Below are positions 1 through 64,000 of a DNA stretch of 64,000 bases, in pieces. Positions within the stretch are counted from its first letter, which is position 1. Each line of letters begins with the position of its first letter. The position numbers and the translations under genes were made by a program. This stretch comes from Xanthomonas cucurbitae (GTDB lineage Bacteria; Pseudomonadota; Gammaproteobacteria; Xanthomonadales; Xanthomonadaceae): assembly GCF_002939885.1 (NCBI RefSeq), contig NZ_MDED01000008.1:1-64000 (forward strand). The letters run 5' to 3'. The notes beneath the pieces are model-generated. The model did not search any database, had not been told where the DNA came from, and saw nothing but the letters and a program-made list of their open reading frames with translations.

Positions 1-171
1 GGCGACGGCGCTGATGCGCTGCAAGCCTTGCCCAGAGCGAGTTTTGCGCATGGCAAGCAACTTTCTTGGCTGAGGGATGGGGCTAATCAGGACAACTATT
101 GGACCGCCGAAATGCGGTGTTGCGCTGAGTATCCTCGATCGCTGGCGCTTTGTGAATGGGGGAAATCTTAG
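1..171 (+). CDS. 3' end of an unidentified gene (partial)
   Basis: Frame 1 is open from the first base of the window to a TAG at 169-171, giving 56 codons. The tail reads ...NQDNYWTAEMRCCAEYPRSL... and ends CEWGKS. The composition (Trp, Cys and Tyr in a compact tail) looks more like a real C-terminus than a GC-rich random frame, but I do not recognise a family. It runs in the same direction as the recombinase remnant downstream, so it is not arranged like a normal integron cassette, which would diverge from intI. The start lies outside the window. Confidence 0.35.
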   Translation, partial: GDGADALQALPRASFAHGKQLSWLRDGANQDNYWTAEMRCCAEYPRSLALCEWGKS

Positions 172-252
172 CCGCGATCACGGGATTGCAAGACGGCAAG
201 CGGCCGCGACCATGCAGATGCTTGCGGTGTTATCCAGCAAGGACACAGACGT

Positions 253-420
253 ATGAATTACACCCCCAGCAACAATGGCGTAATAGCACGTCCGCTGACG
301 CGGTTGCTCGATCAAGTGCGCGGCCATTTGCGCGCTCGGGACTACAGCCTGCGCACCGAGCAGCGTATTTCCGTTGGATGGCGTCACAGTGCAAAACCGT
401 GCACGTACGACGTCCACCGC
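253..420 (+). pseudogene. Remnant of an integron-type tyrosine recombinase (N-terminal fragment)
   Basis: From ATG 253 the frame encodes a segment with RPLTRLLDQVRGHLRARDYS followed by LRTEQ, which strongly resembles the N-terminal SAM-like DNA-binding domain of integron integrases (IntI/XerD group), including those of Xanthomonas chromosomal integrons. The canonical continuation is RTEQAYxxW. Here it appears only after shifting frame at about position 364, giving AYFRWM, as if one base had been lost after the EQ codons (358-363). Similarity then fades, and the catalytic R...HxxR...Y part is absent, so this is a dead fragment of about 45 recognisable codons. The terminator at 427-457 follows directly. 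The family call rests on pattern memory; a generic phage integrase origin is possible. Confidence 0.5.
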
Positions 421-426
421 CAGAAA

Positions 427-457
427 CGAAAAAACCGCGCAATGCGCGGTTTTTTCG
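427..457. terminator. Perfect bidirectional Rho-independent terminator
   Basis: Arms CGAAAAAACCGCGC (427-440) and GCGCGGTTTTTTCG (444-457) are perfect inverted repeats of 14 bp around a 3-base loop (AAT). The stem has a GC-rich core and an A-run before and a T-run after it, so it can terminate from either direction. It sits 21 bases beyond the secF stop codon on the minus strand and probably ends the secDF transcript. Confidence 0.9.
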
Positions 458-477
458 TCGGGCCACTTGCCAACCGA

Positions 478-1446
478 TCAAGGACGCCGCGCCAGCGCCT
501 CCACGTCCTTGGCCTTGGGCAGCAGGTCCTGCTTGGTCACCGCAAACGGCCCGATGCTCAGCATCGGCACGGCCACGATCACCGAGGAGATCACCACGAT
601 CACCGCTCCAATCATGTGGGTCTCGGCCAGGCCTTCCATCGACTCGCCGCCGTAGATGTACAACGCCATCGCCGACAGGAAGAACATCACCGCCGTAATC
701 ACCGTGCGCGACAGCGTCTGGTTGATCGAACGGTTGAGTACTTCCAGCGGTTCCACGCGCAGCGCGCGGAAGTTCTCGCGCACACGGTCGAACACCACGA
801 TGATGTCGTTGATCGCAAAGCCCATCACCGACAGCAGGCCGGCCAGCACGGTCAGGTCGAACTCGCGGCCAGTCAGCGACACGTAGGCCACCGTCACCAG
901 CAGGTCGAACAGTGCGGTCAGGCTGGCGACCACCGCGAACTTCCATTCGAAGCGGAAGGCGATGTAGATCAAAAAGCCCACCAGCATGAACACCGTGGCG
1001 TAGACGCCGTTCAGGGCCAGGTCCTTGCCGACCTGCGGGCCGACGAATTCGCCAGGTTGCACGGTGGCCGGGTTCTCGTCGCTGGTCACCGCCTTGCGCA
1101 CATCCTCGGCCACGGTGCGTGCGGCATCGTCGCGGTTGTTGTGCTGGCCGTGCGGCTGCAGGCGGATCATGACCTCGTTGCCGCCGCGAGCATTCTGGAC
1201 CTGGGCGTTCTCGAACCCGGCCTTGGCCAGCTGCTCACGCACCCTGTCCACGTCCACGGTCTTCTGGAACGAGGTCTGCACCAGCGTGCCGCCGGTGAAC
1301 TCCAGCGCGTAGTTGAAGCCCCTGCCGACGATGACGCCGATCGAGGCAACCGCGATCACCAGCATCAACACCAGCACCGGCTTGCGCAGGCGCATGAAGT
1401 CGATCTTGGTGTCGTTGGGAATCAGATGGAGCGGGAACAATTTCAT
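478..1446 (-). CDS. secF: Protein translocase subunit SecF
   Basis: SecF (322 aa) works with SecD in the inner membrane and uses the proton gradient to pull exported proteins through SecYEG and to release them in the periplasm. The protein starts MKLFPLHLIP, has a first membrane helix near residues 20-40, a periplasmic loop with the GGTLVQTSF-type segment, and five clustered C-terminal helices containing the conserved GFAINDIIVVFDRVREN stretch. Length is normal for the family. ATG 1446 has GGAAGA about 8 bases upstream. It lies 110 bp downstream of secD and before a perfect terminator, so it is probably the last gene of a yajC-secD-secF unit. Confidence 0.97.
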   Translation of the reverse strand: MKLFPLHLIPNDTKIDFMRLRKPVLVLMLVIAVASIGVIVGRGFNYALEFTGGTLVQTSFQKTVDVDRVREQLAKAGFENAQVQNARGGNEVMIRLQPHGQHNNRDDAARTVAEDVRKAVTSDENPATVQPGEFVGPQVGKDLALNGVYATVFMLVGFLIYIAFRFEWKFAVVASLTALFDLLVTVAYVSLTGREFDLTVLAGLLSVMGFAINDIIVVFDRVRENFRALRVEPLEVLNRSINQTLSRTVITAVMFFLSAMALYIYGGESMEGLAETHMIGAVIVVISSVIVAVPMLSIGPFAVTKQDLLPKAKDVEALARRP

Positions 1447-1556
1447 GGAAAAGATCTTCCGTTTAGACGTTGCGCACCGTCAGGATGCGCAACGCTTGCG
1501 AAGGGATTCATCCCCCGCCCCTGGCAGCGCGCTGCCGGGGCAAGGCCGGACTCGCA

Positions 1557-3404
1557 TCAGATGGCGACGGTCTTCAGCTTCTTGCGGCTGCCGTAGATCA
1601 GCACCGCCAGCGCACGCGATACGGTGATCGCGGTGAACATCGAGGCGAAAATACCGATCATCATGGTCAGCGCAAAGCCGCGCAGCGGGCCGGTGCCGAA
1701 GGCATACAAGGCCACTGCGACGATCAAGCCGGTGAGGTTGGCGTCGAGAATGGTGCCGCCTGCCTTTTCGTAACCGGCGGCGATCGCCGATTTGGCCGGT
1801 ACACCCAGCCGCAGCTCTTCACGGATACGCTCGTTGATCAGCACGTTGGCGTCCACCGACAGACCGACCGACAGCGCAAGGCCGGCAAAGCCCGGCAACG
1901 TCATGGTGGCGCCGAACAGCGACATCACCGCCACCACGATCAGCAGGTTGAACAGCAGCGCCACCGAGGTAATCGCGCCGAACACGCGGTAGTAGATGGT
2001 GAAAAACACCAGCGTAAACAGGAACGAGTAGATCACCGCAGTGACACCGCGCTCCACGTTCTCTGCACCCAGGCTCGGGCCGATCACGTATTCCTCAACG
2101 AAGTCCATCGGCGCGGCCAGCGAGCCGGACTTCAGCAGCTTGGCCAGGTTCTCGGCCTCGGTCTTTTCCAGGCCGGTGGTCTGGAAGTTCTTGCCGAACA
2201 CGCCGGCGATGCGAGTCGGCGACAAGGCTTCTTCCTTGACCCGCACACTGCGCACTTCCTTGCCGTCAACCATGGTCACCGTTGGGATGCGCTCGATGTA
2301 GACCACCGACATCGTCTTGCCGACGTTGGCGCTGGTGTAGTCGAACATGCGCTGGCCGGCGACGTTGTTGAGCGTCACCGCGACCGCCGGCATGCCGTTC
2401 TGGTCGGTGCTGACCGAGGCACTGACCATCTGGTCGCCGGTCACCAGTGCGCGCTTGTTGAGCAGCACCGGCGCGCCGGTATCACGTACGCGGTAGACCT
2501 TGGCCTCCGGCGGGATGGTGCCGCTGCGCACGGCATCTTCGGCGTTGCCTTCGACCACGGCGCGGAATTCCAGCGAGGCGGTGGCACCGATCAGGCGCTT
2601 GGCTTCGGCGGTGTCCTGCAAGCCGGGCAGTTCGACCACGATGCGGTCCTCGCCCTGGCGCTGGATGGTCGGCTCGGACACGCCCAGTGCATTGACGCGG
2701 TTACGCAAGGTGGTGAGATTCTGCTCGATCGCGCCACTGGCGATCTGCTTGAGCTCGGCCTCGGGCACCTTGACGGCAATGTTCTGGCCGCTGACGTCGT
2801 AGGTCAGGGTCGGCTGCGCCTTGGCCAGCGCCACGCGCGCGGCATCGGCGTTGGCGCCCTCGCCCAGGCTGACCTGGATGCTGTTGTCGCCGCGGCGCTC
2901 CACCGAGCGGTAGGCGATGCGGGCGTCGCGCAAGGTGGTGCGGATATCTTCGGCAAAGCCGTCCAGCCGCTTCTCCAGCGCGGCCTTCTGATCGACCTGC
3001 ATGGCGAAGTGCACGCCGCCGACCAGGTCCAGACCCAGCACCATCGGCCGGCCGCCCAGCTTGGCCAGCCATTGCGGCACGGTGGACGCCAGGTTCAACG
3101 CCACGGTGTAATTCTCGCCCAGCTGCTGACGCAATACGTCGTTGGCGCGGGTCTGCGCCTGCAACGAGGGTAGGCGCACCATCAGGCTCTCGCCCTCTTT
3201 GGTGATCGCCTTGGGCGTGATGCCGGCGCTCTTGAGCTCGCCGTCGATGCGGCTGCGCAATGCGTCGTCGAGCTGCGCACCGCGGCTGGCGGCGGTGATC
3301 TGCACGGACGGGTCCTTCTGGTAGACGTTGGGCAGCGCATACAGCGCGCTGACCGCCAGTACCAGCAGGATCAGGAAATACTTCCAGCGAGGAAATTCGA
3401 GCAT
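1557..3404 (-). CDS. secD: Protein translocase subunit SecD
   Basis: SecD (615 aa) is the large partner of SecF in the Sec translocon accessory complex. The N-terminus MLEFPRWKYFLILL contains one membrane helix. It is followed by the large periplasmic region (about residues 30-440), including GLDLVGGVHF, and then the C-terminal five-helix SecD/SecF domain with GLSVDANVLINERIREE. I chose ATG 3404 because the family starts at MLEFPRWK; an in-frame upstream start (3425) would add seven residues with no family support. The gap of about 305 bp to yajC is long for this pair, so secDF may have its own promoter. Confidence 0.97.
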   Translation of the reverse strand: MLEFPRWKYFLILLVLAVSALYALPNVYQKDPSVQITAASRGAQLDDALRSRIDGELKSAGITPKAITKEGESLMVRLPSLQAQTRANDVLRQQLGENYTVALNLASTVPQWLAKLGGRPMVLGLDLVGGVHFAMQVDQKAALEKRLDGFAEDIRTTLRDARIAYRSVERRGDNSIQVSLGEGANADAARVALAKAQPTLTYDVSGQNIAVKVPEAELKQIASGAIEQNLTTLRNRVNALGVSEPTIQRQGEDRIVVELPGLQDTAEAKRLIGATASLEFRAVVEGNAEDAVRSGTIPPEAKVYRVRDTGAPVLLNKRALVTGDQMVSASVSTDQNGMPAVAVTLNNVAGQRMFDYTSANVGKTMSVVYIERIPTVTMVDGKEVRSVRVKEEALSPTRIAGVFGKNFQTTGLEKTEAENLAKLLKSGSLAAPMDFVEEYVIGPSLGAENVERGVTAVIYSFLFTLVFFTIYYRVFGAITSVALLFNLLIVVAVMSLFGATMTLPGFAGLALSVGLSVDANVLINERIREELRLGVPAKSAIAAGYEKAGGTILDANLTGLIVAVALYAFGTGPLRGFALTMMIGIFASMFTAITVSRALAVLIYGSRKKLKTVAI

Positions 3405-3709
3405 TGCGACAGTCCCGCGCAACACCGTCCCGGCGCCGCGCCTAGCAGTGGGAACGACTTCAGGCGACCGACACGAGGTCGCCAGCAGTCATCCGGTGGA
3501 TGCGAGCAGTACGCGGAAACCGCAGCACCAGGGTGCGATGCGGCTCCTTGCACCGACTGCGCCCGCCTGACGGTGCGCGCAGCAGTGATGTTGCGGATGG
3601 TGCAAAGCGAACAACGGCAGGCACAAACGGCCGGTCAAGCGTCGGTGGCGCAGCGATCACGGAGTGTACGAGGGGTTCCTGCCGTTTTCGAGCGCCGACC
3701 GGGCGGCGC
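3405..3709. other. Non-coding spacer between yajC and secD
   Basis: About 305 bases lie between the yajC stop and the secD start. I see no convincing reading frame, no strong hairpin followed by a T-run, and no RNA motif I recognise. Its length would allow a secD promoter or a structured leader on the minus strand. Confidence 0.5.
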
Positions 3710-4063
3710 TCAGCTGGCCGACTTCAGCGTGCCCTTGGGCAGCACATGGCCAACGGCGCTGCGCTGTACGCGAATACGCACATTGTCGGCCACTTCCACG
3801 GTGATGAAGTTTTCGCCGATATCGGTAATCACGCCGGCGACGCCGCCGGAGGTGATGACTTCATCGCCACGGGCCAGCTTGTCCAGCAGCGCCTTGTGCT
3901 CTTTCTGGCGCTTCATCTGCGGGCGGATCATCAGGAAGTACATGACCGCGATCAGGATGATCGGCAGCGCGAAGGTGGACAGGCCGCCCACCGAGCCGGG
4001 TGCCGCTGCGCCGCCGGCCGCTTGGGCCTGGGCCGCGGGAATCAGGAAATCGAGCAAATTCAT
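3710..4063 (-). CDS. yajC: Sec translocase accessory protein YajC
   Basis: YajC (117 aa) is a small single-pass inner-membrane protein associated with SecDF. The sequence has an N-terminal Gln/Ala-rich stretch, one membrane helix (about residues 30-48, TFALPIILIAVMYFLMI), then the family signature RPQMKRQKEHKALLDKL and the soluble domain with GDEVITSGGVAGVI. ATG 4063 has an AGGA 8 bases upstream. It lies between tgt (upstream in transcription, 130 bp away) and secD, the usual order tgt-yajC-secD-secF. Confidence 0.97.
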   Translation of the reverse strand: MNLLDFLIPAAQAQAAGGAAAPGSVGGLSTFALPIILIAVMYFLMIRPQMKRQKEHKALLDKLARGDEVITSGGVAGVITDIGENFITVEVADNVRIRVQRSAVGHVLPKGTLKSAS

Positions 4064-4193
4064 TCAATGCATCCTAGTTTGGTGCCAGCGCACCCACCGG
4101 CGCGCTCGCTATTCAGGTACCGCCTTGGCGGAACAGCCGGGAATTATGCCACGCAGGGTCCACCCCGTCCGCGTCGGGCACGGACGGCAGGGC

Positions 4194-6505
<2,312 letters not shown>

Positions 6506-6552
6506 GGCCGCAGGATCGGTTGGCTGGGGAGCCGGGCATTGTAACTGCGGCC

Positions 6553-6660
6553 GGGAATGGAGAATCGGGAATGGGGAATCGTAAGAGCGGTGAGCCGGGC
6601 GCAGCACTGGTGACGGTGAAGCGCTATTGCTGTTGCTGTTACGATTCCCGATTCCCGATT
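6553..6660. repeat. Second inverted GGGAATS heptamer element, between the Lrp-family gene and queA
   Basis: Four units (GGGAATG, GAGAATC, GGGAATG, GGGAATC) at 6553-6580 face two and a half inverted units (GATTCCC GATTCCC GATT) at 6643-6660. The spacer is about 62 bases. The right arm ends exactly on the first base of the regulator's stop codon (6660-6662). Same architecture and shared edge sequence as the element at 5349-5466. Confidence 0.75.
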
Positions 6661-7091
6661 CACCGCTCGAACTTGGTCGACAGAATGATCGAACTGGTGG
6701 TGCGCTCCACCCCGTCGATGGCGCCGATGGCATCGGTGAGCACGTCCATCTCGTTGACGCCGCCCACCACGCCCAGGGCGATCAGGTCGTAGGCGCCGCT
6801 GACCGAGTGCAGCAGGCGTACCTCGGGGATGTCGCGCAGCGCCTTGACCACCGCCGGCATCTTCTTGGGCAGGACGGTAATCAGGATATGCGCACGGATG
6901 CGCCCCTGGTCGTAGGCGTCGTGGGTGCGCACCGTGTAACCGCTGATGACGCCATCGCGCTCGAGCTTTTCGATGCGGCTCTGCACGGTGGTGCGCGACA
7001 AACCGAGCCGGCGCGCGATCTGCGCGGTGGAGGCGCGGGCGTCCTCGCGCAGTAGCGACAACAAGCGCTCATCGGAGGGGGTGACTTTCAT
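6660..7091 (-). CDS. Lrp/AsnC-family transcriptional regulator
   Basis: A 143-aa protein with an N-terminal winged helix-turn-helix (residues about 5-55; STAQIARRLGLSRTTVQSRIEKLERDGVI) and a C-terminal RAM/ligand-binding domain (about 65-140; HSVSGAYDLIALGVV). Such proteins form octamers and respond to amino acids. Length is slightly below E. coli Lrp and typical of single-target AsnC-like members. The gene is divergent from a class III aminotransferase with a 121-bp shared spacer, so the aminotransferase is its most likely target. The effector cannot be read from sequence. Confidence 0.92.
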   Translation of the reverse strand: MKVTPSDERLLSLLREDARASTAQIARRLGLSRTTVQSRIEKLERDGVISGYTVRTHDAYDQGRIRAHILITVLPKKMPAVVKALRDIPEVRLLHSVSGAYDLIALGVVGGVNEMDVLTDAIGAIDGVERTTSSIILSTKFER

Positions 7092-7212
7092 TTTTGCGCA
7101 ATGATTTCGGCGAATCGACGAAAATAGCGCACATCTCGCCAGATTTCACGCTGCCAAACGCCGATCTCCTGCCGATAATAGGAAGACAATGCCATCTTGC
7201 TGGAGAAGCGCC
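7092..7212. promoter_or_regulatory. Divergent promoter region of the Lrp-family regulator and the aminotransferase
   Basis: The 121-bp spacer holds an AT-richer imperfect dyad GATTTCGGCGAATC (7103-7116), flanked by TGCGCA on the left and GCGCA on the right, a plausible Lrp-type operator close to the regulator start. GATAAT at 7174-7179 could be a -10 box for the aminotransferase. GGAGA at 7202-7206, six bases before ATG 7213, is its ribosome binding site and decides that start. Operator assignment is inference. Confidence 0.4.
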
Positions 7213-8709
7213 ATGTCCGTCCTCGCCCCGCTCGCCCCGCTGCGCGCCCATACCGGCCGTCGTCTGACCGATGGCCTGGACGATGCCGCCATCGTGCGCT
7301 TGGCCGGCAACCACCCGGACCTGGCGCAGGCCATCACCGCTGCCGCTGCCGAATACGCCCAGGTGCGTGAAGAGGCCGGCGACCTGCTCGAGCTGGACGA
7401 AGAGGCGCAGATCGCCGCCGTACAGGACGGTTTCATCAACTTCTACGCCGATGATGCGATCACGCCGTACGTGGCGCTGGCCGCACGCGGACCGTGGGTG
7501 GTCACGCTCAAGGGCGCGGTGCTGTACGACGCCGGCGGCTACGGCATGCTGGGCTTCGGCCACACCCCTGCCGCGGTACTGCAGTCCATGGCGCGCCCGC
7601 AGGTGATGGCCAATGTGATGACGCCCAGCCTGTCGCAGCGCCGGCTCGACCGCGCCCTGCGTGCCGAGATCGGCCATACCCGTGGCGGCTGCCCGTTCGC
7701 GCGCTTCATGTGCCTCAATTCCGGCTCGGAGGCGGTCGGCCTGGCCGCGCGTATCGTCGATACCAACGCCAAGCTGCACACCGACCCGGGCGCGCGCCAC
7801 GCCGGCGCCCGTATCAAGCGGCTGGTGGTCAAGGGGAGCTTCCACGGCCGTACCGACCGCCCGGGGCTGTATTCCGATTCCAGCCGCAAGACCTACACCA
7901 AGTACCTGGCCAGCTATCGCGACGAGGATTCGGTGATCGCCATCGCCCCGTACGACGTGGCGGCACTGCAGCACGCCTTCGACGAGGCCGCGCGCAATCA
8001 CTGGTTCATCGAGGCGGTGTTCCTGGAGCCGGTGATGGGCGAAGGCGATCCGGGCCGCGCCCTGCCGGCCGAGTTCTACGCCGCCGCGCGGGCGCTCACC
8101 CGCAGCCATGGCAGCCTGTTGCTGGTGGACTCCATCCAGGCCGGGTTGCGCGCGCACGGCGTGCTGTCGGTGGTGGACTATCCCGGCTTCGAGCAGCTCG
8201 ACCCGCCGGACCTGGAAACCTATTCCAAGGCACTCAACGCCGCGCAGTACCCACTGTCGGTCCTGGCCGTGACCGAGCATGCCGCGCAGGTCTATCGCAA
8301 GGGCACCTACGGCAACACCATGACCACCAACCCGCGCGCACTCGATGTCGCCTGCGCCACGCTGGCCTTGTTCACCCCGCAGGTGCGCCAGAACATCCGT
8401 GTGCGCGGCGCACAGGCGATCGCCAAACTGCAGACACTGCAAGCGGAGCTGGGCGGGCCGATCACCAAGGTGCAGGGCACCGGCCTGCTGTTCTCCTGCG
8501 AGCTTGCGCCGCAGTACAAGTGCTACGGCGCTGGCTCCACCGAGGAATGGCTGCGCCAGCGTGGCGTCAACGTGATCCACGGCGGCGAGAATTCGCTGCG
8601 TTTCACCCCGCATTTCGCCATGGACGAAGACGAGCTGGACCTGCTGGTCGGCCTGATCGCGCGTGCCTTGCAGGAAGGCCCGCGCCAAGCCCAGGCGCAG
8701 GCGGCCTGA
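7213..8709 (+). CDS. Class III PLP-dependent aminotransferase
   Basis: A 498-aa fold-type I aminotransferase. The cofactor pocket is visible: LNSGSEAVGLAAR (about 168-180, phosphate side), LVDSIQAG with Asp306 contacting the pyridine nitrogen, and ETYSKALNAAQ with the probable PLP lysine Lys339. GTYGNTMTTNPRA is the typical glycine/threonine loop after the lysine. The extended N-terminus (about 100 residues before the core) is longer than in acetylornithine or GABA transaminases. The substrate is probably an omega-amino acid such as ornithine or lysine, but I cannot tell. ATG 7213 has a GGAGA site; an upstream ATG (7189) lacks one. It is divergent from the Lrp-type regulator, which suggests amino-acid-responsive control. 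Confidence 0.88.
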   Translation: MSVLAPLAPLRAHTGRRLTDGLDDAAIVRLAGNHPDLAQAITAAAAEYAQVREEAGDLLELDEEAQIAAVQDGFINFYADDAITPYVALAARGPWVVTLKGAVLYDAGGYGMLGFGHTPAAVLQSMARPQVMANVMTPSLSQRRLDRALRAEIGHTRGGCPFARFMCLNSGSEAVGLAARIVDTNAKLHTDPGARHAGARIKRLVVKGSFHGRTDRPGLYSDSSRKTYTKYLASYRDEDSVIAIAPYDVAALQHAFDEAARNHWFIEAVFLEPVMGEGDPGRALPAEFYAAARALTRSHGSLLLVDSIQAGLRAHGVLSVVDYPGFEQLDPPDLETYSKALNAAQYPLSVLAVTEHAAQVYRKGTYGNTMTTNPRALDVACATLALFTPQVRQNIRVRGAQAIAKLQTLQAELGGPITKVQGTGLLFSCELAPQYKCYGAGSTEEWLRQRGVNVIHGGENSLRFTPHFAMDEDELDLLVGLIARALQEGPRQAQAQAA

Positions 8710-8743
8710 CCCGGCGCCGCCGCATCGCCCATCAGCAGGCGTC

Positions 8744-8769
8744 GCGCCGCCGGTCAGTGCCGGCGGCGC
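8744..8769. terminator. Hairpin between convergent genes
   Basis: GCGCCGCCGG (8744-8753) and CCGGCGGCGC (8760-8769) form a perfect 10-bp GC stem with a 6-base loop, located between the convergent aminotransferase and phytase-like genes. No T-run follows on either side, so it may stabilise 3' ends or act with Rho rather than terminate alone. Confidence 0.6.
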
Positions 8770-8794
8770 CAGCGCAGCAGGCGGCGCACGGCCG

Positions 8795-9913
8795 TCAAGG
8801 CGCGCATGTCTTCAAGCGCAGGCTGCGCGCCACATCGCGCCAGTCGAAGGCCGCCACGGCCTGATCGTCGTGCAGCGCATAGAACACCCCGCCCGGGAAG
8901 CGCGCATCGCCACGTTGGTCCAGCCACACGCCATCGGTATTGGCGGTCACCCGGCCGGCAAAGGCGCCCACATGCGCCAGTGTCTTGCGATCGAAGACCT
9001 GGAACACGCTGCGGTCCTTGAACTGGTCGGTGGCGATCCAATAGCCGCTGCCATCGGGGCACTGCAGCAGGGTCAGGCCTTCGGCCTGCGCCTTGAACAG
9101 CCCGGTGCCGACGTTGCGCCCGCGATAGCGCCCATCCATCCCGTACTCGCGCAGTTGCGTGCCCACTGCCACGTCTTCTTCGGCGATCATCAGACGGCCA
9201 TTGGCCTCATCGCCGAATACCGACTCGGCAATGCGGATTGCGCCGGCCTCGGTGGTGTCGCCGAAGGTCTGCGTCAAGCGCGCTTGCCAGCCCGCTGCGG
9301 CCGCATTCAACTGATAGCGGCGGAAGCGCTGCCCCAACTCGGCCAGCGGCGGCGGCTGGTCCTTGTTGCCCGGCGACATGTAGTTGTCGCTGACCACCAC
9401 CTCGTAGTCGCCGTCGTGCTTGCGTACCCACAACCCGTAGGGTTCGCGCAGCGCATCCTGGCCAAAGCTGGTCAGCGGCGTGAATTCCGGCAGCGAGAAC
9501 ACCTGCACCCGGCGGTTGTCACGCTCCACCACGAACAGCAGGTCGTCCACCACCGAGATCCCGTTCGGGCGATCCAGCTTGCCCGGCGCCTTGCCCTTGC
9601 CGCCCACCACCCGCAAGCGCGTGCCGCTATCGCCATCGAAGACCACCAGCGTATGGGTAGCCTTGGCGGTGGCAATGATCCAACGCTTGCCCTCCGGGCT
9701 GATCCAGCTGGCCGGCGAATCCAGGTTGTCCGACGGCGTGGACACAGTGATGAAGGCTTCCGGCACCACCTCATGGGCCACGTTCGCTGCAACCAGCGTG
9801 GGGTCGGTGAGCAGTGCTTCATCGGCTTCGCGATCGACCGGTTTGCTTGCACAGCCGGCCAGGACCATCGCGCTGGCCAGCACGGTGGTTTGCAGCCGCA
9901 TCCGCGCGCCCAT
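8795..9913 (-). CDS. Phytase-like beta-propeller lipoprotein
   Basis: A 372-aa secreted protein. A signal sequence ends in a lipobox, LASAMVLAGC, so it should be a lipoprotein. The body has beta-propeller phytase features: GKAPGKLDRPNGISVV, LMIAEEDVAVGTQLREY (the IAEEDVG-like calcium/phosphate segment), AEGLTLL, and TDGVWLD near the end. Phytases of this family release phosphate from phytate using calcium. ATG 9913 overlaps the stop of the upstream TonB receptor gene (TGATG), giving tight translational coupling; a GTG at 9916 and an ATG at 9901 are alternatives. With the receptor it makes a likely phytate-use unit. Enzymatic activity itself is inferred. Confidence 0.8.
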   Translation of the reverse strand: MGARMRLQTTVLASAMVLAGCASKPVDREADEALLTDPTLVAANVAHEVVPEAFITVSTPSDNLDSPASWISPEGKRWIIATAKATHTLVVFDGDSGTRLRVVGGKGKAPGKLDRPNGISVVDDLLFVVERDNRRVQVFSLPEFTPLTSFGQDALREPYGLWVRKHDGDYEVVVSDNYMSPGNKDQPPPLAELGQRFRRYQLNAAAAGWQARLTQTFGDTTEAGAIRIAESVFGDEANGRLMIAEEDVAVGTQLREYGMDGRYRGRNVGTGLFKAQAEGLTLLQCPDGSGYWIATDQFKDRSVFQVFDRKTLAHVGAFAGRVTANTDGVWLDQRGDARFPGGVFYALHDDQAVAAFDWRDVARSLRLKTCAP

Positions 9914-12474
9914 CACAGCGCCACCTTCAGGCCAAGTGCATAGGTCCGGCCATATTCCTCGTTCTGCAACGTGCGCGAGCGCACGCCCTGGTACAGCTCC
10001 AATGGCGCGTCCAGCAGGTTCTGCGCTTCCAGGTACAGGCTGATGTGGGGATTGAACTGATAACTCATGCTGACATCCAGTTGGGTGTGCGGGGCGACAT
10101 AGATATCGTAGGCGCGGGCCTGACCGATGGTGTCCAGGTACTCGCTGCGGTGCACCGCCGCCACGCGGGTGCTGAGGCCATATTTCTCATAGCCCAGGTG
10201 ACCGCTGTAGATCCGCCTGGACGAGCGCGGCAACGTGAAATCCTCGCCGGCGCGGTCGCTCAGGCCCGGATCGAAGTCGCTGGCCAGGGCGGTGGCGCTG
10301 GCACCGACCAGCAGCCCGTTCCAGCCCTCCGGCAGGAAATCCAACGTCTGTTGCCAGTTGAACTCGGCACCGCGCACCTTGGCGGTGTCGCCATTGATCG
10401 CGCGCGTCACCTGCAGGCCGGGGAACTGCGCATCGGTGGTGGTCAGGGTCTGCACGATGTAATCGTCGATCGATTTGTCGAACACGCCCAGCGACACCAC
10501 GCCGGTGCTGCCGATGTATTTTTCGACAGACAGATCCAGGTTGGTGGAGCGATACGGGTTGAGCTGTGGGTTGCCGATGCTTACTGCGTTGTCGCCACGA
10601 TTGATGCTCACGCGTGGGGACACATCGCCAAACGCCGGGCGCGACAAGGTCTTGTTGGCTGCAACGCGCAGCACCCAGTCATTGCCGCTGTCATAGCGCA
10701 GGTGCAATCCCGGCAACACATTACTGTAGCTGCTGGATGCCTCGCGCGGGGTGACCGTGGCGGTACGGCCATTGGGCGCCACGTCCACCTGGTTGCCGGT
10801 GGCGTTGAACTGGGTATTTTCCACGCGCACGCCGGCGATCATGCGCAAGGCGCCGATATCCCAGGTGCCCATTGCGTAGGCGGCAAAGACGTTTTCGCTC
10901 GCGGTGTAGTCATCCTGCAACGACAACTGCTGGTTGCCGCCAACATCCTGTGGGCGCGCACTGTACAGATCACCGGACGCACGCCAGTAGTCACGCATGG
11001 TATCGGAGCTGAGGCTTTCGCCCAGCGTGCCACCGCGGTGCTCCGGCGCTGCCGTGGTCCAGCTGCTCAGATCGATCGCCGGGCCGCGACGCAGCTCGCG
11101 TTCGTCCACGTTGACATCGCGCTCGCGCCAGCGGCCGAGCACACCCATTTTCAGACTGGAATGCTCGCCGTCGAAACGCACGTTGACCTGCGCGCTGTGC
11201 TCGTCGTCGTCTACCTGCTTGGGCGCGATGACGAAGCGGTCGAACACGAAGTCCTGGTTGCGCTGCCAGCCGTTATCGGAAAATCCCAGGCGCGGGATGC
11301 TGCTGCGCTGATCCACCGTGGCCGCCAGATCGTCGCCGTCGTAGTTGAAGCGCGCTTCCATCTCGTCGTTCACGCGCTCGGTGGTCTTGGTATAGCCAAC
11401 CTTGTAATCGACGGTGGCGCTGCGCAGGCGGTTCTCGCCACCAGCGCTGATCGCCATGTTGTCTTCCTTCTTGGTGCGGAAGCGCACCCGCTTGGAGATG
11501 CTGCTCGCCGGCAGAGCGGCCACGGTGTAGGTGCCGTCGCCATTGGCGGTGACCTGCCCATCGGCCAGCCCGAAGGCGGTGAGCTGACGCGTTTCGGCAT
11601 CGTCGAAGCGGCTGTACAACGAGCGCAGGTAGTAGCGATTATCCGCATCCGGCCGCCAGTCCAGATTGACATTGGCGCCCGTGCGGGTGCGCTCGATGAA
11701 GTATTTGCGCCGTTGCACCCGGCCTGCGAACAGATCGTCTTCGGCGCCACCATCGAAGCTGTCGTAGGCCACTTCGGTGTTGTCCGATTCGAACTGGCGA
11801 TCCTGGTGGTTCACCCCCACGGCCACGCCAAGGGTGCCGCCGAAGATGTCGCTGTAATTGAACGCACCCTTGGGGCTGGTCTTGCCGGACAGCGACTGGT
11901 GGCTTCCTTCGATCGAACCACGCAGCGTGCGTCCATCGCGATCGAAAGCAGAGGTGGATTCCACCTGGATCGCGCCGCCGATCGAGTCGCCCGGCATGTC
12001 CGGGGTTGGTGACTTCACCACCTTCAGGCGCTCGGTCGAATCGGAAGGAATCACGTCCAGCGGCGTGGAACGCGTGCCGTCTTCAGGCGTGCCCATGTTC
12101 ATGCCGTCGATGGTGACGCTGTTGAGCGATGCATCCAGACCGCGAATCACCACGAAACGACCCTCGCCCTGGTCGCGGGTGACGCTGACACCCGGCAGGC
12201 GCTGCAGGGACTCTGCAACATTCTTGTCGGGATAGCGGCCCAGCGCATCGGAGGCGACCGCATCCTGGATCGCATCGGAAGCGCGCTTGAGATCGACTGC
12301 GCGCTCCTGCGCTTCCAGCTGCGGGCGCACTTCCAGCCGTTCAAGCTCCACGGCCGCCGCGCTGGTGGCGGCGCCAGACGGGACAGCCACTTCTGCCGCA
12401 TGTGCCTGCCCGCCAAGGCTGGCGGTTGCCAGCGTCAGCGTGATCGCCAGGCAGAGCGGAGTCTTGTTCAACAC
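9913..12474 (-). CDS. TonB-dependent outer-membrane receptor (paired with the phytase-like gene)
   Basis: An 853-aa outer-membrane transporter. It has a signal peptide (residues 1-26, cleaved after AHA), a plug domain (about 60-180; [39 protein letters not shown]) and a C-terminal beta-barrel ending in an aromatic-poor GLKVAL. The plug sequence groups it with the large IroN/CirA-like receptors common in Xanthomonas. Its stop codon overlaps the start of the phytase-like gene, so its cargo is probably phytate or an inositol-phosphate complex; that is inference from context. It diverges from upp with a 150-bp spacer that should hold both promoters. Confidence 0.93.
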
Positions 12475-12624
12475 GCAGGCATCCCCTATCGGTCAAGAAT
12501 GGGTGTGCACACTATGTCTGCGACGTTTCATCGACATGACATGTGCCAGCGCAAGTGCCTGCGTGTGTGGCAACGCCGCACATGGCTGCGGCACACTGTG
12601 CTTCTTTCCTGCCTGTCGCCGCCC

Positions 12625-13257
12625 ATGAAAATTGTCGAAGTCCGCCACCCGCTCGTCCAACACAAGATCGGCTTGTTGCGCGACGCAGCCTTGAGTACCA
12701 AAGGCTTTCGCGAACTGGTCACCGAACTGGGCACCTTGCTGGCCTACGAGGCCACGGCGAACCTGGACACCGAGTCGCATGTGCAACCCGGCTGGGCCGG
12801 TCCGGTGAACGTGCAGCGCATCGCCGGCGCCAAGATCACCCTGGTACCGATCCTGCGTGCGGGCCTTGGCATGTTGCCGGGCGTGCTGGCGCTGATCCCG
12901 GCTGCGCGGGTCAGCGTGGTCGGCCTGCAGCGCGATGAGGAAACCCTGCAACCGGTGCCCTACTTCGAACGCCTCACCGGCCGCTTGGAAGAACGCGATG
13001 CACTGATTCTGGACCCGATGCTGGCCACCGGCGGCACCTTGATCGCCACCGTCGACATGCTCAAGCGCGCCGGTGCGCGCCGCATCAAGGGCATCTTCCT
13101 GGTTGCCGCGCCGGAGGGCCTGAGGGCGCTGGAAGCCGTGCACCCGGACGTGGAGGTGTATACCGCCGCCATCGACGATCACCTCAACGAAAAGGGCTAC
13201 ATCCTGCCCGGCCTGGGCGATGCCGGCGACCGAATTTTTGGCACGCGGGTGGAGTGA
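12625..13257 (+). CDS. upp: Uracil phosphoribosyltransferase
   Basis: A 210-aa cytoplasmic pyrimidine-salvage enzyme making UMP from uracil and PRPP. Visible motifs are [11 protein letters not shown] (about 74-84) and the PRPP-binding loop DPMLATGGT (130-138), followed by the C-terminal uracil-contact region [17 protein letters not shown]. Length is standard. The frame stays open upstream, but ATG 12625 ([10 protein letters not shown]) is the family start. It is a single gene followed by a double-hairpin repeat. Confidence 0.97.
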
Positions 13258-13274
13258 ACTGCGCTGGCTTGAAG

Positions 13275-13385
13275 CCCCTCTCCCCTCGGGAGAGGGGTTG
13301 GGGTGAGGGTACGGTGCGTCAGTGTTCCTGCCAACGCCGCACCCTCATCCGGCGCTACGCGCCACCTTCTCCCGATGGGAGAAGG
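13275..13385. repeat. REP-like double-hairpin element between upp and the GH9 gene
   Basis: Two short perfect hairpins, CCCCTCTCCC-N3-GGGAGAGGGG (13275-13297) and CCTTCTCCC-N3-GGGAGAAGG (13365-13385), flank a middle part in which GGTGAGGGT and ACCCTCATCC can pair. This composite palindrome matches a widespread intergenic repeat type of xanthomonads as I remember it. It sits between convergent genes and probably ends both transcripts. Confidence 0.7.
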
Positions 13386-13404
13386 AAGAGCACTGAAGCC
13401 CGCC

Positions 13405-15148
13405 TCAGCGCGTCAACGCCTGGATCGCCGCACTGACATACACCAGCGGCGCGTTCCAGTTGATCGCCACCTCGTTGGTCGCGTAACTGCAGGCATCATC
13501 CAGGTACGACAGCGCCGGCCGCCTGGACGGATACGCCACCTTGCAATCCTTGGCATCCTGATGGCCCGGCTGCGGCCCGCCCACCAGCCAGCCAGGCACT
13601 GGCGCAGCGATGCCATCGGCCTCCGAAGGGCGATGGTGGATATGCATCGGCGTGCGCTGCCCCACCCCGGTGACGAACGACAGCCCCAGCGGGTTGCGTC
13701 CCAGGATGTAGTCCAGCTGCGACTGCGCGGCATCCAGGTAACCGCGGTGCTGCGTCACGCGATAGCCCTGCAACAGCATCATCGCCTGATTGAGGACGAC
13801 CGCATTGCTGCCCCAGACGAAATCGGTATCGGTCATCGCCAACCGCCACGGCGATGCCTGCCACTGCTCGGCCAGGCGCTGCGCAAGGCCGGTGACCTCA
13901 CCGAGGATGCGCGCACGATCCGCGTGCGGGGTGAGTGTGTCGCGATGCGCGGCCAGCGACATCCACGCCAGCCCGCCCACGTTGCTCCAACCCGGCACGC
14001 TGGCGGGCACGTTGCGCGCCAGCATGGCGTCGTAGTACCCATCTTCGCCGGTGGTGACATACAGCTCGGCCGCCGCCCAGGCGAATTCATCGGCCACCTG
14101 TGCATCGTCGTAACCACCGGTGCGCACGTCGTCGGGCTGGCGATAGATCACATCCGGATGCTGTTGCGCCCACGCCCAGGCGGCACGCGAAGCCTTCAAC
14201 ATGCGCGCGGACACGCCCGGATACTGTTTGTCGAACGGGGCGTACACGCGGCTGGCGGCCGCCATCACCGCCGCAAAATCCAGCGTAGCCGCAGTGGCCT
14301 TCATCACCACATAGCGCTGCTGCCTGGCCTGCGCCGGCATCACCAACCCATCGAACTGCTTGTCGGTGAGCTTGTGGTAGACCCCGCCATCGGCCGGGTC
14401 CTGCATGGCCAGCATCCATTCCAGGTTCCACCAGGTTTCCTGCAGGATGCCGGGCACGCCGGGCGCGTCATTGGGAATGCTCACCGCCTGCGCCTTGAAC
14501 AGCGCCGGGTAATGCTCGTAGGCCGCCAACACGGTGTAGGTGCTGATGCCGGAGTTGACGATGTACTTGTTGTAATCGCCGGCGTCGTACCAGCCCTTGG
14601 GCGCGCTGATGGTGCTGTCTGCCGGCCGCGTGGCCGAGGCGGCCGTGGGGTGGATGCGCACATCGGTATCCGGATGCCCGGCCGCGCGCATAGCGCCCGG
14701 CGAACTGCACCGGCAACGCGGTACTGGCACGGTTAAAATAGAACGCCTTCAGCGCCGAGTCGATCACCGGCTGGTAGGCCGAGGCGTTGATCGGGAAGGC
14801 ATCCGACGGCGGCAGCCCATCGATCTTCAAACGGTAGGTTCCGGCTGCACGCACGCTGGAAAAATCCGCCACCCGGGCCTGTTGCCCGGCCGGCGGCCAC
14901 GCTGCGACAGGCTGCAACGTGCCCTGCAACACGCGCCGACCTTGCGCATCTTCGAGGGTGAAGCGATCCGCGCGGATTGCTGTGCCTTGTGGCAGCCCGA
15001 GCACGGCAAGTTTTTCCGAGCCCGGTAGATAGCCGAGTTGGTTGACGTGGATTTCCGCACCGGAGCCAGCTATTGCGGGCTCAGCAGTACAAGCAGCCGA
15101 TGGGACGGCTAGCGCAGCGGCAATCGATAAAGCGGTAAATTTTTTCAT
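13405..15148 (-). pseudogene. GH9 endoglucanase gene split by a frameshift
   Basis: Two overlapping frames together make one glycoside hydrolase family 9 protein of about 580 aa. The first part (start 15148) has a signal peptide and an N-terminal Ig-like cellulase domain (EIHVNQLGYLPGS). The second carries the catalytic domain: GWYDAGDYNKYIVNSG with the catalytic Asp pair, LGRNPLGLSFVTG, and NEVAINWNAPLVYVSAAI with the general acid Glu near the C-terminus. The frames meet at GCGCGCG (14683-14689). Adding one GC pair there restores the expected ...YARAAGHPDTDVRIHP... reading, so a two-base contraction is the simplest explanation. As written, only a catalytically dead N-terminal piece is made. 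A sequencing error or a reversible slippage switch cannot be excluded. Confidence 0.85.
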
Positions 15149-15607
15149 ATCTCATGGTGTCCGCACTGCACCGCTACTACAAGGCCGATCAGCGAAGGCG
15201 ATTACAGCTGAGCGACGGAACCAATCTCTTGGTCAGCACTTGGGCTTGCTGACCAGTTTCGAATTCACTGAGTAAACAAGCAAGTTCCAGGATTCAACAA
15301 CGGCTCGCCAAGACGGTGATATCGATACCTTCGGTTCAGTGTACTGCCGGCTGTTTCGCAGTCCTTCGGTAATTGCACCGAAGCGATTGGCCGACGCCGC
15401 CTAAACGCCGCCCAAGCATGGCGACGCGCAGCTACATCGCATCGAAACGGCCAAAACTTCCGTGATTTACGCCAATTCTTCGCGCCGATACCAACCTACT
15501 TTGGCGCTGCGGTGATGCCGCGCACCACCGCAGTGCAGGCCCAACTGGAAGCTCACTACATCCAACGGGCTCTACAGCAGACCATTCTCTATGCAAAGGA
15601 TGAACAC
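15149..15607. other. Spacer upstream of the GH9 gene and the small secreted-protein gene
   Basis: About 460 bases separate two divergent genes. I found no supported frame. Several TTCGG/TTCGC tracts occur around 15330-15370, but their spacing does not fit the 15-base spacing of Xanthomonas plant-inducible promoter boxes. AAAGGA at 15595-15600 is the ribosome binding site of the gene starting at 15608. Confidence 0.5.
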
Positions 15608-16081
15608 ATGACAATCCTGTTGACCGCTCCCTCTTTTTTCTCCTACCGCAGCGCATGCCAGCCGCACCCCTCGCAACGACATCTAAGCGGAGCAAGAAGT
15701 CTCGCCATCGTGCTGTCCATAGGGCTGCTCAGCTTGAGCCAGGCCGCGCTCGCCACCAAGGTATGGAATGCCAGCCCCAACCAGGTTCAGAACAACTGGA
15801 TTTCCGGGATGTACGCCAACATCAGCGGCCCGTTGAAGGCGACGTTGCAACAGTGCGAGGCGGCTGCGCAGCCGGCATGTGAGGTAACGATTGAGGCCAA
15901 TGGCGGTGTCCATGCAAGCGCAGACAAGAGGCAGCACTTCACGGTACGGTTCACCGGCAACGCTGCTGCGTATACCGCCTGCCACGTCTATCCGAGAACG
16001 CCAGACACTCCCGGCAGCATAGGTCTGGAAGGCGCTAACTGCTACAACGGGGGCAGACCCACCTACTTCAAACTCAACTGA
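15608..16081 (+). CDS. Small secreted protein of unknown function
   Basis: A 157-aa protein with a long positively charged N-region and a hydrophobic helix (about residues 32-48, SLAIVLSIGLLSLSQAALA), with probable cleavage after ALA. The mature part of about 107 residues begins TKVWNASPNQVQNN and contains four cysteines (CEAAAQPAC, AYTACHVY, GANCYNGG), consistent with two disulphides in the periplasm or outside the cell. I do not recognise a family. ATG 15608 follows AAAGGA by 7 bases; a longer frame from 15512 has no such site. It lies between the GH9 gene and a hairpin shared with ggt. Confidence 0.75.
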   Translation: MTILLTAPSFFSYRSACQPHPSQRHLSGARSLAIVLSIGLLSLSQAALATKVWNASPNQVQNNWISGMYANISGPLKATLQQCEAAAQPACEVTIEANGGVHASADKRQHFTVRFTGNAAAYTACHVYPRTPDTPGSIGLEGANCYNGGRPTYFKLN

Positions 16082-16149
16082 TGCAGGCGGCGGTCGCTGG
16101 ATGCTTGCAACATGCGCGCGGCCATCGCAATGCGGCCGGTTGCCTGACA

Positions 16150-16182
16150 CAACACGGGGTGGGCTTTCGCCACCCCGTGTTG
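16150..16182. terminator. Hairpin between convergent genes (secreted protein / ggt)
   Basis: CAACACGGGGTGG (16150-16162) and CCACCCCGTGTTG (16170-16182) make a perfect 13-bp stem with a 7-base loop. It lies between the convergent stop codons at 16081 and 16237 and most likely serves as the terminator for both, although T-runs are short. Confidence 0.75.
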
Positions 16183-16236
16183 CGGTCCCTGTTTGCCATC
16201 CGCCCTGCGGCGGCGCGCGCAGCAGACCTGCGTGCG

Positions 16237-18012
16237 TTACTGCGCAGGCGTGCCCAGCTGCACTTGCGCCTTGCCCACCGGGTTACGCGGGTCGCTGCCG
16301 CCACTGAGCACGTTGCGGCGCTTGTCCCATTCCACCGTCTGCAGGTTGCCCCACACATGGCTGGAACCGCGCCCGCCTTCGGCGCTGTCGCCCGGCTGTT
16401 TCAGCGCGTGCCCCATTGCCTGCAAGCCGTTGGCGGTCTGCGGCGAGAACGCATTGCTTTCGGCATCGATGACGTCCGGCAACCACTGGTGGTGGTAGCG
16501 CGGCAGCGCGCTGACCGCCTGCGCATCCAGCCCGGCGTCGTAGCCCAGAATACCCAACAGCACCATGGTGATGATGCGGCTTCCGCCCGGTGTACCGAGT
16601 ACGATCGCCTTGTCGGCCGATTCCATGAAGGTCGGCGTCATCGAGCTGAGCATGCGCTTACCCGGCTTGGGGGCATTGGCGTCGTAGCCCATCACGCCAA
16701 ACGCGTTCGGCGTGCCTGGCTTGAGCGCAAAGTCGTCCATCTCGTTGTTGAGCAGCACGCCGGTGCCCTTGGGGATCAAGCCCGAGCCATACAGCAGGTT
16801 GACGGTCTGGGTGCCGCCGACGCGGTTGCCCTCGCCGTCGATGATGGAGAAGTGCGTGGTTTCGTCGTCTTCCAGCGGGGTCGGATTGCCCGACAGCAGA
16901 TCGCTGGGCGTGGCCTTGTCCGGGTTGATGGTGGCACGCAGGCCTTGTGCGTAATCCTTGCTGGTCAGCACGCGCTGCGGCACATCGACAAAGTCCGGGT
17001 CGCCCAGGAAGAACGTGCGGTCGCGGTAGGCACGGCGCATCGATTCCACCACCAGATGGGTGCGATGCACCTCATCGAGTTTGTTCACGTCCCAGCCTTC
17101 CAGAATCTGCAGCATGGCCGCGAGCGCGATACCACCAGAGGACGGCGGCGGTGCGGTGGTGATTTTCCAGCCGCGATAATCGAACTGGATCGGCGCGCGC
17201 GCTTTCACCGTGTAACCGGCCAGCTCGGCCGCCGTCCAGCGCCCGCCCGCCTGCTTGACGCCGGCGATCAGCTTCCTGGCGGTTTCGCCTTTGTAGAAGC
17301 CGTCGAAGCCCTTGTCGCCCAGCAACGTGAGCGTGCGCGCCAGCTCGGGCTGCTTGAAGATGTCGCCTTCGGCGATGGGCTTGCCACCGCGCAGGTACAC
17401 CTCGCGCGTGCCGGGGTAGCGCTCCATCACCTCGCGCCGCGAAGCGTAGCCCTTGGCCATGCGCGCATACACCGGGAAGCCCTCGCTGGCAATACGGATC
17501 GACGGCGCCAGCGATTGCTTGAGCGGCAGCCGGCCATGCTTGGCCGCCAGCTCCACCAGCGCGGCCGGCAGGCCGGGAATGCCGGCCGACCACGGGCCGT
17601 TGACCGAGCGGTCGCGATCCAGCTCGCCCTGCTGGTTGAGGAATTTTTCCGGTGTGGCCGATTCGGGCGCGTACTCGCGCGCGTCCAGCATCACGTCCTT
17701 GTCGGTCCTGGCGTCGTGCAGCAGAAAGAACCCGCCGCCGCCCAGGCCGGAGCTGATCGGCTCGACCACCGCCAGGGTGGAGGACACCGCAATCGCCGCA
17801 TCGAAGGCATTGCCGCCCTCACGCAGGATCTGCAGCCCCGCATCGGTGGCCAGGGCATGGCCGCTAGCCACCGCCGCGCCAGGTGGATGTGCGGCCGCTG
17901 CGGTGTTGGTGGCGGCGGGCCTGGCGGCATCGGCGGCCCAGGCCGGCGGTGCCAGCACCAGGGCCAGCAGCCACAGGCCGCGCACGGAAAAACGTCGGGA
18001 GAAAGTGCTCAC
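16237..18012 (-). CDS. ggt: Gamma-glutamyltranspeptidase
   Basis: A 591-aa periplasmic N-terminal-nucleophile hydrolase that cleaves or transfers the gamma-glutamyl group of glutathione and related peptides. A signal peptide (about 1-27, ending AWA) precedes the large-subunit motif GGNAFDAAIA and SSGLGGGGF. Self-cleavage is expected before Thr385 in DDETTHFSIID, giving the small subunit; GTPGGSRI follows. The start is GTG 18012, which overlaps the stop of the ferredoxin gene (GTGA). The frame is open further upstream but overlaps that gene entirely. Coupling to a ferredoxin is probably just operon packing. Confidence 0.95.
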   Translation of the reverse strand: MSTFSRRFSVRGLWLLALVLAPPAWAADAARPAATNTAAAAHPPGAAVASGHALATDAGLQILREGGNAFDAAIAVSSTLAVVEPISSGLGGGGFFLLHDARTDKDVMLDAREYAPESATPEKFLNQQGELDRDRSVNGPWSAGIPGLPAALVELAAKHGRLPLKQSLAPSIRIASEGFPVYARMAKGYASRREVMERYPGTREVYLRGGKPIAEGDIFKQPELARTLTLLGDKGFDGFYKGETARKLIAGVKQAGGRWTAAELAGYTVKARAPIQFDYRGWKITTAPPPSSGGIALAAMLQILEGWDVNKLDEVHRTHLVVESMRRAYRDRTFFLGDPDFVDVPQRVLTSKDYAQGLRATINPDKATPSDLLSGNPTPLEDDETTHFSIIDGEGNRVGGTQTVNLLYGSGLIPKGTGVLLNNEMDDFALKPGTPNAFGVMGYDANAPKPGKRMLSSMTPTFMESADKAIVLGTPGGSRIITMVLLGILGYDAGLDAQAVSALPRYHHQWLPDVIDAESNAFSPQTANGLQAMGHALKQPGDSAEGGRGSSHVWGNLQTVEWDKRRNVLSGGSDPRNPVGKAQVQLGTPAQ

Positions 18013-18293
18013 GGGATGGGGGGCTCCTGTTCGTACAGTTCGGGATGATCGCGCTGCAGCTGCATGAGCTTGGCCAGCAATTGATCGTGGGTTTCCGGAA
18101 TGTCCGGATCCGGGTCGATGCACTCGACCGGGCACACCACCACGCACTGTGCCTCGTCGAAATGCCCCACGCACTCGGTGCAGCGCGCCGGGTCGATCAC
18201 GTAGATGGTTTCGCCCATCGAGATCGCCTGATTCGGACAGGCCGGCTCGCAGACGTCGCAGTTGACGCACAGTTCGTTGATCTTCAGCGACAT
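18009..18293 (-). CDS. YfhL-family 2[4Fe-4S] ferredoxin
   Basis: A 94-aa cytoplasmic electron carrier. The first cluster motif is CVNCDVCEPACP (residues 9-20). The second has the family's loop insertion, CTECVGHFDEAQCVVVCP (38-55). The C-terminal acidic/helical tail (residues 60-94) is typical of the YfhL/Alvin group. ATG 18293 is the family start; a GTG at 18446 would add an unrelated extension. Its stop overlaps the ggt start. The partner protein is unknown. Confidence 0.93.
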   Translation of the reverse strand: MSLKINELCVNCDVCEPACPNQAISMGETIYVIDPARCTECVGHFDEAQCVVVCPVECIDPDPDIPETHDQLLAKLMQLQRDHPELYEQEPPIP

Positions 18294-18491
18294 GGCGGCA
18301 ACTCGCAGGGCAGCGCCGGGCACCGGCAGTGAGCGCGCTGCCGCAGGCGGGCGCGCAGCTCCGCAACGCCGAGGGCGTTGCCGGGAACCGGCCAGCAGTG
18401 GCCGGCCCCGATGGAGTGCGACATCAGCAACATGGTGCGTGTCCACGCCGCGGCCGGCTGCGCCCTCCCGCGCATCCGGCCTGGCACGGCA

Positions 18492-18989
18492 TTACTTGGC
18501 TTCAACGAAGGTGTATTCCGCGCCCTTGGGCTGGACGATGGTCTGCACGCGCGCGTTCTCGGCCGCATCGCCGATGAACAGCACGCGCACGCCCTTCATC
18601 GAATCCGGCGGCACGTCCTTGAATGCGGCCTCGATCAGGTCGGCCATCTTGGCGGAGGCCGACGAACCGAAAGCCAGCATGTTGCCCGGCGTCACGCCAC
18701 GCGCCAGCGCGGTCTTGACGCTTTCCAGCTGGCGCTCGTAGCTGCCGGTGAACTCGGCATCGGACTCCGGTGGCAAGTAATACAGGAACGGGCTGTTGGT
18801 GGTGGTGCCCAGATTCTGGCCGACGACTTCCGGCAGGTACTTCTTCCAGCCGGCATTGTCGTCCTTGGCCGGCGCCTTCAGCGGCGCGGGCGCCGCGGCA
18901 GCGGTCGGCGCGGCCTCTTCCTTCTTGCAGGCGGTGACCGCCAGCGCGGCGATCGAAGCGAGCGCCAGAGCGCGCATGGTGTGTTTCAT
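18492..18989 (-). CDS. Hypothetical lipoprotein
   Basis: A 165-aa protein with a signal sequence and a lipobox (AALAVTAC, Cys21), then a Lys/Glu and Ala/Pro linker to about residue 45. The mature domain (NAGWKKYLPEVVGQNLG ... VRVLFIGDAAENARVQTIV) looks soluble, with a Rossmann-like beta strand pattern near its end. I do not recognise a family with confidence. A very strong site, GGGAGGAG, lies 4 bases before ATG 18989. It sits between coaD and the ferredoxin gene in the same direction. Lipid anchoring is inferred from the lipobox. Confidence 0.82.
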   Translation of the reverse strand: MKHTMRALALASIAALAVTACKKEEAAPTAAAAPAPLKAPAKDDNAGWKKYLPEVVGQNLGTTTNSPFLYYLPPESDAEFTGSYERQLESVKTALARGVTPGNMLAFGSSASAKMADLIEAAFKDVPPDSMKGVRVLFIGDAAENARVQTIVQPKGAEYTFVEAK

Positions 18990-19037
18990 GAAACTCCTCC
19001 CGTTGAAAAGCGTGTGGTGATGTAACGAACGATCGGA

Positions 19038-22309
<3,272 letters not shown>

Positions 22310-22332
22310 TCGCCGCTGCCAGGATGCAGAGG

Positions 22333-22362
22333 AAAGACCGGCATTGATGCCGGTCTTTTTTT
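22333..22362. terminator. Rho-independent terminator of htpG
   Basis: AAAGACCGGCAT (22333-22344) pairs with ATGCCGGTCTTT (22347-22358), followed by further T residues to 22362. It lies 24 bases after the htpG stop, in front of the convergent GH127 gene. The A-run on the other side means it could also end that gene. Confidence 0.9.
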
Positions 22363-22393
22363 GCTCGCGTGACGACCTTGCAAGGGTACTGGA

Positions 22394-24778
22394 TCAGGCG
22401 TTGCGGCCGTCCTCCAGCACCCAGCACCCAAACGCCGGCCCTGCCGAATAACCGGTCTCCGGCTCGATACGGATCTGCAAGGTGGCGCGGCCTGCGACCG
22501 CTGCGGGCAAGGCGTAGTCCACATCGACGAAGTCCAGGCCGCGGTTGCCGTCGAGGCGTTCGTTGGCGATGAGTTCGCCATCGGCGAGGAGGCGGAAGCG
22601 GCGACGGGTTTCGTCGCCCCAGTAGCGCAAGCGCAGGATGCGGGCCTGGGCGGTGTTGCGCAAGGTGAAAGCGATGAAGCCGCCAGTGCGCGCGTCGCGG
22701 CCGGCACGCCTGCGGTAACTGAGGGCGTAGGAGCTGGCGCTGGTCAGGGAGTGGGCCTTCTCGGAGGCTTCGTCGCCCAGGGCCATGTAGTCGAGCGCAC
22801 TGGCATCCAGCGTCTGCTGTCGATGCGCGGCGGCGGCCTGCTCGACCTGGCGTTGCTGCCAGGCGACGGCATCGCGGTGTTCGAGATAGACCGCGCTGCG
22901 GCGGTCGAACTGGGCGTAGAACGGCGACAGGCGCCATTGCTGCGTGCCGTTGAGATACTGGTAATGGCCATGCGCCGGTAGCGGCTGCAGGCGCTGCAAG
23001 ACCTCGTCGCCGCCGATCAAGGCCGGCGTCTGTTGGTTCCATGGTTTGGCAGCGTCGCCAAGATCGGCGGCCAACACCAGCGGGCCGCGCATGACCGTCA
23101 CCCACGCAGGATCGTCGGGGGTGGGCTCCAGACGCAGTGGCATCTCCAGTTGCAGCGACACCGTGTCGCCAGCAGCCCATACCCGTTCGATGCGCAGATA
23201 GCCGTCGATCGGCTGCAAGCCCTGCAACTGATTGTTGACCCGTAGCGTGAATGCGCTGGCCCAGCCGGGCACACGTAGCGCGAGCGTGCGCGCCGCTGCC
23301 GGCGCCGCATCGACCTGCAGCGTGACCTGGCCCTGTTCGGGCAGTGTGCTGCGCAGGCTGAGCGCGAAACCGGCCGCATCGCGCACCGTGGAGGGCACAT
23401 ACAGGTTGACGTACACGCCCTGCCCGTCTTCCCAATAGATCGAGTCACCAAACTGCGCATGCGATTCCATGCCGCTACCGACGCAGCACCAGAAATCACC
23501 GAACGGCGACGACCAGGCGCGCGCCTCGCCGGCCAGCAACGGTGTCATGTAGGTGAACATGCCGGTGCGCGGATGCTGCTGGGCCATCACATGATTGAGC
23601 AAGGTGCGTTCGTAGTAGTCGAAGAACGCCGCTTGCGGCCCCCACTGATGCAGGTGGCGGGTGAGCTTGAGCATGTTGTAGCTGGCGCAATGTTCGCAGG
23701 TCTGCTCGGTGAGAAACTTCGAAATACTGTTGGGTTGCTGGAAGTATTCGCGGTCGCCATTGCCGCCAATCACGTAGGTATGCTGGTCGGTCACGGTATG
23801 CCAGAAGAAGCGCGCCGCCGCGCCGGCAGCCGCATCGCCGGTGACTTCGTACTCGCGGGCCAGGCCGATGAGCTTGGGAATATTGGTATTGGAATGCTGG
23901 TGCACCAGTTCATCGCGCTGGGCGATCAAGGGGTCGAGCACGGCGTGGTGATGCAGCCGTCGCGCCACTGTCAGCCACTGCGTCTCGCCGGTGCGCAGAT
24001 GCAGTTCGACGAACGATTCGTTGAGGCCGCCGAACTCGCAGGACAGCACCTGTTGCAACTGCGCATCGTCCAGTGCCGAGAACACATCTTGCAGATAACC
24101 AGCCAGGCCAACGGCCACCTGTAGCGCCTGCGCGCTGTCGCAGTGCGCGTGCACATCGAGCAGGCCGGCAAACAGCTTGTGCCAGGTGTACAAGGGCGCC
24201 CAGCTTCCGTTGAGGTAGAACGGCGCAGGATCGATCTTGCCGCGTTTGAGCTCGTCGAACACCGCGCGCCCACTCTCGATCTGCCCGGCTGCATTCTTGC
24301 GGGTGAAGCCGGCCACGTATCCATCGCCGGCATGCGCCTGGCAACGCGCCAGTTCGCTGACCAGATAGGTAGCGCGTGCCGCACATTGCACATCGCCGGT
24401 CTGCGCATGCATCAGCGCCAGCGCACTGAGGTAATGGCCCAGTGTATGGCCGGCGATGGTGTCCGCCTCCCACCCCCCGTACGCCGGCGCCTTGGGATCG
24501 AGCCCGGCGTACAAGACGAAGTTGTGCAGCAACCGATCCGGTTCCAGCTGCATCAGGTAGCGGCGATTGACGTGCAGTGCGTCCAGGAACAGCGAAGGTA
24601 CCAGCCGCACCTGCTTCAGCGGCACCGCACGCATGCTGCCCGGCTGGGCAGCGGCGGCATCGGCGGGAAAACGTAGAAAGCCGGCGGCCACCGCAAGACT
24701 GCTCCACGCCAGGAAACGTCGCCGCGACAGGCGACCAGCCTGATGGTGGAGTCCATTGTGATCGAATACGTCGGTCAT
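22394..24778 (-). CDS. GH127-family beta-L-arabinofuranosidase, Tat-exported (copy 1)
   Basis: A 794-aa enzyme of the DUF1680/GH127 group (GH146 is a close alternative), expected to release L-arabinose from beta-L-arabinofuranosides such as those on hydroxyproline. The N-terminus has a twin-arginine signal, SRRRFLAW (18-25). The zinc-thiolate active site is complete: CEHC (361-364) and WCC (430-432), plus Glu344 in GDREYF as candidate acid/base. By analogy to Bifidobacterium HypBA1, Cys431 or Cys432 would be the nucleophile. The (alpha/alpha)6 barrel (about 60-450) is followed by beta-sandwich domains. It lies downstream of a TonB receptor gene with a hairpin in the 123-bp gap. Confidence 0.9.
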   Translation of the reverse strand: MTDVFDHNGLHHQAGRLSRRRFLAWSSLAVAAGFLRFPADAAAAQPGSMRAVPLKQVRLVPSLFLDALHVNRRYLMQLEPDRLLHNFVLYAGLDPKAPAYGGWEADTIAGHTLGHYLSALALMHAQTGDVQCAARATYLVSELARCQAHAGDGYVAGFTRKNAAGQIESGRAVFDELKRGKIDPAPFYLNGSWAPLYTWHKLFAGLLDVHAHCDSAQALQVAVGLAGYLQDVFSALDDAQLQQVLSCEFGGLNESFVELHLRTGETQWLTVARRLHHHAVLDPLIAQRDELVHQHSNTNIPKLIGLAREYEVTGDAAAGAAARFFWHTVTDQHTYVIGGNGDREYFQQPNSISKFLTEQTCEHCASYNMLKLTRHLHQWGPQAAFFDYYERTLLNHVMAQQHPRTGMFTYMTPLLAGEARAWSSPFGDFWCCVGSGMESHAQFGDSIYWEDGQGVYVNLYVPSTVRDAAGFALSLRSTLPEQGQVTLQVDAAPAAARTLALRVPGWASAFTLRVNNQLQGLQPIDGYLRIERVWAAGDTVSLQLEMPLRLEPTPDDPAWVTVMRGPLVLAADLGDAAKPWNQQTPALIGGDEVLQRLQPLPAHGHYQYLNGTQQWRLSPFYAQFDRRSAVYLEHRDAVAWQQRQVEQAAAAHRQQTLDASALDYMALGDEASEKAHSLTSASSYALSYRRRAGRDARTGGFIAFTLRNTAQARILRLRYWGDETRRRFRLLADGELIANERLDGNRGLDFVDVDYALPAAVAGRATLQIRIEPETGYSAGPAFGCWVLEDGRNA

Positions 24779-24846
24779 TGGCTCAGTTCAAGCTCCGGTC
24801 AATGGAGGCGTTGGGTGACGAACATGCCCAGGCATGCCATTCAACG

Positions 24847-24884
24847 ATGCATCCCGCCGCCAGGATAAACGCATCGGGATGCAT
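24847..24884. promoter_or_regulatory. Inverted repeat between the TonB receptor and GH127 genes
   Basis: ATGCATCCCG (24847-24856) and CGGGATGCAT (24875-24884) are perfect 10-base inverted arms with an 18-base loop. It lies just after the receptor stop (24902) and about 70 bases before the GH127 start. It could partly terminate or protect the receptor transcript, or be an operator. Confidence 0.5.
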
Positions 24885-24901
24885 AACCATACGTCTGCTG
24901 G

Positions 24902-27796
24902 TCAGAACTTCACCGTAGCACGCGCCCAGTAGAAACGCCCAAGTACATCGTAGGTGGCCACATCGGTGTTGGCGTTGCCCGCGTTGTTGGAGTAATACAG
25001 CGGCGGCTGTTTATTGGCGATATTGTCCACGCCCACTTCGAAGCGGGTGTGCCAGGGCTGCACGTTGTAGCCCAGCTGCAGGTTGTTGTAGACATAGGCA
25101 CCGACCTTGCGCACCACGCCCGGCTGGCCGGCATCGGCAGACAGGCTTTGATCCGGGTCCGTGCTACCGATGGCGGTATTGCCCACGTAACGGATGCGCC
25201 AGGTAGCACTCCAGTCATCCAGCGACCAGCTCACCGTGCACAGGCCCCGCCAACGTGGGAAATTGCCATATGCCTGGGTGTAGCGACCCACGTTGTGGAT
25301 GGTGACCGAGCTGGGATCGGTGGTATCGGGCAGCACGTCGTAGCGTGTCAGATAGGTCCCGTTGAGGCCGGCGACCAAGTTGCCCCAGGACGTGGATGGC
25401 AGGCGATAGGTCAGGTTGAAGTCCATGCCCTTGGCCCAGAGCTTGCCCAGATTGACCGTGGGTTCGGCGATATAGTTGATGGTGCCGTTGCCGTTGCGAT
25501 GGATCAATGCGCAGAATGCGCTGGCCGAGTTGGCATAACACTGGTTGAGCACCGTCTGCGCCGAGACCGTGGTGATGGTGTCTGCCAGGTCGATCCGCCA
25601 CCAGTCGGCGCTGAGCGAGAGCCCATCGATCCATTGCGGGTCGTAGACCAGGCCCACATCGTAGGAAGTACCGGTCTCGGGCTTGAGCTGGTAGCCAGCC
25701 ACGGCCGCACCGGACGCCTTGCCCGCCACCTGGCCGTCCGCCTGCCGGTAGCTGCCATCGATGGGCACATTGGCGCAGGCCACGGCATTGCCGCCGGTGT
25801 AGCCATTGCACGGGTCGTTGACGGTGGCCGAATCGCCGGCCACGCCGGCATACAACTCGTTGATGTTGGGTGCGCGGAACACCTGCGACACGGTGCCGCG
25901 CAGCAGCAGGTCTGCGACCGGCCGATACTCCAGCGACAGCTTGCTATTGGTCTTGCTGCCGACCGAGCTGTAGTCGGAAAAACGCGTGCCCAGGGTGATG
26001 TTGAGTGCGTTGATGCCTGGCAGGTCCTTGAGCAGCGGGAACAGGGCTTCCGCATAGGCTTCCTTGACGTCGAAGCTGCCACTCAAGGTGGACGAGCAGA
26101 ATTCGATCACACCGCACAAGCCGTTCTCATCGCCTGTCCATAGCGCGTCCGATGCCGTGCTGGAGCGCTCCTTCCGATAGGAAAGACCGGCTGCAAGACT
26201 CACCCCGCCTGCAGGCAGGTCGAACAGCGTGCCATTGGCATTGGCTTCGAACTGTTTGACGGTATAGACACTGGTGACGATGGGATTGACCACCTTTCCC
26301 TGCAAGGTCGCAAGATTGGACGGGTCGTTGAGGTTGAAGAAATTGAGCGGCGTGCAGCCGGCAATCGGTGCACCTGCACTGCCGCAACGGACAGTGCCGT
26401 CGCTATCGAGGAACGATGGGCCGATGGCGCGATTGAATTGCGCATAGTCAAGAAACCCGTTGTTGATCGATTTCTGCTTGACCTTGCCGTAGTTGAAGGT
26501 GGCATCCCATTGCCAAGAGCTGTCACCGAAACTCCCGCGCAGCCCGGGGCTGATCTGGAAGTTGTAGGTGTTGTACTGGTAACTGCGGTTTCCCAGCACC
26601 GTGGCGCGCGTATTGAGGTCGTTGTATGACGTCCCGGTGCTGCGATCGGTGCCGAAGTTCACGCCGAACGGGTTGTAGTAGCTCTGCGAGGACACCAGGA
26701 TGTTGTCGCCATTGGAGAAGATCGGAATCGGCGCGATGATGGATGCGGATTCGGTCTTGCTGAACCATGTATTGACATAGCCCTCCACGCGGTCACTGAA
26801 GCGATAGGTGCCGAGCAAGAACGCGTTGGTGCGCTTTTGTGGGGTCTGCAATAGGTTGAAGGGTTGGTAGTTGTAGGAATCGGCAGCGGCGTTGTAGCAA
26901 TGAAAATCGCCTGGGCCGGCGCGGCCGCTGACACCGCTGTTGAGGGTGACGCGCCCGCAGCCGTTGGCCTGCGCAAGTTGCATGGACTGCGCAGATCCAT
27001 CGTTGAAGTTGACCGTGCCGGTGGGTGTAGCGGACGAGCCCTGCTTCACCGGCTGGCCATCGATCAAGGCCAATGCGTCCTTGGAGTAGGCGCGTGCGCC
27101 GGCCGACACCGGGTCGATGCTGTGATACGAGAGCCCGCCGATCAGGCTGCCGCGCTCCCAGCTGTGGCCGGCGGTGAGCGCGAAGTTGCGACGATTTCCA
27201 TCACGCTCGCTGCTGGTACCGAAGTCGCTGCTGAACTGCACGCCATCGAAGCGCGTGCGCAGGATGAAATTGACCACGCCGCCAATGGCATCGGAGCCGT
27301 AAACGGCAGAGGCACCATCGCTGAGCACCTCGATGCGTTCGATCATGCTGGCCGGAATGGCGTTGACGTCGTTGTAGGCCAGCCGGATACCGTTGACCAG
27401 TACCAACGTGCGTTTGTCGCCCAATCCGCGCAATGAAATCGCCGATGCACCGGTGCCACCGCCGTTGTTGGTATAGGGATTGGTGGCATTGCCGGCAATG
27501 GACGGCAGCTCCTGCAGCAGGTCGCCCACCGTGGCCTTGCCGGTGGCCGCGATCTGCTCCTGGCTAACGGTCACTACCGGGTTGGCGGTTTCGGTATCCA
27601 CACGGCGCAGACGCGAACCGGTGACCACCACGCTGTCCAGGGTCTGCGTTGCATCGCCGCCAGTCGTTTGCTGCGCATGCACCGGCGCCATGGCAGCGAG
27701 AGACAGCACGGCCATCAGTGCGCTGGCGAGCGTGCTCCGTGCCGGGTGCGTGCTGGCAAACGCGGCGTGGGAGTGAGACAACGGCAACATCGGCAT
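24902..27796 (-). CDS. TonB-dependent outer-membrane receptor (HRGP locus, copy 1)
   Basis: A 964-aa transporter with a signal peptide ending VHAQQ, the plug domain (about 50-170: LDSVVVTGSRLRRVDTETANPV ... LRGLGDKRTLVLVNGIRL ... GASAVYGSDAIGGVVNFIL), and a large beta-barrel ending in ARATVKF. This is the subgroup that imports oligosaccharides rather than siderophores in Xanthomonas. I chose ATG 27796 because AGGAG stands 6 bases ahead; a start at 27835 lacks a site. The closest relative in this window is the receptor at 44328-47144, with the same plug motifs. A long upstream region carries the bipartite element at 28063-28097. Confidence 0.93.
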   Translation of the reverse strand: MPMLPLSHSHAAFASTHPARSTLASALMAVLSLAAMAPVHAQQTTGGDATQTLDSVVVTGSRLRRVDTETANPVVTVSQEQIAATGKATVGDLLQELPSIAGNATNPYTNNGGGTGASAISLRGLGDKRTLVLVNGIRLAYNDVNAIPASMIERIEVLSDGASAVYGSDAIGGVVNFILRTRFDGVQFSSDFGTSSERDGNRRNFALTAGHSWERGSLIGGLSYHSIDPVSAGARAYSKDALALIDGQPVKQGSSATPTGTVNFNDGSAQSMQLAQANGCGRVTLNSGVSGRAGPGDFHCYNAAADSYNYQPFNLLQTPQKRTNAFLLGTYRFSDRVEGYVNTWFSKTESASIIAPIPIFSNGDNILVSSQSYYNPFGVNFGTDRSTGTSYNDLNTRATVLGNRSYQYNTYNFQISPGLRGSFGDSSWQWDATFNYGKVKQKSINNGFLDYAQFNRAIGPSFLDSDGTVRCGSAGAPIAGCTPLNFFNLNDPSNLATLQGKVVNPIVTSVYTVKQFEANANGTLFDLPAGGVSLAAGLSYRKERSSTASDALWTGDENGLCGVIEFCSSTLSGSFDVKEAYAEALFPLLKDLPGINALNITLGTRFSDYSSVGSKTNSKLSLEYRPVADLLLRGTVSQVFRAPNINELYAGVAGDSATVNDPCNGYTGGNAVACANVPIDGSYRQADGQVAGKASGAAVAGYQLKPETGTSYDVGLVYDPQWIDGLSLSADWWRIDLADTITTVSAQTVLNQCYANSASAFCALIHRNGNGTINYIAEPTVNLGKLWAKGMDFNLTYRLPSTSWGNLVAGLNGTYLTRYDVLPDTTDPSSVTIHNVGRYTQAYGNFPRWRGLCTVSWSLDDWSATWRIRYVGNTAIGSTDPDQSLSADAGQPGVVRKVGAYVYNNLQLGYNVQPWHTRFEVGVDNIANKQPPLYYSNNAGNANTDVATYDVLGRFYWARATVKF

Positions 27797-28286
27797 GCAG
27801 AACTCCTGGTTGGGACGACAGACGTGCGGCAACACACGCCCGAGCCGGCATGCACCAGCGCGGGTCGGAACAGATGGCAGGCGGTCCCGGATGCAGCAGG
27901 CCGCGATCAGGCGCTGCGGACGCAGGAAAACAGCGCAAAGCGCACACCGGCAAGTGGTGTTGCCGCAACGCGCGGTCTCTCAACGAAGTGGATACGTAGC
28001 GGAGTCGCCCATGCGCCCCGCTTTCATCAGTTGGTCACAATGTGCCTGCGTACACGCCCTGGCGTCTTGTCGCAATTGGCGACAAGGCATGCGGAAAACT
28101 GCATGTTCCAGATATTGATGGTCATGCAATGAGGTATGCGGTGCAGCGGTCTGTACCGCAGCACGCATAATCGACCAATGCTGCGCAACGGCAACCTGTG
28201 CGCGTTGGCAGCACGCCTGGTTGGGCGTGCCTGGAAAACCTGCGTGCGTTCAGCACCGACCCGGCTTGGTCGGATGCAGCGGTGCC
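27797..28286. other. Long leader/promoter region of TonB receptor copy 1
   Basis: About 490 non-coding bases lie between the GH27 stop and the receptor start. It contains the bipartite element (28063-28097), an inverted repeat CTTGTCGC-N5-GCGACAAG (28066-28086) embedded in it, and the imperfect dyad ATGCGGAAAACTGCAT (28089-28104). The distance from these sites to the start codon (about 270 bases) allows a long 5' leader. No supported gene. Confidence 0.6.
28063..28097 (-). promoter_or_regulatory. Bipartite element CGTCTTG-N18-CATGCGGAAA (site A)
   Basis: On the plus strand CGTCTTG (28063-28069) is followed after exactly 18 bases by CATGCGGAAA (28088-28097). The same two blocks with the same spacing occur upstream of two other units of the locus (47364-47398 and 50122-50156). 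Read in the direction of transcription it is TTTCCGCATG-N18-CAAGACG. It may be an operator or an unusual promoter. Confidence 0.7.
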
Positions 28287-29924
28287 TCAGGGCCGCAGTG
28301 CCAGCAGAACCACACCATGTGCTGCCACCCGCACGCTTCGGGTGGATGGCCCCAGGCGGCGTCCGCGCCAGAGGTCACGCACCTGGGCGATGTGCGCCAA
28401 GCCTGCGTCTGCGGGCGTAAACGTCACATCCCGTGCCTGCGTGCCGCGATTGAACACGCCCAACGCCACCCTGCCATCAGCAAGCGGCTTGGACCACAGT
28501 TCGATGCCGTCGGCCTTGCGCACCGCGCGCCCCTGCCGGCCAAGCGGGTCCTGATCGATCGCCAGAACATCCTGGTTGCGCAACAGCCGCAAGGTGGCTG
28601 GCGACATCGCCCGCAGATCGTTGCCCAGCAGCAGTGGCGCAGCCGACAGTGCCCACAGACTCATGTGTGTGCGGTACTCCTCTTCCTGCATGCCGCCGTT
28701 GCCGATCTCCAACATGTCCGGGTCGTTCCAGCCACCCGGTCCGGCGTCGTCAGGGTTGCCGTTGCTGTCGAAGCCAATCCGCGCCATCGATGCGTAGTGG
28801 TCTTCGATATCACCGGTGGTGCGCCACAGATGTCCGCCGACCTCGCGGCCCCAACGGCCGACACTGTCGCGGCCGTACTGGCACAGGCTGTAGACCATCG
28901 GCCGGCCGGTGGCGCGCAATGCCTGGCCCATCTGCTGATAGGCACGCCTGCGCGTGTCGGCGCTCCGAAAGATGCCCTCGCCCGAGCACAGGTCGTATTT
29001 GAGATAGTCGATGCCCCATCCCGCCCAGGTGGCGGCATCCTGCTCGACATGCCCGTAGCTGCCGATGTAGCCAGCACAGGTCTTGGGGCCGGGCGAGCTA
29101 TACAGGCCCAGTTTCAATCCGCGCGCATGCACGTAGTCGGCCAGTGCACGCATGTCGGGAAAGCGCGCATTGGGATGCAGCACGCCGGCGGCATCGCGCT
29201 CGCCTTGCCAGCCGTCGTCGATATTGACGTAGCGGTAGCCGGCATCGCGCAAGCCGGAAGACACCAGCGCATCGGCGATGGCACGGATGGTTGCTGCGTC
29301 GATCTTGTCGCCGAAGCGGTTCCAACTGCTCCAGCCCATCGGCGGCGTACGCGCCTGGCCATCGGGCGCAAGCCGTTGCAATGGCGGCAGCGGCGCGCTG
29401 TGGAACGCCAGACGCTGCGCATCGGCGGCACTGCCCCGTCGGCCGACGACATCCACCTCGGTGTGCCAGATGCGTCCGCTCACCCGCAGCTGCCCGTCGC
29501 GCACGCTGGCCACCCACGGTAGCGGCGGCAATCTGGCATTGCCATTATCGATCTGGAACTGCGCCACCCCGTCGACGATACGCAGCTGGTTCATTGGCAG
29601 ATCGCCATACCAGTCGGTGGTGATGCTGCCTTGCAGCTGCCCGTCGCGCCGTTCGATCCGCAGCAGGCGCGCACCGGGAAACGACGGCCCATCGCCAAGG
29701 ATCCAGATGCCTTCCAGGGCAGTGGCGGGGGCCTGGGCGGCTGGTGCCGTAGCGGCACCGACCTGCCCATGACAACCTGCTGTCAGCACTACCGCAATGA
29801 CCAGCAGTGTGGTCACAACCGCAGCGCGGAGCAACCGCAGGTGGCGGGTGGACACAGGAGACACCCGGCCACGGCGCTGCAAGCGCGAGGATTCGCCGGG
29901 ACGACAGATGCGCGCGGTACTCAT
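28287..29924 (-). CDS. GH27 alpha-galactosidase, probable lipoprotein
   Basis: A 545-aa enzyme. A basic N-terminus and hydrophobic helix end in a lipobox (VVLTAGC, Cys51). An extra beta domain (about 65-185) precedes the GH27 barrel, which starts TPPMGWSSWNRFG (193-205). The nucleophile is Asp311 in YLKYDLCSGEG. The acid/base is probably Asp372 in RTTGDIED, matching the family RxxxD motif. GGWNDPDMLEIGN follows. ATG 29924 overlaps the upstream GH127 stop (ATGA); a GTG 15 bases earlier is possible. In this locus a likely target is the alpha-galactose on extensin serines, but beta-L-arabinopyranosidase activity also occurs in GH27, so specificity is open. Confidence 0.9.
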   Translation of the reverse strand: MSTARICRPGESSRLQRRGRVSPVSTRHLRLLRAAVVTTLLVIAVVLTAGCHGQVGAATAPAAQAPATALEGIWILGDGPSFPGARLLRIERRDGQLQGSITTDWYGDLPMNQLRIVDGVAQFQIDNGNARLPPLPWVASVRDGQLRVSGRIWHTEVDVVGRRGSAADAQRLAFHSAPLPPLQRLAPDGQARTPPMGWSSWNRFGDKIDAATIRAIADALVSSGLRDAGYRYVNIDDGWQGERDAAGVLHPNARFPDMRALADYVHARGLKLGLYSSPGPKTCAGYIGSYGHVEQDAATWAGWGIDYLKYDLCSGEGIFRSADTRRRAYQQMGQALRATGRPMVYSLCQYGRDSVGRWGREVGGHLWRTTGDIEDHYASMARIGFDSNGNPDDAGPGGWNDPDMLEIGNGGMQEEEYRTHMSLWALSAAPLLLGNDLRAMSPATLRLLRNQDVLAIDQDPLGRQGRAVRKADGIELWSKPLADGRVALGVFNRGTQARDVTFTPADAGLAHIAQVRDLWRGRRLGPSTRSVRVAAHGVVLLALRP

Positions 29925-32356
29925 GCCGGCACCAACCAACCACCGAACAACGGGCCGGCCGTATCGCCATGTTGTGGCTCGAAACGAATCGTCAGTTGTT
30001 TCGCACCACGGGTCAGCGCATGCGGTAACGCATAGTCACGGTCAACAAAATCGATGACCTGGCTCCGTGCAACGGCCACTTCCGCAGCAAGCTTGCCATT
30101 GACCAGGATGTTGAAGCGGCCCTGGTCGCTGCCCCAGAAACGCAGGCGCATCGCCAGTGGCCGATCGTCGCCTCGCATGTGGAATTCGACAAACCCCTTG
30201 CCACGCACGTCGCGACATGCGCGGCGGCGGTAGGCACCGCCGAAGGAAGTATCGCTGCGCAAGCCATGCGCCTGCTCGGACGCCTCGTCACCGAACTGAA
30301 TCATGTCCACTGCGCTGGCCTGCATGGCGGCGAATGCGTCCTTCTCGCGCTGGCGACGTGCAGACTCGCGATCCCACTGCGCGGAATCCATGCGCTTGAG
30401 ATACAGCGCGCTGCGGCGGTCGTACTGGGAATAAAACGGCACGAAGGTCAATCCCTGCGGGCGCGAGGTACTGGCCAGATAGGTGCCCGGTTCGGGCAGC
30501 TCCACGAACCCCGCAAGCGGCGAGGCGTCGGCCACCAGTGCCGGCTCCAACGCCGTGTCGTCCTGCTCCACCGGCCCCAGATCGGCGGCAAGCGCCAGCG
30601 GCCCGCGTAGCACCACCACGGTGTCGGCGTCGCCGGGCGCCTGTTCCAGGTACAACGGCATCTCGAAATCGGCCTGGATCACGTCACCGGCTGCCCAACG
30701 CCGCTGCAGCCGCGCGTAGCCATTCTTGTCGGCCTTTACATCACTGACAACGCCATTGACCCGCAGCTGGAACCTGCCCTGGCACCAGGCAGGAACGCGC
30801 AGCGCCAGCCGCGTCGGTGCCGCAGCATCCACGCGTTCCAGGCTCAGCCGTACCTTGCCGTTCTCCGGCACGCCACTGTCCAGCGTCAACTGCACGCCGC
30901 GCTCGCTCCAGTCCAGACGGGAGGGAATGTAGAGATTGACGTACAGCGTGTCCGCATCGGCCCAGTAGATCGCGTCACCGAACTGTGCATGTGCCTCCAT
31001 GCCGCTACCCACGCAGCACCAGAACGAATTGAACTTGTCCGACCAGCCACGTTCGGCGCCAGCGATCATCGGCGTCATGTAGGTGAACATGCCGGTCTGC
31101 GGATGCTGCGCGGCCATGGTGTGGTTGTACAGCGTGCGCTCGTAGTAATCGAAATACCGGGCCTGCGGCGTCCACTGATACAGATGCCGGGTGAGCTTGA
31201 GCATGTTGTAGCTGTTGCAGTGCTCGCAGGTCTGCTCGGTCAGGAAGCTGGCGATACTGTCCGGCGCCTGGAAATATTCGCGATCGGCATTGCCGCCGAT
31301 CACGTAGCTGTAGTGGCGGGTCACGGTTTCCCAGAAGAACCGCGCCGCAGCGGCGGCATCGACATCGCCGGCCACCTCGAACTGACGCGCTGCGCCGATG
31401 AACTTGGGCACCTGGGTGTTGGCATGGTGATGCGGCAGATCGTCCTTGCCGGCTTGTGCCGGATCGATCACCGCCTCGTGCCGCAAACGCCGCCCGATCT
31501 CGATCCAGCGCTGATTACCGGTCCGCGCGCCCAGCTCCAGATACGACTCGTTGAGACCACCGAATTCGCTGCCCAGCAGGGTCTGCATCTGGGCATGGCT
31601 GAGCGTGTCGAACACGCCGGCCAGATAGCTGGCCAGCAACTGCAGCACCTGCAAGGCCTGGGTGTTGCCGGCAAGCGCGTTGGCGTCCAGCAGGCCGGCG
31701 AACAACTTGTGCACGGTATACAGCGGCGACCAGCTACCGTTGAGATTGAACGCGCTGGCGTTTATCACGCCGCGGCGCAACTCCTCGAAGACCTGCTTGC
31801 CCGCCTCGACCTGATCGCTGGCGTTCTTGCGGGTCAAGCCGCCAACATACCCGTCGGCGTCCTTTGCCTGCGCACGCGCCAGTTCGGCAACGATGTAGTC
31901 CACCCGCTTGCGCAGCTCGGCATCTCCGGTCTGCGCAGACATCTTGGACAACGCGCTGAGGTAATGGCCAAGGCTATGGCCGGCGATGGTGTCGCCCTCC
32001 CAGCCACCATAGACCTCGCCCTTGGCCGGCAGGCCCGCATACTGCAGAAAATTGTGTAGCAGCCGGTCAGGCTCCAACTCCAACAGATAGCGGCGGTTGG
32101 TCTGCAGCGATTCCAGGAACAGCGACGGTTTCAGCCTGACGGCCTGCAGCGGCGCTGCATTGACCGCGCCAGCCTGGCTTGCAGCGGCCTCCAGCGGAAA
32201 GCGCAACCAGCCCGCAGCCACCGCCAATGCGCTCCACTGCAGCAGCCGTCGGCGCGAAGCATCGATGGGCGACTGGCCCGCGTCGGTCGCGGGTACATGC
32301 CCGCATGCCGCTTGCCCAGTCCCATGCTGCACAGGCGCCTCAGATTCATCATGCAT
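29921..32356 (-). CDS. GH127-family beta-L-arabinofuranosidase, Tat-exported (copy 2)
   Basis: An 811-aa paralogue of the enzyme at 22394-24778, with the same layout. The twin-arginine signal SRRRLLQW lies at 34-41 after a longer N-terminal segment. Active-site residues are CEHC (377-380), WCC (446-448) and Glu360. The two proteins share most barrel motifs (YGGWE.DTIAGH.LGHYLSAL, SYNMLKLTRHL, QTGMFTYMTP), but their C-terminal sandwiches differ, which suggests different linkages or chain positions. It is coupled by ATGA to the GH27 gene and starts only 7 bases after the Oar-like receptor stop, so the three genes form one operon. Confidence 0.9.
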   Translation of the reverse strand: MHDESEAPVQHGTGQAACGHVPATDAGQSPIDASRRRLLQWSALAVAAGWLRFPLEAAASQAGAVNAAPLQAVRLKPSLFLESLQTNRRYLLELEPDRLLHNFLQYAGLPAKGEVYGGWEGDTIAGHSLGHYLSALSKMSAQTGDAELRKRVDYIVAELARAQAKDADGYVGGLTRKNASDQVEAGKQVFEELRRGVINASAFNLNGSWSPLYTVHKLFAGLLDANALAGNTQALQVLQLLASYLAGVFDTLSHAQMQTLLGSEFGGLNESYLELGARTGNQRWIEIGRRLRHEAVIDPAQAGKDDLPHHHANTQVPKFIGAARQFEVAGDVDAAAAARFFWETVTRHYSYVIGGNADREYFQAPDSIASFLTEQTCEHCNSYNMLKLTRHLYQWTPQARYFDYYERTLYNHTMAAQHPQTGMFTYMTPMIAGAERGWSDKFNSFWCCVGSGMEAHAQFGDAIYWADADTLYVNLYIPSRLDWSERGVQLTLDSGVPENGKVRLSLERVDAAAPTRLALRVPAWCQGRFQLRVNGVVSDVKADKNGYARLQRRWAAGDVIQADFEMPLYLEQAPGDADTVVVLRGPLALAADLGPVEQDDTALEPALVADASPLAGFVELPEPGTYLASTSRPQGLTFVPFYSQYDRRSALYLKRMDSAQWDRESARRQREKDAFAAMQASAVDMIQFGDEASEQAHGLRSDTSFGGAYRRRACRDVRGKGFVEFHMRGDDRPLAMRLRFWGSDQGRFNILVNGKLAAEVAVARSQVIDFVDRDYALPHALTRGAKQLTIRFEPQHGDTAGPLFGGWLVPA

Positions 32357-32362
32357 ATCGAT

Positions 32363-35300
32363 TCAATTCCAGTTGTAGCGCAAGATCAGGCCGGTCGTGC
32401 GCGGGTAGATTTCCCTCTTGGCGCCGTAATATCTGTCGCGCTCCCAGGTAGGTTGGCCATTGACCTGGCCGGCGTAGCTTCCATAAAACGGGACCGAGGC
32501 CACCTCGGTATCCTGATTCAGCAGATTGTTCACAAGCAGCTCCAGCCGCAGCATCTGCGGGCCCCAATGGCGTTCGTAGGCAGCATTCATATCCAGCGTC
32601 CACCAGCTGGGAAACCGGCCCAGGCTGCCACGCGAAACCGCCACCCCGTCGCAGTAAAACGCGGAAGGACCCGCGTCGTAGGCCGCGTCGGTGGGGTCCG
32701 GATACTGGCTGTAGCACGAACGGGGTGCCCCGCTCTGCCAGACCGCACCAAGCCCGAGCGACAGACCGCTGGCGCCAAAGGTGTGCGAGCCATTGAAACG
32801 CAGCACATGACGCACGTCCGCCGGCAAATCACCGTTGTTGCCCGCCGACAACGATGCATAGCGAAAGTTCGGCGCCCCCAGCACGTTGCCGTTGGTCTCG
32901 CCGTAATAGCCCTCGTAATTGCCGTACACATGTTTCCAGGTATAGCCGAACAGCAAGAACACCGGTTGCTCCGGAGTCTCCGGGTGCACCAGCTCCAGAC
33001 TGGTGCTATAGATCTCGCGACGTGGCTTGGCAAGCCCGGTGGCAAGTCCAGGGAGGGTCACCCGCTCACGCTGTCCATCGCCATTGAGATCGTTGTCAAT
33101 GACTACCGCACTGCCCGGGTTGACCAGCATATTATTGGTCAGATGCGGATCGGCAAACCCGAGTGATTGAAGATACTTGTACGCAGGGCTGGACAGACCG
33201 CTACTGAGATCGTTCCACACCGCCAGCGCACGCTTGACCGAGGAATGATTGAATTCCAGCGTGCTGGACCAATGCGGCAGCAGCTGGTTGTCCTGCAGAT
33301 ACAGGGTATAGCTGTCCTGGCGCGCATTGCGCAGATTACGCGAGGTCAGGGTCACCGGCTCGCCGATGATGCTGGCATTGGTATAAGTGCCGATCTGACG
33401 CGGTGCGATCGGCGTGCCATCCGGATTGATACCGGCGTAGGTAGAGGCAACATAGGCATCACTGAAGTCGTTGAACAGGCTCGTCAAGATCACGCCCGGC
33501 ACCGGCATGGTGTAGATACCCGCACTGGCGCCGAGTTTCATCGTGCTGTCGCCACGTACATCCCAGGACACGCCCAACCGAGGCGATGTGGTGTACAGGT
33601 CGAGCACATTGCGCCCGTTGGCCAGGCGCGCGCCGCTGTTGTCGCGGCGCACGCCGCCGTAGACCACCCAATGATCGGCAGCCTGCCAATAATCTTCCAC
33701 GTAACCGCCGCGATTCACTTGCCCCAGTGGCCCGCCACTTCTGCCGACATGGGTGAGCAGGATCGGCGTATTGGCCGGCACCACCAGATCACCGACCACG
33801 GCACGGTCCTGGTCACGGCCATAGTTCAGGTAGGTGTAATCGCCATTGCGGCCGAACAGACTGAGGCTGTCGAACGACAGGTCGTAGTGCTCGGCGCCCA
33901 GTTGCAGCTTGTGCTCACCCAACTGCCAGGTGTAATCGGCGCGAAACCCGCGCTTGTGATAAGTAACCGGCTCTTCCGAGTCGCGCACACCGTTGGCTAA
34001 CACATTCGCCACTCCGCCCGGCTCGTCGAAACGCACGGCGTACAGTCCGGAGTCGGAGAAGCTGTTCTTTTCCATATGGCTGAAATAACCGGCCATCAGC
34101 GAAAGATTCATCGTGTCGTTGAGCTGCCACCGGTAGCGCCCCAGGTAGAACGCGTCATGACTCTCAAACAGTATATCGCGCAGATAGCTACGCTCTGACG
34201 CGGGATTGGATGGCTCGGCCAGGGTGCTAATGCTTGTGTAGTTTTTGCGATCCGAACGCGCAGCAGTGAGGTCGAACTGCTGCGCGTCGCTGATGACCCA
34301 GCTCAGGTTGAGCGCGGGGTTGTTGTAGGCAGAACGGAAGGTGCGCCATTCTTCGCCCACCTCGCCGGCCATGAAGCTGCTCTGCGACTGCGGGCGATTG
34401 TTCTGCAGCACCACATTGAAGAACAGCTTGTCGTTCAGCAACGGACCAGAGAGAAAGTAGGTATTGTTGAACGACGTTTCGGTACTGCCGTTGGTGCTTT
34501 GGTCCTGGTAGTAATAGCGATTGACGCCGTTGCGTTGTTCGATCAGATACGGGCGCACCCTGGGATTGAGCGTGCGCGATGGTGGCAGGCCGATTGACGA
34601 TGCAAAGCCCGCACGCAGGGTATTGTCGCCGGACTTGGTCGTGGCCGATACCGACCCGCCCATTGCATTGGAATACTTTGCCGATGCGCCATTGGCGATG
34701 ACCTGTGCCGAGCCGATCATATCCCCCGGCACTGAACTGGCGCCTGCGCCGGTGTAGTCGAAGGTCGTATCGAACTCGTTGATGTAGTAACGGGTTTCGG
34801 TCCCCGACCCGCCATTGAACGATGCCAGTCCGGAACCCTGCCCCGTGGTGACCTGCGCCATGTAGATCTGCGGCAATTGGGTGAGCAGATTGTTGTAACT
34901 CCCACCATCGCTTGCGCCACTGGTGTCCACGCCCGTCTTGCGGAACAGCGCCTCACTGTATTGGCGCACCAGCACCGGCGTGGTGACATCGATGGGGACG
35001 GTATTGTCTGCCGCGTTGTTCACCGCATCCGCACGGACCTGCACCGTATCCAGCGTGGCGGCCTGCTTGTCGCCGGATGCCAGCTCCGCCACCTGCGTGG
35101 CACTGCCAGGCCTGACCACTACATCCTGCACATCCAGGCTTCGGCCTGCGACCTGCAGCTCCACCCGATACTGGCCCGGTACCAGACCGTCGACGCTGAA
35201 CCTGCCATCACGGTTGGGCGTGCGTGTCTGGCTGGCGCCGGTGCCGGTGTTGCGGATCACCACCTGTGCGGCTTCATTGGTGGAGACGGTGCCGTAAAGG

Positions 35301-35413
35301 GTGCCAGTCGCCTGCTGCGCAACGGCATGTTCGGTGGGCAGCAACGCCATGGCGATGGCGAGGCCAGTCAACAGAGGAATACAGCGACGACACGAACGAC
35401 GTGCATCTTGCAT
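32363..35413 (-). CDS. Oar-like TonB-dependent receptor with carboxypeptidase-regulatory-like N-domain
   Basis: A 1016-aa outer-membrane transporter. After a signal peptide ending HAVAQ comes a small beta-sandwich (about 35-105; GTLYGTVSTNEAAQVVIRNT, NRDGRFSVDGLVPGQYRVEL) typical of Oar proteins. Next are a plug with YNNLLTQLPQIYMAQ and a large barrel ending GLILRYNWN. This architecture differs from the two other receptors of the locus, suggesting a different cargo, possibly glycopeptides. GAGGTGA precedes ATG 35413. It is the first gene of an operon with GH127 copy 2 and GH27. Confidence 0.92.
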   Translation of the reverse strand: MQDARRSCRRCIPLLTGLAIAMALLPTEHAVAQQATGTLYGTVSTNEAAQVVIRNTGTGASQTRTPNRDGRFSVDGLVPGQYRVELQVAGRSLDVQDVVVRPGSATQVAELASGDKQAATLDTVQVRADAVNNAADNTVPIDVTTPVLVRQYSEALFRKTGVDTSGASDGGSYNNLLTQLPQIYMAQVTTGQGSGLASFNGGSGTETRYYINEFDTTFDYTGAGASSVPGDMIGSAQVIANGASAKYSNAMGGSVSATTKSGDNTLRAGFASSIGLPPSRTLNPRVRPYLIEQRNGVNRYYYQDQSTNGSTETSFNNTYFLSGPLLNDKLFFNVVLQNNRPQSQSSFMAGEVGEEWRTFRSAYNNPALNLSWVISDAQQFDLTAARSDRKNYTSISTLAEPSNPASERSYLRDILFESHDAFYLGRYRWQLNDTMNLSLMAGYFSHMEKNSFSDSGLYAVRFDEPGGVANVLANGVRDSEEPVTYHKRGFRADYTWQLGEHKLQLGAEHYDLSFDSLSLFGRNGDYTYLNYGRDQDRAVVGDLVVPANTPILLTHVGRSGGPLGQVNRGGYVEDYWQAADHWVVYGGVRRDNSGARLANGRNVLDLYTTSPRLGVSWDVRGDSTMKLGASAGIYTMPVPGVILTSLFNDFSDAYVASTYAGINPDGTPIAPRQIGTYTNASIIGEPVTLTSRNLRNARQDSYTLYLQDNQLLPHWSSTLEFNHSSVKRALAVWNDLSSGLSSPAYKYLQSLGFADPHLTNNMLVNPGSAVVIDNDLNGDGQRERVTLPGLATGLAKPRREIYSTSLELVHPETPEQPVFLLFGYTWKHVYGNYEGYYGETNGNVLGAPNFRYASLSAGNNGDLPADVRHVLRFNGSHTFGASGLSLGLGAVWQSGAPRSCYSQYPDPTDAAYDAGPSAFYCDGVAVSRGSLGRFPSWWTLDMNAAYERHWGPQMLRLELLVNNLLNQDTEVASVPFYGSYAGQVNGQPTWERDRYYGAKREIYPRTTGLILRYNWN

Positions 35414-35742
35414 GGATCACCTCATGAGCCGCTATGGAGACATGCCCCCGTCCACAGTCGCCTGGGATCTCTCCACAGATGCGCTATCGCGTTGGCCGAT
35501 GATGATTTGCAGTACCCACCCTCTGGCATGCTGAACCCTCTCCAACGCAACTTCTTGCAGAAAAACTGCAATTTTCATGCTGATTACCACCAAACGGTCG
35601 CGGCATGGCGCTGTCGGCATGTGCGAGACAAGCGCATGCCCGCCTGTGCAACGCAGCACTCCCGTCTAGCGCGACGCGACGCCAGCTTTGGCACGTCGCG
35701 CTGGCGGCAGCGCATGCGCACATGCCGCAACCACGAAACCAC
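35414..35742. promoter_or_regulatory. Promoter region of the Oar-like receptor operon
   Basis: The 329-base gap contains the near-perfect dyad TTGCAGAAAAACTGCAA (35555-35571), similar to ATGCGGAAAACTGCAT upstream of TonB copy 1. A weak, degenerate version of the bipartite element (CATGCTGAAC at 35527, preceded by TGATTTG at 35503) can be drawn, but its spacing is one base short. No gene is supported. Confidence 0.45.
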
Positions 35743-38070
35743 TCATGACTTTGGTGCAGCAGCAGCGCTTGCGTCGAGGCGATTCCAGTCCGGCGTTGAC
35801 GCCTGCTGCATCCAGCGCACGAAGAAGTCCAGCAGACGGCGTCTGCCATAGTCGCCGCCAGCACCATGATCGCCACCCGGCACCACCAGCAGGTCGAAAT
35901 CCTTGCCCGCCTTGATGAGACGATCGGCGACCTGGAAGGTGCTCGCCGGATCCACATTCATGTCCATGTCGCCGGTGATGAGCAGCAAATGCCCCTGTAA
36001 ACGCGCGGCATTTTCAACGTTCGACGATTCAGCGTACCACGGCCCTACCGGCCATCCCATCCATTGCTCATTCCACCAGATCTTGTCCATGCGGTTGTCG
36101 TGACAGCCGGAATTGGCCACGCCCGCAACGTAGAACTCTGGATGAAACAGCAGTGCACCCAAGGCATTCTGCCCGCCGGCCGAGGTGCCGTAGACGCCCA
36201 CGCCGCCTTCGATGTCATACCACGGGTATTGCGCGGCGGCGGCCTTGTGCCAGGCGATGCGATCGGGCAGGCCGGCATCCTTGAGATTGCGCCACGCCAC
36301 ATCGTGAAACGCGCGCGACCGATTATTGGTGCCCATGCCGTCGATCTGTGCGACCGCGAACCCTAGCGCAGTCAACGAGGAGACCCTGGGACTGAACGTC
36401 TTTGGCACGAATGAGCCTTGCGGGCCAGCGTAAATATTCTCGACGACGCGGTAGCGTTGGTGCGAATCGAACCGCTGGGGCCGATGGATGACGCCCCATA
36501 TCTCGGTCTTGCCATCACGCCCGACACTGTGGAAGGGCAGTGGCGGTTGCCACCCGCTGGCCAGCAAGCGGCTCAGATCGGTTTTTTCGACGGTCTGCAC
36601 CAGCCCGCCATCGGCGCTGCGACGCAGCTCAAGCACCGGGCCCAGGTCCACGCGCGAAGACAGGTCTACAAACCACTTTCCATCTGGCGAATAGCTCACC
36701 TGATGATCGGCCGCCGTGGGCGTCAGCGCGGTCAGACCGCTGCCATCCAGACCAATGCGGTACGCGTGCCGGTAATACGGGTCTTCTCCGGCCTGCATGC
36801 CCGATGCAGTGAAATACAGCTGCCCGGTGGCCTGATCGACATGGTCGATCTTGCGTACGACCCAATCGCCACGCGTCACCTGGCGGATCACCTCACCGCG
36901 GTGTCCGTCGTAGAGATACACATGCTCCCAGCCGTCGCGTTCGGAGGCCCACAGGATCTGCTTGCCATCGGCTAGATCCTCGCGCGCATATTTGCCGCCA
37001 TTCTCGTGGTCGCCGCTGAGTGGGGAATATTCGATGAAGGTGGGCGATGTTTCCTCGATCAAGGTGCGCGCCACTGCCGTGCGCGCATCCACCTCGATCA
37101 CGCGATACAGCTGGTGCCCGCGCGCGTTGTACTCGAAGGTGAAGCCGCGGCTGTCCTTCCACCACTGAATGTTCTTCAGCGTAAAGGCGTTGGGCAGCAG
37201 CGTCATCGCCACCGGATGGGCCGCACCGCTGCTGATGTCGAACAACACCGGCTGCATCACCGGCAGCGCATCGCCTGGCTTGGGATAGATCTGCTGATGC
37301 AGCTTGGGCTGCACGCGATCGGCCGGCGCCGATTCGATGTAGTACACGATATGCGGCGGCGGCGCTTTGACCCGATAGGCGGCCAGGTGCTGAGAGTCGG
37401 GCGACCATTCCACGCTATCAATGGCGTAGTAGTCGCCGCTGCTGCCGTCGCGGCTGAGAACCCGCCGTTTGCCGCCGCTTGTGGGCGCAATCATCAGGTT
37501 GCCCTGCTCCACCCAGGCGCGCCAGCGCCCATCCGGCGACGCCTTGGCGGTGTGCTCGCCCTGCTTGAGCGGCAGCGCCATGTCCATCGTTTCGGGCTGT
37601 TCGTCCTCGTCGGGTTGATGCTCGCAGCGATAACGTGCCAGATCGCATTGCCAGCCCCGGCGCGCCAGTTGGAAGCCCAGGCGCTGCTGCGCAAGGGTTG
37701 GCTGTTTCAGTGCCAGTGCGGCTGCATCGACGTCGTGCGCGCCGGCCTGCGTCAGGGCCGCCGCCAGCCGCGCATGGTCGAAGGCCAGCGTGTTGCGACC
37801 GCTGGCGGCATCCACCAGGCGATACTCGATGCCGGGCGCCTGATTGGCGCGCGCCACGCCGCGCTGATACAGGAAGTGCCCCGCATCCACCCACACCGGC
37901 TCGGTGGGTTGCCGATCGACCAGCGAGGCATAATGATCGGACAGACCAATGGCCTGCGCATATTGCGCGGCCGTCGGTGCAGCCGTGGCGAACGCAAGGC
38001 CCGGCCACAGCGCAACGCCCAGACACCACGCAGCGATGCGGCAATGACGACGAGTTGATGGGTGCGACAT
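35743..38070 (-). CDS. S9 dipeptidyl-peptidase-like serine peptidase (copy 1)
   Basis: A 775-aa periplasmic enzyme of the DPP-IV/prolyl oligopeptidase class, which cleaves dipeptides after proline-type residues. It has a signal peptide (to about residue 29, AFA), a beta-propeller (about 50-520) and an alpha/beta-hydrolase domain. The nucleophile Ser630 lies in GVYGTSAGGQ, with Asp701/703 in TGDMDMNVDP and His735 in GGDHGAGG. ATG 38070 has AGGA just upstream; earlier in-frame ATGs (38076, 38082) do not. It follows the GH43 gene by 36 bases. A matching enzyme is at 52421-54763. Cleavage of Hyp-containing peptides is inferred from context. Confidence 0.92.
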   Translation of the reverse strand: MSHPSTRRHCRIAAWCLGVALWPGLAFATAAPTAAQYAQAIGLSDHYASLVDRQPTEPVWVDAGHFLYQRGVARANQAPGIEYRLVDAASGRNTLAFDHARLAAALTQAGAHDVDAAALALKQPTLAQQRLGFQLARRGWQCDLARYRCEHQPDEDEQPETMDMALPLKQGEHTAKASPDGRWRAWVEQGNLMIAPTSGGKRRVLSRDGSSGDYYAIDSVEWSPDSQHLAAYRVKAPPPHIVYYIESAPADRVQPKLHQQIYPKPGDALPVMQPVLFDISSGAAHPVAMTLLPNAFTLKNIQWWKDSRGFTFEYNARGHQLYRVIEVDARTAVARTLIEETSPTFIEYSPLSGDHENGGKYAREDLADGKQILWASERDGWEHVYLYDGHRGEVIRQVTRGDWVVRKIDHVDQATGQLYFTASGMQAGEDPYYRHAYRIGLDGSGLTALTPTAADHQVSYSPDGKWFVDLSSRVDLGPVLELRRSADGGLVQTVEKTDLSRLLASGWQPPLPFHSVGRDGKTEIWGVIHRPQRFDSHQRYRVVENIYAGPQGSFVPKTFSPRVSSLTALGFAVAQIDGMGTNNRSRAFHDVAWRNLKDAGLPDRIAWHKAAAAQYPWYDIEGGVGVYGTSAGGQNALGALLFHPEFYVAGVANSGCHDNRMDKIWWNEQWMGWPVGPWYAESSNVENAARLQGHLLLITGDMDMNVDPASTFQVADRLIKAGKDFDLLVVPGGDHGAGGDYGRRRLLDFFVRWMQQASTPDWNRLDASAAAAPKS

Positions 38071-38106
38071 GTGCATCCTCATGCAGGCACTGGTACGAAA
38101 GAGCGC

Positions 38107-39693
38107 TCAGCGCGCATCACAGCGTGCGGCATCGGCGGCAGTGGCGGTTGGTAGACGCTGCGGTTGCGGCGCCAGGACTTCCCATTCCTGTACGGCAAGC
38201 GCAGCGTGTTGGCCTTCGGTGCCGGAAGCATCCAGCATCACCCGCACACAGCGCGTGGTCACCGGTGCAAACGACACCGCGGCATCGAGACTGCTGGGGC
38301 CGTCATGCGAGTGTTTGGGCTGCACCGGTTGCCACCGTCCGTCCTGGCGGAACTCCAGCTGCCAATGCGCCGGTGGGGCCACACCAATGGACGCACCGGC
38401 CGGCTGGTCAGCCCAGAACACGATGCGTGTGCGATCCAGCGTCACCGGCTGCGCCCAGCTGTATTGAAGCCACTGCTGGGGTGGATTGTCGGGTGTCCAG
38501 CTGCCCCACATCTGCGGTGGCAACGGGTTGGCTTTGACAACGCCGTCGTTGAGCGCGGCCATCCAGTACTGCACGGGAATATCCGGGCCGTTGGACGCGC
38601 TGGCATAGGCAAATGGCGCCTGATTGCGCTGCGGCGGTGTCGGCGGCACCGGGCGCCGGGTCGGGATGACAGGACGGATGCTGGCCGGCTGGGTCGTGTC
38701 GTCCCACTCCAGGCGGTCGATGGCCACGCTGCGCCTGAAATGCCCGCCTCCATGCGCATCGGCGGTGTGATACACCAGATACCACTGGCCTTTGAACGCA
38801 ACGATGCCCGGGTGCGAGGTGGTCGATGACACCGGCGGCAGCACGATGCCGCGATACGTCCATGGACCGAGCGGCGTCGGTGCGCTGGCGTAGGCAATGC
38901 ACGCGTGATAGCGCGTGGGTGTACACGCCGAGCGACGCCCAGCGTTGTTGGCCGCATACGCCAGGTAGTAACTGCCGTTGCGTTTGAACAGCCAAGGCGC
39001 TTCAAAATAGCCTTCAAGCGTATCGACCCGCACCGGGCTGCCCTTGAAACTCACCATGTCGCGCTGCAGCTCCACGCCGTACAACGCGCCAAAGGTGCCC
39101 CAGTACAGATACACGCGCCCGTCGTCGTCCACCAGCACGGTGGGGTCGATGTTCTGGATGGTGTTGGCCGTGGGTACCGACTGGGACACCACCGGCCCTT
39201 GCGGATGCACATCGGTCCACGGGCCGAGCGGGCTGTCGGACACCGCCACGCCGATCGCGAACGGATCTTGATTGGTCGACTTGCGCTGCTGCACCGGTGC
39301 ATACAGGTAATAGCGTCGGTCCGGGCCTTGCACGATCTGTGCGGCATAGGCGTAACGCTTTTCCGCCCAGGCGAAGACCTGCTGCGGTTGCAGGAAATCG
39401 CGGTAATGCGTCCACTGCCCGCTGGCCGGGTCGCTGCTGACGAACATCTGCCAGCCGGGCATGTCGAAGGCATTGAGATCGGGTGCAGCGGTGTCGCGCC
39501 CTGCCACGATGTATAACTTGCCGTCCGCCACCAAGGGCGCCGGATCCGCCGAATACCCACTACCGTCGGCAAGAATCGGGTTGCCGGGCGCGTCTAGATG
39601 TTCACCTTGCAGGGTGACTGCGCTGCACGCTGGAACAGCGCAAGTAGCCAACGCGCATACCAGTGCGACACGACGAGTGAGCATGCCGATCAT
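38107..39693 (-). CDS. GH43 alpha-L-arabinofuranosidase-type hydrolase
   Basis: A 528-aa exported enzyme with a five-bladed beta-propeller. The GH43 triad is visible: Asp50 (GYSADPAPLVADG, base), Asp183 (NIDPTVLVDDDG, pKa modulator) and Glu231 (EGYFEAPWLFKRNG, acid). A galactose-binding-like domain follows at about 395-515 (GSWTPDNPPQQWLQYSWAQPV). The signal sequence ends ...CAVPACSA and might be lipid-modified at Cys23. ATG 39693 overlaps the stop of the large GH121-like gene (ATGA). A GH43 exo-alpha-L-arabinofuranosidase acting on the terminal alpha-1,3-arabinose of Hyp-arabinosides is, as I recall, known in this genus, and context supports that role. Confidence 0.88.
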   Translation of the reverse strand: MIGMLTRRVALVCALATCAVPACSAVTLQGEHLDAPGNPILADGSGYSADPAPLVADGKLYIVAGRDTAAPDLNAFDMPGWQMFVSSDPASGQWTHYRDFLQPQQVFAWAEKRYAYAAQIVQGPDRRYYLYAPVQQRKSTNQDPFAIGVAVSDSPLGPWTDVHPQGPVVSQSVPTANTIQNIDPTVLVDDDGRVYLYWGTFGALYGVELQRDMVSFKGSPVRVDTLEGYFEAPWLFKRNGSYYLAYAANNAGRRSACTPTRYHACIAYASAPTPLGPWTYRGIVLPPVSSTTSHPGIVAFKGQWYLVYHTADAHGGGHFRRSVAIDRLEWDDTTQPASIRPVIPTRRPVPPTPPQRNQAPFAYASASNGPDIPVQYWMAALNDGVVKANPLPPQMWGSWTPDNPPQQWLQYSWAQPVTLDRTRIVFWADQPAGASIGVAPPAHWQLEFRQDGRWQPVQPKHSHDGPSSLDAAVSFAPVTTRCVRVMLDASGTEGQHAALAVQEWEVLAPQPQRLPTATAADAARCDAR

Positions 39694-42600
39694 GGCGTGG
39701 CCGACGTGATCTGCAACGTGAGTGGCACCGACATCTGCCCGGTGGGTGCACGCCCCTGCGCCGTCCCGGTGAGCGTGATGGTGCCGGGCTGCGCATACCG
39801 CGACGGCGGCAGCGCAGGCCATTGCACGGCAAGGCGCTCACGTGAGCCGTCGTTGTATTGCACGGTGACAAAGCCCGGCAGCGTCGGCGTGCGCCCCGCA
39901 ACGGCGGTCACCACCGGCAATGCCTGCACGGTATTGATCTGCCCCGGTGGCGTTGCGCGTACCCAGATGGTGGCCTTGACCGGCATGACGCCTTCCAGCA
40001 AGCCTTGCAGTTCCACCGCGCCCTCGCTGGAGAGCCGGCTCAGCGGCAGTTCGGGCCACTGCACCGCAACCGGCAACACGCTGCCATCGGCAAAGAAAGC
40101 GGTGACCGTTTGTGGCAGGGCCGGCAGCTGGCCAGGAGCGGTGCGCAGCGCGATCTCTTCCACGCGACTGGGCAGCTCTGACTCCACCTGCCACTCATCC
40201 ACCCCTAGCGCTGCATGTCCGTTCGAAGTGGTCTGGGTGGCCAGGACCGCGCGCAGGCCGGTGGTGATGACGGGCGCGAAACTGGCCGTGCTGGCCGTTC
40301 CCGGCGCGGCAATCGGATAACCGCCAGCGCTTGCGATGTCCTGCCACTGCCCTTCGCGCAGGTATTGCAGCTTCCAGTTGCCCGGTGGTGCAACGCCGCC
40401 ACCGGGTTGGTCATCCCACAGATACAGCGCGCTGGACGATATCCGTACCGGCAACGCCCACTGGTACTGCAACCAGACCGACGCCGGTTGCGCGCGGCCG
40501 TAACTCCCCCAGCGCCGTGCGTTGTTGGGTACGCTCCCTGTGGGCGGGAGGAAGCCATCGTTGAGCGCCTCAACACGATGATGCGCACTGGTGACTTCGG
40601 CGCTGACGGTTGCCAGGCCTTGTAACGGAATGCTGCGCAATGCAGGCGCTGCGGGCGCATCCACGTGCACATCGGCATGCCCTTCGCCCGTGCCATCGCT
40701 GGCGGTCAAGCGCAGTACGTAGTGCCCGGCATGGGTAAACCGCACCGCTGTCTGCAATGCGGCCGGATCGGCAAACAACGCATCGCCACCGTCCGGGCCG
40801 TGCTGCATCTGCCACCGCAGGCGCAGCGGCTCGCCGGAGACGTCACTGGCACCGACGCGGCCGCGCAGCACAACGCTCTCGGGCGCGGCCGGGTCGTCCA
40901 GTTGCCGTGCCTGCACCTGCGGTGGCACAGGGCCGCTCGCTGCTGGTACCGCAGCGCCGGTGTGGAAAAGCTGCAGTTCCTTGATCCCCGTCCGTGCACT
41001 GCCCGCGTGCCTGACGACCACGCGCAGGAACTGTGCCCGAATCGCCGGGAAGCGCACCCGATTGCGATTGCCCTGCGCAAATGGCGTATCGCGCACCTGT
41101 CCCGGCACCGCTTTCCACTCGGTACCGAGCCGATACTGCAGCGTGTAGCTCCATGGCGCGGCATAACCAGCACGCGTGCCAGAGGGAAAGCCGTGATGTG
41201 TCCCTTCAGGCGAAGAGCTCCGATAGAAATACAGCACCACCTGATCCAGCTCTTGAGCGCTGCCCAGATCCAGTGCAATCCAGTCACTGTCGGTGGGTGA
41301 GCCACGCGTGCCCCAGAACGGCAAGCTGGCAGTGCTGCCGTCTACCGCAGCGGCCGCAGCAAGACCCGGTGCTGCAAAGCTCGCGCTGACCGCCGCGCCT
41401 TCGGCAAGGTTTCGGCTTGCGGCGCCGGTGAGTGCCACATCCATGCCAGCCTTGGCCAGAATCTGGGCCGTGCGCGAGCCGGCGGCAATGCCCACCTGCG
41501 CCATCGGCGCCAGCTGGGCGCGATGCGATTCCAGCACCTGCACAGGCTCGTTGCCATTGACCGCATCCGGCGCCGCGCTCACCTGCCCGCTTTCCGGGTC
41601 GAAGATGACATGCGCCAGACGATCCACGCGAAAGGCCAGATTGCCATCCAGAAAGACGCTATAGCCCTTGCCGACCTTGCTGCCGTAATGGGTACCGTCG
41701 CGGTCCCAGACGATGGTCAGATTACGGTCGCGATAGCGCAGATTGTCGGCGGCGAAATGATCCCAGCCGATATCGATGGGATACAGCTCGATCTTGGTGT
41801 CGCTGCGTGGACGCAGGCCCATCGCATCTTCGATCATGCTGAAATTGGTGGCACCCAGCTGGGTATGGTGAATCCACGAACGATAGCCGATGCTGCCGCC
41901 ATCGGCCGCACTGCCCTTGGCCCAGAACTCGTTCTGGTCCGGATACCGGTTGTCGCCATTGATGTAGGGCGCCCAGGCGTTCCAGTACAGCAGGCTACGG
42001 TAGCTCTTGGCGCTGAGATACTGGTTGGGATAGTCGCGCAATGCCGCACCCAACAAGCGAAACGCCACGGTCGCGTTGATGGTGGAAAAATTATTGCTGC
42101 CCGCCTCGCCGCCCTTGGCGCGCGCCTGCATATCGAACTGATTGGCGGTGTAGAACGGAAACAGCGGGTACTGCGCTGAATCGGCAAACAAGCGTAGTGC
42201 ACGCACGTACTTGGGAGAGTAGTCCGCATCACCCTGCTTGGGCATCAGGCCCACGCTGAACGGGTAGTAGTTATTGGTTTCCTTCCAATCCACCGGCAGC
42301 AGCGGCCCACTGGCCTGGCGGTGCTTGAGCAGCTCGCCATGCAGCCCCACCGAATCGGCCGCCGCGCTATGGTCTTGCCACAGCACGTCCAGCACGGCCT
42401 GGCGGATGCGCCGCGCGGTGGCCTGCATGCGCTGCGCGGTGGCGATATCGCCGGCCAGCAAGGCCGCCTGGGCAGCCGCCTGCGCGTTGGCATACACGTA
42501 GGCACTTTCGGTGCGATCCATGCGGATTTCACCATGCCGCTTCGCCCAATCGAAGGACACCGCATCGGCATCGTTACCGGTCATCGCCGCCCAGTCGTAT

Positions 42601-44048
42601 TCGATCAACCCGTTGTGATTGAGATCGTAAGCGGCAAGTAGCCCGTCCACATCGCCGCTGCCGTAGCGGGCGAGCTTTTGGGCCAGTGCGACCGGGCCGC
42701 CATGCACCTGCATCGATCGCCACGCCGAGTCGGTGACGTACTGCGCATAGGAGTTGGACCAGTTTTCCGGCGAGCCAGGATTGTCGGTGTACTTGCCGCC
42801 GCCAGCGGTTTCTCCGGTACTGAGCCAACTGCCGTAGGCGTACACCGGATCGCGCAGGTATTTCAGATCGTCCAGAAACATGCAGGTGGTCAGCACGATG
42901 GCGTTGTTGTAGCCGAGCACACCCTCGATGGCGACCGGAAACTGGTAATCGTTGCCCGGCACGTTGGCATCGAGCAGGTTGAAGCGCAGCAGCCACCAGC
43001 GATAGAACAGGCTTTTGGTGATGCTTTCGTTGGGCGTGTCCAGATATGGAAGGTTGTCCACCCACCAGCGGTTGTAGGCGGTCACCTGCTGCTGATAGGC
43101 CTGCTGCGGCGATTGCGCGGCAATGCGCTGGTACTCGGCACGCGCCTCGGGCAACTCATCGGTCAGCAGGCCCAGTTGCAGCTTGATGGCGGGCGCGTCG
43201 CCAGCGGCAGGCACGGCCACCTCGCGCACCAGGCGCTTGCCATCGACCCGAAAACCATCACCGGATAGCCGTGGAAACACCGTGGTGATGGCGTTGTAGG
43301 CATCGAATGCACCGGTCAGTTCGTTGCCTTGGGCATGCTGGGCCATTGGCGAGAGCGCCTGCACCGACAAGGTATGCGCCGCACCGTCCAGGCTGGAGAA
43401 CACCATGCTGGCCACCGCCACGTTCTGCTCAGTGATGTACTTGACCAGGCGCATCCGCACGCCGGCCGTGGCATCGTCGAACACGGTGCTGAAATAGCTC
43501 GGCGTCTGGCGCCGCTGGCCTGCACGCTCCTTCCACTGCACGGCGGCCGTGCCCTGGGTGGATTCAATCCGGAACAGCGCGTCGAAATCGGTGGCATGCC
43601 AGTACGCAGCCTGCCCGACGAAGCCGGGAATCTCTGGCGCATGCGCAGACAGATAGGCCGCACGCCCACGCGAGAACAACCAATTGTTCGACTCGTCGAA
43701 GCCACCTTCGGTGCCCTCGCGCGCCAGCATGCGATCGATCCAGAAATCGTTACCCGGTGTCTGCCCCGCCCCTCGCGCAAGATCGGCAGCGTAGATTCTG
43801 GCCAACTGTCCATCGGGGGCGAACTCCGCCCCCGTCTCCGGCAGCGGATGCGCCAGCCCACGAAACTTCGGCTCGCCTATCGCTGCATTGGTCATGGCCA
43901 CCAGCGGGGCATGCACCTGCTTGGCGATGACCGACATCGCCATCAGCAGGCTGGGCACCCATAGGAGCGTGATGAGCAGGTAGCGCCCTCGCACAGCCGA
44001 AGCACACCACTGCTGGCGCACCAATGCCCCCAGACCACGGATCAACAT
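39690..44048 (-). CDS. Large multidomain GH121-like glycosidase (candidate beta-L-arabinobiosidase)
   Basis: A protein of about 1452 aa. The N-terminal hydrophobic helix (LLITLLWVPSLLMAM) could be a signal or anchor. A beta-sandwich (about 60-310) leads into an (alpha/alpha)6 barrel (about 320-760) with NRWWVDNLPYLDTPNESITKSLFYRWWLLR, VAIEGVLGYNNAIVL and GSIGYRSWIHHTQ. An F5/8-type carbohydrate-binding domain (FWGTRGSPTDSDWIALDLGS), a PKD/Ig-like segment, a second binding domain (RRWGSYGRAQPASVWLQYQW) and two bacterial Ig-like (Big_4) domains follow. GH121 (HypBA2 type) fits the barrel and the neighbours; GH142 or another MGH-like family is the alternative. ATG 44048 follows GGGGGAG; the longer TTG start (44081) is less likely. 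The stop overlaps GH43. Confidence 0.6.
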   Translation of the reverse strand: MLIRGLGALVRQQWCASAVRGRYLLITLLWVPSLLMAMSVIAKQVHAPLVAMTNAAIGEPKFRGLAHPLPETGAEFAPDGQLARIYAADLARGAGQTPGNDFWIDRMLAREGTEGGFDESNNWLFSRGRAAYLSAHAPEIPGFVGQAAYWHATDFDALFRIESTQGTAAVQWKERAGQRRQTPSYFSTVFDDATAGVRMRLVKYITEQNVAVASMVFSSLDGAAHTLSVQALSPMAQHAQGNELTGAFDAYNAITTVFPRLSGDGFRVDGKRLVREVAVPAAGDAPAIKLQLGLLTDELPEARAEYQRIAAQSPQQAYQQQVTAYNRWWVDNLPYLDTPNESITKSLFYRWWLLRFNLLDANVPGNDYQFPVAIEGVLGYNNAIVLTTCMFLDDLKYLRDPVYAYGSWLSTGETAGGGKYTDNPGSPENWSNSYAQYVTDSAWRSMQVHGGPVALAQKLARYGSGDVDGLLAAYDLNHNGLIEYDWAAMTGNDADAVSFDWAKRHGEIRMDRTESAYVYANAQAAAQAALLAGDIATAQRMQATARRIRQAVLDVLWQDHSAAADSVGLHGELLKHRQASGPLLPVDWKETNNYYPFSVGLMPKQGDADYSPKYVRALRLFADSAQYPLFPFYTANQFDMQARAKGGEAGSNNFSTINATVAFRLLGAALRDYPNQYLSAKSYRSLLYWNAWAPYINGDNRYPDQNEFWAKGSAADGGSIGYRSWIHHTQLGATNFSMIEDAMGLRPRSDTKIELYPIDIGWDHFAADNLRYRDRNLTIVWDRDGTHYGSKVGKGYSVFLDGNLAFRVDRLAHVIFDPESGQVSAAPDAVNGNEPVQVLESHRAQLAPMAQVGIAAGSRTAQILAKAGMDVALTGAASRNLAEGAAVSASFAAPGLAAAAAVDGSTASLPFWGTRGSPTDSDWIALDLGSAQELDQVVLYFYRSSSPEGTHHGFPSGTRAGYAAPWSYTLQYRLGTEWKAVPGQVRDTPFAQGNRNRVRFPAIRAQFLRVVVRHAGSARTGIKELQLFHTGAAVPAASGPVPPQVQARQLDDPAAPESVVLRGRVGASDVSGEPLRLRWQMQHGPDGGDALFADPAALQTAVRFTHAGHYVLRLTASDGTGEGHADVHVDAPAAPALRSIPLQGLATVSAEVTSAHHRVEALNDGFLPPTGSVPNNARRWGSYGRAQPASVWLQYQWALPVRISSSALYLWDDQPGGGVAPPGNWKLQYLREGQWQDIASAGGYPIAAPGTASTASFAPVITTGLRAVLATQTTSNGHAALGVDEWQVESELPSRVEEIALRTAPGQLPALPQTVTAFFADGSVLPVAVQWPELPLSRLSSEGAVELQGLLEGVMPVKATIWVRATPPGQINTVQALPVVTAVAGRTPTLPGFVTVQYNDGSRERLAVQWPALPPSRYAQPGTITLTGTAQGRAPTGQMSVPLTLQITSATP

Positions 44049-44327
44049 GCAGACGGCTCCCCCGGACGTGAATATAGACAACGCCCGCGGACAGTTGCAT
44101 CTTGCCGATCAGGCATCAGGACCACCATCGCTGCGGGTGAGCTGCAGGTCCTTTGCCAACAGGCGCCCCTGCATGCACGCGAACGAACGCGCCGCCATGC
44201 ATGGAGCACCGCCCCTCAGGCCACCCGTGCTGCAGTGCTATTGCATCGGATTGATTCACGCGCGTCCACTGCACTGCGCCGCAGGCATGACTGGTGCGTG
44301 CGGCGCTACCACAAGCATCGGCGCCTC

Positions 44328-47144
44328 TCAAAATTCCACCCGCAGCCGGCTCCAGAAATAGCGCCCCAGCGTGTCGTAGGTGGAGGCCTCGGTGTTGGCT
44401 GCATTGGAGTAGCTGTAGAAGCGTGGCGGCGCACGATTGCCCACGTTGTCTATCCCCAACGCAAGCGTGCTGTGCAGTGCGGCAAACTTCCGGCTCACCG
44501 ATGCATCGTGGTACACCACCGAGCCGATCTTGAAATAGCGGCAACTGCCATCGGCATTGGTGTCGGCGCAGAAGTTCTGGTACTGGCTGCCGTTGACGGT
44601 GTGCCCCAGGTAGCGCGTACTCCAGCTCGCATGCCACGGGCCGTTGTCCCAGGCCAGGTTGGCCACCGCACGCCAACGCGGCATGTTGCCCCAACTGGAA
44701 TTTTCACCAACGTAGTTGTGCGGGTCGCCCGCAAAGCTGTAGTTGGAGAAGAAGGTCGCATCCAGCCCGGCGGACAGATCGCCCCAGGCGGTCTTGGTCA
44801 GCGTGTAGTGAATGCCGGCGTCATAGCCTCGCACGTCGACCTTGCCACTGTTGTAGGCAAACGGCACCGACACGCGGGTCAAGTTGCCGGCGGCATCGCG
44901 CTGGATCAGTGGGCAGAACCCAGGTTGGCGTCCCTCAAAGCAATCGTTGATGACTTGCTGGAATCCGAGCCCGGCCAGCATGTCGTCCAGCACCACCCGC
45001 CAGCTGTCGGCGTTGAGCGACAACCCGCTCACAAACTCAGGGTCGTACACGATGCCGACATTGTAGGAGCGGCCGCGCTCGGGCTTGAGCTGGAAACCAA
45101 CATTATTGGAGCCGGATGTCACCAGATTGAACCGCTCGGTATTGGTGAAACTGCCATTATTGGGCACGTTGACGCAGGCTGGATTACCCGGGCCGGTGTA
45201 GCCATTGCACGGGTCCTGGAAGCCGCTGGTGTTATCGACAATGCCGCTGAACGGCGACCCGTAGAGATCTCCCAGCGCTGGCGCACGGAAGACCTGCGAG
45301 CCGGTGGCGCGAACCAGCAGATTGGCAATCGGCCGCCATTCGATCGCCACCTTGCTGTTGGTCGTACTGCCCCAGGCATCGTAGTTGGAATAGCGCGAGC
45401 CCAGGTTCAAGTTCAAGCTGCTGGCCAGCGGCACGTCCGTGAGCAAGGGCACCAGCAGCTCCGCATAGGCCTCACGCACCGACTCGCCACGCCCCTGCTT
45501 GAGGATACAGCCGTCGTTGTAGTCGCAATTGCCGTTGGCGTCGGCAGCGGCCACCGTGCTGCTGGTGCCTTGTGCAAACGAGTTGGTGCGGTAGACCAGG
45601 CCCACCGCCGCCTGCACGGCACCGGCCGGCAGCTTGAACAGATCGCCGTTGGCGCTGATATCGACAAACCGCATCTGGCTCCTGTCGATCAGGTCGACCG
45701 GCCGCTGCGTTCCGCGCAATGCAGCAATGGTTGCCGGGTCGTTGGGGTTGAACACGTTGATCGGTGTACAGCCGGCAATTACCGCGCCCGGTGCGCCGCA
45801 CCTGACCACACCATCACTATCCAGGAATGACGGCCCCACCGCGTTGTTCAAGATGGACGTCACCGAAAAACCGGTGCGTACCAGCGTGTCCTTGTAACGC
45901 GCAGAACCGGCTGCAGCATCCCATTGCCAACTGGTGTCCTGCACGCGCCCGCGCAAGCCGGCGACGATATTGGTCTGGAACATGTTTGCGGTGTAGACGC
46001 GCTGGTTGGCCTGCGTGGAGCGCAACAGATAACGGTCGAGCTGGTCGCCGAAGGGGTTGTAGTAATTGTCGACCGCGCCCTGCATCTCCAGGCCGAACGC
46101 ATCCAGCCGCGAGATGGTCTCGCTACTGGTCCAGAACACGTCCATGTAGCCCTGCACGTTCGGGGTGAAATCGAAGCTGCCGTGCAACGAGGCGTTGGTG
46201 CGCGTGATCGGGGTAATTAGATATTGGGCATCATAGACGTTGTAGCCATCGGTCGCGCTTTGATAGGGGCGGAACGCCGATTGATCCACCGGTCCAGGCG
46301 CAACACCATCTGCTGGCGTGAAGATCCGCCCGTCCTTCAGAAAGGCACGCGTGTTGCCGCCACGGTCTTCGACGATCTGCCCATCAAGGAATTGCACCGC
46401 CTTGGCCGCGTAGCTGCGGTCACGATTGAACACCGGATTCATCGAGTTGCGGCTGAGCCCCAGGATCAATCCACCGCGCTCCCAGGTCTTGCCCCACTCC
46501 AGCCCGAGGGTGCGGCGGTTGGCATCCCCGTGCATGCTCTGTGCGTAATCCACCGTCGCCGCAAAACCGTCGTACTTGTCCTTGAGGATGATGTTGACCA
46601 CACCGCCAATCGCATCGGAACCATAGACCGATGACGCGCCATCGGTCAGGACTTCCACACGTTCCACCATCGCCACCGGAATCGCATTGACGTCCACGCC
46701 CGGCGCCGAGGCCACGCTGCTGGCAGGGCCAGCCATGCGATGGCCATTGACCAGCACCAGGGTGCGCTCGGCGCCCAGATTACGCAGCGAGACCAATGCG
46801 CGACCATGGCTGAACCCGGAATTGAACGCCGGGCCGGGCATGAAACCGGCCATCGCCGGCATCCGTTGCAGCAACTGTCCCAGCGTGTTCTGACCGCTGT
46901 CTTCGATGCGCTGGCGATCGATGACGATGACCGGACTGGCGGTTTCGGCATCAACACGCCGTAAATGGGTGCCGGTGACGTTGATCTGGTCCAGCGTCTG
47001 AGTGACGTTGTCCGTGGTGTCGGTGCGCTGCTGCGCTGCAGCAGGTAGCGCAGCCAGCGGCAAGGCCAGCAAGATGGCGTTGCGCAGGCAAGTCGTTTTC
47101 AGAAGAGGACATCGCGGCGCAGCAACGAAGCGACTCGGTGACAT
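44328..47144 (-). CDS. TonB-dependent outer-membrane receptor (HRGP locus, copy 2)
   Basis: A 938-aa transporter with a signal peptide ending AAAQQ, a plug (about 45-165: LDQINVTGTHLRRVDAETASPV, SLRNLGAERTLVLVNGHRM, GASSVYGSDAIGGVVNIIL) and a beta-barrel ending in FWSRLRVEF with the usual C-terminal phenylalanine. It is clearly paralogous to 24902-27796. It precedes the GH121-like, GH43 and S9 genes in the same direction and is separated from the first by about 280 bases, so it probably imports the arabino-oligosaccharides they release. The bipartite element lies 220 bases upstream. Confidence 0.93.
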   Translation of the reverse strand: MSPSRFVAAPRCPLLKTTCLRNAILLALPLAALPAAAQQRTDTTDNVTQTLDQINVTGTHLRRVDAETASPVIVIDRQRIEDSGQNTLGQLLQRMPAMAGFMPGPAFNSGFSHGRALVSLRNLGAERTLVLVNGHRMAGPASSVASAPGVDVNAIPVAMVERVEVLTDGASSVYGSDAIGGVVNIILKDKYDGFAATVDYAQSMHGDANRRTLGLEWGKTWERGGLILGLSRNSMNPVFNRDRSYAAKAVQFLDGQIVEDRGGNTRAFLKDGRIFTPADGVAPGPVDQSAFRPYQSATDGYNVYDAQYLITPITRTNASLHGSFDFTPNVQGYMDVFWTSSETISRLDAFGLEMQGAVDNYYNPFGDQLDRYLLRSTQANQRVYTANMFQTNIVAGLRGRVQDTSWQWDAAAGSARYKDTLVRTGFSVTSILNNAVGPSFLDSDGVVRCGAPGAVIAGCTPINVFNPNDPATIAALRGTQRPVDLIDRSQMRFVDISANGDLFKLPAGAVQAAVGLVYRTNSFAQGTSSTVAAADANGNCDYNDGCILKQGRGESVREAYAELLVPLLTDVPLASSLNLNLGSRYSNYDAWGSTTNSKVAIEWRPIANLLVRATGSQVFRAPALGDLYGSPFSGIVDNTSGFQDPCNGYTGPGNPACVNVPNNGSFTNTERFNLVTSGSNNVGFQLKPERGRSYNVGIVYDPEFVSGLSLNADSWRVVLDDMLAGLGFQQVINDCFEGRQPGFCPLIQRDAAGNLTRVSVPFAYNSGKVDVRGYDAGIHYTLTKTAWGDLSAGLDATFFSNYSFAGDPHNYVGENSSWGNMPRWRAVANLAWDNGPWHASWSTRYLGHTVNGSQYQNFCADTNADGSCRYFKIGSVVYHDASVSRKFAALHSTLALGIDNVGNRAPPRFYSYSNAANTEASTYDTLGRYFWSRLRVEF

Positions 47145-47712
47145 CGAGAATCCTTAAGTGCTTTCACAAGAGAAAGGCTCATCCAACGGGCACGGCATTG
47201 CCGCACCGCGACGGTGCCAGATGAGAGAACGATCACCACAGAAAACATCACCACCCTGCCGATAGAGCGCAGGTATCCATCACGCTGCAGCGCTGCCCCC
47301 TGGGAGCGCATGCTCGACCACTGTCGAGCCGGGTGAAAAAAGCTTGCGACAACCTCAAGACAGCGTCTTGACGAATTTATGCAACTGACATGCGGAAATT
47401 TGTGGGTTTACCGTGTTTGTCGGCATGGGAGCCTATAACGGCTCATCATTGCAGCGATTAACTGGTTGAGACACATGCCCGCAGCGGTCGACATGACAGC
47501 CACGCCGCTGCGTGCAGCGCTGACACAACGGATATGCGATAGGGACGCAGCTTGCATCAAACGCCGATTGACTGGCCGTCGATCAACAAGCGCACAGCGG
47601 TTGGCAAACCCGCTGCAGCCGATCGATCATTGCACGGCCAGCACGCACGGCCAGTGGCAACGGGTGCATCGGCAATGCACGATGCCCTGCCACCCGCCGG
47701 TGCTGCGGCGAC
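47145..47712. other. Long leader/promoter region of TonB receptor copy 2
   Basis: About 570 non-coding bases. Its left part carries CAAGACAGCGTCTTG (47356-47370, a 15-base palindrome) overlapping the bipartite element at 47364-47398. AT-rich sequence around 47371-47410 contrasts with the GC-rich surroundings. The right part (47460-47712) shows no supported gene. Confidence 0.6.
47364..47398 (-). promoter_or_regulatory. Bipartite element CGTCTTG-N18-CATGCGGAAA (site C)
   Basis: CGTCTTG (47364-47370) and CATGCGGAAA (47389-47398), again exactly 18 bases apart. Here CGTCTTG is the right half of a 15-base palindrome. It lies 220 bases upstream of the TonB receptor start codon. Confidence 0.7.
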
Positions 47713-50073
47713 TCAGCCATACCACGCCTGTACGTTCACCGTGGCCGCGCCTGTCGGCAGCGCCACGCGGTCGGCATGCCGCCCCTGCAGGGCTGCCGGC
47801 GTATCGCCGATCAACACCCGCTGCAACCGCGTGCCCGCTGGCGTGCGCAATGTAAGCCAGGTGCGTTCTGGTGCCTGCTCCGGCAACTGCACCTGTGCAT
47901 CGATACGACGCGCCTGAACATCGGTGCGCAGCGTCAGGCTGACCTTGCCCCAGCGTGTGGGCGCAGCGGTCATACTCACCGCCGCACCACTGCCCAGCCA
48001 TGCGCGCGGCACGGCGCGCGCCAGAAACAGCTCATTGCCCGCACTGTCCTCGCTGACCAGCATCCAGCGCAGCAGGAGCGGAATGGTCATCTGCGCGGGC
48101 ATGCAGAACAGTGGCATACCGCCGGTGATGCCGCTGACCTCGCCTGCCGTCCAGCTGCCCCGCGTATGCACCTGGTAGCGGTGCGCATACACGAACAGCA
48201 GGTACTCCTCGATGCGGTCCAGGCGCAAGAGTTGTTGCGCATAGCCGTAGGAGATAAAGCCAAGCAGGTCGCGACTGCCCGGCTCGGGGGGGGCGATGTT
48301 GGCCACCACGCCGATGCTGGTGCCGCCATGGCCGCGCAGGCAGTCGATGACCAGGTGGGCCAGGTCATCGGGCAGCACGTCGGCCTGCAGCAACTCGGCA
48401 TAGGCGCGATGCGGCCATTGCTGTTCGCTGGGCTTTTCCTGCAGCAATGATTGGCGAAAGGTCAGCGTGGTGCCCGGCAGTGGGCCCACGTACGGCGGTG
48501 ACAGGTCGCGGCGCACGTTCGCACGCAGGCTGCGCTCAAGGCGTGCGCGCACCTGCCCGGCGCGGCGCTGCCATTGCGCAGCCGTCGCCGCATCGCCGCC
48601 CAGCGTGCTCCAGACCTGTGCAATGTCTTCCCAGCCGCGGATCGCCAGCGCGCTGTTGGCGTAGTACGGCTTCCACCATAACGACGGATCGGGAAACAGA
48701 CAGGCATCGGATTCGTTCCAGCCATGCAGCAAGCCGTACCCGTGCGCCTTGCGCGGCAGCGCCAGGGCCTGGTCGTGCAGGTCGCACAAGACCTGCGCGG
48801 TGGCGGCGATCTTGGGCAGCAGCCGGCGCAGGCGCGTTGCATCGCCGGTATAGCGCAGATAGCGCGCCAGCAGCGCCAGGGTCAGCCCGAACTGCCCCAC
48901 CTCCGGCCCGCGCATGTTCGGCAGGCCATTGTCCTGCACGAACGCGTCGAAGTAGTTGTCGAGCACCGCCGCCGCCTGCGCGAAGCGCCCCCATTCCAGG
49001 TTGGCGTACAACGAACTGGTGAAGGTGTCCTGGAAGCCGTCGTACTCGTTGCCGTAGTAGTCGCGTTCCACCGCACCGTACTTGGGATAGTCGCCACCGG
49101 GCCGCACCACCAGCTCGCGCGCGAAGGCGAACTGCGCCATGTCGTTCCAGCTGGCATCGGGCAGCTGTGCCTGTCGCGTGCCGGCCAGCGCCTGCTGCCA
49201 ATACGCGGCGAAATCAAGCAACGCCGCATAGAACTGCTCGGCCGTGGCGGCAGTGCGGGTGGTGCCGAAGGCCGGGTAACTGTGGGTGTAGTGCGCGGCG
49301 ACGATCTGCCCACCGCGCACCTGCAGCGTGCGGTGCCAGGTCTGCACCACGAAGCGGTCGGTGGCGCGCACATCGGCGAAGACCAGCACCTCGTACCAGG
49401 CATCGGCTTCGCCCTCGCGGCGCATCACCTTGCGTGCGGCCGGCATCCAACCGCCCAGCATGCCTTCGGCGCGGCGTTTGATGAGGGCTTCTTCGCCCAG
49501 TTCGGCAAAGGCGTGTTCCGGCCGCGCGGTCCGACTGCGGCCGTTGGGCAGGATGGGCATGGTGTCCAGCGCTTCGCGCGTGCCGACGAAGGTGGTCCAT
49601 GGCCAGCGGCCGCCGTTGTCTTTGGGATCGAGCAACGACGCCGGCGGCGGCGCCACATCGCGCACCTGCGCTTCGTCCGGGTCGCCATCGCGCAACAGGC
49701 GGTCGGCGAGCAGGTCCGCGTCGGCCATGGCCACATGCGCCAGTGGCAGGCCGAAGTACGGCGGGGTCGCCGCCGGATACGCCGCTTCCAGGCGCTTGCC
49801 CAGCCGCAGCACACCGGCATCGGTGCACAGCATCAGGGCGCCTTGCGGATCATCCAGCTGCTCGTAGACCGTCCAGTCCTGTTGCAGATGCCGAAAACTG
49901 CAGAGCCTGCTACCCGATTGGGTGGCCGATGACTGCGTCTCCAGCTGCGGGACCGCGACCGCCAGCGGCGCAGCGGCCGCTGCCGCACCAGCAGGCGCCG
50001 CCCATGCCGCGCCGACGCCAACCGCCGCGGTCGCCACCACGCCCTGCTGCAGAAAGGTTCTCCGGTCCATCAT
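47713..50073 (-). CDS. Tat-exported protein with probable six-hairpin glycosidase fold, family unknown
   Basis: A 786-aa protein. The N-terminus MMDRRTFLQQGVVATAA is a Tat signal. The rest reads like an (alpha/alpha)6 glycosidase: an N-terminal beta region (about 50-310), a helical region (about 320-660; GNEYDGFQDTFTSSLYANLEWGRF, HGWNESDACLFPDPSLWWKPYY, YQVHTRGSWTAGEVSGITGG) and a short beta domain at the end. Acidic residues in EYDGFQD, GWNESDA and TAGEVSG are candidate catalysts. I cannot assign a GH family. The start is ATG 50073, with AAGGG upstream and a second ATG next to it. The bipartite element is only 49 bases upstream, placing it in the same regulon. An arabinan- or galactan-directed role is inference. 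Confidence 0.75.
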   Translation of the reverse strand: MMDRRTFLQQGVVATAAVGVGAAWAAPAGAAAAAAPLAVAVPQLETQSSATQSGSRLCSFRHLQQDWTVYEQLDDPQGALMLCTDAGVLRLGKRLEAAYPAATPPYFGLPLAHVAMADADLLADRLLRDGDPDEAQVRDVAPPPASLLDPKDNGGRWPWTTFVGTREALDTMPILPNGRSRTARPEHAFAELGEEALIKRRAEGMLGGWMPAARKVMRREGEADAWYEVLVFADVRATDRFVVQTWHRTLQVRGGQIVAAHYTHSYPAFGTTRTAATAEQFYAALLDFAAYWQQALAGTRQAQLPDASWNDMAQFAFARELVVRPGGDYPKYGAVERDYYGNEYDGFQDTFTSSLYANLEWGRFAQAAAVLDNYFDAFVQDNGLPNMRGPEVGQFGLTLALLARYLRYTGDATRLRRLLPKIAATAQVLCDLHDQALALPRKAHGYGLLHGWNESDACLFPDPSLWWKPYYANSALAIRGWEDIAQVWSTLGGDAATAAQWQRRAGQVRARLERSLRANVRRDLSPPYVGPLPGTTLTFRQSLLQEKPSEQQWPHRAYAELLQADVLPDDLAHLVIDCLRGHGGTSIGVVANIAPPEPGSRDLLGFISYGYAQQLLRLDRIEEYLLFVYAHRYQVHTRGSWTAGEVSGITGGMPLFCMPAQMTIPLLLRWMLVSEDSAGNELFLARAVPRAWLGSGAAVSMTAAPTRWGKVSLTLRTDVQARRIDAQVQLPEQAPERTWLTLRTPAGTRLQRVLIGDTPAALQGRHADRVALPTGAATVNVQAWYG

Positions 50074-50409
50074 TGCGCCCTTGAAGGATTCCCCCTGCAT
50101 CCTGCGCGTGGGTACCGGCCACGTCTTGTGGCACATGCCTGGAGCGCATGCGGAAATGCGCATACAACGCGTCAATCGCACGCCCCTGGCCGGCCATCGC
50201 GCGTCACATGCCGCTAGGCAGTGGCGTCATCGGGCGAGCGAGGTTTGTCCCGGATCGTGACCACAGCCATCCAAATCGAAATCGAGCGTCGCCGCCCTCT
50301 CGTTCGCCCCCGGGTGCCTTGCGGCGTACTCACGCCTCCGGCAGGCGTGGACCAGCACCGTGGCCTGCTGGAGGCATCTGCCCGCACCGGACCACGGTGC
50401 GGACGCTAA
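50074..50409. other. Region between the Tat-exported gene and the FlgC-like gene
   Basis: About 336 non-coding bases holding the bipartite element at 50122-50156 and, at the far end, three small hairpins. The best is CCGCACC-N7-GGTGCGG (50382-50402), placed just past the FlgC-like gene's stop; CACGCCT-N5-AGGCGTG (50331-50349) follows it. They probably mark the end of the upstream operon. Confidence 0.55.
50122..50156 (-). promoter_or_regulatory. Bipartite element CGTCTTG-N18-CATGCGGAAA (site D)
   Basis: CGTCTTG (50122-50128) and CATGCGGAAA (50147-50156), spaced exactly as at the two other sites. This copy is close to its gene (49 bases from the start codon), in contrast to the long leaders of the TonB genes. 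Confidence 0.7.
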
Positions 50410-50706
50410 TCAGGCCAACACGTCCAACAGGCTGCCCAACGCCGCGTCGGAGCGGCGCAGCACTGCGGCGTTGGCCTGGAAATCGTTGCGTGCCGACAAC
50501 CCATCGACCAGGTCCGTGACCGGTGCGGCGGGATCGGAGGGCGCCTCCACCACACGGGCCGCCACGCCGCCATTGGCCTGCGTGCTGGCCGCCACCGCCT
50601 GGCGTGGGCTGCCGTCCACCGGCTGCCGGGCCACGTTACTGGCGGCAACCTGCTGGCGCAGCGCGGCGGCCTGCATTCCGGAACTGGCGATGGTGCTGAT
50701 GCTCAT
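50410..50706 (-). CDS. Orphan small flagellar-rod-like (FlgC-type) protein
   Basis: A 98-aa protein. The N-terminus MSISTIASSGMQAAALRQQVAASNVA resembles the conserved start of flagellar rod/hook proteins (SGMxAxxxRxxxxASNxAN). The C-terminus, DLVDGLSARNDFQANAAVLRRSDAALGSLL, resembles the FlgC/FlgG end (ExxxxISASRxYQANxxVL). The central part is a low-complexity Ala/Pro linker. Full FlgC is about 135 aa, and no flagellar genes are nearby. Such short homologues are scattered in pseudomonads and xanthomonads with no known role to my knowledge. It sits downstream of the GH35 gene with a hairpin after it. Confidence 0.75.
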   Translation of the reverse strand: MSISTIASSGMQAAALRQQVAASNVARQPVDGSPRQAVAASTQANGGVAARVVEAPSDPAAPVTDLVDGLSARNDFQANAAVLRRSDAALGSLLDVLA

Positions 50707-50783
50707 GGAGGTTCCGCTGCGTGAGTGAGTGAAGTCATGCGGTCGTCAACGCGAGTAGACAACCAAGCTACCGTAACCGTCAG

Positions 50784-52424
50784 TCAGTAGGTGCCGACAC
50801 GCACCCGCAGCACCACCGGCTCCGGGCTGCTGGGGCCACCACGGCCAAAATTGAGCCCGTAGTCGGTCTGGTCGCCGTTGAGCTGCTTGTCCACCTGCCA
50901 GCGTCCGTCGACGTACCGCCCCTGCTCCACCCGCAACAGTTGCCCATGACGGGTATCGGCCGCCTCGCGGAAAAATTCAATGCGCGCGGCCATCCCGGTG
51001 ACCAGGAAGTCCTCCGGCCCCAGCTGCGCCACCAGCAGGCGCCCGGCGTGATCGTCGTTGCCCGGCAGGATCGCCGGCGCATCGCCCCACATCGGCGCGC
51101 CGAACGACACCCTGGCCTGCCAATCGCCAAAGCGCAGCGTGCGTTGCGGCAGGCCGGGCTGTTCGGCCACGCCCTGTAGCCGGCCTTCGAACGCGGCCAG
51201 CGCCAGCACCCGCTGCAACGGCGCCAGCAACTGGAAATTGGCCGCATGCGCGGCGGTGGCGGCGCGATTGGCCTCGGTGTCCGGGTTGCCATCCATGCCG
51301 AACACCGAAAACCCCACTCCGCCCTGCCCCAGCACATGGAACAGGTATGGCGCGGTCGCCGCTTCGAACCCGGTCTCCGACACCCAGGCCGGGTTGTCCG
51401 GCCGCGCATACTGGCCGATGACCTTGGTGTATTCGTTGTAATCGTTGGTGTAGATGTCGGTCCCGATGAAATCGATCGACGGCGTGGCCGCGCGCCACAG
51501 CGCAAACACGTTCACCGTGGCCCCGCCGGACGGATAATCCAGGCCCGGATAACGCTTGCCCTTGTAGCGCAACCAGGTATTGACGTAGAGCGGCAGCGGA
51601 TACACACGCTTGCCGGCAGCGGCCACCTGTTCGATGTACGCCGCCGTGGCGTGCGCGTTGAACGCCTCGGCGGCCTCCGCGCCGAACAGCTGCTGCCAGC
51701 TGCCGGCGGGCTTGCCCAGTGCCGTGGCGATGGCGGCCGGCACCGGCTGCGCAAACGCCGCCTCGCCCACCGCACTGTGGTCACGCACCGTCCCGATCGC
51801 ACCGGGTTCGTTCTCCACCTGCACCAGGATCACCGTGTGGCGGTCGCCATCGACCTTGCGCAGGTGCTGCATCAGCGCAGTGAACGCGCGCGCATCGGCC
51901 TGCACGTTGGCCGCCACATGCGGCGACAGCACGTCCACCGGCTCGCCATTGGCATCGCGCATGCGCGGGTAGCTGGCTTCGTCGCGCTTGATCCATTCGG
52001 GCACGTAATGCATCTGCCCGTTCTTCCAGCTGCCGAACCACAGCAGCGCCACGCGCAACCCACGCTTGCGCGCACCGGCGATCAACGCATCCACGTTGGT
52101 GGTATCGAACCGGCCAGGCGCCGGTTCGAACTGTTCCCAATACACCGGTGCTTCCACCGTGTTGGCGTGCAGGGCAACCACCTGATCCAGCGCCTTTGGC
52201 AATACCGCCGGCCAGGCGCTGGAATTGTGCAGCTGAGCGGCCAATATCGTGTACGGCGCGCCATCGACGAAGACCGCGTGGCGGCCGTTCTGGCTGACGA
52301 AACGTGGCAGTTCTTCCGCGCCAGCCGCCGGCGAGAACGCACCAGCCAGCAACCCCAGCACACCCACCGCAAGCGCCGCCTGAGAACGCTGCAACGCTGC
52401 ACGCCATCGGACCAGAGGCATCAT
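50784..52424 (-). CDS. GH35 beta-galactosidase, exported
   Basis: A 546-aa enzyme with a signal peptide (to about residue 36, AGA), a TIM barrel (about 40-370) and a C-terminal DUF5597-type beta domain. Glu206 in VQVENEPG is the likely acid/base and Glu350 in WVSETGFE the nucleophile. It probably trims terminal beta-galactose from arabinogalactan or galactan side chains. ATG 52424 overlaps the stop of the S9 peptidase (ATGA), so glycosidase and peptidase are made together. Sibling GH35 enzymes of xanthomonads have the same length. Confidence 0.92.
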   Translation of the reverse strand: MMPLVRWRAALQRSQAALAVGVLGLLAGAFSPAAGAEELPRFVSQNGRHAVFVDGAPYTILAAQLHNSSAWPAVLPKALDQVVALHANTVEAPVYWEQFEPAPGRFDTTNVDALIAGARKRGLRVALLWFGSWKNGQMHYVPEWIKRDEASYPRMRDANGEPVDVLSPHVAANVQADARAFTALMQHLRKVDGDRHTVILVQVENEPGAIGTVRDHSAVGEAAFAQPVPAAIATALGKPAGSWQQLFGAEAAEAFNAHATAAYIEQVAAAGKRVYPLPLYVNTWLRYKGKRYPGLDYPSGGATVNVFALWRAATPSIDFIGTDIYTNDYNEYTKVIGQYARPDNPAWVSETGFEAATAPYLFHVLGQGGVGFSVFGMDGNPDTEANRAATAAHAANFQLLAPLQRVLALAAFEGRLQGVAEQPGLPQRTLRFGDWQARVSFGAPMWGDAPAILPGNDDHAGRLLVAQLGPEDFLVTGMAARIEFFREAADTRHGQLLRVEQGRYVDGRWQVDKQLNGDQTDYGLNFGRGGPSSPEPVVLRVRVGTY

Positions 52425-54763
52425 TGAACCTTCTGGCGATTCCAGCGCGGCGTGGGCTCGCCCAACAGATGGCGCACGAAAAAGTCGTACTGGCGACGTT
52501 GTACATAATCGATCGGGCCGCTGGAGCGCCCCACCGAATGTTCGCCGCCGGGCACGTTGAGCAAGTCGAAGTCCTTGCCGGCCTTAATCAGCGCATCGAC
52601 CACCTGCGCGGTGGAGGCCGGGTCCACATTGCTGTCCTGCTCGCCGACGATCAACAGCAGCTCGCCCTGCAGCTTGGCCGCATTGACCACGCCTGATGCC
52701 GCCGCATAACTGTCGTCCACCGGCCAGCCCATCCACTGTTCATTCCAGCTGATCTTGTCCATGCGGTTGTCGTAGCAGCCGGCGAACGCCACGCCCACCT
52801 TGTAGAACTCCGGGTGACGTTCCAGTGCACCCAGCGTGCTCTGCCCTCCAGCCGACGCGCCATAGATGCCAACCCGGCTGATGTCGTACGACGGGTCTTT
52901 CGCGGCCAGCGCACGATGCCAGGCAATGCGATCGGCAAAGCCGGAATCGCCCAGGTTTTTCCACGCCACATCCTGGAAGGCCTTGGAGCGGTTGGCGGTG
53001 CCCATGCCATCGATCATCACCACGATGAAACCCAGATCGGCCTGCGCCTGCATGCCGATCTGCTTGTCGCCGCCGGAGTGGTACCCGAATGGCCAGAACG
53101 TCTTGGGCACGAAGGAATCGTGCGGCCCGGCGTAGATGTTCTCGATCACCGGATATCTCCTGCGCGGGTTGTAATCGCGCGGGCGCACCACCATGCCCCA
53201 AATGTCGGTCTTGCCATCTCGGCCCTTGGCCACGAAGGTCTGCGGTGCGCGCCAGCCGGCCGCCAGGAGCCGATCAATATTGCCCTGCTCCACTTGCTGC
53301 AGCAGCCGGCCATCGATGGCATGCAGCTCCATCACCGGCGGCAGATCCGGGCGCGAGTAGACATCGACGTAATGCCGGCCATCGTCTGCAATGGCCACAT
53401 CGTGGTCGGCATCGGCATGGCTGAGCCGGGTGAGCTTGCGGCCGTCGAAATCCACGCTGTAGAGCTGTCGGTAGTATGGGTCCTTTCCGGCATCCATCCC
53501 GCTGGCGGTGAACCAGATGCGGCGCTGCGCGTCGTCCACGCGCAGCACCTCGCGCACGATCCATTGCCCGCGCGTGAGCTGACGTTTGGGCTTGCCGTTG
53601 CGGCCATCGAACAGATACAGGTGCCGCCAGCCGTCGCGTTCGGAGATCCACAGGATCTCGTCGCCATGCGCATCCACCTCATGACGAAAGCTGCGGTCGG
53701 CATGGACGAAGGTGCGTGCATCCTCGCCAACGGCCACATGCGCACGCGCGCTGCGGGCATCCACTGCAATCACCCGCATGTGCTGAAAACCACGCTGCAC
53801 ATACTCAAAGCCCACACTGCGTCCATCCGCCCGCCATTGCAGTGGCGACAGCGAATACGGCATCGCGAACAAGGCGTTATCCACCACGCGCCGGCTGCCA
53901 TCCACGGCCAGCAGCACCGGCCGCTCCACATCGACCGCATCGCCTGGCTTGGGATAGAGCTGGGTGTGCACCAGCGGCTGAAGGCGGCCGGACGGTGCGG
54001 CCTCCACACGGATGACCCGGCGCGCAGTGCCCGGGCGCACCCGATACACCGCCAGCTGCTGCGAATCCGGCGACCAGGCAACGCTGTCCGGGTCGAAGTA
54101 ATCTGCCGCGCGGCCATCATCGGTGCGCTGCACGAGCCGGCCATCGGCCACCCGGCGCACGACCAGGTTCCAGCCATCGGCCAGCGCCTCCCACTGCCCA
54201 TCGGGCGAGCGGCGCGGGGTGGTGTCGGCCGCCACGTCCGGGTCGCGCACCACGCCAAAGCCGCGCGGTCGCTGCCGCAGCTGCGGCTGCCGGCCGGGGG
54301 CATCGTGCGCGCAGCGATACGTGGTCAACGTGCAGCGCCAAGGGGCATCTTCGATGGCGAACACGATCGCGCCGTCTTCGCGACCACCTTCCTGCGAGTA
54401 GGTAAACGTCTCGAACGGCAACGCCAACGCCGCATACGCCGTCCCGGTGGCTGCCTGCAGCGCCTGGGCCACGCGCACCTGGTCGAAGGCCGGTTGCTTG
54501 TGCAGCGTCGCCACGTCCGCGCGGATGAAGGCGAACCCGCCGGGCACGGTCTTGCGGTAGTAGAACGTGCCGTCGTCCTTCCATTGCGCCGGCCAGGTCA
54601 CATTCTCGGTCAGCGTGTTCCAGTGCGCGCGCAGGCCGAGCGAGCGCTGGTAGTCGGCCACGCCGGGTGCCGCCTGTGCAGCGGCAGCAAGCACCAGCAG
54701 GCACGCTGCCAGCGCGCGCGATGCCCGCAGGCTCCATGCACCCGGCCACGCCTCATTCGCCAT
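52421..54763 (-). CDS. S9 dipeptidyl-peptidase-like serine peptidase (copy 2)
   Basis: A 780-aa periplasmic DPP-IV-like enzyme. It has a signal peptide (MANEAWPGAW..., cleaved near AQAAPG), a beta-propeller (about 40-530) and an alpha/beta-hydrolase domain. The catalytic set is Ser637 in GIYGASAGGQ, Asp710 in VGEQDSNVDP and His742 in PGGEHSVG. Compared with copy 1 the serine motif is GASAGG rather than GTSAGG and the WNEQWMGWPV loop is conserved. ATG 54763 overlaps the permease 3' end by 11 bases; an upstream start (54835) would lie inside the permease. Cutting Xaa-Pro/Hyp dipeptides from extensin peptides is inferred from locus content. Confidence 0.92.
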   Translation of the reverse strand: MANEAWPGAWSLRASRALAACLLVLAAAAQAAPGVADYQRSLGLRAHWNTLTENVTWPAQWKDDGTFYYRKTVPGGFAFIRADVATLHKQPAFDQVRVAQALQAATGTAYAALALPFETFTYSQEGGREDGAIVFAIEDAPWRCTLTTYRCAHDAPGRQPQLRQRPRGFGVVRDPDVAADTTPRRSPDGQWEALADGWNLVVRRVADGRLVQRTDDGRAADYFDPDSVAWSPDSQQLAVYRVRPGTARRVIRVEAAPSGRLQPLVHTQLYPKPGDAVDVERPVLLAVDGSRRVVDNALFAMPYSLSPLQWRADGRSVGFEYVQRGFQHMRVIAVDARSARAHVAVGEDARTFVHADRSFRHEVDAHGDEILWISERDGWRHLYLFDGRNGKPKRQLTRGQWIVREVLRVDDAQRRIWFTASGMDAGKDPYYRQLYSVDFDGRKLTRLSHADADHDVAIADDGRHYVDVYSRPDLPPVMELHAIDGRLLQQVEQGNIDRLLAAGWRAPQTFVAKGRDGKTDIWGMVVRPRDYNPRRRYPVIENIYAGPHDSFVPKTFWPFGYHSGGDKQIGMQAQADLGFIVVMIDGMGTANRSKAFQDVAWKNLGDSGFADRIAWHRALAAKDPSYDISRVGIYGASAGGQSTLGALERHPEFYKVGVAFAGCYDNRMDKISWNEQWMGWPVDDSYAAASGVVNAAKLQGELLLIVGEQDSNVDPASTAQVVDALIKAGKDFDLLNVPGGEHSVGRSSGPIDYVQRRQYDFFVRHLLGEPTPRWNRQKVQ

Positions 54764-56339
54764 CGTCTTCCTCCAGCGCCAGCTCGTCGCTGCGCAAGCC
54801 GCTGCGTGCGCCCCAGTGGTAGATGAAGAACGCAATCACCGCCACGCTCAGCGTGTCGAACGGATGCGCGATCCAGCCGTGCCCACCGAAGGTGCCGGCC
54901 CAGGAGATCGTCATCACCAGCACAAAGAACACGATCAACCACAGCGATGCGCGCACCTGACGCAACAGTCGCGCACGCCCGTCGCGCGAGGGCAGCCGAT
55001 AGAGCACGTACAGCGCGAACGCCAGCACTTGTAAGCCGAGCAGCCACGACAGGGTCGGCCAGGTGGACCAGTACACGATCAACGCGGCCACGATGAACGA
55101 CAGCGGCCCCAGCACGCTCAGGCCACGCACGAAGAACGGCCGCGGCAGCTCGGGTGCACTGCGCCGCAGGGCCGCCACCGTTACCGGCGCCACGGCATAG
55201 CTCAGCACCAGCGCGGCAGACACGACGCCGATCAGGGTTTCCCACGAGGGGAACGGCAGCGTCCAGAAGATCGACAGCCCCAGGCTCAGCCACAACGCCG
55301 GCCGCGGAATGCCCGAAGCCGGGTCCACCCGCGTCAGCACCGGCAAAAACCCGCCGCTGCGCGCCCAGCCGTACACCACGCGCGGAGTGGCATTCATGTA
55401 GATATTGCCGGTGCCGCTGGGCGAGACCATGGCATCGCAGATTACCAGCGCGGCCAGCCACGCCATGCCCAGCGCCAGCGCAATGTCGTGGTACGGCAAC
55501 GAGAACGTTTTGTCAATGCCGCTCCAGCCTTGCGCCAGCTGCGCGGCGGGGATGCTGCCCAGAAAGGCCAGCTGCAGCAGCACGTAGATCACCGTGGACA
55601 AGGCCACCGACAGGATCAAGGCGATGGGAATATTGCGCTGCGGGTCGCGTACCTCGCTGGCCACCGACACGATCGGCGTCAGCCCGAGGTACGCAAAGAT
55701 GATGCCACCGGCGGAGATCGCCGCTTCCACCCCGGCCATGCCCGAGGGCGCGAAGCCATGCACGGTCAGGTTGCCTGCATTGAAATGCTCCAGCAACAGC
55801 ACGATCACCAGCATCGGTACCAGAAACTTGAAGATGCTGACGATATTGTTGGCCAGCGCAAAGGTCTTGACGCTGAAGTAGTTGAGTACGAAGAACAGCA
55901 GCAGCAATGCCAGCTGCACCAACCAGCCCCAGATACTGGGATGATTACTGCCCGCCTGATTGAGCACCGGAAACCACGCCGCCGCATATTGCCGCGCCGC
56001 TTCCACCTCGATGGCGATCAGGCTGGAAAATGCGATCAAGGTGATGAAGCCGGTCAACGATCCCAGCAGCGCGCCATGCGAATACTCCGGGTAGCGCACC
56101 ACCCCACCCGCACGCGGCAATGCCGCGCCGAGTTCGCAATACACCAGCCCCAGCAACAAGACCGCAACGCCGCCAAGGATCCACGAGACAATGCCGGCCG
56201 GACCGGCAATCGAAGAGACGTGGCTGGCGGCGAACAACCACCCCGAGCCGAAGATGGAACCCAACCCGATGAAAGTTAGGTCGGTCAGGCTCAGCCGCTT
56301 GTGGAACTTGCCTTGCGTGGTCGCACCGGGTGTGGTCAT
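54753..56339 (-). CDS. APC-family amino acid permease
   Basis: A 528-aa inner-membrane transporter with about 12-14 hydrophobic helices. Helix 1 carries the APC signature FIGLGSIFGSGWLFAA, helix 2 to 3 has LGLVYCELGAALPRAGGVVRYPEYSHG, and helix 6 FAYLGLTPIVSVASEVRDPQRNIP. A charged tail (DELALEEDDGE) ends the protein. The start MTTPGATTQGKF (56339) fits the cytosolic tail length; an in-frame start 16 codons earlier exists. It is co-transcribed with a prolyl-type peptidase and beta-galactosidase, so proline, hydroxyproline or short peptides are plausible cargo; the substrate is not readable from sequence. Confidence 0.93.
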   Translation of the reverse strand: MTTPGATTQGKFHKRLSLTDLTFIGLGSIFGSGWLFAASHVSSIAGPAGIVSWILGGVAVLLLGLVYCELGAALPRAGGVVRYPEYSHGALLGSLTGFITLIAFSSLIAIEVEAARQYAAAWFPVLNQAGSNHPSIWGWLVQLALLLLFFVLNYFSVKTFALANNIVSIFKFLVPMLVIVLLLEHFNAGNLTVHGFAPSGMAGVEAAISAGGIIFAYLGLTPIVSVASEVRDPQRNIPIALILSVALSTVIYVLLQLAFLGSIPAAQLAQGWSGIDKTFSLPYHDIALALGMAWLAALVICDAMVSPSGTGNIYMNATPRVVYGWARSGGFLPVLTRVDPASGIPRPALWLSLGLSIFWTLPFPSWETLIGVVSAALVLSYAVAPVTVAALRRSAPELPRPFFVRGLSVLGPLSFIVAALIVYWSTWPTLSWLLGLQVLAFALYVLYRLPSRDGRARLLRQVRASLWLIVFFVLVMTISWAGTFGGHGWIAHPFDTLSVAVIAFFIYHWGARSGLRSDELALEEDDGE

Positions 56340-56518
56340 AACTGGCCTCGAACGATTGGAAAACGCGGTTGCTGCGGAGGATGGCACGGTGGCGCATGCC
56401 GTGTGGCAGTCAGTGGTGGTGCGATGTACTCAGCCGTGCGCGGTGGTCCTGCACACGCCGCCGCGCACCGATGTCAGCGCGCGTACCCAGCAAGTGGTCC
56501 AGGCGCGTATGGCAGCAC

Positions 56519-58387
56519 TCAGTCATCGGCACCTGCCCCTGCATCGGCGGAGTCTGTCGCGGCGTCGTCCGGAGACGGCGACACACCGCCATCGGCGATG
56601 AAGCGGTCGATGCGCGCTTCCAGCACCGGCAGCGGCACCGAACCGGTCTGCAACACCGCATCGTGGAAGTGGCGCAGGTCGAATTTCTCGCCCAGCGCGG
56701 CTTCGGCCTTGTGCCGTAATTCGAGAATCTTCAACTCGCCCAGGTAATACGACAGCGCCTGCCCGGGCCAGGCGATGTACCGATCCACCTCGGTGGTCAC
56801 TTCATGCTCGCTCAGCGCGGTGTTGTCGCGCAGATACGCCTGCGCCTGTTCGCGCGTCCAGCCCTTGTGGTGGATGCCGGTGTCGATCACCAGGCGGCAG
56901 GCACGCCACGCCTGATAGGTGAGATAACCGAAGCGGTCGTAGGGCGTGTCGTACATGCCCATTTCCTGACCCAGGTACTCCGAGTACACCGCCCAGCCTT
57001 CGCCATAGGCCGAGATGAACGTGTAACGACGAAAATCCGGCAGGCTCTGCGTTTCTGCGGCCAGCGGCATCTGCAGCGCGTGCCCGGGCGAGGACTCGTG
57101 TAGGGTCAGCGCGGTCAGGTTGTACAGCGGCCGCGATGGCAGATCGTAGGTATTGACCAGGTAGATCCCCGGCCCCCCGCGGCCGCCGGTATAGAACGGT
57201 GCCAGCTCCGGCGGCACCGGTTCGATGGCGAAGCGGCGCCGTGGCAGGCGGCCGATATAGTTGCCCACCTTGGCATCCACGCGCTTGGCGATCCATGCCG
57301 CCTGCTTGAGCAATTCTTCCGGCGTCTTGGTATAGAACTGCGGGTCGGTGCGCAGGAAATGCAGGAACGCCGGAAACACCGGCTGCCCGGCCGGCGGCTT
57401 GAAGCCGCTCTCCACGATGGTAGCGTCCATCTGCTTGCGCAGCTTGGCGACCTCCTGCAGGCCGATCTGGTGGATCTGCTCGGGACTCAGGTCCAGCGTG
57501 GTGAACTCGCGGATCTGCGCGCGGTAATAGGCCTTGCCATCGGGCAAGGCTTCGCCGGCCAGCGTGGCGCGCGCGCGCGGCTGGTACTCGTTGCGGATGA
57601 AGTCCAGCAAGCCGGCATAGGCCGGCACCACCTGGGTGTCGATGGTCTGCACCGCCTGCTGCCGCAACTGCGCCTGCACCGGCGCCGGCAGCGTGGCCGG
57701 CATCTGCTTGAACGGGGCGTAGAACGGATTGGCCTGCCCGCGCGCCTGCGCCACATCGGCAATGGATTGATCGCGCCCGCGCAGCGTGACCTTGGGCTGG
57801 CTGAAGCCCCGAGCCAACCCGGCGCGCATATTGGCCGTGTGCTCGGAAAAATAGCGCGGGATATCGGCCAGCATCTTCAGATAGCGCTGATAGTCCTCGC
57901 GCGTGCGCAGCGTGGCCTGCGCACTGAAGCCCAGGTCGCTCCAGAACGCCGAGTCGCTGTTGAACGGCATCTCCCAGGCACGGAAATGCTGCTGATCCAG
58001 CAGCACCTGCAGCTGCTGTCGATACACCTGGTAATTCACCTGGTCCTCGGCCGACAGCTGCGCCGGCCCGATCGCATCCAGCTCGGCCAATGCCTGTTGC
58101 CAATACGCGGTGCGCTGGTTCTGGGTGGCGACATCGACCTTGGGCAGATGGTCGGCCTGGCGCTGCTGGGTGGCCTGGTTGTCTTCATCCACCGCGCCGG
58201 ACACCTGCGCCTGCCGCCACTGCCACTCGCGCGTATACAACGCCTTGAAGCGGGCTGCGGCCGTGCCCTGCACGGTGGTTGCCGGCTCGGCGGCATACGC
58301 CTGCACGGGCGTGCCGCCCAGGCTGGCTGCAATCAGCAGGCTCAACGCACTGATGCGCAACATGGTGTGTGTCTGCGATACGCTCAT
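56519..58387 (-). CDS. DUF885 putative metallopeptidase, exported (copy 1)
   Basis: A 622-aa protein with a signal peptide (to about residue 30-33, VQAYA). It belongs to the DUF885 family, which is placed among zinc peptidases of the MA type. The putative metal/catalytic motif is His430-Glu431-xxxx-His436 in LHESSPGHAL, followed by the EGWAVYSEYLG segment with a possible third ligand. A mainly helical architecture fits the family. ATG 58387 overlaps the stop of copy 2 (ATGA). Cleavage of proline/hydroxyproline-rich peptides is my inference from neighbours. Confidence 0.85.
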   Translation of the reverse strand: MSVSQTHTMLRISALSLLIAASLGGTPVQAYAAEPATTVQGTAAARFKALYTREWQWRQAQVSGAVDEDNQATQQRQADHLPKVDVATQNQRTAYWQQALAELDAIGPAQLSAEDQVNYQVYRQQLQVLLDQQHFRAWEMPFNSDSAFWSDLGFSAQATLRTREDYQRYLKMLADIPRYFSEHTANMRAGLARGFSQPKVTLRGRDQSIADVAQARGQANPFYAPFKQMPATLPAPVQAQLRQQAVQTIDTQVVPAYAGLLDFIRNEYQPRARATLAGEALPDGKAYYRAQIREFTTLDLSPEQIHQIGLQEVAKLRKQMDATIVESGFKPPAGQPVFPAFLHFLRTDPQFYTKTPEELLKQAAWIAKRVDAKVGNYIGRLPRRRFAIEPVPPELAPFYTGGRGGPGIYLVNTYDLPSRPLYNLTALTLHESSPGHALQMPLAAETQSLPDFRRYTFISAYGEGWAVYSEYLGQEMGMYDTPYDRFGYLTYQAWRACRLVIDTGIHHKGWTREQAQAYLRDNTALSEHEVTTEVDRYIAWPGQALSYYLGELKILELRHKAEAALGEKFDLRHFHDAVLQTGSVPLPVLEARIDRFIADGGVSPSPDDAATDSADAGAGADD

Positions 58388-60192
58388 TTGACTGCTCCCG
58401 GTATGGTCTTGGCCTGTGCAATCCACTGCTGCACGCGCTGCTGCAGCATCCCCAACGGCATCGCACCGCCGCCCAGCACGGCGTCGTGGAAGGCGCGCAC
58501 ATCGAAATGATCACCCAACGCTTTTTCCGCTTGCGCGCGCAGCGCCAGGATCTGCAGCTCGCCAAGCTTGTAGCCCAGTGCCTGACCCGGCCAGACGATG
58601 TAGCGGTCGGTTTCCGATTGGATGCTGGGTTCGTCGTCGGACGGATGCGCGTGGAAGAAATCCACCATCTGCTGCCGGTTCCAGCGTTTGTAATGCACAC
58701 CGGTATCCAGCACCAGGCGGTTGGCGCGCAGCAACTCGCCCGATAGCCGGCCGTAGTCGTTATAGGGGTCCTTGAAGAAGCCGATCTCCTTGCCCAGCCG
58801 CTCGGCATACAGCGCCCAGCCTTCGATGTAGGCGTTGTAGCCGGCCTGCTGGCGGAACGGCGGCAATGGCAGCGTCTGGGCGAGCGAAATCTGCAGGTGA
58901 TGACCTGGCACGCCCTCGTGGTAGGCGGTGGTTTCGATATTGACCAGCGTGCGGCTGGCGAAGTCGCTGGTATTGACCTTCACGATCGCCGGCTTGCTGC
59001 CTTCCGGGTTGCTTTGCCAGTATTCGGCGCTCGGCGCGGTCCGCCGGAACGCCGGCATCGCCTGCACCTCCAGCGGCGTTTTGGGCAGGTGCCCGAACAG
59101 CCTGGGCAGCTCCGGTTCCATCGCGGCGATGTACTGGCGGTAGTGCTGCAGGATCTGTTCGCCGGAGGTGGCGAAATGGCGCCTGTCGGTCTCCACCGCC
59201 TTGCGGAAGCTGGACAGGTCGGCAAAGCCCTGCGCCTGGGCGATCACCGCCATCTCGCCTTCGATGCGCGCCACTTCCCGCAGGCCGATCTGGTGGATCT
59301 GCTCCGGTGCCATGTCGGTAGTGGTCTGGGTATGAATGGCGTAGCGATAGCGGCGCTCGCCATCGGGCAGCGACCAGAGGCCTTCGGAACGACGCCCCTG
59401 CGCGGCGTATTCGTCGCGCACGAAGGCGGACAGCTTACCGTAGGCCGGGCGGACCTGCTGGTCGATCGCGGCCAGCAACTGCTTGCGCACCGCATCGCGC
59501 TGGTCGGCCGGCACCGCCGCAGCGAGTTTCTTCAACGGCGAGGCGAACGGGCTCTGCTCGCCGGTGAGCGCAGCCATCTTGTCGATCTGCTCGGGCAGGC
59601 GCTGCAGCAGGTAACGCGGCTGCACCAACCCGTCTTTGGCACCCTGCCGCGAGACCGCAATGATCTGGTCGATCACGCCCGGAATGGCCTGCAGCCGGGT
59701 GATGTAGTCCTGGTAATCCTTGGCATTTTCGAATGGAAACGCATCGCCATAGCCGGCCAGCGCCAGCTGGATGCCGCCCACCGGTTCCAGCGGCATTGCA
59801 TAGGTCTTGAGGTCGATGCCCTCCAGCTTGTCGCGCAACTGGCCCAGCATCATCTGCAGGCTGAGCTGGCGTTGCGCGTCCAGCGCCTTGGCATCCACCG
59901 CTTCAAACTGCCGGAGCAGCGCGGCGGTGGCACGGCGGTCGTCCTGCACTGCTTCCGGCGAGTAGTTGGTCCAGCGATCGTTGTAGCGCTTGTCGCCGAT
60001 GATGCTGGCGAACTCGGGGTTGTGCTGCAGCTGGTACTGCCACTGCTTGTCCAACAGCGCATCGAAGGCCTTGGCGGCCTGTTCGCTGCTGGCTGCGGCA
60101 GCCGGTTTCTCCGGGGCTGGCGGGGCCGGTTTGCAGGCGGTGAACACTGCCGCTGCAAGCAGGCCGATTGCGACAGATCGCAGGTGGCTCAT
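58384..60192 (-). CDS. DUF885 putative metallopeptidase, lipoprotein (copy 2)
   Basis: A 602-aa paralogue with a lipobox (AAVFTAC, Cys20) and an Ala/Pro linker. The motif YHEGVPGHHLQ (His425-Glu426 ... His431/His432) and EGWALYAERLG (Glu457) correspond to those of copy 1. One copy is lipid-anchored and the other appears soluble, which suggests two locations or two steps rather than redundancy. It is the first gene of the pair, about 100 bases after the M24 peptidase gene. Confidence 0.87.
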   Translation of the reverse strand: MSHLRSVAIGLLAAAVFTACKPAPPAPEKPAAAASSEQAAKAFDALLDKQWQYQLQHNPEFASIIGDKRYNDRWTNYSPEAVQDDRRATAALLRQFEAVDAKALDAQRQLSLQMMLGQLRDKLEGIDLKTYAMPLEPVGGIQLALAGYGDAFPFENAKDYQDYITRLQAIPGVIDQIIAVSRQGAKDGLVQPRYLLQRLPEQIDKMAALTGEQSPFASPLKKLAAAVPADQRDAVRKQLLAAIDQQVRPAYGKLSAFVRDEYAAQGRRSEGLWSLPDGERRYRYAIHTQTTTDMAPEQIHQIGLREVARIEGEMAVIAQAQGFADLSSFRKAVETDRRHFATSGEQILQHYRQYIAAMEPELPRLFGHLPKTPLEVQAMPAFRRTAPSAEYWQSNPEGSKPAIVKVNTSDFASRTLVNIETTAYHEGVPGHHLQISLAQTLPLPPFRQQAGYNAYIEGWALYAERLGKEIGFFKDPYNDYGRLSGELLRANRLVLDTGVHYKRWNRQQMVDFFHAHPSDDEPSIQSETDRYIVWPGQALGYKLGELQILALRAQAEKALGDHFDVRAFHDAVLGGGAMPLGMLQQRVQQWIAQAKTIPGAVK

Positions 60193-60289
60193 GCATTCAC
60201 TCCAAGATGCAGGGACAGCGCAATGGCTTTACTCGGTAATGCCCGTCGCGCCCGGGTGCGCTCCTACGCATGCGTGACGCTATGCAGGC

Positions 60290-61489
60290 TCATGCAAACG
60301 GTTGGTCGATCGCCGGCGACGGCGGGGTAAACCACTGCGCGCCAGCGTCGGTGACATGGAAATGATCTTCCAGGCGCACGCCGAACTGCCCCGGCACCAC
60401 GATCATCGGTTCGTTGCTGGCACACATGCCCGGCTGCAGCGGCAATCGGTTGCCGCGCACCAGATACGGCGCCTCGTGTATGGCCAGCCCGCAGCCATGG
60501 CCGGTGCGATGCGGCAGCCCGGGCAACCGATACTCCGGGCCCAACCCTGCCGCTTCCAGCACCGTACGCGCCGCCTGATCCACCGCCTCGCAAGCCACGC
60601 CGGGGCGGATCGCCGCGAATGCCGCAGCCTGCGCGGCCTGTTCAAGGTCCCAGATGCGCTGCTGCGCCTCGTTGGGCGTGCCATAGATCCAGGTGCGGGT
60701 GATATCGGAATGGTAGCCCTGTACGGTGCAGCCGGTGTCGATCAGCACCAGCTCGCCTTCGCGCAACTGCTGCACGCCCGGAATGCCATGCGGGAAGGCA
60801 GTCGCGTGGCCAAACTGCACGATGCAGAAGGTCGAGCCGTTGTCTGCGCCCAGCGCGCGATGCGCTTCATCGATGAAACGCACCAGCTGGTCGGTGCCGA
60901 TGCCTTCGTGCGCGATGCCGGCGGCCAGGCGCTGCACCAGCAAGGTCATGTCGCAGGCCTGCTGCATCAGCGCCAGCTCGGCGGGCGACTTGCACATGCG
61001 GCAGCCGTCGATGATGACCCCCGCGTCGCGGATGGCGGTGCCCAGATGCGCACGCAGGCCGGTGTGCACGGCAAAGGCGATGCCCGGGTCCAGCGCCAGC
61101 GCATGCGCACGGCGATCGTCCATGACCTGTACCACCAGCGCATACGGGTCCTGGTGTTCTTCCCACAGGAATTTGGCCACCGGAATCTGCAGTACCGCGT
61201 CCAGCGAGCCTTCCTCGAAGGCCGGGCAGATCAGCGCCGGATCGCCATCGATGGTGAGCAGCATCGCCACCAGCCGTTCGCTGGCACCCCACGCCACACC
61301 GGTGAAATAGCGCAACGAGGTCCCGGCACCGATCAACAGCGCATCCACGCCATGCGCACGCATCAGCCCACGCGCACGCTCGATGCGCTGCGCATATTCA
61401 TCGGCCGCGATCGGCGCGGCACGCTGCGTCCAGGGCGCCAGTTGTGCACGCGCCTGCTGCAGCGACAGGCCACCGATCTGGGCGCTCAT
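60290..61489 (-). CDS. Cytoplasmic M24 Xaa-Pro peptidase
   Basis: A 399-aa pita-bread-fold metallopeptidase with no signal peptide. All five metal ligands are present: Asp251 (VLIDTGC), Asp262 (HSDITRTW), His331 (RTGHGCG), Glu360 (SNEPM) and Glu374 (VRLEDHF). The N-terminal creatinase-like domain spans about 25-165. M24 enzymes with this layout cut Xaa-Pro bonds (PepQ/PepP type). ATG 61489 overlaps the stop of the aldehyde dehydrogenase gene (ATGA), which couples peptide cleavage to the catabolic enzyme and suggests a role in freeing Pro or Hyp inside the cell. Confidence 0.93.
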   Translation of the reverse strand: MSAQIGGLSLQQARAQLAPWTQRAAPIAADEYAQRIERARGLMRAHGVDALLIGAGTSLRYFTGVAWGASERLVAMLLTIDGDPALICPAFEEGSLDAVLQIPVAKFLWEEHQDPYALVVQVMDDRRAHALALDPGIAFAVHTGLRAHLGTAIRDAGVIIDGCRMCKSPAELALMQQACDMTLLVQRLAAGIAHEGIGTDQLVRFIDEAHRALGADNGSTFCIVQFGHATAFPHGIPGVQQLREGELVLIDTGCTVQGYHSDITRTWIYGTPNEAQQRIWDLEQAAQAAAFAAIRPGVACEAVDQAARTVLEAAGLGPEYRLPGLPHRTGHGCGLAIHEAPYLVRGNRLPLQPGMCASNEPMIVVPGQFGVRLEDHFHVTDAGAQWFTPPSPAIDQPFA

Positions 61490-63081
61490 GCGCCCGCTTC
61501 CACATCAGCGGTACTCCACTGTCCGTCCACCAGCCGCGCCACACCACCGGGATTGCGCTGGCGCAGTTCCACTGGCAGCAAGGCATCGGGCACCGCGTCG
61601 TAGCTATGCAAGGCCGCGAAACGACGGATCGCGCCCGGCATGCCCACGGCGGTGAAGCCTGGATGCCCAGTGCTGGGAAACGGCCCGCCATGATTCTGCG
61701 CCGCGCTCACCGCCACGCCGGTTGGCATCTTGCTGTTGATGAGGCGTCCCACCCGTGCGCGCAGCACCGGCGCAATGGCCTGCCAGGCGGCATCGTCGCT
61801 GCCATCGCTTGCGCGATACAGCGTGCCGGTGAGGTTGCCTTCGAAGGCGGCCGCCAACTGCGCCAGCTGCGCAGTGTCGCGCGTGCGCACCAGCAGGCTT
61901 ACCGGGCCAAAGGCCTCGGTCTGCAACTCCTGCGGATTGGCCAGGAACACCTGCGCCTCCACGCTGAGCAAGGTGGGCGCGTAGCGGAAACCGTCTTCGC
62001 CACGCTGCCCGCCGGCCAGCACGGACCCGCCGGCCGCAACCAGGCTCGCCACACCACGCTGCACGCCCTCCACACCGGATGCGGAGAACAGCACCATCGG
62101 CAAGGCCGCTGCGAAATGGCCCTTGGTGGCGGCAACGAAGGCATCGCCCGCCGCGCCGTGCGGCACCACCACCACGCCAGGATTGGTGCAAAACTGCCCG
62201 CTACCCAGCGTGCACGAGGCGAAGAACTCCTGCGCCAGCGCATCGCCGCGCTCGGCCAGCGCACCGGGCAGCAGGAACACCGGATTCACGCTGGACAGCT
62301 CGGCGTAGAACGGTACGCCAGCCGCATCGGCAGCCGCCTTCAAGGCCAGGCCGCCGGCGCGGCTGCCGGTGAACCCGATCGCCCCCAGCCGCGCGTCGCC
62401 GGCCAGGCGCGCACCGACTGCGGTATCCAGGTGATACAGCAACTGCACCGCCGCCGCCGGCAGGCCTGCGGCCAGCAGCGCCTGATGCGCGAGCTGGGCC
62501 ATGCGCTGGCTGGTGGCCGGATGCAGCGGATGCGCCTTGGCGATCACCGGGTTGCGCGCGGCGATGGCCGAGGCGAAATCGCTGCCGGCAATCGCATTGA
62601 ACGCGAACGGAAAATTGTTGGGGCCGAACACCAGCACCGGCTTGCCCAGCGGCGCCAGATGCGAACGCAGATCGGCGGCGGTGTCGATGATGGGGTTGGT
62701 CCAGCTGTAGCTGCGTACCGCCTTGGCTGCCTGGCGCAACTGCCCGCTGGTGCGCGGCAGCTCGTTGCCACGCAGGCGCGTGGGCGCCGGCAAGGCGGTT
62801 TCTGCATGCGCGAGCGCGACCAGGGTGTCGGCATCGGCATCCAGCGCGTCGGCGTAGCCCTCCAGAAAAGCGGCGATGCGCTCGGCCGGTGCGGCGGCAA
62901 ACTCGGCGGCCACCGCCTGCGCGGCACGCAACGCGGTCGCTATGTCCTCGGCACCACTGATCGGAAACAGCGGGCCGATCGGCTCGCCGGTGGTGGGATC
63001 GGCAGCACGGAAGCTGTCGCTGGCCGCATGGCTGGGCTGCCATTGGCCGGCGAGCAGGATGGGTTGCAGCATGTCGTTCAT
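61486..63081 (-). CDS. 2-oxoglutarate semialdehyde (2,5-dioxovalerate) dehydrogenase
   Basis: A 531-aa aldehyde dehydrogenase. The nucleophile is Cys298 in GSGQFCTNPG and the general base Glu261 in FYAELSSVNP. The FGPNNFPFAFN motif, the length and the QFCTNPG context place it in the type III alpha-ketoglutaric semialdehyde dehydrogenase group, which ends hydroxyproline (and sometimes pentose or sugar-acid) degradation by making 2-oxoglutarate. Adjacent to a DapA-like deaminase it fits the hydroxyproline route. ATG 63081 (MNDMLQPILLAGQW) is the family start; the frame opens 33 codons earlier without support. Confidence 0.88.
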   Translation of the reverse strand: MNDMLQPILLAGQWQPSHAASDSFRAADPTTGEPIGPLFPISGAEDIATALRAAQAVAAEFAAAPAERIAAFLEGYADALDADADTLVALAHAETALPAPTRLRGNELPRTSGQLRQAAKAVRSYSWTNPIIDTAADLRSHLAPLGKPVLVFGPNNFPFAFNAIAGSDFASAIAARNPVIAKAHPLHPATSQRMAQLAHQALLAAGLPAAAVQLLYHLDTAVGARLAGDARLGAIGFTGSRAGGLALKAAADAAGVPFYAELSSVNPVFLLPGALAERGDALAQEFFASCTLGSGQFCTNPGVVVVPHGAAGDAFVAATKGHFAAALPMVLFSASGVEGVQRGVASLVAAGGSVLAGGQRGEDGFRYAPTLLSVEAQVFLANPQELQTEAFGPVSLLVRTRDTAQLAQLAAAFEGNLTGTLYRASDGSDDAAWQAIAPVLRARVGRLINSKMPTGVAVSAAQNHGGPFPSTGHPGFTAVGMPGAIRRFAALHSYDAVPDALLPVELRQRNPGGVARLVDGQWSTADVEAGA

Positions 63082-63272
63082 TGCAGCACCTTCGATTGCA
63101 TGGAAGGGACCGCCGCGCAGCGTGCTGCAGCGGCAGACCAGGGGACGATACGCAGCTCGCACGAGGTGCGGCCTGCGCATCGATCAGGACACGCCCGCCA
63201 TGCAGGCGACGGCATGCCTATGCGACGCACCGGCGGAGTGTCGCAGTGCGCCGCGTCATGGTGCCTGCAAAA

Positions 63273-64000
63273 TCACGACAACTTGGGCGCATGTGCGATG
63301 GCATGGTCGATCACCTTCAGCGCCGCCTCGCGCTCGGCGCCGGCCACCGCCAGACGCGGCGCACGCACCTGCTCGCTCCCCATGCCCACCTTTGCCTGCA
63401 CCAGCTTGATCAACTGCACGAAGGTCGGCACGGTATCCAGGCGCAGCAGCGGCAGGAACCAGTTGTACAGCTCCCTGGCCGCCGGGTAGCCGCCATCGCG
63501 CGCCAGCTCGAACAGGCGCACCGATTCGGTCGGATAGGCATTGACCAGGCCGGCAACCCAGCCCTTGGCACCCATGCTCAGGCCTTCGACGATGGCATCG
63601 TCCATGCCCACCAGCAGCGCCAGGCGGTCGCCCAGCAGTTCCTGCAGCGCGGCAAAGCGACGCACGTCGCCGGAAGATTCCTTCACTGCCTGCAGGTTCG
63701 GGAACTCGCTGGCCAGCTCGGCGATCTGCGCCGGGCCGAAATCGGTCTTGTAGGCCACCGGGTTGTTGTACAGGATCACCGGCAGATCGGTCGCGCCGAT
63801 CACCGCGCGCACATGCGCGCCCATCTCGCGCCAATCGGTGGAATACACGTAAGGCGGCAACACCATCAATCCGCCGCAGCCGATCTCCTTGGCCGCCTTG
63901 GCCAATGCCACCGCTTCGCCGGTCGCCAGGCTGGCGATGCCCGGCACCACCGGCACCCGGCCGTTCAAGGCGGTCACCAGGGTCCGCAGGACCGCCAGCT
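63273..64000 (-). CDS. DapA-family lyase, probable 1-pyrroline-4-hydroxy-2-carboxylate deaminase (5' end missing)
   Basis: The C-terminal 241 codons or so of a DHDPS/NAL-superfamily TIM barrel; the frame is open to the window edge, so the N-terminus is lost. It has the barrel tyrosine in VILYNNPVAYKTDFG and the Schiff-base lysine in LQAVKESSGD (positions 70 and 99 counted from the internal GTG at 63977). True DapA has a different pocket context, and here the neighbour is a 2-oxoglutarate semialdehyde dehydrogenase. That pairing is the signature of the trans-4-hydroxyproline pathway, in which the enzyme deaminates and dehydrates the pyrroline to 2-oxoglutarate semialdehyde. Function is inferred mainly from context. 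Confidence 0.8.
   Translation of the reverse strand, partial: LAVLRTLVTALNGRVPVVPGIASLATGEAVALAKAAKEIGCGGLMVLPPYVYSTDWREMGAHVRAVIGATDLPVILYNNPVAYKTDFGPAQIAELASEFPNLQAVKESSGDVRRFAALQELLGDRLALLVGMDDAIVEGLSMGAKGWVAGLVNAYPTESVRLFELARDGGYPAARELYNWFLPLLRLDTVPTFVQLIKLVQAKVGMGSEQVRAPRLAVAGAEREAALKVIDHAIAHAPKLS

Follow-up and report, generated by a model that had tools for sequence, protein, structure and literature searches.

The window analysed here, a stretch of 64,000 nucleotides of Xanthomonas cucurbitae DNA that begins at the first position of its contig, ends inside a block of 21 minus-strand genes reaching from position 22394 to contig position ~67902, between htpG and ftsY, both of which lie on the opposite strand (Table 1). 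The last three genes of this 45-kb block lie in the 3.9 kb beyond the window edge and complete the set for the hydroxyproline (Hyp) pathway. None of the ten long plus-strand open reading frames of the region matches Pfam (0/10). The first-pass annotation had seen a one-strand locus of roughly 40 kb with many ATGA overlaps; the locus is real, but larger, and 6 of its 20 junctions, five of them within the window, allow such a start/stop overlap, while nine intergenic gaps of 92-713 bp point to several possible transcription units. Its gene list is borne out by the open reading frames and by profile searches, which confirmed the GH27, GH35, GH43, GH121-like, APC and M24 calls, the two S9 and the two DUF885 calls, but it lacked the conserved gene at 47713-50070. 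Of its three TonB receptors two score in Pfam; the third is a putative receptor, since only a carboxypeptidase-regulatory domain scores above cut-off. The two Hyp-catabolism enzymes it named are present, but the locus holds five Hyp-pathway genes because it continues past the window to the D-Hyp dehydrogenase subunits and the epimerase.

Table 1. Genes of the locus and its flanks (window positions equal contig positions).
Feature	Position	Strand	Basis and remarks
htpG	20372..22309	+	NF003555 797 bits (cut-off 371); left boundary
GH146-type beta-L-arabinofuranosidase (PF07944 superfamily)	22394..24778	-	PF07944 452 bits; twin-arginine motif
TonB-dependent receptor 1	24902..27835	-	PF00593 + PF07715
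GH27 alpha-galactosidase-like	28287..29939	-	PF16499 231 bits
Second GH146-like protein	29921..32356	-	PF07944 422 bits; twin-arginine motif; 56% identical to first copy
Putative outer-membrane receptor, carboxypeptidase-regulatory N-terminus	32363..35413	-	PF13620, sole match above cut-off
S9 (DPP/prolyl oligopeptidase family) peptidase a	35743..38082	-	PF00930 + PF00326; predicted export (N-terminus)
GH43 alpha-L-arabinofuranosidase	38107..39822	-	PF04616; XeHypAA ortholog
GH121 beta-L-arabinobiosidase	39690..44081	-	NF041578 1047 bits; XeHypBA2 ortholog
TonB-dependent receptor 3	44328..47144	-	PF00593 + PF07715; adjoins GH121 in relatives
U822, 785 aa	47713..50070	-	twin-arginine motif; conserved; matches none of the families searched
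GH35-type beta-galactosidase with DUF5597	50784..52424	-	NF051902 464 bits; PF18120, PF01301
S9 peptidase b, DPP IV-like	52421..54835	-	PF00930, PF00326; 2ecf 'Dipeptidyl peptidase IV' 166 bits; predicted export
APC-family amino-acid permease	54753..56387	-	PF13520 149 bits
DUF885 putative metallopeptidase a	56519..58426	-	PF05960 522 bits; HESSPGH motif
DUF885 putative metallopeptidase b	58384..60192	-	PF05960 565 bits; 3o0y 286 bits; lipobox-like FTAC, HEGVPGHH motif
M24 Xaa-Pro dipeptidase	60290..61489	-	5cik/4r60 'Proline dipeptidase' 823 bits over 398 residues; export signal not seen
Alpha-ketoglutarate-semialdehyde dehydrogenase-type ALDH	61486..63180	-	PF00171; putative HypH
DHDPS-family deaminase HypD	63273..64000, on to contig 64181	-	profile match; Lys in AVKESSGD
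Putative D-Hyp dehydrogenase, two subunits	contig 64178-65701 and 65726-67222 (ORF ends)	-	profile searches
4-Hyp epimerase	contig 66964 to ~67902	-	NF010577 418 bits; 4juu 649 bits; Cys93, Cys243
ftsY	beyond epimerase (contig ~67902)	+	right flank

Both PF07944 proteins carry an E-x-C and a CC motif (E362/C364/C431/C432 in the first), which we take to be the Glu/Cys cluster of the GH127/GH146 superfamily; cysteine is the reported nucleophile there. Both had been labelled GH127. The best PDB match of the first copy is 5opj, presumably a GH146 enzyme, at 410 bits against 73 bits for 4qjy, which has GH127 in its title; these scores, and the naming of XCV2724 as a GH146 member in print, rule the GH127 label out for this copy. 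Judged by 82% identity and gene order, the first copy is the ortholog of XeHypBA1/XCV2724 of X. euvesicatoria. The GH121 and GH43 catalytic parts (trimmed queries) are 81% and 86% identical to their counterparts in the same X. euvesicatoria locus, and the two genes would share an ATGA overlap if GH43 starts at 39693. GH121 scores below the cut-off of NF041578 (1047 versus 3200 bits, over model positions 32-1411 of 1709), a HypBA2 equivalog model narrower than GH121, yet the acids in IEGVLGYN, GNDADAVSF and QNEFW are invariant in seven sequences and correspond to Glu383, Asp515 and Glu713 of HypBA2, with contexts that agree with the published primers and text. XeHypAA, XeHypBA2 and XeHypBA1 jointly clear Ara4-Hyp in vitro (PMC6085000), so that three glycosidases of this locus are orthologs of enzymes reported to strip Hyp-arabinosides, as the first-pass annotation had noted for GH121/GH127/GH43 activities.

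GH27, which overlaps its upstream gene by ATGA if it starts at 29924, would suit the Ser-linked galactose of extensin, and GH27 and GH35 would also suit other Hyp-rich glycoproteins. GH35 shows an ATGA overlap with its upstream gene and falls below the NF051902 cut-off (464 versus 500 bits). U822 is probably a glycosidase. It found no match in Pfam, NCBIfam or the PDB, either as a single sequence or as a profile, and its best E-value in PADLOC is 0.028; it marks a conserved protein family described in none of the Pfam, NCBIfam and PDB libraries searched. Profile-profile comparison with a GH146/GH127 alignment and with GH121 gave a probability of 0.3% each. In the latter alignment HGW-NESDACLF of U822 lies opposite the GNDADAVSF loop of GH121, which is suggestive only.

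The prolidase aligns almost end to end with solved proline dipeptidases. The locus block represents all enzyme families of the Hyp pathway, with the DAAO-type dehydrogenase, DHDPS-type deaminase and ALDH in a single block. The epimerase scores below the NF010577 cut-off (418 versus 442 bits) but carries the two active-site cysteines, Cys93 in MCGHGT and Cys243 in PCGTGT, and the lysine of AVKESSGD in HypD is presumably the Schiff-base residue. The structure 4juu is that of the X. campestris epimerase. The suspicion that stops break the epimerase of relatives was dismissed in the one case checked (L056, genome G017), where the stop precedes the likely true start.

Linkage of these genes recurs in an even draw of 247 genomes of the family, in which all counts ignore kinship and epimerase neighbourhoods were read in 16 of the 54 epimerase genomes. 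Every genome with GH121 has the epimerase (26/26), on the same contig in 22, 19-33 kb apart, and on other contigs in four; a plain hypergeometric test on the family-genome counts, kinship ignored, gives P = 1.8e-20. Close relatives of GH146 occur with the epimerase in 34/34 genomes and are linked to it, within 43 kb, in 28, whereas distant paralogs are linked in 1/22. U822 shares a contig with the epimerase in 26/31 family genomes. Four genomes (G140, G207, G001 and G158), in which GH121 was not found, still have U822 and GH146 with the Hyp block, and GH35 in three of the four stretches. Outside the order, U822 was found in five genomes, adjoining the epimerase in four; four of the five belong to another class, and these, all of one family, have GH146, GH35, M24, APC, HypE and HypD within ~21 kb in differing orders, with GH121 absent from the cluster. 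In 23 of the 54 epimerase genomes both U822 and GH121 are missing; three of these 23 keep a close GH146. In G462 U822 is present and the Hyp and GH146 genes are absent from the 40 kb read; in G012 U822/GH146 and the epimerase lie on different contigs, as do the GH121 module and the Hyp block in Dyella. Outside the family, no Hyp genes were found within 10 kb of GH121 in six actinobacterial loci and Dyella; the epimerase occurs elsewhere in the genome in four of the six actinobacteria and in Dyella. On these comparisons the coupling of Hyp-glycoside removal with Hyp catabolism does not look accidental. Comparison across genomes gives good support to the proposed link of glycoside removal, Pro/Hyp peptidases and Hyp catabolism, though not to the further proposal that the sugars are consumed.

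That proposal is not borne out for arabinose, for which the isomerase and DHDPS-type routes were covered. No L-arabinose isomerase domain was found in the genome. The three DHDPS-family genes of the genome are assigned to dapA, to kdgD in a glucarate/galactarate operon and to HypD of the locus, so none is spare for an oxidative arabinose route. HypD is less likely to be an arabinose-pathway dehydratase: it adjoins the epimerase and the D-Hyp dehydrogenase-like genes, and the other KGSADH-DHDPS pair, including a 40% paralog of the locus ALDH, belongs to the glucarate/galactarate operon. L-arabinose use is reported to be lacking in X. euvesicatoria (PMC6085000, citing another work), and Biolog tests of seven Xanthomonas strains were negative for it in five and non-informative in two (PMC9866238). 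We therefore read deglycosylation as a route to the backbone and its Hyp, not as arabinose feeding.

As to regulation, no regulator gene was recognised among the 21 locus genes or the ten plus-strand ORFs, and no hypR lies within the locus. The best motif in 11 intergenic gaps is common to three, and ten shuffles reach three to four. The window has no exact PIP box (TTCGB-N15-TTCGB), and none of six one-mismatch sites precedes GH121. A PIP-type box lies upstream in 11 of 37 named GH121 loci, in nine at about -129 to -149, and was not found in the other 26, one of which (L037) has almost no upstream DNA. The GH121-GH43 operon of X. euvesicatoria is HrpX-induced and also induced in planta (PMC6085000), and hrpB4 is present in this genome. 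Given the lack of the box here and in the 26 loci, HrpX control of the GH121 part looks like an addition, or may instead have been lost here.

We consider it likely that these genes form one locus for feeding on arabinosylated, Hyp-rich glycoproteins of the plant wall, of which extensins are the most probable. In this model, GH43, GH121 and GH146 would strip the Hyp-linked arabinosides in sequence, and GH27, GH35 and U822 would take off further sugars. Glycopeptides would cross the outer membrane via the TonB receptors, exported S9 and DUF885 peptidases would shorten the Pro/Hyp peptides, and the APC permease would import the small products. The cytoplasmic prolidase would then free Hyp, which the epimerase, the two-subunit D-Hyp dehydrogenase, HypD and KGSADH would convert to alpha-ketoglutarate. 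The gain would be the amino-acid backbone, chiefly Hyp, with arabinose removal only a means to reach it, and the genes may be jointly regulated. We infer, rather than observe, that the system is complete and that extensin is its substrate. Against this reading we count the epimerase-only genomes, the separations in G462, G012 and Dyella, the want of a shared motif or regulator in the searches above, the sub-cut-off NCBIfam scores, the published view that these genes are decaying in Xanthomonas (PMC6085000), and Biolog GN2 results at 24 h for hydroxy-L-proline, negative in five of seven Xanthomonas strains, non-informative in two and positive in none (PMC9866238, Table 3).

A general Hyp/proline-peptide catabolic island could instead lie by chance beside a plant-sugar island of unshared function. 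The epimerase-only genomes, the several possible transcription units and the absence of a motif common to the gaps would agree with this, but the contrast between close and distant GH146 relatives and the recurrence of the same content, rearranged, in another class make it improbable. We regard it as equally improbable that the glycosidases serve chiefly in virulence, by weakening the plant wall or its HRGP defence matrix, with Hyp use incidental: the HrpX and in planta induction in X. euvesicatoria, the hrpB4 gene and the 11 loci with a PIP-type box speak for such a role, whereas single and triple mutants of X. euvesicatoria are still pathogenic (PMC6085000), the box is missing before GH121 here and in most named loci, and GH146, U822 and Hyp genes are linked in another class too. 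That the bacterium feeds on the arabinose, with peptide and Hyp use a side business, is very improbable given the genome content and Biolog results above, even if the Bifidobacterium counterpart frees arabinose for use (PMC6085000).

The substrate might also be another arabinosylated Hyp-protein, such as an arabinogalactan protein, a solanaceous lectin or secreted peptide hormones, with the mechanism unchanged; this overlaps the nutritional reading, so the probabilities need not total one, and we think it rather unlikely. It would fit the four genomes that keep U822 and GH146 with the Hyp block where GH121 was not found, and GH35 in three of these and in all four genomes of the other class, but extensin has the Ser-linked galactose for GH27. 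The Hyp-arabinosides of the XeHyp tests are assigned equally to extensin and solanaceous lectins, while GH43, GH121 and GH146 fit the Ara4-Hyp chain, borne by 33-75% of plant-wall Hyp residues (PMC6085000).

The nearest known system is that of X. euvesicatoria (XCV2724, 2729 and 2728 for XeHypBA1, XeHypBA2 and XeHypAA; PMC6085000), whose locus (L035) has orthologous GH146, GH121 and GH43 and arranges them, as here, in matching order with a TonB receptor and an S9 gene. The present locus differs in lacking a PIP box, in the uninterrupted reading frame of its S9 gene and in an inserted set of receptor, GH146 and GH27. The accessible text of that work describes HrpX control and draws no connection to Hyp catabolism; no use was found for the enzymes, since arabinose is not used and pathogenicity is kept, and their purpose was asked. 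The present genome offers a testable answer, in that the enzymes would give access to a Hyp-rich backbone and the genes for its catabolism share a locus with theirs, which could explain the retention of wall-sugar enzymes seemingly of no use for arabinose feeding or virulence. If this is true, the locus would be a plant counterpart of the collagen-to-Hyp HypR regulons of Alteromonadales (PMC5343134), which likewise combine the Hyp pathway with proline dipeptidases, permeases and a TonB receptor; theirs have secreted collagenases, whereas here glycosidases replace these for a plant glycoprotein. In Bifidobacterium longum, HypBA1-HypBA2-HypAA likewise set GH121 and GH43 on Hyp-arabinosides. That cluster is not known to include Hyp catabolism. 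It relies on ABC transporter sugar uptake and intracellular GH127 (PMC7263609); the locus here has no ABC genes, their place being taken by TonB receptors and an APC permease.

Xanthomonas CUT loci place TonB receptors beside CAZymes and an inner-membrane transporter; unlike them, this locus ends in amino-acid catabolism and has no recognised regulator gene. More tentatively, and with slightly less than even confidence, we suggest that two or more classes of proteobacteria have, by assembly or transfer, come to possess a dedicated pathway that takes arabinosylated Hyp-proteins from their glycans to alpha-ketoglutarate, with GH146, U822, GH35, prolidase, APC permease and Hyp catabolism as its core. 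On this view U822 would be the first member of a new glycosidase family, exported and specific for Hyp-linked glycans, and in some Xanthomonas the GH121-GH43 part would have come under HrpX control at a later stage. The 4HypE pathway of the Enzyme Function Initiative (PMC4113996) uses the same epimerase, DAAO, DHDPS and ALDH superfamilies; its accessible text makes no glycosidase link and has no occurrence of 'extensin'. A paper on PHB (PMC12542648) mentions arabinofuranosidase and hydroxyproline 2-epimerase once each.

The locus forms a one-strand block, as the first-pass annotation had claimed: from 22394 onward every long ORF with a recognised family lies on the minus strand, and none of the ten long plus-strand ORFs of the region matched a recognised family in the family search. 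The block does not end at the window edge, since the Hyp genes continue on contig C8 of the 4.42-Mb source genome, where HypD extends to 64181 (C8 63000-80000 read). In total, the locus comprises 21 genes over 45.5 kb, with an ATGA overlap possible at 6 of 20 junctions. No regulator gene was recognised in family searches of the locus genes, and no common motif was found in the intergenic gaps.

Positions of features discussed in the text
Feature	Sequence	Position	Strand
Left boundary, htpG			plus
First PF07944 gene (GH146)	window	22394-24778	
U822	window	47713-50070	minus
Beyond HypD, 1: FAD oxidoreductase resembling sarcosine-oxidase alpha	C8		
Beyond HypD, 2: DAO-family oxidoreductase	C8		
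Beyond HypD, 3: 4-hydroxyproline epimerase	C8		
Beyond HypD, 4: ftsY	C8		opposite
Further U822 members	L004-L036, L077, L082, L083, L088-L090		
Glucarate/galactarate operon with kdgD and second KGSADH paralog	G000:C6 (L079)	10000-29999	
GH127 C-terminal-domain gene in cluster near U822	L047 (P. boreopolis)	3351-5303	
GH127 C-terminal-domain gene in cluster near U822	L052 (Pseudoxanthomonas helianthi)	6257-8233	
MmeI-type DNA-methyltransferase and helicase-like genes inside the locus, between U822 and S9b	L044 (G001)	14485-19990	
U822-GH35 gap, 2.7 kb	L055 (G017)	6616-9293	
U822-GH35 gap, 2.7 kb	L066 (G231)	10502-13204	

The glycosidases resemble enzymes of the genus. Many Xanthomonas have a GH121 with 75-80% identity to that of the window, leaf isolates Xanthomonas sp. 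Leaf131 and Leaf148 carry GH121 loci as well, and the X. euvesicatoria locus (L035) carries GH43, GH121 (catalytic parts) and first GH146 at 86%, 81% and 82% identity in the same relative order; in the window, an extra receptor-GH146-GH27 set is inserted between these genes. GH121 retains all three of its essential acidic residues. The label GH127 for the first PF07944 gene was given up for GH146 after PDB comparison and in view of a paper on its ortholog. Among the remaining enzymes, the epimerase scores 649 bits against X. campestris 4juu and has both catalytic cysteines, S9b is DPP IV-like by PDB match, and the M24 enzyme scores 823 bits over 398 residues to solved 'Proline dipeptidase' chains, which we take to be of X. 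campestris origin. The DUF885 proteins, with the motifs HESSPGH/HEGVPGHH, are putative metallopeptidases; the PDB matches of DUF885b are chains named lipoprotein or uncharacterized. Twin-arginine motifs occur in both GH146 copies and in U822, a protein with no family match.

Gene-order comparison, which the first-pass annotation had proposed as a check, bore out the association: glycosidase genes again lie near the Hyp block (epimerase HypE, dehydrogenase-like subunits, HypD and KGSADH) in relatives, with content varying in layers. Among 247 family genomes, GH121 occurs in 26, U822 in 31 and the epimerase in 54, the last being present in 26/26 GH121 genomes and 31/31 U822 genomes. GH121 shares a contig with the epimerase in 22 of the 26, 19.0-32.9 kb apart, and U822 does so in 26 of the 31, 13.4-27.2 kb apart. 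Separate contigs were found for GH121 in four assemblies (130 to 520 contigs each), and for U822 in four assemblies (110 to 520 contigs each) as well as in G012, whose assembly has about 10 contigs and where the two genes seem truly apart. The best control for linkage is GH146, comparing close with distant relatives: close ones (53% identity or more; 34 genomes) are accompanied by the epimerase in 34/34 and linked to it within 17-43 kb in 28/34, whereas of 22 genomes with a distant GH146 (34-44%) one is linked, 12 have the epimerase on another contig or far away and 9 have none. Three genomes (G028, G029, G162) lack U822 and GH121, yet in each of them GH146 and the epimerase still lie 17-22 kb apart.

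U822 is rare: across the phylum it was found in 3 of 398 genomes, the source genome included, and in 4 of 249 genomes of a family in another class, that of G595, which falls in both counts. All four of the latter carry GH146, GH35, M24, APC, HypE, HypD and a TonB receptor within about 21 kb, at identities of 47-50% for GH146, 36-37% for HypE, 40-43% for HypD and 26-29% for the receptor; DUF885 is present in three and a KGSADH-like gene in two, gene orders differ, and none of the four U822 loci has GH121 or GH43. For G462, of the same class and another order, 40 kb were read, and there the only neighbour of U822 from the locus is an S9 gene. That these genes stay together in such distant genomes, although their order has changed, makes the strongest case for shared function. 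The U822 alignment (23 rows, the window sequence entered twice) has 185 residues invariant over 22 distinct sequences from two classes, and U822 is likely a new, conserved enzyme family with a twin-arginine motif.

The layering emerged from the epimerase neighbourhoods read (16 of 54 epimerase genomes), in 15 of which the prolidase adjoins the Hyp enzymes (exception G015). Beyond this core, the stretches of G065 and G221 have no more than an S9 gene and, at a distance, a TonB receptor. That of G091, truncated where its contig ends, has an APC gene, and those of G001 and G158 have U822 and GH146 together with a TonB receptor, but no GH121. Two further genomes from the genus of the window, G140 and G207, have no GH121, GH43 or third receptor in the stretches read and retain the Hyp block, both DUF885 genes, APC, GH35, U822, S9a, receptor 1 and GH146, G140 lacking S9b. 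Dyella marensis has two loci: one unites the Hyp block with U822, DUF885 and a receptor, and the other, on a different contig, is a GH121-GH43-GH146-GH27 set. Given these smaller versions, the GH121-GH43 part may have joined an older Hyp-peptide core with GH146 and U822, or it may have been lost from some genomes.

The first-pass annotation had the sugars consumed as well. For arabinose, searches for the isomerase domain and for DHDPS-family genes found no route. The AraA_N domain is absent from the source genome (the same search was positive in 5 of 14 control genomes), and the three DHDPS-family genes are HypD of the locus, dapA (269 bits, cut-off 206) and the kdgD of a glucarate/galactarate operon with its own KGSADH, 40% identical to that of the locus. 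In our reading, therefore, the sugars are stripped to reach the peptide and are not themselves the meal, although galactose released by GH27/GH35 could be used as food. Against free Hyp as food stands the Biolog outcome on other Xanthomonas strains: in Table 3 of PMC9866238, hydroxy-L-proline in GN2 plates at 24 h was negative for five of seven strains and non-informative for the other two, of which X. campestris is one. Peptide-borne Hyp, missing induction or the short assay could explain this negative.

According to PMC5343134, HypR regulons of Alteromonadales join Hyp catabolism to collagenases, prolidases and permeases. The Xanthomonas locus would work alike, combining Hyp catabolism with upstream protein breakdown; however, collagen is the source there, whereas a plant glycoprotein is proposed here, and by the regulator test the locus, in which no regulator was found, is not a member. 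The bifidobacterial system shares GH121 and GH43 with the locus, but its importer is absent here. Judged by titles and abstract openings, no paper joining Hyp-glycoside removal to Hyp catabolism was recognised in the open-access literature searched. We rate the locus as a variation on known systems, with one unassigned conserved family, U822, inside.

As stated in PMC6085000, HrpX induces the GH121 operon of X. euvesicatoria, which has a PIP box in front. Among 37 named loci, GH121 is preceded by a box of the PIP type in 11, nine at about -129 to -149 from the approximate start, and the window search found none upstream of its GH121; hrpB4 is present in the source genome. It thus seems that HrpX control was added in some lineages of the genus, or that it was lost here; an addition is in keeping with X. 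euvesicatoria mutants remaining pathogenic.

Smaller variations accompany these differences. The second GH146 copy, which sits with TBDR2 in the window, is paired with GH27 in L018, L021, L023, L025, L030 and L034; its module is present or absent between relatives (further loci L005, L009, L020, L022, L026, L036). The U822-GH35 gap, about 0.7 kb in the window, is longer in two relatives, with no separate long ORF on that strand. TBDR1, GH146 and TBDR3 of X. phaseoli (L027) each matched in several pieces, and GH121 of G214, one of the 26, in three, which are signs of decay in some lineages.
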